Positions 1 through 20,632 of a stretch of DNA of 20,632 bases are shown piece after piece. Source of the DNA: a virus. The stretch's first letter is position 1; every line of letters starts with the position of its first letter. The DNA lies in the IMG/VR virus record IMGVR_UViG_3300033571_011456, positions 1-20,632 of that record; one strand, given 5' to 3'. The notes under the pieces are model-generated. The model made no database searches, had not been told where the DNA came from, and saw nothing but the letters and a program-made list of their open reading frames with translations. The translations under genes were made by a program, and so were the position numbers.

Positions 1-190
1 CATTGCTGGCATTGAGTGCGATTTGAATCCAACAATCGGCACCTTGATCTTCCACGCAGTACTCTTCAAGGTTCAGCCCGTCGGGATATTCGTATCCTGC
101 CAAGGAACAATCGTACGCTTCAACAAAGCCGTACTCCTCAGCCTTCGCACCGTTAACCATTTCTGCAATCTGCTCTGTGGTGTATGCCAT
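1..190 (-). CDS. Small acidic protein of unknown function, C-terminus cut by the window edge
   Basis: The reading frame opens at ATG 190-188 and stays open to position 1, giving at least 63 residues beginning MAYTTEQIAEMVNGAKAEEY. A GGAGG ribosome binding site lies eight bases upstream, after an ACACCA tract that recurs before many other genes in this arm. The visible part is acidic and contains three cysteines but no domain I recognise. It is probably the second gene of a transcript starting at the promoter at 527-556, after the 76-residue gene at 248-478. The real stop lies outside the window, so its length is unknown. Confidence 0.75.
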   Translation of the reverse strand, partial: MAYTTEQIAEMVNGAKAEEYGFVEAYDCSLAGYEYPDGLNLEEYCVEDQGADCWIQIALNASN

Positions 191-217
191 CGTTCTATCC
201 TCCTGTTGGTGTGAGTA

Positions 218-239
218 GGGCAGGGCCGTGACCCTGCCC
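218..239 (-). other. Intercistronic hairpin, 8-bp perfect stem
   Basis: GGGCAGGG at 218-225 pairs perfectly with CCCTGCCC at 232-239 across a six-base loop. It lies between the stop codon of the 248-478 gene and the ribosome binding site of the gene starting at 190. Read on the minus strand it is followed by TACTCAC, not a T run, so it does not look like a simple intrinsic terminator. It occupies the same place between genes as the four UNCG hairpins near 8.5-9.6 kb, with a different sequence. Confidence 0.6.
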
Positions 240-247
240 TTGATTGA

Positions 248-478
248 TTAGAAGCCGCGCATCACTTCGTCGCGCGTGGTACCCTGACGGATCACCAGAG
301 GCAGTCCGAACTCGTCGCAGCGCTCGACGTCTACGACAAACCACTGGACGCGGTCGACATCCCAGGGCATTTTGACCAAGCTGCGAGTGTGAACCGCATA
401 GACTGCGTACTGTGAGAACTCGCCAAAGATTTCTTTGGCAGTAGCAAGTTGACCGGCGCGTGAGGGATCGTTGACCAC
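248..478 (-). CDS. Small protein of unknown function (76 aa)
   Basis: I place the start at GTG 478-476 because GGAGG lies five bases upstream (484-488). A longer frame back to 559 would begin upstream of the -35 box of a good promoter (527-556) and so could not be translated from that transcript. The product begins MVNDPSRAGQLATAKEIFGE and includes WFVVDVERCDEFGLPLVI; I recognise no family. It is the first gene of its transcript. The leader carries a 7-bp perfect hairpin at 500-516 right after the predicted transcription start. The start site is an inference; the frame itself is well supported. Confidence 0.7.
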   Translation of the reverse strand: MVNDPSRAGQLATAKEIFGEFSQYAVYAVHTRSLVKMPWDVDRVQWFVVDVERCDEFGLPLVIRQGTTRDEVMRGF

Positions 479-499
479 GGGAACCTCCAGGGTTAAGTC

Positions 500-516
500 G
501 CGGGAACCATTCCCGC
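500..516 (-). promoter_or_regulatory. Leader hairpin right after the predicted transcription start
   Basis: GCGGGAA (500-506) and TTCCCGC (510-516) form a perfect 7-bp stem with a three-base loop. On the minus strand the transcript predicted from the promoter at 527-556 begins close to GTCAG, directly before this stem. The same order (TGTCAG, then a GGGA..TCCC stem) follows the promoters at 9871-9900 and 12286-12313, so it looks like a conserved initially transcribed element rather than chance. Confidence 0.6.
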
Positions 517-526
517 TGACATTGTT

Positions 527-556
527 GTTATACAATAAACGCTTGACGCTTGTCAA
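527..556 (-). promoter_or_regulatory. Sigma-70-type promoter with palindromic -35 operator
   Basis: Minus-strand TTGACA at 556-551 and TATAAC at 532-527 are separated by 18 bases. The -35 box is part of TTGAC-N4-GTCAA, an exact inverted repeat, and belongs to the TTGACA-N5-CAAGC family found at seven places in this window (site 541-556). It drives the gene at 248-478 and probably the gene starting at 190. Confidence 0.75.
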
Positions 557-576
557 CAAGAAAAGTAGTACATATA

Positions 577-607
577 GAAAAAAAAACAGCCGGAACGGAT
601 CCGGCTG
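577..607 (-). terminator. Strong intrinsic terminator
   Basis: CAGCCGGA (587-594) and TCCGGCTG (600-607) form a perfect 8-bp stem with a five-base loop. On the minus strand it is followed at once by nine T residues (586-578). It lies 30 bases past the stop of the 637-1371 gene and ends that operon just before the next promoter. Confidence 0.9.
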
Positions 608-636
608 GAAGGAAAAGCTGAAATGACATCGACAGT

Positions 637-1371
637 CTACTCGGGATCCTCTGGCAGCTCAACAGTTAGCGGGATGATCATCCGGAAGCCCACGTCTCGC
701 CCATAGACATTGGCTGCGGCCGCATAGACAAATCGCCCAGTGCCACCCAGCCCGATCGGGACGATATCCTCTGCTTTGTACTGCCAGGACCCTCCCGTAC
801 AGTATCGCCTCTCGTACAGGTAGACGGCACCGCCAGGCTGCTCTACCGGCTCCAGCGGTGGTCCATCTGAGCACCACTGCCAGATACAGCCGAGAGTGTC
901 GAAGAGGCCGTAGGCATTCGGGCGGCTCATCCCTACCGGCTGCATCCAGGGCTGCCAGGCAAACGTGCCGAGGTCCTGCAGTCGCTCAGGACGCACACCA
1001 TCAGCCACCGCCAGCCCATAGGCCTCTTCGTAGGTCGGCAGACGGATCGTGCCGACATTATCGAGAAGACTGGCGAAGGTGAAGTTCAGGTCAGAGATAT
1101 ACTCGTCGACCATATCGAGACTGACATAGTTCGCGGGCAGTTCACCCTCAAAGGCACGGTTCACCCAGGTTTTCGTCCATTGCCTCGGCTCAGCCGCATA
1201 CGTCCGCCACTGGTCGCGGGTAATCGGCGTCAGGGATACCCAGCCGATCGGCGTCAGGCGAAAGACGATCGGACCTAGGACGAGGGTATTGTTGTCCGCC
1301 GTCACGTACAGATCGCTCGGTGGTGTACCCGCCAAGGCTTTGAGTGATCGAGTCAGGGTATCAGTTCTCAT
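637..1371 (-). CDS. FGE-sulfatase / C-type-lectin-fold protein, non-catalytic
   Basis: The 244-residue product carries the signature run of the formylglycine-generating-enzyme (SUMF1) and C-type-lectin fold: RLPTYEEAY (110-118), PNAYGLFDTLGCIWQWC (151-167), GGSW (193-196) and GRDVGFRMI (224-232). In catalytic FGE, paired cysteines sit just before the final GFR block. Here that stretch reads GRFVYAAAANVYGRDVGFR with no cysteine, so I infer a binding rather than an oxidase role. Phages use this fold for receptor or ligand binding, including as the variable protein of diversity-generating retroelements, but no reverse transcriptase or template repeat is visible here. The start ATG overlaps the TGA of the upstream regulator gene (ATGA), which implies coupled translation. 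The operon ends at the terminator at 577-607. Fold assignment is fairly sure; the role is open. Confidence 0.8.
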   Translation of the reverse strand: MRTDTLTRSLKALAGTPPSDLYVTADNNTLVLGPIVFRLTPIGWVSLTPITRDQWRTYAAEPRQWTKTWVNRAFEGELPANYVSLDMVDEYISDLNFTFASLLDNVGTIRLPTYEEAYGLAVADGVRPERLQDLGTFAWQPWMQPVGMSRPNAYGLFDTLGCIWQWCSDGPPLEPVEQPGGAVYLYERRYCTGGSWQYKAEDIVPIGLGGTGRFVYAAAANVYGRDVGFRMIIPLTVELPEDPE

Positions 1372-2180
1372 TGCTCTCCTTTGATCGAGAAGTAGGTGCG
1401 GACCGGTCCGCGCTGGCCAGTGTGCTGGCGCTCAGCCGAGAGTATATCCAGTTCCACCATCCTATTCAGCCAGACGAGGGCGTGATCACGGTTCGCGCCG
1501 ATCCCCTGGGCGATCGTGTCGACCTCGTTGCGACCGTCCTCACGGATCGCATACAGGATCCGCTCTTGAACCGATTGCTCTGGGATCTCGAGGATATAGC
1601 GCACCTCCTCCTCGGCGTAGGTGATTGCGTTGGATGCGAGTGGCACCACGGCAGCCAGTGCCCGTCCTGCGCCTTGGTAGGCCTCCCAGAGCCTCGGGAC
1701 GCGCTCATCCATACCTACAGGCGCAAGAGTCGCCGAAAGTGGCGCAGCCGTCGTTTCTGCGATCGCGCGACGCATCTGACGAACGGTCATCGTTTCCTCC
1801 ACGGCTCTGTCGAGGATCTCGATTGGCTCGGGTGACTGAGCCGCCACGACGAAATGAGAAAATTCCAGATTCGCCGGACGTTCGGCGAATCGCTCTTTGA
1901 ATGCCACGGCAAGCCGGTAGGCGGCTCGGTATTCGTAGATGCGTTGCGGGTGGCATCCGACTTCTGCTGCAAATTTCTCAACGGATCCCTGCCCGTAGTG
2001 CGTCTCGATGGATGCGGCAATGGCTGCCTGACGCCAGCGCTCTTCCGTCACACTGGCCTCTGCGTTATGCCAGGCGGCGACGTAGTCGGTCCAGGCGTGC
2101 GACGTGAATATCGGCAGGTCGTTGTCTGGGAACGCGAATCCGGCGACGACCAGATTCGTGGTGAGGGCGGTGTCTGACAA
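1368..2180 (-). CDS. DNA-binding regulator with two helix-turn-helix regions
   Basis: I choose the TTG start at 2180-2178 because GGAAGG lies just upstream; an ATG-like start farther up at 2216 has no such site. The 270-residue product has an HTH-like segment near residues 62-95 (GSVEKFAAEVGCHPQRIYEY) followed by a helical stretch. Residues 204-262 look like a winged helix, with VDTIAQGIGANRDHALVWLN as its recognition part and RTYFSI as the wing. This resembles phage or plasmid transcription regulators, but I cannot name a family. It is translationally coupled to the downstream FGE-fold gene. No clear minus-strand promoter is visible; the region upstream holds the plus-strand small RNA unit. 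Confidence 0.75.
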   Translation of the reverse strand: MSDTALTTNLVVAGFAFPDNDLPIFTSHAWTDYVAAWHNAEASVTEERWRQAAIAASIETHYGQGSVEKFAAEVGCHPQRIYEYRAAYRLAVAFKERFAERPANLEFSHFVVAAQSPEPIEILDRAVEETMTVRQMRRAIAETTAAPLSATLAPVGMDERVPRLWEAYQGAGRALAAVVPLASNAITYAEEEVRYILEIPEQSVQERILYAIREDGRNEVDTIAQGIGANRDHALVWLNRMVELDILSAERQHTGQRGPVRTYFSIKGEQ

Positions 2181-2202
2181 TGGGCCTTCCTTTCTAGCCT
2201 CT

Positions 2203-2231
2203 TTGACAGGGAACAAGCAATCGTCTATGAT
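2203..2231 (+). promoter_or_regulatory. Plus-strand sigma-70-type promoter for a small RNA
   Basis: TTGACA at 2203-2208 and TATGAT at 2226-2231 are exactly 17 bases apart. The -35 box continues as TTGACA-GGGAA-CAAGC (2203-2218), the same element found at six minus-strand promoters. Both flanking genes lie on the minus strand, and the predicted start, near 2238, leads straight into a terminator at 2286-2324. Confidence 0.75.
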
Positions 2232-2237
2232 TCGTCC

Positions 2238-2322
2238 GTTGCAAGGCTGTGTAGTAGCAGCAGCACAGTGAAAAAGGCAGCACGGGCCCGAGAGTTCAAG
2301 CCATACTCTCGGGCTTTCTTAT
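2238..2322 (+). ncRNA. Candidate phage small RNA, about 85 nt
   Basis: A near-consensus promoter, a short stretch without a convincing gene, and an intrinsic terminator define a self-contained plus-strand unit between two minus-strand genes. The predicted RNA has a 5' hairpin (CTGTG 2247-2251 with CACAG 2264-2268, a CAG-rich 12-base loop), an unpaired GAAAAAGG stretch, and a 9-bp terminator stem. The only start codon in the area, at 2227, lies inside the -10 box and would give 14 residues, so a protein is unlikely. Function is unknown; a base-pairing regulator or a decoy RNA are both possible. Confidence 0.6.
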
Positions 2323-2324
2323 TT
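2286..2324 (+). terminator. Intrinsic terminator of the plus-strand small RNA
   Basis: GCCCGAGAG (2286-2294) and CTCTCGGGC (2306-2314) form a perfect 9-bp stem with an 11-base loop, followed on the plus strand by TTTCTTATTT. Read on the minus strand the stem is followed by CCGTGC, so it works only in the plus direction, although both neighbouring genes are on the minus strand. Confidence 0.8.
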
Positions 2325-2938
2325 CACACCTTCGCGTAGGTTATCGATTGCTGGTCCTGATACTTCCCATCCCTGTCTTCGTAGCTCGTCCGCACCTCAC
2401 CCTTGATCGGGAAGAGTAGCAGCTGAGCAATTCCCTCTTTGGCATAGAGCTTGAGGTAGTTGTGTTTCTGTGCGTTGTAAAATTCGATCACTAGGTTTCC
2501 GTGCCAACCCGGCTCAAGCGGTGTCGTGTTGACGATCAGCCCACAGCGAGCATAGGTGGACTTGCCGATGCACAGGCCGATATGATCGCGTGGAATGGTG
2601 ATGTATTCGAGCGAGAGGCCGAGCGCATAATCGCCCGGCGCCATTCGCCAGTAGACTTCGTGTGTCTGCGGATCAGTGTCAGGTTGGATCTGAACGTAAT
2701 CGTCTGACTGAATGCGCTTAGGATCGATGGTCCCTGACTTCTCGCTCTTCAACCAAGGATTACGCGCTACGGCCAGTGACCCGGGATCGAGACGCAAGTC
2801 GTAGCCTGCTGAGGATAGGCCGTAGGATATGGTGGAAACGCTACTATGCGCTCGACACTGATCAGGCAGGAATGGCTCGACCATGTGTTTGTACTGCTCT
2901 TCCCGTAGTCTGATCCACTCGCTATCGCTGATTGGCAT
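2324..2938 (-). CDS. dcd: dCTP deaminase (Dcd/DUT superfamily)
   Basis: The 204-residue protein matches the trimeric dCTP deaminase/dUTPase fold. It has SSAGYDLRL (42-50, usual SSVGYDLRV), GKSTYARCGL (125-134), LEPGWHGNLVIEF (141-153) with the glutamate at 152 in the place of the catalytic residue, GIAQLLLF (169-176), and a C-terminal YQDQQ (193-197) matching the substrate-closing tail. The enzyme turns dCTP into dUTP, or into dUMP in bifunctional members; the sequence alone does not decide which. It supplies thymidylate precursors for phage replication. It is the last gene of the long minus-strand operon starting near 5538, and its start overlaps the previous gene by 17 bases. Its stop overlaps the end of the small-RNA terminator tract. 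Confidence 0.92.
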   Translation of the reverse strand: MPISDSEWIRLREEQYKHMVEPFLPDQCRAHSSVSTISYGLSSAGYDLRLDPGSLAVARNPWLKSEKSGTIDPKRIQSDDYVQIQPDTDPQTHEVYWRMAPGDYALGLSLEYITIPRDHIGLCIGKSTYARCGLIVNTTPLEPGWHGNLVIEFYNAQKHNYLKLYAKEGIAQLLLFPIKGEVRTSYEDRDGKYQDQQSITYAKV

Positions 2939-3143
2939 TTGCCGTCCCTCCGATCACTGACCAGTCGACGTTGCCCTCGAATGCAGTAGTGATCACGGAT
3001 CGCACCAGGTTGGACAGCGTCGGATCGTTGTACTTCTCTGTCATTTGCAGGATCTCAATCAAAGCTGACACGATCTCGTGCGGCTGGCTTACGGGCTGGT
3101 ATGGTGCCCTTGTAGTTTTGGATGAGGGCTTGCTTGTATTCAT
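2922..3143 (-). CDS. Small protein of unknown function (73 aa)
   Basis: The ATG at 3143 has AAGGAG seven bases upstream. The product begins MNTSKPSSKTTRAPYQPVSQ, a loose N-terminus, followed by two likely helices (HEIVSALIEILQMTEKYND and LSNLVRSVITTAFEG). No family is recognised. It overlaps the end of the upstream gene by 89 bases in the +1 frame and the start of dcd by 17 bases. Such a long overlap is unusual, but the ribosome binding site is good. A shorter form starting at the internal ATG before TEKYND is possible, with a poorer site. Confidence 0.6.
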   Translation of the reverse strand: MNTSKPSSKTTRAPYQPVSQPHEIVSALIEILQMTEKYNDPTLSNLVRSVITTAFEGNVDWSVIGGTANANQR

Positions 3144-3414
3144 TGTGGAACTCCTTCGTGATCATTTCGTAGACTTCATCGCTGACCCGGTCGACGTAGA
3201 CGATGGGCCTGTCATTGCTTGCATACTTCCAGCGCAAACGGAACGCCCACGTTCCCTTGCTCACCTTCACAGCCTCGACGTATGGCGTCTTATCGCGTCG
3301 TGTAGAGGCGGGACGCCCCCGCCGGCGGGCGACCGGCGAGAGCGTAGTGGGTGGTGGGATCGCTGGTGGTGCAGGCTGAGATACCGAGGAATCCTCGGCA
3401 GTTGGCTGGGACAC
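3055..3414 (-). CDS. Basic protein of unknown function (119 aa)
   Basis: I place the start at GTG 3414-3412, which shares one base with the TAG stop of the small membrane gene before it, pointing to coupled translation. The frame is open farther upstream to 3573, but that part overlaps the membrane gene and has no ribosome binding site. The N-terminal 30 residues are proline- and serine-rich, then RRRGRPASTRRDK is very basic. The rest (KGTWAFRLRWKYASNDRPIV onward) looks like a compact beta-alpha domain. The arginine patch suggests nucleic acid contact, by inference only. Its last 89 bases overlap the next gene. Confidence 0.6.
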   Translation of the reverse strand: MSQPTAEDSSVSQPAPPAIPPPTTLSPVARRRGRPASTRRDKTPYVEAVKVSKGTWAFRLRWKYASNDRPIVYVDRVSDEVYEMITKEFHNEYKQALIQNYKGTIPARKPAARDRVSFD

Positions 3415-3545
3415 TAGACTTTCGTGACGGCTTCCAGTAGCAGCGCTTTGCCGATGATCATCATCAGCTCGAACCGGTACGAGTACAGGAAGATCACGCC
3501 GATCAGGATCATCAAGGATAATAGGAACTTGTTGCCGCTGCTCAT
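3414..3545 (-). CDS. Very small single-span membrane protein (43 aa)
   Basis: ATG 3545-3543 is preceded by GGAGG at good spacing. The product begins MSSGNKFLLSLMILIGVIFL and continues with a short polar turn and a second hydrophobic stretch (LMMIIGKALLLEAV). It therefore has one clear transmembrane helix and perhaps a second membrane-bound segment. It follows a four-span membrane protein gene and overlaps the next start by one base. Function is unknown; size and context would allow an accessory holin, a superinfection or immunity factor, or a partner of the 198-residue membrane protein. Confidence 0.7.
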   Translation of the reverse strand: MSSGNKFLLSLMILIGVIFLYSYRFELMMIIGKALLLEAVTKV

Positions 3546-3612
3546 ATATTTGGCCTCCAGTGTTTTGTGTCATTGGTACGAAGAGAGTCGGGTTGACCAG
3601 TGATGGGACTGC

Positions 3613-3629
3613 GCCCGGACTGTCCGGGC
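3613..3629 (-). other. Hairpin directly after a stop codon
   Basis: GCCCGGAC (3613-3620) and GTCCGGGC (3622-3629) are perfect inverted repeats around a single base, forming in RNA a 6-bp stem with a five-base loop. It starts immediately after the stop codon of the 3630-4226 gene. There is no T run on the minus strand, so it may mark the mRNA 3' side or protect the message rather than end transcription. Confidence 0.5.
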
Positions 3630-4226
3630 CTATGCTTTTGGGTTTCGCGCCTCGGCTCCTAGTGGATAGTACGTCGTCGCACGTGCGAATCCAACTGGCG
3701 CACCACCCTGCCTGACGTCTTCCTCGATTGCATTGACGCGACGGGAAGCAATCGCGAAAAACACGATCGACAAGCCCAGCTCAAGAAACGCAAGCAGAGC
3801 GGCGATCATTGAGACGCCATCGCCGAAGGCCTGTTCCAGCTTTGTGGACTCGCGTGCTGAGAGGCCGATAGCGCTGGCAACGGCTCTCGTCTTGGCCTGA
3901 GCGGCTGCGCCCATAGCCGCCTCGAACTTCTTTACTTGCCCTTCGTTGAAGGACTGGACGCCCACGTTCCGCGCGCCATTGTGGACGATGTATCCAGCGT
4001 TGAGTGCGACGATCAAGCCAAGGATGACTTTCATCATCGTCTCACCGGGCACGATCTTCGCGTACAGGTAGGACGACGTGATACCCGCAACGATCGCCGA
4101 TGCCGCTACCCAGACGCCCAGCCTCTCGCCGTAGACGTGCCACCCGGCATAGCTGATTCCACCGATGATGATGGCGTGGATCATCAGAAACATAATCCAA
4201 TCGAACATTGAACGATTCTCGCTCAT
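3630..4226 (-). CDS. Four-span membrane protein of unknown function (198 aa)
   Basis: The start is ATG 4226-4224 with GGAGG eight bases upstream; an extended frame reaching 4391 overlaps the neighbouring gene and lacks a ribosome binding site. Hydrophobic segments lie near residues 8-30, 36-56, 64-82 and 139-160. Between the third and fourth is a polar, alanine-rich helical region (FEAAMGAAAQAKTRAVASAI), and the C-terminal 38 residues are polar. I know no family for it. It sits in an operon with DNA-processing and nucleotide genes, next to another membrane gene. It could affect the cell envelope or exclude other phages, but the sequence does not decide. Confidence 0.75.
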   Translation of the reverse strand: MSENRSMFDWIMFLMIHAIIIGGISYAGWHVYGERLGVWVAASAIVAGITSSYLYAKIVPGETMMKVILGLIVALNAGYIVHNGARNVGVQSFNEGQVKKFEAAMGAAAQAKTRAVASAIGLSARESTKLEQAFGDGVSMIAALLAFLELGLSIVFFAIASRRVNAIEEDVRQGGAPVGFARATTYYPLGAEARNPKA

Positions 4227-4242
4227 TCGTATAGCCTCCGTG

Positions 4243-4539
4243 TTATTTGAGATTGGCCCGTGTGCATTGGGACCACGGGACGGTTGCCAGTTGCTTTTTG
4301 CCCTCTGTGAGCGCCACCTCTTCCAGCCCTTGGACAAGAGCGTCCAAGTCAATTTTTTTGCCAACGCTCTGCCAGCGATCGCGAAAATCATGTCTCACCA
4401 CCCAGGTTTCACCGTCGATTGTCACCTCGCCGTAGGTCCGGCCTTCTGTGTACTCAATATTGCGGACGATGCGCTGGTGCCTGTCTGGCGGGCCGTTGGC
4501 GTTGCGGATGAAGATCTGCTGGTTGAGCTTGTCGATCAT
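4243..4539 (-). CDS. Small protein of unknown function (98 aa)
   Basis: ATG 4539 is preceded by CCGGAGG at correct spacing, and the gene lies neatly between neighbours. The product begins MIDKLNQQIFIRNANGPPDR and appears to hold a small beta-rich domain (GRTYGEVTIDGETWVVRHDF) followed by a helix (LDALVQGLEEVALTEGKK). No family is recognised. It is part of the operon running from 5538 to 2324, immediately downstream of the VRR-NUC gene. Confidence 0.75.
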   Translation of the reverse strand: MIDKLNQQIFIRNANGPPDRHQRIVRNIEYTEGRTYGEVTIDGETWVVRHDFRDRWQSVGKKIDLDALVQGLEEVALTEGKKQLATVPWSQCTRANLK

Positions 4540-4556
4540 ATGTCCTCCGGTTGTGT

Positions 4557-4949
4557 CTACAGTCGCCCTTCGAGGTAATCGATCAGGATTCCCTTTGCTT
4601 CCTCGAAGCTGTACGCGACAGCCACAAGGTTGCCCTGATCACTGAGCATCTCCATCCATCGCTTCTGATTCTCTGAGAGAGTCCCGCTTCCGGCCTTCAG
4701 TTCCAGATAGAGCGAGTGCCAGATGCGGCGGGCGACGGGAAGGACAAGATCAGGAACACCGCTCTTCATACCTTCCCGCTTCATTGCGATTGCCGTTCGT
4801 GCGCTGCGGTAGCCGCCATTCGGTACCGCATAGAGCAGCCGAAGCTCAGGGTATTGCTTCTCAACGAGCTGCGCCCATTGGATGAGCGTGGATTGCTGGG
4901 CGTGCTCCGATGGGATGAGCCGGTTCTTGTGCAGTTTGAATGCCTTCAT
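4557..4949 (-). CDS. VRR-NUC domain nuclease (PD-(D/E)XK type)
   Basis: The 130-residue protein matches the stand-alone phage VRR-NUC family: E15 with Q19 (SEHAQQSTLIQWA), AVPNGGYRS (41-49), GVPDLVL (64-70) with aspartate 67, LELK (82-85) with glutamate 83 and lysine 85, and Q95 in the helix after it. These are the metal-binding and catalytic positions of the restriction-endonuclease fold. The family cuts branched or structured DNA in known members, so a role in recombination or resolving replication intermediates is likely. The start overlaps the previous gene by 89 bases in the +1 frame. The conserved glutamate of motif I lies inside the overlap, so the overlap is real on this side. The ribosome binding site is modest (GAGA). 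Confidence 0.88.
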   Translation of the reverse strand: MKAFKLHKNRLIPSEHAQQSTLIQWAQLVEKQYPELRLLYAVPNGGYRSARTAIAMKREGMKSGVPDLVLPVARRIWHSLYLELKAGSGTLSENQKRWMEMLSDQGNLVAVAYSFEEAKGILIDYLEGRL

Positions 4950-5538
4950 TCTTGATTCTCTTGTTGTAGTCGTCCAGATACCGTTCGAGGTGCCGGACGA
5001 CTTCCTCTGTCAAATGTCGATCGTTTGTGATCTGGAACGCTGGCCGGTAATGATCGAGGATCAGTTCGCGCAGCCGGTGCAGGTGCAGGTAATGCTCTCT
5101 CTCGAAGCTCATTTCGTAGGCTGACAAAATCACACCCGTCCAGCCACGCAGAATGCCCTCACCGTCAAGGCGGATCGCCGTCGACGATGTCTTCCACGGT
5201 TCGAGCCGCACGATCTGCGCCTCAACTTGTGGAAGCTCAAATCGGATGCGTCGCCCTCTGGAATCGACAGGCACCCAGTCGTGGCTGGCCTCGTCGTCGA
5301 TCACAGATGCCACCTCACGGAAGCGGATCACCTGCCCATTGTAGGTCGTCTCAGCGTGCTGGATCCCGTCGATGAATCTGTACTTCGTCAGCCGAGTGAA
5401 CCAGTGGACTCGGTACCCGCTGGGCAGATCCACCTGCACGATCTCGACGTTGCGCCATTGATCCGGATGGATCGAGTGTGGCGGGATGCCTGTCCCTCGT
5501 CGAAAGTTGTCTGGTCGTTCGTGTTTGGGTGTTGCCAT
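4861..5538 (-). CDS. Protein of unknown function (225 aa), first gene of the dcd operon
   Basis: ATG 5538 is preceded by ACGGAGGACACA, a clear ribosome binding site, and by a candidate promoter at 5556-5585. The first 125 residues look beta-rich (VEIVQVDLPSGYRVHWFTRL, TTYNGQVIRFREV). Residues 135-200 are helical and charged (FEREHYLHLHRLRELILDHY onward). The tail (PAHPIGARPAIHAHPMGAAR) is low in complexity and lies in the 89-base overlap with the nuclease gene. I recognise no family. Position before a nuclease hints at DNA metabolism but proves nothing. Confidence 0.75.
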   Translation of the reverse strand: MATPKHERPDNFRRGTGIPPHSIHPDQWRNVEIVQVDLPSGYRVHWFTRLTKYRFIDGIQHAETTYNGQVIRFREVASVIDDEASHDWVPVDSRGRRIRFELPQVEAQIVRLEPWKTSSTAIRLDGEGILRGWTGVILSAYEMSFEREHYLHLHRLRELILDHYRPAFQITNDRHLTEEVVRHLERYLDDYNKRIKNEGIQTAQEPAHPIGARPAIHAHPMGAAR

Positions 5539-5555
5539 TGTGTCCTCCGTTGTGT

Positions 5556-5585
5556 AGCCTATGCCTGTTTATTGCCGATTGTCAA
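5556..5585 (-). promoter_or_regulatory. Candidate promoter of the long operon, shared operator motif
   Basis: TTGACA at 5585-5580 is followed 18 bases later by TAGGCT (5561-5556), a poor -10 box. The -35 region reads TTGACA-N5-CAATA, a two-base variant of the motif seen at the other promoters in this arm (site 5570-5585). It lies in the only gap between the loader gene and the gene starting at 5538. The shared motif supports it more than the -10 box does. Confidence 0.5.
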
Positions 5586-5590
5586 GTGGC

Positions 5591-6232
5591 CTATCTATTC
5601 GCCGCATTCTTGCAGAAGGCGCAAGGGCAGCGTGGGCTTGCCTGGGCCGTGCCTGGGTGCCAGTAGCCTGTCTCTCGGTTGCGTTCCCACTTGACGTTGC
5701 CCGGCCAGGCAACCCGCTGGTTGATCGGTGCTGCAGCACATTCGCACGGGTGCGCCGTCTTCCGCCAATCCTTGAAGGTGGGGCAATGCAGCATGAGAGG
5801 GAAATACCCGGCATCGTCGCAGTAGCGGCAGGCGTAGGTTCCCTGCTGGACGGCCTTGTAGCGGTTGAGCGACGCCTCTTTCTCGCGTCGTTCCCTGTCC
5901 TCAAGGATCAGCTGCTGAGCGGCGGACTTGACAGCGCCTACGGGCATTGGCTTGGTCCACTCGTGCTGCTCTGTCGCACGTACCCAGGCAGGCTCAAGCA
6001 TTGCGTCCGGGATCCCGTCCAACAGGCTTGCCCAGGTATCGAGCTGCATCAACAATTCAGCGTCGGCGCACAAGGGTAAGCTGTTCGCTTGGCGCGTCCG
6101 CTGAATCAAGTTGAGCAGGGCCGTTCTGCGTGCCTGTGGTAGATCCCGGGAACATGAGCTCGAAGGTCTGTCTTGCGGCATGCTCGTTCGCGCTGAGTCG
6201 ATTGACTCTCGATTGAATACCAGTTTGTCCAT
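5591..6232 (-). CDS. Candidate helicase loader with cysteine-rich C-terminus
   Basis: ATG 6232 has AGAGGA seven bases upstream and the same ACACAATG context as the gene at 5538. The 213-residue product has a helical middle (LLMQLDTWASLLDGIPDAML and a following EWTKPMPVGAVKSAAQQL) that loosely resembles G39P-type helicase loader/inhibitor proteins. Its C-terminal half is rich in paired cysteines (CRYC 135-138, C150, CEC 163-165, CPCAFC 202-207), likely binding zinc. Position directly after the initiator also suits a lambda P-like or G39P-like role. The first 58 residues overlap the initiator gene by 176 bases; part of this N-terminus is serine-rich. Function is inferred from place and weak resemblance. 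Confidence 0.65.
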   Translation of the reverse strand: MDKLVFNRESIDSARTSMPQDRPSSSCSRDLPQARRTALLNLIQRTRQANSLPLCADAELLMQLDTWASLLDGIPDAMLEPAWVRATEQHEWTKPMPVGAVKSAAQQLILEDRERREKEASLNRYKAVQQGTYACRYCDDAGYFPLMLHCPTFKDWRKTAHPCECAAAPINQRVAWPGNVKWERNRETGYWHPGTAQASPRCPCAFCKNAANR

Positions 6233-6926
6233 TGTGTGATTCCTCTAGTTTGGCAACTTGCTGTCTGTACCTGTCACGCATTCCTGTCACGTTGCGGGTT
6301 GAATACCGATTGTCGCGCCAGTCCTCGCAGATCGTCCGCCATAGGTCCAAGTTCGCGATCCCGGCTGCGTCGATCACTTCCTGCGAGTAGATGGGCATTT
6401 GCGGAAACACCTCAAGCAGGATTGATACCGCATCGGGTTGCGCGCTGATCACCGCAAGATCACGCGAGTGCGACACCTCTTCGCGCGCGCGCGTTTCCCT
6501 CTCGATCTTTTTGTTATTAGTCTTTTTATTATCAGTCTTGTTAGACTTCCCAGAGGGAAGTACATTACTTCCCTCTGGGAAGTGCGATACTTCCCTCTGG
6601 GAAGTACTGTCATTGCTTCCCTGTGGGAAGTTCTGACGGCGGATCAGCCGGTAGATCGTCGGTCCAGAAAACTGCTTCTGACGTGCTATCCAGCCATTGT
6701 CTTCCAGCTCTCGAATAGCCTTGGCGATTGTCTTTGGTGTCCATCCTGTCTGCTGCTGGATGAGCGTGTAGGAAGGGAACGCCTTGCCGCTCTTGCCATT
6801 CGTGTATCGTCTGAGCAGCACGTAGAGCCATCGAGATTGATCCGATAGATCAGAAGCGGCATCAATGAACTCGTTCGGTATCGTGGCAAAGGCACCGATC
6901 TCGTCATAGATATGTGAGTGGGACAT
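6057..6926 (-). CDS. Replication initiator with winged-helix (HTH_36) N-terminus
   Basis: The start is ATG 6926-6924, five bases after GGAGG. The 289-residue protein opens with a winged helix-turn-helix of the HTH_36 type (YTNGKSGKAFPSYTLIQQQT and TPKTIAKAIRELEDNGWIAR, residues 41-82), typical of phage and plasmid replication initiators. A polar linker (residues 99-150) is encoded by four DNA palindromes and an AT-rich tract, the probable origin. The C-terminal part (residues 160-235) contains PDAVSILLEVFPQM and a tryptophan-rich helix and may contact the loader. This arrangement mirrors lambda gene O. The leader is about 160 bases long and contains a terminator-like fold abutting the ribosome binding site. 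The next gene begins inside its last 176 bases. Confidence 0.85.
   Translation of the reverse strand: MSHSHIYDEIGAFATIPNEFIDAASDLSDQSRWLYVLLRRYTNGKSGKAFPSYTLIQQQTGWTPKTIAKAIRELEDNGWIARQKQFSGPTIYRLIRRQNFPQGSNDSTSQREVSHFPEGSNVLPSGKSNKTDNKKTNNKKIERETRAREEVSHSRDLAVISAQPDAVSILLEVFPQMPIYSQEVIDAAGIANLDLWRTICEDWRDNRYSTRNVTGMRDRYRQQVAKLEESHNGQTGIQSRVNRLSANEHAARQTFELMFPGSTTGTQNGPAQLDSADAPSEQLTLVRRR
6506..6631 (-). other. Predicted replication origin inside the initiator gene
   Basis: Four 17-bp palindromes, ACTTCCC-NNN-GGGAAGT, lie at 6545-6561, 6567-6583, 6589-6605 and 6615-6631. The first three have perfect 7-bp arms; the fourth begins with G. Centres are 22, 22 and 26 bases apart, close to two helical turns, so all face roughly the same side. 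Directly beside them 6506-6545 is strongly AT-rich (TCTTTTTGTTATTAGTC and on), suited to unwinding. Lambda ori has the same design: four initiator sites next to an AT-rich tract within the initiator gene. The repeats encode the protein linker, so the DNA sites rather than the protein are probably under selection. Confidence 0.8.
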
Positions 6927-6936
6927 CTCTACCTCC

Positions 6937-7027
6937 AAAACAAAAAGCCCTCAGTGAAAACGGGCAGGTGGGAAACGGTGATAGGTTGACGGCCTATCGG
7001 TTGCCTGACCCGCCTTCACTGAAGGCT
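6937..7027 (-). promoter_or_regulatory. Attenuator-like leader of the initiator gene
   Basis: On the minus strand a 13-bp stem with one G-U pair joins 7027-7015 to 6958-6946 and is followed by T5-G-T4, an intrinsic terminator whose T run touches the GGAGG at 6936-6932. The 5' arm can instead fold on itself as GCCTTC-AGT-GAAGGC (7026-7012), a perfect 6-bp hairpin that would break the terminator. Inside the long loop are a second partial stem (CGGGTCAGG with CCTGCCCG) and a hairpin GATAGG/CCTATC. Two mutually exclusive folds ahead of a ribosome binding site are the mark of attenuation. No known riboswitch class is recognised. Confidence 0.6.
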
Positions 7028-7092
7028 CTGTTAATTGCAGTTTCCCGTTGGTGGCCTGCTACTACCGGGCGTCACTCCGGCGGCCAAGTCTT

Positions 7093-7120
7093 ATTATTCA
7101 CACCGCTTGCGAGTTGTCAA
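7093..7120 (-). promoter_or_regulatory. Promoter of the replication initiator
   Basis: TTGACA at 7120-7115 and AATAAT at 7098-7093 are 16 bases apart. The -35 element is TTGACA-N5-CAAGC (site 7105-7120), an exact member of the shared set. Transcription from here would make a leader of about 160 bases before the initiator ATG at 6926. Confidence 0.75.
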
Positions 7121-7125
7121 GAGGG

Positions 7126-7186
7126 AAGGGCTTTACTTGAGGCTGATTCAAGTAATGAATCAAGTAAACAATCAAGTAAAGCCCTT
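7126..7186. repeat. 15-bp inverted repeat enclosing three 12-bp-spaced direct repeats
   Basis: AAGGGCTTTACTTGA (7126-7140) and TCAAGTAAAGCCCTT (7172-7186) are exact 15-bp inverted copies. The octamer TCAAGTAA occurs at 7148, 7160 and 7172, exactly 12 bases apart, plus once inverted at 7133-7140. The block lies five bases upstream of the -35 box of the initiator promoter, between it and the stop of the previous gene. It looks like an array of protein-binding sites (activator, or initiator autocontrol). No T run follows the hairpin on the minus strand, so it is not a typical terminator. Confidence 0.75.
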
Positions 7187-7193
7187 GCCTGCC

Positions 7194-7646
7194 CTACCGC
7201 CAGAAGCTGCAGGCGTTGCTGCGATTTTCCGCCACCAAGTGAAGGATTTCGCCATACTCTTTCCGGACGTCCGGAGAGTTCGCGCTCAGATAGCGGTTGA
7301 CGGCCTCTTCGAGTGTGATCCGTGGCACCACTCGCAAGCTCACCAGCACCGGCTGGTCCACAAAGGCCGCCGCTCCTGCGATATAGTCCGCCAGCTCGTC
7401 CGCACGCTTGAATGGGTTGCGCTGAATGGCAATCTGCACAGCCACACTCGCCCGCTCATATCGGGCAAGATCGGTCGACAGCCGCCGGATCTGCGTTAAA
7501 TAGGTGAAGCCTTCCACCCGCTGCACAATGCCCGCACCGACCACCAGCACGACGGCTGGGCGCGGGTTGCGCTCTTTGAGCAATGCCTCGTGGTTGTCGA
7601 TGCAGATCGAAGGGATCAAACTCAAAAGAATCGTTGCAAGAATCAT
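7194..7646 (-). CDS. Protein with hydrophobic N-terminal segment, unknown function (150 aa)
   Basis: ATG 7646-7644 follows GGAGGACACT, a standard site for this arm; a longer frame to 7748 would read through a strong terminator hairpin. The product begins MILATILLSLIPSICIDNHE, which may be a signal anchor, and continues VVLVVGAGIVQRVEGFTYLT. The remainder is helical and charged (RRLSTDLARYERASVAVQIA onward). No family is recognised. The intrinsic terminator at 7662-7694 ends only six bases before the ribosome binding site, so expression probably depends on read-through of that terminator. Confidence 0.7.
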   Translation of the reverse strand: MILATILLSLIPSICIDNHEALLKERNPRPAVVLVVGAGIVQRVEGFTYLTQIRRLSTDLARYERASVAVQIAIQRNPFKRADELADYIAGAAAFVDQPVLVSLRVVPRITLEEAVNRYLSANSPDVRKEYGEILHLVAENRSNACSFWR

Positions 7647-7661
7647 AGTGTCCTCCAGGGT

Positions 7662-7694
7662 AAAAAAAGGGCAGACAGCGCGTGCCGCCTGCCC
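7662..7694 (-). terminator. Strong intrinsic terminator abutting a ribosome binding site
   Basis: On the minus strand GGGCAGG (7694-7688) pairs with TCTGCCC (7675-7669). An inner CGGC-ACGC-GCTG stem extends it to 11 bp with a tetraloop, followed by seven T residues (7668-7662). The GGAGG of the next gene starts six bases later. This placement is unlike a terminator closing an operon and suggests regulated read-through. Confidence 0.85.
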
Positions 7695-7699
7695 AGCCA

Positions 7700-7890
7700 A
7701 GAAAAGAGAGTGTTGCGTGCAACCAATAGATGCGTTTGATTCGCCCACGTTGGGCTCGGTGTGCGCCTCACCGGAAGGTATTGGCAGGTCGCGGGATCTC
7801 CGCTCAAGCTCTCAGGTGGCTGAAGGTGACGGCCCCGTCACGCCTTGAGCCACCTCTACCTGGTGCTGTCTACAGGGGGCTGTAGACAGC
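7700..7890 (-). ncRNA. Structured leader or non-coding RNA upstream of a terminator
   Basis: The 306 bases between the HTH gene and the gene starting at 7646 hold no credible protein gene but several paired elements: a perfect 10-bp inverted repeat GCTGTCTACA/TGTAGACAGC (7865-7874 and 7881-7890), a 42-base hairpin with outer arms AGGTGGCT/AGCCACCT (7814-7821 and 7848-7855), GCCCA/TGGGC (7743-7755) and GTTGC/GCAAC (7714-7725). Bases 7802-7808 (GCTCAAG) can alternatively pair with 7844-7850, competing with the 42-base hairpin. The set ends in the terminator at 7662-7694. It may be a separate RNA or a regulatory leader; no known class is recognised. Confidence 0.5.
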
Positions 7891-7952
7891 TTCGAGAGCG
7901 TAATAAAAGAACATCCTGCCAAACTTGTTCAATTTCGTGTTTCATTCGCGTT

Positions 7953-8201
7953 TCATTTCCACTGCCGCCGCCCGTCTTTGCGGATCGGGCGCGCTCGGTA
8001 GGCGGCCAGATAATCCAGCACGGCCTGCCCTGTCACATAGTACGTCAGCTTCCGTCCGACGTTCTCAATCGTCGTGTACTCAAGCCGATTCAGCGCAAAC
8101 AGCAGGTGCACGTTCTGACGGCTGCATCCAAGCCACTCAGCCACCTGCGTCGGCGAGTATTTGCCGTCCGGGTCGATGCGTTTTGTTGTCGTTGCGTTCA
8201 T
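7953..8201 (-). CDS. Excisionase-like helix-turn-helix protein (82 aa)
   Basis: The product begins MNATTTKRIDPDGKYSPTQV and carries a MerR/excisionase-type HTH (YSPTQVAEWLGCSRQNVHLL, residues 15-34) followed by a short wing (GRKLTYYVTGQAVLDYLAAY). Such small proteins bind DNA as excisionases or as regulators. The chosen ATG (8201-8199) lies seven bases after the -10 box of the promoter at 8209-8237, with no room for a ribosome binding site, so the mRNA is probably leaderless. An upstream in-frame ATG at 8231 would overlap the -35 box. No integrase is visible, so a regulator role is at least as likely as excision. Confidence 0.8.
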   Translation of the reverse strand: MNATTTKRIDPDGKYSPTQVAEWLGCSRQNVHLLFALNRLEYTTIENVGRKLTYYVTGQAVLDYLAAYRARPIRKDGRRQWK

Positions 8202-8208
8202 AGCGTCA

Positions 8209-8237
8209 ATCCTAGTCGGCTGCTTGCTCATTGTCAA
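8209..8237 (-). promoter_or_regulatory. Promoter of the HTH gene, probably giving a leaderless mRNA
   Basis: TTGACA at 8237-8232 and TAGGAT at 8214-8209 are 17 bases apart, and the next ATG is only seven bases downstream. The -35 element is TTGACA-N5-CAAGC (site 8222-8237), an exact match to the shared motif. Confidence 0.7.
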
Positions 8238-8238
8238 G

Positions 8239-8454
8239 CTATGCCGCTTCCCAAGCAATTGCACCACTCGGCTGCATCGTCCCGTAGATCTGGCGCATCT
8301 CGCCACCGCCTAGGTCAGCAAAGCCCACGTGCGTCGCAGTCGTGTCGTGCGCCTCGGCGTCCTGCCCGAACACCTCAGTCGGCACCAGCTCGTACACTGC
8401 CACCTCGACGTCGTGATACTCAGTCCCGTCAATCGTCAGCCATTCCAGAATCAT
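8239..8454 (-). CDS. Small acidic protein of unknown function (71 aa)
   Basis: ATG 8454-8452 follows GGAGGGCGCA. The product begins MILEWLTIDGTEYHDVEVAV and ends GTMQPSGAIAWEAA; it looks like a small beta-rich domain with no recognised family. It is the last gene of the small-gene block that starts at 9821, and a UNCG hairpin (8478-8495) lies between it and the gene before it. Its stop sits just upstream of the promoter of the HTH gene. Confidence 0.75.
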   Translation of the reverse strand: MILEWLTIDGTEYHDVEVAVYELVPTEVFGQDAEAHDTTATHVGFADLGGGEMRQIYGTMQPSGAIAWEAA

Positions 8455-8477
8455 TGCGCCCTCCACTGTGTTGAGTG

Positions 8478-8495
8478 CGGGGGCCGGAGCCCCCG
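8478..8495 (-). repeat. Intercistronic UNCG hairpin, copy 1
   Basis: CGGGGGC-CGGA-GCCCCCG on the plus strand, read in the mRNA as a 7-bp stem closed by C(UCCG)G, an extra-stable UNCG tetraloop. It lies between the genes at 8501-8749 and 8239-8454, before the ribosome binding site. No T run follows, so it is not a standard terminator. Confidence 0.8.
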
Positions 8496-8500
8496 GCGTG

Positions 8501-8749
8501 TTATACCCGCACCGCCCAAGCGTTGCGCCCCATTCCGTCGCCGCCGACGAGAAACTCGTGCTCATCCAGCGTGACGTGGAAGATGCCGCCGTCGAACGCA
8601 CAGGCCAGATAGTACCCACCATCTATGATGGCGTCTCTGACAGTTTGATTCTCGTGGCCGATGGCAAAGCCCTTGCCCTCGGCGTTGAGCTGGCTATACA
8701 GGTCAGCGGCTTCGTCTCGCGTGTATTGCTTGGTGACTTGCGTTTTCAT
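8501..8749 (-). CDS. Small protein of unknown function (82 aa)
   Basis: ATG 8749 follows AAAGGAAAACACG. The product begins MKTQVTKQYTRDEAADLYSQ, has a helix at its start and a glycine-rich, probably beta-rich middle (IIDGGYYLACAFDGGIFHVT). No family is recognised. Its first four residues match those of the gene at 9333-9536. Unlike four neighbours it has no UNCG hairpin in its upstream spacer; only 24 bases separate it from the previous stop. Confidence 0.75.
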   Translation of the reverse strand: MKTQVTKQYTRDEAADLYSQLNAEGKGFAIGHENQTVRDAIIDGGYYLACAFDGGIFHVTLDEHEFLVGGDGMGRNAWAVRV

Positions 8750-8773
8750 CGTGTTTTCCTTTGGTGTTGCTGT

Positions 8774-8992
8774 CTACTCTTCCCGGTCGTGGAAATAGCG
8801 GTCGATGTCTGTCAGGTCGCGGATAAATGCGTCGACCTGGCTCATCGGCTCTGGCGCTGCCGGCTCGTCGATCCCGAGCAGCTGACGCGCCTCTGCATAT
8901 ACCGCGGCTGTCTGCTCTGGTGTCAAGGCGCTGGCGATCTGTGGGACGTCCTCGTCGTCCCACTGCGGCTCAAGGTGACTGATCAGGATCAT
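8774..8992 (-). CDS. Small acidic helical protein of unknown function (72 aa)
   Basis: ATG 8992 follows AAGGAGGACACT at ideal spacing. The product begins MILISHLEPQWDDEDVPQIA and is mostly helical and acidic (LTPEQTAAVYAEARQLLGID, FIRDLTDIDRYFHDREE). No family is recognised. A UNCG hairpin (9014-9031) precedes its ribosome binding site. Confidence 0.78.
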   Translation of the reverse strand: MILISHLEPQWDDEDVPQIASALTPEQTAAVYAEARQLLGIDEPAAPEPMSQVDAFIRDLTDIDRYFHDREE

Positions 8993-9013
8993 AGTGTCCT
9001 CCTTGTGTTGATG

Positions 9014-9031
9014 CGGGGGCCGGAGCCCCCG
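9014..9031 (-). repeat. Intercistronic UNCG hairpin, copy 2
   Basis: Same 18-base sequence as copy 1, CGGGGGC-CGGA-GCCCCCG, between the genes at 9038-9253 and 8774-8992. It is followed in the mRNA by a CAACACAAGGAGG context shared with other members. Confidence 0.8.
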
Positions 9032-9037
9032 GCTGTA

Positions 9038-9253
9038 TTAGTCTTCGGCGCGCCCTAGCAGCGTGTCGAGTCGCCTGGCGGCCAGCGTGTACAAGTCAAA
9101 ATTGTACGTCCAAGGACAACCTAGGCGGCCAGCCGCTTCTTCTTCCTCCCAGTAGGATTCTGAGAGGAATTGTTGTAGTTTCCATTCAGGCCATGTGGGG
9201 ATGTCCTTTTCAAATTGTTCCCGTTGCCGCTTAAAAAATTCTGCTGTGTACAT
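9038..9253 (-). CDS. Small acidic protein of unknown function (71 aa)
   Basis: ATG 9253 follows AGAGGAGGAATT. The product begins MYTAEFFKRQREQFEKDIPT and is rich in aromatic and acidic residues (WEEEEAAGRLGCPWTYNFDL). It looks helical throughout. No family is recognised. A UNCG hairpin (9275-9292) lies just upstream of its ribosome binding site. Confidence 0.78.
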   Translation of the reverse strand: MYTAEFFKRQREQFEKDIPTWPEWKLQQFLSESYWEEEEAAGRLGCPWTYNFDLYTLAARRLDTLLGRAED

Positions 9254-9274
9254 AATTCCTCCTCTGGTGTGTTG

Positions 9275-9292
9275 CGGGGGCCGGAGCCCCCG
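9275..9292 (-). repeat. Intercistronic UNCG hairpin, copy 3
   Basis: CGGGGGC-CGGA-GCCCCCG again, between the genes at 9333-9536 and 9038-9253. The flank on the 5' side of the mRNA (GGTAGTCACACCAC) is shared with copy 4, so a longer cassette than the hairpin has been copied. Confidence 0.8.
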
Positions 9293-9332
9293 GTGGTGTG
9301 ACTACCGCACAGTACCAGTACCGTCAACGCGC

Positions 9333-9536
9333 CTATTTGGGCGACGCCTTGGGGTGCATCCGCAGCAATCTTCGCGCCTCGCGCTTGCGTCGGGCGAGCT
9401 CGTCGTGACGGTGTACGACCGCCCAATAGGCTCGGTCGATGACGCGATCTCCGCTGAGTCCACTTGGTGGGAACAAGTGCCGGAGGATTCTCAGCGTGCG
9501 CTGAGCTATCTCGAGTATCTGCATCTGTGTTTTCAT
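9333..9536 (-). CDS. Small basic protein of unknown function (67 aa)
   Basis: ATG 9536 follows AAGGGAGGCACG. The product begins MKTQMQILEIAQRTLRILRH and ends in an arginine-rich helix (DELARRKREARRLLRMHPKA), so it may contact nucleic acid. No family is recognised. It is flanked by UNCG hairpins on both sides. Confidence 0.72.
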   Translation of the reverse strand: MKTQMQILEIAQRTLRILRHLFPPSGLSGDRVIDRAYWAVVHRHDELARRKREARRLLRMHPKASPK

Positions 9537-9558
9537 CGTGCCTCCCTTGTGTTGTTGC

Positions 9559-9574
9559 GGGGGCCGGAGCCCCC
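9559..9574 (-). repeat. Intercistronic UNCG hairpin, copy 4
   Basis: GGGGGC-CGGA-GCCCCC with a 6-bp stem; the outer C-G pair of the other copies is lost (C then T). It lies between the genes at 9585-9821 and 9333-9536. Confidence 0.8.
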
Positions 9575-9584
9575 TGTGGTGTGA

Positions 9585-9821
9585 CTACCGGCTGACGCGC
9601 CAGGTACGGGAACGCCGCGGGCTCATCCAATACTGGGTGATAGCGGGCCAGCCGGGCAATGACGTCCCGCAGGACTCGTCCCACGTGATCTCGAGGTACA
9701 TCCCATTTGGCGTTCGGTACTCCTCGCGGTGAGCCGATCCGCTTACGCGGCCAGACTCGGAGACGAGCAGTGTGCTGTTCTTGGCGATGGTTGCGATTCG
9801 GGTCATTTCGTTGTGCGTCAT
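9585..9821 (-). CDS. Small protein of unknown function (78 aa), first of the small-gene block
   Basis: ATG 9821 follows AAAGGAGACAGT and lies downstream of a promoter and leader hairpin (9843-9900). The product begins MTHNEMTRIATIAKNSTLLV. After residue 45 it becomes tryptophan- and arginine-rich (ITQYWMSPRRSRTWRVSR). A second frame over the same bases (from about 9684) also reads plausibly (RVLRDVIARLARYHPVLDEP), so a natural frameshift or a sequencing indel cannot be excluded. The stop of the chosen frame falls exactly at the edge of the repeated hairpin cassette, which favours it. Confidence 0.65.
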   Translation of the reverse strand: MTHNEMTRIATIAKNSTLLVSESGRVSGSAHREEYRTPNGMYLEITWDESCGTSLPGWPAITQYWMSPRRSRTWRVSR

Positions 9822-9842
9822 ACTGTCTCCTTTGTGGTGTTG

Positions 9843-9869
9843 CGGGAGCCCATCTCCCTCTGACAGTGT
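9843..9869 (-). promoter_or_regulatory. Conserved leader element, hairpin copy A
   Basis: These 27 bases are identical to 12257-12283. In the mRNA they read ACACTGTCAG, then GGGAG-ATGGG-CTCCC, a 5-bp stem. Both copies come directly after a promoter of the shared set and before the ribosome binding site of the first gene. Confidence 0.75.
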
Positions 9870-9870
9870 C

Positions 9871-9900
9871 TTTATCTCATACTTGCTTGACGCGTGTCAA
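9871..9900 (-). promoter_or_regulatory. Promoter of the small-gene block
   Basis: TTGACA at 9900-9895 lies in TTGACA-CGCGT-CAAGC (site 9885-9900), an exact member of the shared motif with a nearly perfect palindrome TTGAC-N4-GTCAA. The best -10 is GATAAA (9876-9871) at 18 bases, weaker than in the other members. A divergent plus-strand -10 box lies 38 bases beyond it. Confidence 0.6.
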
Positions 9901-9937
9901 GAGCTATTTTTGATTATGGCAAAAAAAGTTTTCGGGC

Positions 9938-9943
9938 TATACT
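9938..9943 (+). promoter_or_regulatory. Plus-strand -10 box, possible leaderless start
   Basis: TATACT lies six bases before ATG 9950, so a transcript from it would begin at or next to the start codon. No good -35 is seen, but a seven-base A run and a T-rich stretch lie upstream. It faces away from the promoter at 9871-9900. Confidence 0.4.
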
Positions 9944-9949
9944 AGACAC

Positions 9950-10111
9950 ATGGAAAGCGTCTCATCTCTACCGATTCCCTGTCCCGAGGTGCTGGGCACA
10001 CTGGCAGGCGACTGCGCCATTTGTGGTCGCTGGTCGGACACGGCCTGCCACCGGGACGACATCCTCGACAAGACCAGGCCGCATCGTATATCTCAAGCAG
10101 CTTTTTCCTGA
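9950..10111 (+). CDS. Small cysteine-rich protein, possible zinc knuckle (53 aa)
   Basis: This plus-strand frame stands alone among minus-strand genes. The product begins MESVSSLPIPCPEVLGTLAG and has C11, C22-x2-C25 and C33-H34 (DCAICGRWSDTACH), a spacing that could bind one zinc ion. It has no ribosome binding site; the -10 box at 9938-9943 would give a leaderless message. It ends 17 bases before the converging end of the ibrB-like gene. The cysteine pattern and promoter support it, but the size and lack of a ribosome binding site keep confidence moderate. Confidence 0.45.
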   Translation: MESVSSLPIPCPEVLGTLAGDCAICGRWSDTACHRDDILDKTRPHRISQAAFS

Positions 10112-10128
10112 CGTTTGGCGAGTCGTGG

Positions 10129-10836
10129 TCAGTGAGTTTCCAGAGCTGGAGCGTTACACATAGCCTCTTCCTGCCACTCGACCTCCCAAGCTTCTGTAAA
10201 ATCCTTCGCCGCGAACATCTCCGCAAGTCCTTGAATTCCGCTGATCTGCGTCAATCGCAAAACCTCATCCGCCTCCATCCCCAATTCTTTGGCGATGCGC
10301 TCATCCGTCCAACACCGCCGCTTGAGTTCCACAATAATCTCGGACATTGAATCAACCCGATGCTTGCCCCGGGCTCGATTGTGGCGAATCGTGGCAGCCA
10401 TCCGGTCGTTGCGGTCTTCGCGGTTGTGGTTGATCGTCACCACGGGCAGGTATCCCCGGATCCGTTCGCGCACTGTTTTCGATTCCTTGCCAACCCGGTT
10501 GCGGTGGAACCCGTCAATCACCTCGCGGTGGCCGTCTGCTGCCCACGTGACGATCGGTTGCGTGTATCCGTCCTGAAGAATTGAGTGCTCAAGCAGCTTC
10601 ATCTCTGGCGGGGCGACGGAGTTGGGATTGTAGTCGTTGGCCTGGACGTCTTCTCCCTGAACCCACTGCACGCAGTCGACCGGCTCATCTCGAAACGGAG
10701 AAACCTCGTGAAGCTGAAGCCTGACTTGATTCAGCACCTCGACTTTGCTCTCCTCGCCCAGCATTTGGATCCGATGGCATAGGTTTCGAGCATCCTCCAG
10801 GATGCGATCAATCTCGTATTGGTCAAATAGATTCAT
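10129..10836 (-). CDS. ibrB: IbrB-like ParB/sulfiredoxin-domain protein
   Basis: The start ATG shares its A with the TAA stop of the ibrA-like gene (TAATG), so the two are coupled. The 235-residue product has a ParB-type N-terminal domain with the key block DGHREVIDGFHRNRVG (101-116), preceded by LLEHSILQDGYTQPIV. An HTH near the C-terminus reads WTDERIAKELGMEADEVLRL. ParB-like proteins paired with PAPS-reductase-like proteins are known as IbrB and IbrA, first described in Escherichia coli prophage elements as activators of eib genes. ParB domains of this type can be nucleotide-dependent clamps or nucleases. The biochemical role of the pair is not established. No terminator with a T run is evident after it. 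Confidence 0.8.
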   Translation of the reverse strand: MNLFDQYEIDRILEDARNLCHRIQMLGEESKVEVLNQVRLQLHEVSPFRDEPVDCVQWVQGEDVQANDYNPNSVAPPEMKLLEHSILQDGYTQPIVTWAADGHREVIDGFHRNRVGKESKTVRERIRGYLPVVTINHNREDRNDRMAATIRHNRARGKHRVDSMSEIIVELKRRCWTDERIAKELGMEADEVLRLTQISGIQGLAEMFAAKDFTEAWEVEWQEEAMCNAPALETH

Positions 10837-12053
10837 TAGAAGATCCCCCACTTCTCTCGACGTTTACGCATCAGCACCAAATATCGCTCGTAGGCCGTTG
10901 AACGGTGTGGGCTGAATGACAGCCCCTTGCACCAGTAGTCATTCCTTAGTAGAGCCTTGGCGATGCGCTTCCAGTTGAAATGCCCCTTGGTGATCGGGCC
11001 ATCGTCCGCCATGTCGTCAATCGTCTGGCCCCGATCCAGAAACCACTTGATAAAAATCGTGATCTTGGCCTCGTAATGCTCGCGCGTCTTGACGGGCATC
11101 GAGTCCAGCAGCAATCGCACAAACGATTTCCACGTATGACCGGGTGGCTTGTTGATCTCGAAGTTGCCCAGGATGTTACCGCGCTCTTTGGCGTAGAGCG
11201 CACCAGCATTGGCACCGTTGACCCGGGCCACAATCCTTGCCCACGTTTCCGGCTCAATAACCTGGAACAGCCAGAGCCCTTTGCGCTGATCATCCCCGTA
11301 GGGCTGGCAGATGCGCATCTGGGGCAGAGTCAGGCCTGCCTGGTACATTCGATCGTAGAGCCGGTTGTAGGGCGTTTGAGTCTTTGCGTGATACGTCCAG
11401 AGGTCCGTCTCGTGCCAATCATAGATTGGGTAGATGTTGCAGACCGATGGGCTGATCAGGCTGGTGTAGTTGCGGTCGTCGACCTTTGCACCGTGGCCTG
11501 CAATGGTCCGCCATCGGTTGAGGCTTTCACGTGACCGAATTCCCACAAAGCAAGCGGCCGTCTGCCCTTGCGCATACCAGTCCCCGAAGGCCGGCACAAA
11601 CTCCTCGAACTCCATTGCGTGATGGTAGAATGGGAAAGTGGCGGGATCGGTGATCGCTGTTGCTGGTGGCTGACGGATCCAAGCCTCTTCCTTGCCAGGC
11701 TCCCAGCAAATCCAATGGGAATCAAACTGACTGACGGCGTTTCGGAGATGGATCGGTAAGCAGACCCAATAGGGGGCAATCCAGTCTCGGTATTGATGAA
11801 AACAGGCAAGCGCGTGGTCGACCGTGAGCTTGTACTGTCCCTCGAGGTCGACCAGCAGCACGCCAACTCGACGCTGGCGACGGATCGCTTCCTCCATTAC
11901 CAAATGAAGCATCACGGTCGAGTCCTTGCCAGCGGAAAATGACACGTAGATCCGCTCGAACTGATCAAACGTCCAAGCGATACGTTGGCGCGCGGCCTCC
12001 AGGACGTTGATCCCGAGGCCGCGCTTGATGGGCTTGCAGTTGTCGTGCTTCAT
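10836..12053 (-). CDS. ibrA: IbrA-like PAPS-reductase-family protein
   Basis: The 405-residue protein has a PP-loop ATP pyrophosphatase motif SFSAGKDST (38-46; usual SGGKDS) near its N-terminus, preceded by RIYVSF and followed by VMLHLVMEEA. The middle contains APYWVCLPIHLRNAVSQFDS and WICWEPGKEEAW, and the C-terminus ends in a DUF3440-like helical region (DDGPITKGHFNWKRIAKALL). This is the phosphoadenosine-phosphosulfate-reductase-like family called IbrA. PP-loop enzymes adenylate a substrate before sulfur or nitrogen transfer; what this one acts on is unknown. It is followed by its usual ParB partner and preceded six bases upstream by a 56-residue gene. The alanine in the loop instead of the second glycine is a small departure from the family pattern. 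Confidence 0.85.
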   Translation of the reverse strand: MKHDNCKPIKRGLGINVLEAARQRIAWTFDQFERIYVSFSAGKDSTVMLHLVMEEAIRRQRRVGVLLVDLEGQYKLTVDHALACFHQYRDWIAPYWVCLPIHLRNAVSQFDSHWICWEPGKEEAWIRQPPATAITDPATFPFYHHAMEFEEFVPAFGDWYAQGQTAACFVGIRSRESLNRWRTIAGHGAKVDDRNYTSLISPSVCNIYPIYDWHETDLWTYHAKTQTPYNRLYDRMYQAGLTLPQMRICQPYGDDQRKGLWLFQVIEPETWARIVARVNGANAGALYAKERGNILGNFEINKPPGHTWKSFVRLLLDSMPVKTREHYEAKITIFIKWFLDRGQTIDDMADDGPITKGHFNWKRIAKALLRNDYWCKGLSFSPHRSTAYERYLVLMRKRREKWGIF

Positions 12054-12059
12054 GGTGCC

Positions 12060-12230
12060 TCACGCGATCGTTGCTGCATACTCAGCCGCAAACCGATGCT
12101 CGGCCGTTACATCGTCTTCGCTTTCGGGCTCGCCATCGTCCCACGTGATAAAGTTGCAGTCGCAAGGCCCTTCGTGCTGATCGCAAGGGGTGTTCCAACC
12201 GTTCACGTCGCCCAAGTATTTCTGTGCCAT
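12060..12230 (-). CDS. Small acidic cysteine-containing protein (56 aa)
   Basis: ATG 12230-12228 follows AAAGGAGATACAACG. The product begins MAQKYLGDVNGWNTPCDQHE and includes C16, C23 and C25 (TPCDQHEGPCDCNF) with H19, then a strongly acidic tail. The cysteine and histidine group could hold a metal. It is first in the operon with the ibrA/ibrB-like pair, six bases upstream of ibrA, and directly behind the best promoter in the window. No family is recognised; it may be a third component of that system. Confidence 0.75.
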   Translation of the reverse strand: MAQKYLGDVNGWNTPCDQHEGPCDCNFITWDDGEPESEDDVTAEHRFAAEYAATIA

Positions 12231-12256
12231 CGTTGTATCTCCTTTGGTGTTATATC

Positions 12257-12283
12257 CGGGAGCCCATCTCCCTCTGACAGTGT
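12257..12283 (-). promoter_or_regulatory. Conserved leader element, hairpin copy B
   Basis: All 27 bases match 9843-9869. The transcript from the promoter at 12286-12313 is expected to begin near GTCAG at about 12279, right before the GGGAG/CTCCC stem, as at the other two promoters with this element. Confidence 0.75.
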
Positions 12284-12285
12284 TG

Positions 12286-12313
12286 ATTATATATAGTTCT
12301 TTACGCTTGTCAA
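12286..12313 (-). promoter_or_regulatory. Near-consensus promoter of the ibrAB operon
   Basis: TTGACA at 12313-12308 and a perfect TATAAT at 12291-12286 are 16 bases apart. The shared operator motif is present as TTGACA-AGCGT-AAAGA (site 12298-12313), with two changes from CAAGC. Confidence 0.85.
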
Positions 12314-12328
12314 CAACTATTTTACAAC

Positions 12329-12355
12329 AAGGGAAGATTTTTTTACCCTTCCCTT
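12329..12355 (-). other. Hairpin after gmd
   Basis: AAGGGAAG (12329-12336) and CTTCCCTT (12348-12355) form a perfect 8-bp stem with an 11-base A/T-rich loop, 28 bases past the gmd stop. On the minus strand no long T run follows it, so it may be a weak terminator or an mRNA 3' end. Confidence 0.5.
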
Positions 12356-12382
12356 AAGTCTCGTAATCTCAACGGGTTACGG

Positions 12383-13345
12383 TTACAGCTCAGCGTTCAC
12401 CATCATCTCCACAAGCTCTTGGAACCCGACTCTCGGCGCCCAGCCCAGCATTTTACGTGCCTTTTGGGAATTGCCTACCAGGTGATCCACCTCAGTCGGG
12501 CGGGTGTATCGTGGGTCCACCTCGACGTATTGCGTCCAGTCCAATCCCAGATAGCCAAAGGCCTCGTCCAGGAACTCGCGCACCGAGTGACTCTGCCCTG
12601 TCGCCACGACGTAATCACCGGCCTGATCCTGTTGCAGCATCAGCCACATGGCCTCGACGTAGTCACCCGCGAAGCCCCAATCACGCCGGGCGTCCAGATT
12701 GCCCAAGTAGAGCCTGGTCTGCCTTCCGAGATAGATCCGGGCGACCGCCCTTGCAATCTTCCGCGTGACGAAGGTCTCGCCTCGCCGTGGGCTTTCGTGG
12801 TTGAACAGGATGCCATTGCACGCAAAGAGCCCGTAGGCCTCTCGATAGTTCACCGTCGCCCAGTATGCCGCTAGCTTCCCAACGGCGTATGGGCTGCGCG
12901 GCTGGAATGGCGTGGCCTCCGATTGTGGCGGCGGCGCATTCCCGAACAGCTCAGAGGACGACGCCTGATAGAACCGGGAAGGGAAGCCCGCCTGCCGGAT
13001 CGCTTCCAACAGCCTGATCGCACCCAGCCCGGCGACGTCTACCGTGTACTCTGGCAGATCGAAGCTGGTCCGGACGTGCGATTGTGCTGCCAGGTTGTAG
13101 ATCTCATCTGGCTGTACTTCCCGCAGGATCCGGGCGAGTGAGCTGCCATCTGTCAGATCACCATAGACCAGTCGCAGCCTTGCGCCCTCCTCGTGCGGGT
13201 CCTCATATAGGTGATCGATGCGCGACGTATTGAGGCTGCTCGACCGCCTCACGATCCCAAACACCTCATAGTCCTTGCTGAGTAGCAGCTCGGCCAAGTA
13301 GCTTCCATCCTGCCCGGTGATCCCCGTGATCAATGCCTTCTTCAT
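12383..13345 (-). CDS. gmd: GDP-mannose 4,6-dehydratase
   Basis: The start ATG 13345-13343 follows GAGGAGG. The 320-residue protein begins [20 protein letters not shown] with the Rossmann GxxGxxG motif, then [10 protein letters not shown] (61-70), [12 protein letters not shown] (84-95) and SSSELFG (129-135) with E132. The catalytic pair Y153/K157 lies in SPYAVGK, and [16 protein letters not shown] follows. These identify the short-chain dehydrogenase that turns GDP-mannose into GDP-4-keto-6-deoxymannose, the first step to GDP-fucose and related sugars. It is somewhat shorter than the E. coli enzyme but complete. The gene is isolated, with no sugar partner genes in the window. It probably alters host surface polysaccharide or supplies a sugar for phage DNA or virion modification. 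It is transcribed away from the lysis genes. Confidence 0.93.
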
Positions 13346-13366
13346 AGATAGCCTCCTCGATTTGAT

Positions 13367-13461
13367 ATAGTGGCCCTTGTGGCCATTTTGGTGACGCCAA
13401 CAAATAGGCCACCAGTGGCCCATTTCCCGCACGTACGGAATATAGGCCACTTGTGGCCCAC
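13367..13461. promoter_or_regulatory. Three spaced GTGGCC operator-like sites between divergent arms
   Basis: The sites begin with ATAG at 13367, 13404 and 13442, so they are 37 and 38 bases apart. Sites 2 and 3 contain 14-base inverted repeats GGCCAC-CA-GTGGCC (13407-13420) and GGCCAC-TT-GTGGCC (13445-13458). Site 1 is an altered form with two GTGGCC half-sites in the same direction. They fill the 126-base gap between gmd (minus) and the endolysin gene (plus). No good -35/-10 pair is seen for either direction, so activator-driven promoters are likely. Confidence 0.6.
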
Positions 13462-13471
13462 TGGAGATTAT

Positions 13472-14059
13472 ATGCCCGAACTACCAATCCTTGTCACGTG
13501 GGATCAATTCGTCGAAATATGCAAGCCCACGCCTCAGCGAGCCCTGCGGGAAGTATGGGGCCCACTAAACCACAACCTGCACGTCTGGGGCATCAATACT
13601 CGGCCACGTGTGGCCTCTTTTCTCGGTCAGGTGTGCCACGAATCGGGCAATATGCGATTCTTGCGCGAGATCTGGGGCCCAACGCCGCAACAGCTGCGAT
13701 ACGAGCCGGGAACGTCCCTCGCCCGAACGCTGGGAAACACCGAGCCGGGTGACGGAGAGCGCTTCCGTGGCCGTGGCCTGATTCAGATCACGGGACGCTC
13801 GAACTATGCGCAAGTCTCACGAGCGCTTGACTACGACTTCCTCGCCGATCCGGTGGCCCTTGAACAACCTGCCTACGCTGTGGCCTCTGCCTGCTGGTTT
13901 TGGTCCACACGTGGCCTGAATGAGATCGCCGATCTCAACACCGAGGACGCCTATCGCCGGATCACGCGACGGATCAATGGTGGCCTCAATGGCTGGGCGG
14001 ATCGGCTTGAACGCTGGTATCGGATCCAACAAATACTGTCGGAATCTGCTATAGACTGA
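13472..14059 (+). CDS. Endolysin, GH19 chitinase-like lysozyme
   Basis: ATG 13472 follows GGAG at five bases. The 195-residue protein matches phage GH19 endolysins: [20 protein letters not shown] (residues 48-67) with catalytic glutamate 57 in HESG, then [20 protein letters not shown] and the C-terminal [13 protein letters not shown]. These enzymes cleave the glycan backbone of peptidoglycan. There is no signal peptide, so release to the cell wall probably needs the holin encoded next. It is the first gene of the plus arm and the operator-like sites lie directly upstream. Confidence 0.92.
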
Positions 14060-14088
14060 CGATGGACGAAATTTCTCAGGAGGTGCAA

Positions 14089-14424
14089 GTGTCGAAATTT
14101 ATTGCGGTGCTCGGAGTAATCACGGCTGTGGCCTTTGCCATCGCCCCACAATTCGATCTGCTCAACCCAACTGTGGCCCCGTGGCTGATGCTCGTCGGCA
14201 CGGCTACCGCGGCTGTTGCCGGTGCTCTCACCAAGTTCGGGAAGGACCATCCGTCTGTGGCCCTGATCGGCGTCGGGATCGCTCTGGCCTCTGTGGTCGC
14301 CGGTGCGGTCGATATGCTTCCCGCCCAGGTGGTGCAGATCGCTGGAATCGTCGGGACGGCACTGGCTGCTCTCGGCAAGTCTATTTTCCCGGTCTTCGCT
14401 GAAGACCAAGAGGAGGCAGAGTGA
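14089..14424 (+). CDS. Holin-like membrane protein (111 aa)
   Basis: I choose GTG 14089 because AGGAGG lies five bases upstream; an ATG at 14062 adds nine residues but has no such site. The product has hydrophobic segments near residues 3-19, 31-47, 57-75 and 81-96 and a short acidic tail (EDQEEAE). Size, segment number and place right after the endolysin fit a holin, which would open the membrane for the lysin. The assignment rests on topology and position; sequence similarity to a named holin family is not evident to me. Its stop overlaps the next GTG start (GTGA). Confidence 0.75.
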   Translation: MSKFIAVLGVITAVAFAIAPQFDLLNPTVAPWLMLVGTATAAVAGALTKFGKDHPSVALIGVGIALASVVAGAVDMLPAQVVQIAGIVGTALAALGKSIFPVFAEDQEEAE

Positions 14425-14906
14425 ACCCAACACGAACCCATCGAATCTTTCTGGCCACAAGCCTCGCGCTGGCTCTTGTGGTCACTGCTGCTTGCGACAA
14501 GAGCAAAGAATACGCGAAGATGAACGCCCGCCTTGCCGGGTATATCCAAGTGGGCCTCGAGCTCGTCGACCGCCAGACGTCCGCTGGCCAGATGTCAGCC
14601 GGTACCGGACTGGCCATCGTCAACGCCCTCTCGACTGTCAACACGATCAACGGTGAGCTGATCGCTGAATCCAAGAAGTACCTCAGCCCGGATGGCTCGA
14701 AGCTCGTTTTCGATCCTGCTGGGAAGGCCAAGGTCCTGCAGATCGTCGCATCGGGCAAGACGATCGTCGTCAACCTGATCGAGTCTGACGCCTTTGCCTC
14801 AATGGATCCTGCCAAGCGGAAGGAATGGATTGACTTGCTCAATAACCTGACAATGACCCTCGACACTCTCGGTGAGGTTGTGAAAGCTGCCAAGGAGGCC
14901 CAGTGA
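14421..14906 (+). CDS. Putative lipoprotein (161 aa)
   Basis: GTG 14421 follows GAGGAGG and overlaps the holin stop. The N-terminus (RTHRIFLATSLALALVVTAAC) is a signal peptide with cysteine 25 after TAA, an acceptable though not ideal lipobox. The mature part is helical: GYIQVGLELVDRQTSAGQMS, then ESKKYLSPDGSKL and a C-terminal amphipathic helix (LLNNLTMTLDTLGEVVKAAK). In the lysis cassette it could act as an outer-membrane spanin component, but it is longer than typical Rz1 proteins. It could also be a general phage lipoprotein. The lipid anchor is fairly likely; the role is inferred. Confidence 0.7.
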   Translation: MNPTRTHRIFLATSLALALVVTAACDKSKEYAKMNARLAGYIQVGLELVDRQTSAGQMSAGTGLAIVNALSTVNTINGELIAESKKYLSPDGSKLVFDPAGKAKVLQIVASGKTIVVNLIESDAFASMDPAKRKEWIDLLNNLTMTLDTLGEVVKAAKEAQ

Positions 14907-15091
14907 ATAACCTGACGAATATCCTCAACCTTGTGACGTGGTCCGCTCTTCAGCTCGTCCGGGAAATCCTGCGAGAGTCTTCCCGCTCGGGCAAGTCAAT
15001 CGAGCAGCTTCTCGACGAGGCTGAAAAGCAAACCCAACTCAACGACGATCTGATCGAGTCCCTCCGCGATCGGCTGATGGGCTTCGATTAA
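14903..15091 (+). CDS. Small helical protein in the lysis cassette (62 aa)
   Basis: GTG 14903 follows AAGGAGGCCCA and overlaps the previous stop as GTGA, the second such coupling in a row. The product begins MNNLTNILNLVTWSALQLVR, has a mildly hydrophobic first helix and a charged second one (KSIEQLLDEAEKQTQLNDDL). No family is recognised. Coupling to the holin and lipoprotein genes suggests a lysis accessory role. Confidence 0.7.
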   Translation: MNNLTNILNLVTWSALQLVREILRESSRSGKSIEQLLDEAEKQTQLNDDLIESLRDRLMGFD

Positions 15092-15100
15092 CCCAGTTAT

Positions 15101-15158
15101 GGGCGGGCCGCTGGTGGCGTAATAGCCTCGCGCCGGATGGGACCAGCAATGCCCGCCC
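15101..15158 (+). terminator. Long nested hairpin, probable end of the lysis transcript
   Basis: Nested arms pair GGGCGGG (15101-15107) with CCCGCCC (15152-15158), GCTGGT (15110-15115) with ACCAGC (15142-15147), and GGCG (15116-15119) with CGCC (15131-15134). TCCTTTTCC follows, a short T-rich tail. It lies just after the 62-residue gene. It may reduce transcription between lysis and packaging genes or act as a processing site. Confidence 0.55.
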
Positions 15159-15197
15159 TCCTTTTCCTATAGGTGCCCCTAGATGGAGAAAGACCCA

Positions 15198-15461
15198 ATG
15201 GCGACAGGCGGATGGTTCGAGCATATCGTTGGAGCGGTGATAGGTGCCTGTGTAGGCTGGGTGATCTCTTCCTTCACGAAGGCATCCCGCAGCGAATTGA
15301 CCCAACTTCAAATTCAACTTGAAACGGATCTTGAGCGACTAGAGGCGAAGCTCGAGGGCAAGATGGACAGGCAAGAGTTCCGGGATGCTGTCTCGATGAT
15401 CCAGACGCAACTGGCGCAGATCAATTCCGTCTTGATGCGTCGCACCCGTGACCCGATGTAG
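15198..15461 (+). CDS. Membrane-anchored coiled-coil protein (87 aa)
   Basis: ATG 15198 is preceded by GGAGAA nine bases upstream; an ATG at 15183 is also possible, adding MEKDP. The product begins MATGGWFEHIVGAVIGACVG with one transmembrane helix (about residues 8-26). A charged heptad-like helix follows (ELTQLQIQLETDLERLEAKL and the rest to about residue 80). One membrane anchor plus a coiled coil is the layout of an inner-membrane spanin or an XhlA-like accessory protein, but the family is not certain. It stands between the lysis cassette and the packaging genes. Confidence 0.7.
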   Translation: MATGGWFEHIVGAVIGACVGWVISSFTKASRSELTQLQIQLETDLERLEAKLEGKMDRQEFRDAVSMIQTQLAQINSVLMRRTRDPM

Positions 15462-15474
15462 TATTCAAGAGGCT

Positions 15475-15921
15475 ATGAGCAAACGTAAACCAGACTGGAA
15501 AAACAGAATCATCGAATACGGCGAAATGCCGGCCAACCAATACCTCGCCCACGAACTCAACGCGCGACGACATCCCGGCAAACAAAGAGAGGCGCTGATC
15601 GGATCCCTCAATGAAGTGGGATGGGTCGCGCCTGTTATTGTTTCCGCACGTACCGGCAAGCTGCTCGACGGCCACGCCCGCATTGAAGAGACGATCACCA
15701 AGGACGAGAACGCACCGGTGCCCTTCGTCAAAGTCGATGTCAGCGAGAACGAAGAGCGCACCATCCTCCCCTATCTCGGCTCTGGTAGTACGATGGTTGC
15801 CGCTCAGAAGATGGGCCGCAAGTGCTATGGATTTGAAATGTCGATCGACTACTGCGCCATAATCATCGAGCGGATGGCGACCACCTTCCCGGCATTGGAG
15901 ATTGAACGCCATGCCAAGTAA
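15475..15921 (+). CDS. ParB-domain fused to a DNA methyltransferase C-terminal fragment
   Basis: ATG 15475 follows AAGAGGCT. Residues 1-97 are a ParB-like nuclease domain (LIGSLNEVGWVAPVIVSART, then GKLLDGHARIEE, ENEERTIL). Residues 99-135 are the SAM-binding motif end of an N6-adenine/N4-cytosine methyltransferase (PYLGSGSTMVAAQKMGRKCY, FEMSIDYCAIIIERM). Full-length phage ParB-methylase fusions have a catalytic DPPY/NPPY domain between these two parts; here it is absent and the frame is intact across the junction at residues 98-99. So the protein should not methylate DNA by itself. It could be a deletion remnant or a small SAM-binding regulator. It overlaps TerS by 11 bases and is the gene right before packaging. 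Confidence 0.8.
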   Translation: MSKRKPDWKNRIIEYGEMPANQYLAHELNARRHPGKQREALIGSLNEVGWVAPVIVSARTGKLLDGHARIEETITKDENAPVPFVKVDVSENEERTILPYLGSGSTMVAAQKMGRKCYGFEMSIDYCAIIIERMATTFPALEIERHAK

Positions 15922-16315
15922 GAAGCAGCCAACCAAAGCAACACCAAAAAAGAGCAAGGGCAAGGCACCGCGCAATCCCGACTGGCAAGCCAAGTTCCTT
16001 GAGATCTTCGGCATGTCGATGAACGTCGTCCTGTCGGCCAAAGGCGCTGGTGTCGATCGAACGACGATCTATCGAGAGAGGCAACGGAACCCAGACTTTG
16101 CCGCAGCATATGAAGAGGCACGACAAGAGGCCATTGAGCGACTCGAAGCGGAAGCGTACAAGCGGGCTCAGAGCGTGAGCGATACGCTGCTGATCTTCCT
16201 GCTCAAGTCGCATCGTCCAGAAGTCTACCGCGAGAATATGAACCAGCAACATTCCGGGACTGTAGAGATAATCATCAAGCGTGAAGACAGACGCAACACC
16301 ACAAGTCAAAATTGA
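15911..16315 (+). CDS. terS: Terminase small subunit
   Basis: I start at ATG 15911, ten bases after GGAGA. The 134-residue product has a lysine-rich N-terminus (MPSKKQPTKATPKKSKGKAP), an HTH (MSMNVVLSAKGAGVDRTTIY and RERQRNPDFAAAYEEA) and a helical oligomer region (AIERLEAEAYKRAQ). This order is usual for small terminase subunits that recognise the packaging site on phage DNA. It lies directly before and overlaps terL by 35 bases, as is common. The assignment is based on architecture and position. Confidence 0.82.
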   Translation: MPSKKQPTKATPKKSKGKAPRNPDWQAKFLEIFGMSMNVVLSAKGAGVDRTTIYRERQRNPDFAAAYEEARQEAIERLEAEAYKRAQSVSDTLLIFLLKSHRPEVYRENMNQQHSGTVEIIIKREDRRNTTSQN

Positions 16316-17510
16316 GGTAACGCTACCGACGCTGCATCCAGAGCAGCAACGGATCGTCGACGAGGCACGCCGTTTCAACGTGCTTGCCTGTGGTAGGCGC
16401 TTCGGGAAGACAATGCTGGGCATCGATCTTTTGATTGATCGAGCGCTTGATGGCTACCCTGTCGGCTGGTTCTCACCGCAATACCCAATGCTTGTCGACG
16501 TCTGGAAAGAGATCAAGCGGCTGACGTTGCCTCTACAGGCTCGGGTGTCTGTGCAAGAACACCGGATTGAGCTGATCACGGGTGGCGTTATCGATTGCTG
16601 GTCGCTGGCGGCTGTCGAATCGGCCCGTGGCCGGAAGTACGCGCGAGTGGTGATCGATGAAGCTGCAATGGTGCCGAACCTGGACGACGCGTGGCAGGCG
16701 GTGATCCGGCCTACGCTGTCCGACTATCAAGGCGACGCCTACTTTCTCTCGACGCCCAAGGGCCTCAACTTCTTCCATCATTGCTATTCTCGCGGAATGG
16801 ATGCCTCACAAGGCGATTGGATGGCGTGGCACGCACGGACCACAGACAACCCATACATCAGTCCTGAGGAGGTGGAGGCGGCGCGTCAAGAGCTGCCTGA
16901 GCAGGTATTTCAACAGGAATACCTGGCCGAGTTCCTGCAGAATGAGGGCGCGGTGTTTCGTGGGATCGATGAGTGTCTCACGCACGATCCGACAACACCA
17001 GAACAGCACGCGGGCCACGAGACGGTGGCGGGCGTCGACTGGGGGCAGCAGAATGACTTCACGGCGATCAGTGTGATCTGCCGGACGTGTCGCCGAGAGG
17101 TGGCGCTTGATCGGTTCAATCGCATTGAGTGGGCATTCCAGCGGGCCCGGCTCACCGAGATCATCCGCGAGTGGAAGGTAACGGCTGTGATCGCAGAATC
17201 CAATTCGATAGGCCAGCCGAACTTGGAAGCGCTCATTCTTGAAGGGCTGCCCGTGCGCGGCTTCGCGACGACGAGCGCGAGTAAATCACCGCTGATCCAA
17301 TCACTTGCTCTGGCGTTGGAGCGTCGCGAATGCCGGTGGCTTGCCAATGAGACGGCACGCCTTGAGCTGCTGGCCTATGAGGCGAACGTCAACAAAACGA
17401 CGGGGCGAATATCCTACTCGGCACCAAGCGGAGGCCACGACGACACCGTGATGGCGAGAGCGCTGGCGTGGAAGGCCTGTCTCGATGGTGGCTTCGGCAA
17501 CGCATACTGA
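16281..17510 (+). CDS. terL: Terminase large subunit
   Basis: The 409-residue protein has the ATPase Walker A ACGRRFGKT (36-44) and Walker B ARVVIDEAA (121-129) with E127. A FLSTPKG coupling motif follows. The RNase H-like nuclease acids are GVDWGQQNDF (D253), IAESNSIG (E306) and GGHDDTVMA (D387/D388). It cuts and translocates DNA into the prohead, using ATP, together with TerS and the portal. Length and order are typical of compact siphovirus-type terminases. The best start is GTG 16281, inside terS, with a weak ribosome binding site; no better one is seen before the conserved core. Confidence 0.95.
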   Translation: MKTDATPQVKIEVTLPTLHPEQQRIVDEARRFNVLACGRRFGKTMLGIDLLIDRALDGYPVGWFSPQYPMLVDVWKEIKRLTLPLQARVSVQEHRIELITGGVIDCWSLAAVESARGRKYARVVIDEAAMVPNLDDAWQAVIRPTLSDYQGDAYFLSTPKGLNFFHHCYSRGMDASQGDWMAWHARTTDNPYISPEEVEAARQELPEQVFQQEYLAEFLQNEGAVFRGIDECLTHDPTTPEQHAGHETVAGVDWGQQNDFTAISVICRTCRREVALDRFNRIEWAFQRARLTEIIREWKVTAVIAESNSIGQPNLEALILEGLPVRGFATTSASKSPLIQSLALALERRECRWLANETARLELLAYEANVNKTTGRISYSAPSGGHDDTVMARALAWKACLDGGFGNAY

Positions 17511-17511
17511 T

Positions 17512-18735
17512 ATGCCAAAACGTCAAGGGATCACAACGGAATTGCAGCACGCCATCATCCGGGCCTATGTGGGCTCTGGTGGCAGTGTGACTCACACGAT
17601 GCAAGCGGTGGGCTGCTCAACCAATGCTGTCGGGCGATACGTTGGCCTCTGGCGGACAGGCAAGCTAGTGGTACCAGGCTGCGATCCCAACGACGGGCAG
17701 GTAAGCAACAAGTCACTCAAACAAGAGAACGCAGAGCTGCGCCACGAGTTGGAAGAGGCACGCAAGCTGGCGGATATGTTCAAGTTCGTGCGGGAAGCCA
17801 AGGTAGAGATACCGGCGTGGACGATGCGAGCAAGGACCGGCACCAAGGCGGCAATTCCTACTGCGTTCTTATCTGACGTTCATCTTGACGAAGTAGTTGA
17901 TCCGCGCGAGGTGAACTACGTCAACGCCTACGATCGAGAGATAGCAGCACTGCGGCTCAACAACTTCTTCCACCATACGATCGAGATTGCCGACGACTAT
18001 CTGCAAGGGCTGAAGTACGAGGGCATCGTCCTGCCTCTGGGCGGTGATATATTCAGCGGCATCATTCACGAAGAGCTGGTTGAGACGAATGCCGGGACGA
18101 TCTTCGAGAGCCTACTACACTGGGCCGAGCCGATATGCGCGGGCATCCTGCTATTCCGTGACGCCTTCGGGCGAGTCTTCCTGCCTTGCGTCGCTGGCAA
18201 CCACGGAAGGCGACAACGGCGACCGCACGCGAAGCACCGGGCACAAGACAACTTTGACTGGTTCTTCTACCACCTGTTGCGGAAATTGCTTGCCAAAGAG
18301 AAGGGAATCGAGTTCGCCATCGCCGAGTCCGCTGACCAGCCGTACAGGGTATTCAATACCCGCTATCTACTGACGCACGGTGACCAGTTCAAGGGCGGAT
18401 CCGGGATCGCTGGTATGCTGTCGCCGCTGATGCTGGGCGACGCGAGGAAACGTCAACGAGAAGCGGCCGTCAAGCGGAACTATGATTACTTGGTAATGGG
18501 CCACTGGCATCAGTTGGCCTTCGTGCGCGGGATGATCATCAACGGAAGTTCAAAGGGATATGACGAATATGCCTTCGTGTCGAATTTCCAATTTGAGCCA
18601 CCCAGGCAAGCCTTCTGGGTTACCGATCCTCGCCACGGCGTCACAATTACCGCACCGATCCATGTTATAGACGCCAGCGAAATTTACACGGCGGAAAGTG
18701 GACATCAGGCAACGGCAACGATGGGAACGATATGA
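17512..18735 (+). CDS. HTH-coiled-coil-metallophosphoesterase fusion
   Basis: The 407-residue product starts at ATG 17512, just past the terL stop. Residues 6-50 form an HTH (HAIIRAYVGSGGSVTHTMQA, CSTNAVGRYVGLW). Residues 66-95 look like a coiled coil (NKSLKQENAELRHELEEARK). From residue 115 on it is a calcineurin-like phosphoesterase with every metal motif: SDVH (D122, H124), GGD (D179), GNH (N230, H231), THGD (H289) and MGHWHQ (H331, H333). Members of the superfamily include SbcD/Mre11 nucleases and other phosphodiesterases. The N-terminal HTH suggests the activity is directed to DNA, perhaps at packaging. The substrate is not known. The stop overlaps the portal start (ATGA). Confidence 0.88.
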   Translation: MPKRQGITTELQHAIIRAYVGSGGSVTHTMQAVGCSTNAVGRYVGLWRTGKLVVPGCDPNDGQVSNKSLKQENAELRHELEEARKLADMFKFVREAKVEIPAWTMRARTGTKAAIPTAFLSDVHLDEVVDPREVNYVNAYDREIAALRLNNFFHHTIEIADDYLQGLKYEGIVLPLGGDIFSGIIHEELVETNAGTIFESLLHWAEPICAGILLFRDAFGRVFLPCVAGNHGRRQRRPHAKHRAQDNFDWFFYHLLRKLLAKEKGIEFAIAESADQPYRVFNTRYLLTHGDQFKGGSGIAGMLSPLMLGDARKRQREAAVKRNYDYLVMGHWHQLAFVRGMIINGSSKGYDEYAFVSNFQFEPPRQAFWVTDPRHGVTITAPIHVIDASEIYTAESGHQATATMGTI

Positions 18736-20632
18736 GCTTAATCGAACGATTTAAGGCAGCCAGCAAGGCATTCCAGTTTCCCACCCGTCACACGCATCGA
18801 GGCGGCGCGTTTGTCAGCATTGCCCAGCGGACATTCCCATACGAGAACACGGACCCGATATCGAACTCGGCCGTGATGAACTGCTTGTCGTGGATTCAGC
18901 GGAACTTCATTCACGCAGAACTCGACGTCTACCAGATGGATGACGAGGACGAGAAGGAAGTGGTCGACGGGCATCCGATGGTGCGATTGATCAAGCGGCC
19001 AAACGCCTTCTATCAGGATGTTCACTTGTGGTATGCGACGCTCTTGTCCTACCACCTCGACGGCAACGCATACTGGCTCAAAGCCCGCAACGGGCGAGGC
19101 TTTGGTGTGCCGACCGAATTGTGGTATGAGCCGCATTGGAGTATCAGGCCACACTATCCGGACGACGGTTCGATGTTCGTCGACTATTACGAACGGCGGG
19201 TAAATGGCACGATCGAGCGGATCCCAGTTGAGAACGTCGTCCACTTCCGCAACGGACTCAACCCGGCGAACCCACGAATGGGCTTGGCGCCAATCAAGGC
19301 GGCGCTGCTGAATGTCTTCACAGACACCGAGGTGTCTCAATGGGTGGCGGCCTTGTGCCGCAATATGGCCATCCCGGGCGTGGTCTTGAATCCTACCGAG
19401 ATGATCGGTATGAGCCCAGAGAAAGCGGAAAATATCAAGCAGGTGTGGAAACGCAAATTCGGTGGCGACAACCGCGGTGAGCCGCTGATGCTCGACTTCC
19501 CTGCTACTATCACGACGTTGGGATTTAATCCGGCGGATATGGATTTCTCGGCGATCAGTGCAGTGGCTGAGACTCGCATATCTGGTGCTCTGGGTATCCC
19601 TGCCATCGTCGCTGGCCTGTATGCTGGGCTGGACAGCTCGACGTATAACAACCTGGACAACCTGCGCAAGGCGGCCTTCGAGGAAAGCCTGATTCCCACG
19701 TGGTACGCGTTCGCCGCCCATCTCACCGCCCAGTTGTTACCCGACTTCACGCGCAACGAGGAACTTGAGAGCGTGGTGGTGGGCTTCGATACGAGCGAGA
19801 TTCGGGCCCTGCAGGAAAACCAGGGCGAGAAAGAGCAGCGGGCCATCGACGCGCTGATGGCAGGCGTGGCGACAATCAACGAGACGCGGGCCCAGTTCGG
19901 CTATGATCCGATCGACAACGGCGACTACACGTATCTGCCCAACAGTGTGACGATTGTTGGCGATATGGAAGACGTCGAAGAGATGGAAGAGCCGGACGAG
20001 CCGGAAGAGGACATCGAAGACGAGGAGATAGAGGACGAGGACGAGGACGAGATCGAAGACGAAGAGGACACCGAAGAGCCGGAGGGCGAGGACGTCGAAG
20101 AGGCATCCCACCATCCGCTGATCCACGTCAAGCAAGAGATCTGGAACGGGATCCCAGTTTCCCGGATGCCTACTGAACTCGAGGCACGGGCGATCAAGTC
20201 GATCGACGACGAGTTCAACAACGGCGTGATTACCCTGTCGGCTCTTCTGCTGGCCCTTCGCGAAAGATACATTGAGCAGCTGGCGCAAGAGATCGGAAGC
20301 ACAGATCCCGAAGATTATGCGCGGATCGTCCTTGAGCCTACTGAGGACGATCGGGCGAGGATCGAGGCGCTGTTGCTGCTTCTCTTTGGCCGTGGTGCCA
20401 ACCTGATCACGCAGGAGTTGCGCCAGCAAGGGATCGACGGGCAGGTGGAATCGACACCAGACAGCGATCTGATCGCCACCTTGGCGATCCTGCTGGCAAT
20501 CCGGATCGCGAACGACGTGCGGGCCAGAGGCGTGGCCGCTGCTATCCGTGGCGCTATCATTGGGCAGGTGCCATCCGACTATGCGCGAGCCGAGATGCTC
20601 GCCGGGTCGACGGCCTACGTCCAAGGCGCTGC
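18732..20632 (+). CDS. Portal protein with acidic linker and C-terminal extra domain, partial
   Basis: ATG 18732 overlaps the stop of the previous gene (ATGA), and the frame is open to the right edge, at least 633 codons. Residues 1-410 match an HK97-type portal: NSAVMNCLSWIQRNF, HPMVRLIKRPNAFYQD, YHLDGNAYWLKARN, VVHFRNGLNP, ISGALGIPAIVAGLYAG and NETRAQFGYDPIDNGD. Portals form the dodecameric head gate for DNA. Residues 412-457 are almost only glutamate and aspartate with few others. After this a helical domain starts (HPLIHVKQEIWNGIPVSRMP, DDEFNNGVITLSALLLALRE and more) that is not part of a usual portal and could be the beginning of a MuF-like head morphogenesis domain. The window ends inside it. 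Confidence 0.88.
   Translation, partial: MSLIERFKAASKAFQFPTRHTHRGGAFVSIAQRTFPYENTDPISNSAVMNCLSWIQRNFIHAELDVYQMDDEDEKEVVDGHPMVRLIKRPNAFYQDVHLWYATLLSYHLDGNAYWLKARNGRGFGVPTELWYEPHWSIRPHYPDDGSMFVDYYERRVNGTIERIPVENVVHFRNGLNPANPRMGLAPIKAALLNVFTDTEVSQWVAALCRNMAIPGVVLNPTEMIGMSPEKAENIKQVWKRKFGGDNRGEPLMLDFPATITTLGFNPADMDFSAISAVAETRISGALGIPAIVAGLYAGLDSSTYNNLDNLRKAAFEESLIPTWYAFAAHLTAQLLPDFTRNEELESVVVGFDTSEIRALQENQGEKEQRAIDALMAGVATINETRAQFGYDPIDNGDYTYLPNSVTIVGDMEDVEEMEEPDEPEEDIEDEEIEDEDEDEIEDEEDTEEPEGEDVEEASHHPLIHVKQEIWNGIPVSRMPTELEARAIKSIDDEFNNGVITLSALLLALRERYIEQLAQEIGSTDPEDYARIVLEPTEDDRARIEALLLLLFGRGANLITQELRQQGIDGQVESTPDSDLIATLAILLAIRIANDVRARGVAAAIRGAIIGQVPSDYARAEMLAGSTAYVQGA

Follow-up and report, generated by a model that had tools for sequence, protein, structure and literature searches.

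A palindromic element on the early promoters of an uncultured phage and its nearest relative: a probable lineage-specific operator set

The window (the whole stretch analysed) is the complete IMG/VR record of 20,632 bases, which is classed as linear and is therefore probably a fragment. Genes were called by us from open reading frames, Shine-Dalgarno sites and homology. No close cultured relative was found, as the terminase is at most ~33% identical to that of any of 50,697 phage records. The sole cellular terminase match (47% identity) is in a Chloroflexota metagenome-assembled genome (MAG); as this is one match, Chloroflexota bacteria are named only tentatively as the possible host. Searches with terminase and other proteins recovered ~20 related contigs of uncultured phages. 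One of these, G012 (49.4 kb), has an early arm collinear with that of the window, with protein identities of roughly 35 to 71%. Many of the small early proteins match no family, and those of the window and G012 share no similarity at an E value of 1e-4.

The early arm carries seven copies of a promoter-associated element, a putative small RNA and two genes for proteins with helix-turn-helix (HTH) domains:

541 to 556, minus strand: candidate operator and promoter, TTGACAAGCGTCAAGC, a perfect TTGAC-N4-GTCAA; -10 box TATAAC at 18 nt
1368 to 2180, minus strand: protein of 270 aa with a ParB-like HTH and a C-terminal winged helix; the less likely binder
2203 to 2218, plus strand: candidate operator and promoter, TTGACAGGGAACAAGC; -10 box TATGAT at 17 nt
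2238 to 2325, plus strand: putative small RNA of ~90 nt, from the 2203 promoter
5570 to 5585, minus strand: partial candidate operator and promoter, TTGACAATCGGCAATA; weak -10 box, TAGGCT
7105 to 7120, minus strand: candidate operator and promoter of the replication gene, TTGACAACTCGCAAGC; -10 box AATAAT at 16 nt
7953 to 8201, minus strand: small winged-helix protein of 82 aa, from a weak HTH_17 match and an AF2 model
8222 to 8237, minus strand: candidate operator and promoter of the small HTH gene, TTGACAATGAGCAAGC, with GCTTG-N8-CAAGC; -10 box TAGGAT at 17 nt
9885 to 9900, minus strand: candidate operator and promoter, TTGACACGCGTCAAGC, a perfect CTTGAC-N4-GTCAAG; weak -10 box, GATAAA
12298 to 12313, minus strand: partial candidate operator and promoter, TTGACAAGCGTAAAGA; perfect -10 box TATAAT at 16 nt

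The preliminary description had reported the element, TTGACA-N5-CAAGC, at these seven positions, and the coordinates, strands, sequences and mismatches were all confirmed. Five copies are exact (541, 7105, 8222 and 9885 on the minus strand and 2203, the sole rightward-reading copy, on the plus strand), whereas dinucleotide shuffles of the 20.6 kb predict 0.01 for the 11 fixed bases; the two partial copies end in CAATA (5570) and AAAGA (12298). The symmetric core TTG-N8-CAA is present at six of the seven sites, 541 and 9885 are perfect TTGAC-N4-GTCAA palindromes, and right halves are imperfect at three sites. Placement in gene-free gaps also holds, with zero coding bases in any of the seven 16-mers; by our gene calls, gaps make up about 12% (12.4%) of the early arm, yet they contain every site. 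A -10-like box had been claimed throughout and is indeed found at all seven sites, although it is good at only five (12298, 2203, 7105, 8222 and 541) and weak at 5570 and 9885. All seven sites thus read as sigma-70-type promoters, two of them with weak -10 boxes.

Since TTGACA is what a -35 box would give by itself, the CAAGC half was tested on its own. CAA occurs at the same offset in 6 of the 11 TTGACA hexamers in the window versus 4 of 192 hexamers with one mismatch, in agreement with the earlier suggestion that this half exceeds what a -35 box needs; the remaining four or so TTGACA hexamers have no CAA at the offset. In 40,000 resamplings, no 5-mer reached five occurrences at a single fixed offset among the 11 sites (maximum, 4). 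A looser family with three mismatches (73 found, 50 expected) is mostly chance.

The palindrome recurs in G012, the nearest relative having the early arm, at homologous early promoters, as the idea of a shared operator predicts. Six sites are found there, all on early-strand promoters: 3068 (TTGACGTCGGTCAA), 3949 (TTGACGACCGTCAA), 5563 (TTGACCGGCGACAA), 16193 (TTGACGTCCGACAA), and 16316 and 47601 (both TTGACGGCCGTCAA). Four are perfect copies of TTGAC-N4-GTCAA, versus 0.07 expected, and two have one mismatch; the sites at 5563 and at 16193 share bases with the 3' end of the open reading frame before them, and the other four lie in gaps. Site 16316 is the counterpart of window site 541, with the ACAACAATGTCAG leader in both phages, and 5563 corresponds to 8222. 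Where G012 matches 5570 and 7105, the promoter is retained and the second half is missing: CCACTTGAC is kept at the former, and at the latter both G012 and the sister phages keep the promoter and its GGAGTGACGCCC leader with the operator gone. The G012 dyad is cleaner than that of the window, with 8-base arms (TACTTGAC-N4-GTCAAGTA) at 3068 and 3949, and its -35 box turns to TTGACG or TTGACC where the dyad becomes perfect. Pure promoter constraint would keep TTGACA, so this exchange of -35 consensus for symmetry points to an operator.

The preliminary description had counted a CAAGC half unconserved in related phages as grounds against its proposal. The half is conserved at G012 early promoters, so that this objection does not apply, but it is absent from the other relatives. 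No exact motif was found in terminase-related phages, and counting palindromes in the sister phages revealed nothing comparable on the early promoters there. These phages do have TTGACA promoters at the corresponding positions but lack the element, which is therefore lineage specific; among the ~20 relatives it is clearly present in G012 only, and this genome alone came back when further carriers were sought by leader pattern and with protein 7194-7748. In cross-genome position weight matrix scans, the strongest sites ranked at the top and weaker ones were not separated from background. Two hits of these scans, L043 3106 (TTGACAAATAGCAAGA) and L038 4963 (TTGACAAAATGCAAGC), resemble the element but stand alone. 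Scanning for ACTTGACGNNCGTCAAG yielded 64 stretches, almost all being single sites in unrelated phages, and the genes adjoining them point to no regulator.

We consider it probable that a single dimeric DNA-binding regulator, most likely a repressor encoded by the phage, has these seven elements as its operators. Support comes from the recurrence of the site, its restriction to promoters, its dyad symmetry and its conservation in a collinear relative, with the limit that the operator is common to two genomes only. The dyad has its center around -29 and covers the -35 box and upstream spacer, a common location for sites at which RNA polymerase is blocked. A regulator dimer would occupy the -35 box of the early promoters together with the upstream half of their spacer and, because the site covers the -35 box, its binding would exclude the polymerase; repression thus appears the likelier direction of control. 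Such a repressor would silence the 2203 transcript along with the early arm, and one DNA-binding protein probably turns the early genes off jointly. Judged by its sequence, the set is a real, lineage-specific group of operators on phage early promoters, for which we infer the regulator and the direction of control.

Both HTH proteins had been proposed as binders, and the evidence favors one of them. The most likely regulator, a weaker inference than the operators, is the candidate winged-helix protein 7953-8201, encoded by the phage. Its HTH_17 match is subthreshold, its AF2 model (mean pLDDT, 79.5) is a winged helix, and its nearest folds are Pukovnik Xis and BldC, with weak Foldseek E values (0.02 at best). 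The promoter of its gene bears the site in both the window and G012, and the product would therefore also control its own promoter. The -10 box and start codon of this gene are 6 to 8 nt apart in seven of seven phages (7 nt in the window), so that its mRNA is predicted to be leaderless. The small HTH proteins of the window and G012 share CSRQNV in the recognition helix despite ~35% overall identity, whereas sister-phage homologues have RQTV; as RQ-V is present in all homologues, this is weak evidence. Counting against 7953-8201 as a binder of palindromes, Xis/BldC-like winged-helix proteins, BldC among them (PMC5859096), are known to bind direct repeats and not palindromes.

The second protein, 1368-2180, has weak ParB/Noc-like fold matches. 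The protein, its HTH included, is also conserved in phages that lack the operator, where the genes for its homologues adjoin clusters of CCAC-NN-GTGG, which makes it the poorer candidate; it more likely belongs to this other palindrome, which came to light in the palindrome counts of sister phages. No ParA-type ATPase was found in the phage group. The dense CCAC-NN-GTGG palindromes, which adjoin a ParB-like gene or the early/late junction, are perhaps equally interesting.

The main rival, an unlikely one in our estimation, is a host regulator of the CRP/FNR family (FNR, ANR or HcpR type) with the sites as its boxes, which would tie early transcription to host oxygen, NO or redox state. The sites have the 5-4-5 geometry of such boxes (TTGAC/T-N4-A/GTCAA), and those of G012 also have the same letters, yTTGAC-N4-GTCAAr. 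The HcpR motif published for some deltaproteobacteria and two cyanobacteria is TTGAC-N4-GTCAA (PMC1274295), and Pseudomonas aeruginosa katAp2 has a putative Anr box of that form over its -35 box, centered at -29 (PMC4974557); it is this match that makes a host regulator possible. CRP-type HTH domains over the cutoff are absent from the window and G012, unlike in CRP/FNR systems, and several are found in the Chloroflexota MAG. However, such a box occurs once in the 4.6 Mb of this MAG, as often as in the control, versus four times in the 49 kb of G012; it is thus not enriched in this one tentative host genome, whose link to the phage, a single terminase match at 47% identity, is weak. The box is also absent from sister phages, and FNR does not usually activate from a site centered near -29.

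That another phage-encoded regulator, either 1368-2180 or an unassigned small early protein, binds the sites seems doubtful, if less so than a host factor. The window is probably a fragment, many of its small early proteins lack a family match, and the two phages with the operator share 71% identity in 1368-2180; nevertheless, the retention of this protein beside CCAC-NN-GTGG in operator-free phages and the lack of similarity between the small early proteins of the two genomes argue against this. It is very improbable that there is no operator and that CAAGC reflects what the host sigma factor prefers in a spacer, or the spread of promoters by duplication. Each of the seven sites is a promoter, and an identical 27-nt leader repeat at 9843-9869 and 12257-12283 indicates that some promoter-leader units were duplicated, but flanks and leaders differ at most of the seven sites, homologous promoters of sister phages lack CAAGC, and G012 gives up the -35 consensus in favor of symmetry.

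A phage-encoded repressor acting at these operators would have partial parallels in known systems. Mycobacteriophage L5 (cluster A) has a repressor with operators and stoperators, the sites being asymmetric 13-mers that are bound by a monomer and lie mostly outside promoters (PMC9283540, PMC6550527). As in L5, one (candidate) regulator has many sites per phage that are oriented with transcription and differ between related lineages; unlike in L5, the sites are palindromic, all at promoters and number six or seven per genome. An L5-type stoperator system was rejected, given the perfect palindromes at window sites 541 and 9885 and at four sites in G012 and the -10-like box at all seven window sites. 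As in lambda, palindromic operators cover early promoters, and the predicted leaderless mRNA of the candidate regulator recalls that of cI, which is leaderless when transcribed from PRM. Unlike in lambda, there is one operator per promoter and the candidate is a stand-alone winged helix. The arrangement, as far as sequence indicates, resembles a phage repressor regulon, with no sign of the C1-type repressor and integrase of a lambda-type switch: neither HTH_3 (C1/Cro-type) nor tyrosine integrase was found over the cutoff in the window or G012, two records that may be incomplete, in a search limited to these two families. The fold predicted for 7953-8201 is likewise that of Xis, BldC and MerR-like small winged helices, although characterized members bind direct repeats or curved att DNA, unlike the palindromes here. 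Literature on LexA in Chloroflexi gave nothing usable.

In a group with no recognizable C1-type repressor or tyrosine integrase, and with operators set on a shared early-promoter architecture, a stand-alone Xis/BldC-like winged helix with a leaderless mRNA might be the master repressor of the early genes, its palindromic operators having arisen in one lineage only; we put this forward tentatively. The operators of one lineage, with homologous promoters of sister phages lacking them, offer a case of regulatory rewiring over conserved promoter architecture and, for a phage group that is uncultured and has no close cultured relative, an early-gene regulon open to testing. The FNR-like form of the sites suggests that early transcription of the phage may be linked to the redox state of its host, which can be checked.

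The putative small RNA at 2238 to 2325 has at its end a GC-rich hairpin of 12 bp and then a U-rich stretch, a terminator-like structure, with a free energy computed from sequence of -36 kcal/mol (z = -3.5); it was not found in the same gap in G012. An Rfam search gave no match. Perhaps as interesting as the operators are stem-loops with a conserved loop in the 5' leaders, for which automatic alignment gave no consensus fold and alignment by hand gave one, and the iterons within the replication gene.

Besides the operator, a second palindrome, CCAC-NN-GTGG, frequently in the form TGCCAC-NN-GTGGCA, is present in the window, in the uncultured phage contig G012, which is collinear with its early arm, and in related phage contigs. 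The palindrome is clustered (4 to 8 copies inside ~1 kb versus 0.1 to 0.6 expected per record), and the spacing of the copies is alike from phage to phage.

Window 13409, 13447, 13604 and 13905: CCAC-NN-GTGG copies
G012 46661-47506: CCAC-NN-GTGG cluster
Relatives L038-L047 and L049: clusters upstream of the homologue of the ParB-like gene (window 1368-2180)

In most relatives, the cluster lies immediately upstream of the ParB-like gene, whereas in the window and G012 it is found at the early/late junction. These palindromes are candidate binding sites for the ParB-like protein. A search of the phage group for a ParA-type ATPase found none.

Early transcripts begin with a 5' stem-loop in which an outer stem is followed by a small 5' bulge and a GC inner stem; the loop is 6 nt long and reads AAUGNN or AGUGAC in most cases.

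Window: directly downstream of the 541, 7105, 9885 and 12298 promoters
G012: 3068, 3949, 6817 and 47601
Sister phages: G010, G008, G004, L040, L042, L043, L045, L053 and L054

Some compensatory changes were seen in a hand alignment, and an Rfam search gave no match for the stem-loop; it may serve as a leader, either nut/put-like or translational.

The mRNA of the small HTH protein (window 7953-8201, minus strand) is predicted to be leaderless, because its start codon lies only 6 to 8 nt past the -10 box, a trait conserved in all seven phages compared (window 8201 and six relatives). Among the sister phages, the promoter of the small HTH gene and another early promoter, ~33 bp apart, are divergently oriented. 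In G012, the gene just upstream of the small-HTH promoter encodes a stand-alone NrdR-type zinc-ribbon protein (5270-5566).

Palindromic iterons, ACTTCCC-N3-GGGAAGT, occur ~22 bp apart within the O-like replication gene and mark a likely replication origin.

Window 6545-6605: three iterons
G010 4980-5066: four iterons

Two G012 proteins (155-2316, minus strand) resemble Cas5/Cas7-like subunits by eye; a Pfam search gave no match for either. Further repeats were noted in the window.

8476, 9012, 9273 and 9556, minus strand: nearly identical GC hairpins, GGGGGCTCCGGCCCCC, preceding the ribosome-binding sites of consecutive small early genes
7122-7190: 19-nt inverted repeat immediately upstream of the 7105 promoter, its arms 95% complementary and 31 nt apart, with several ACTTGA repeats inside
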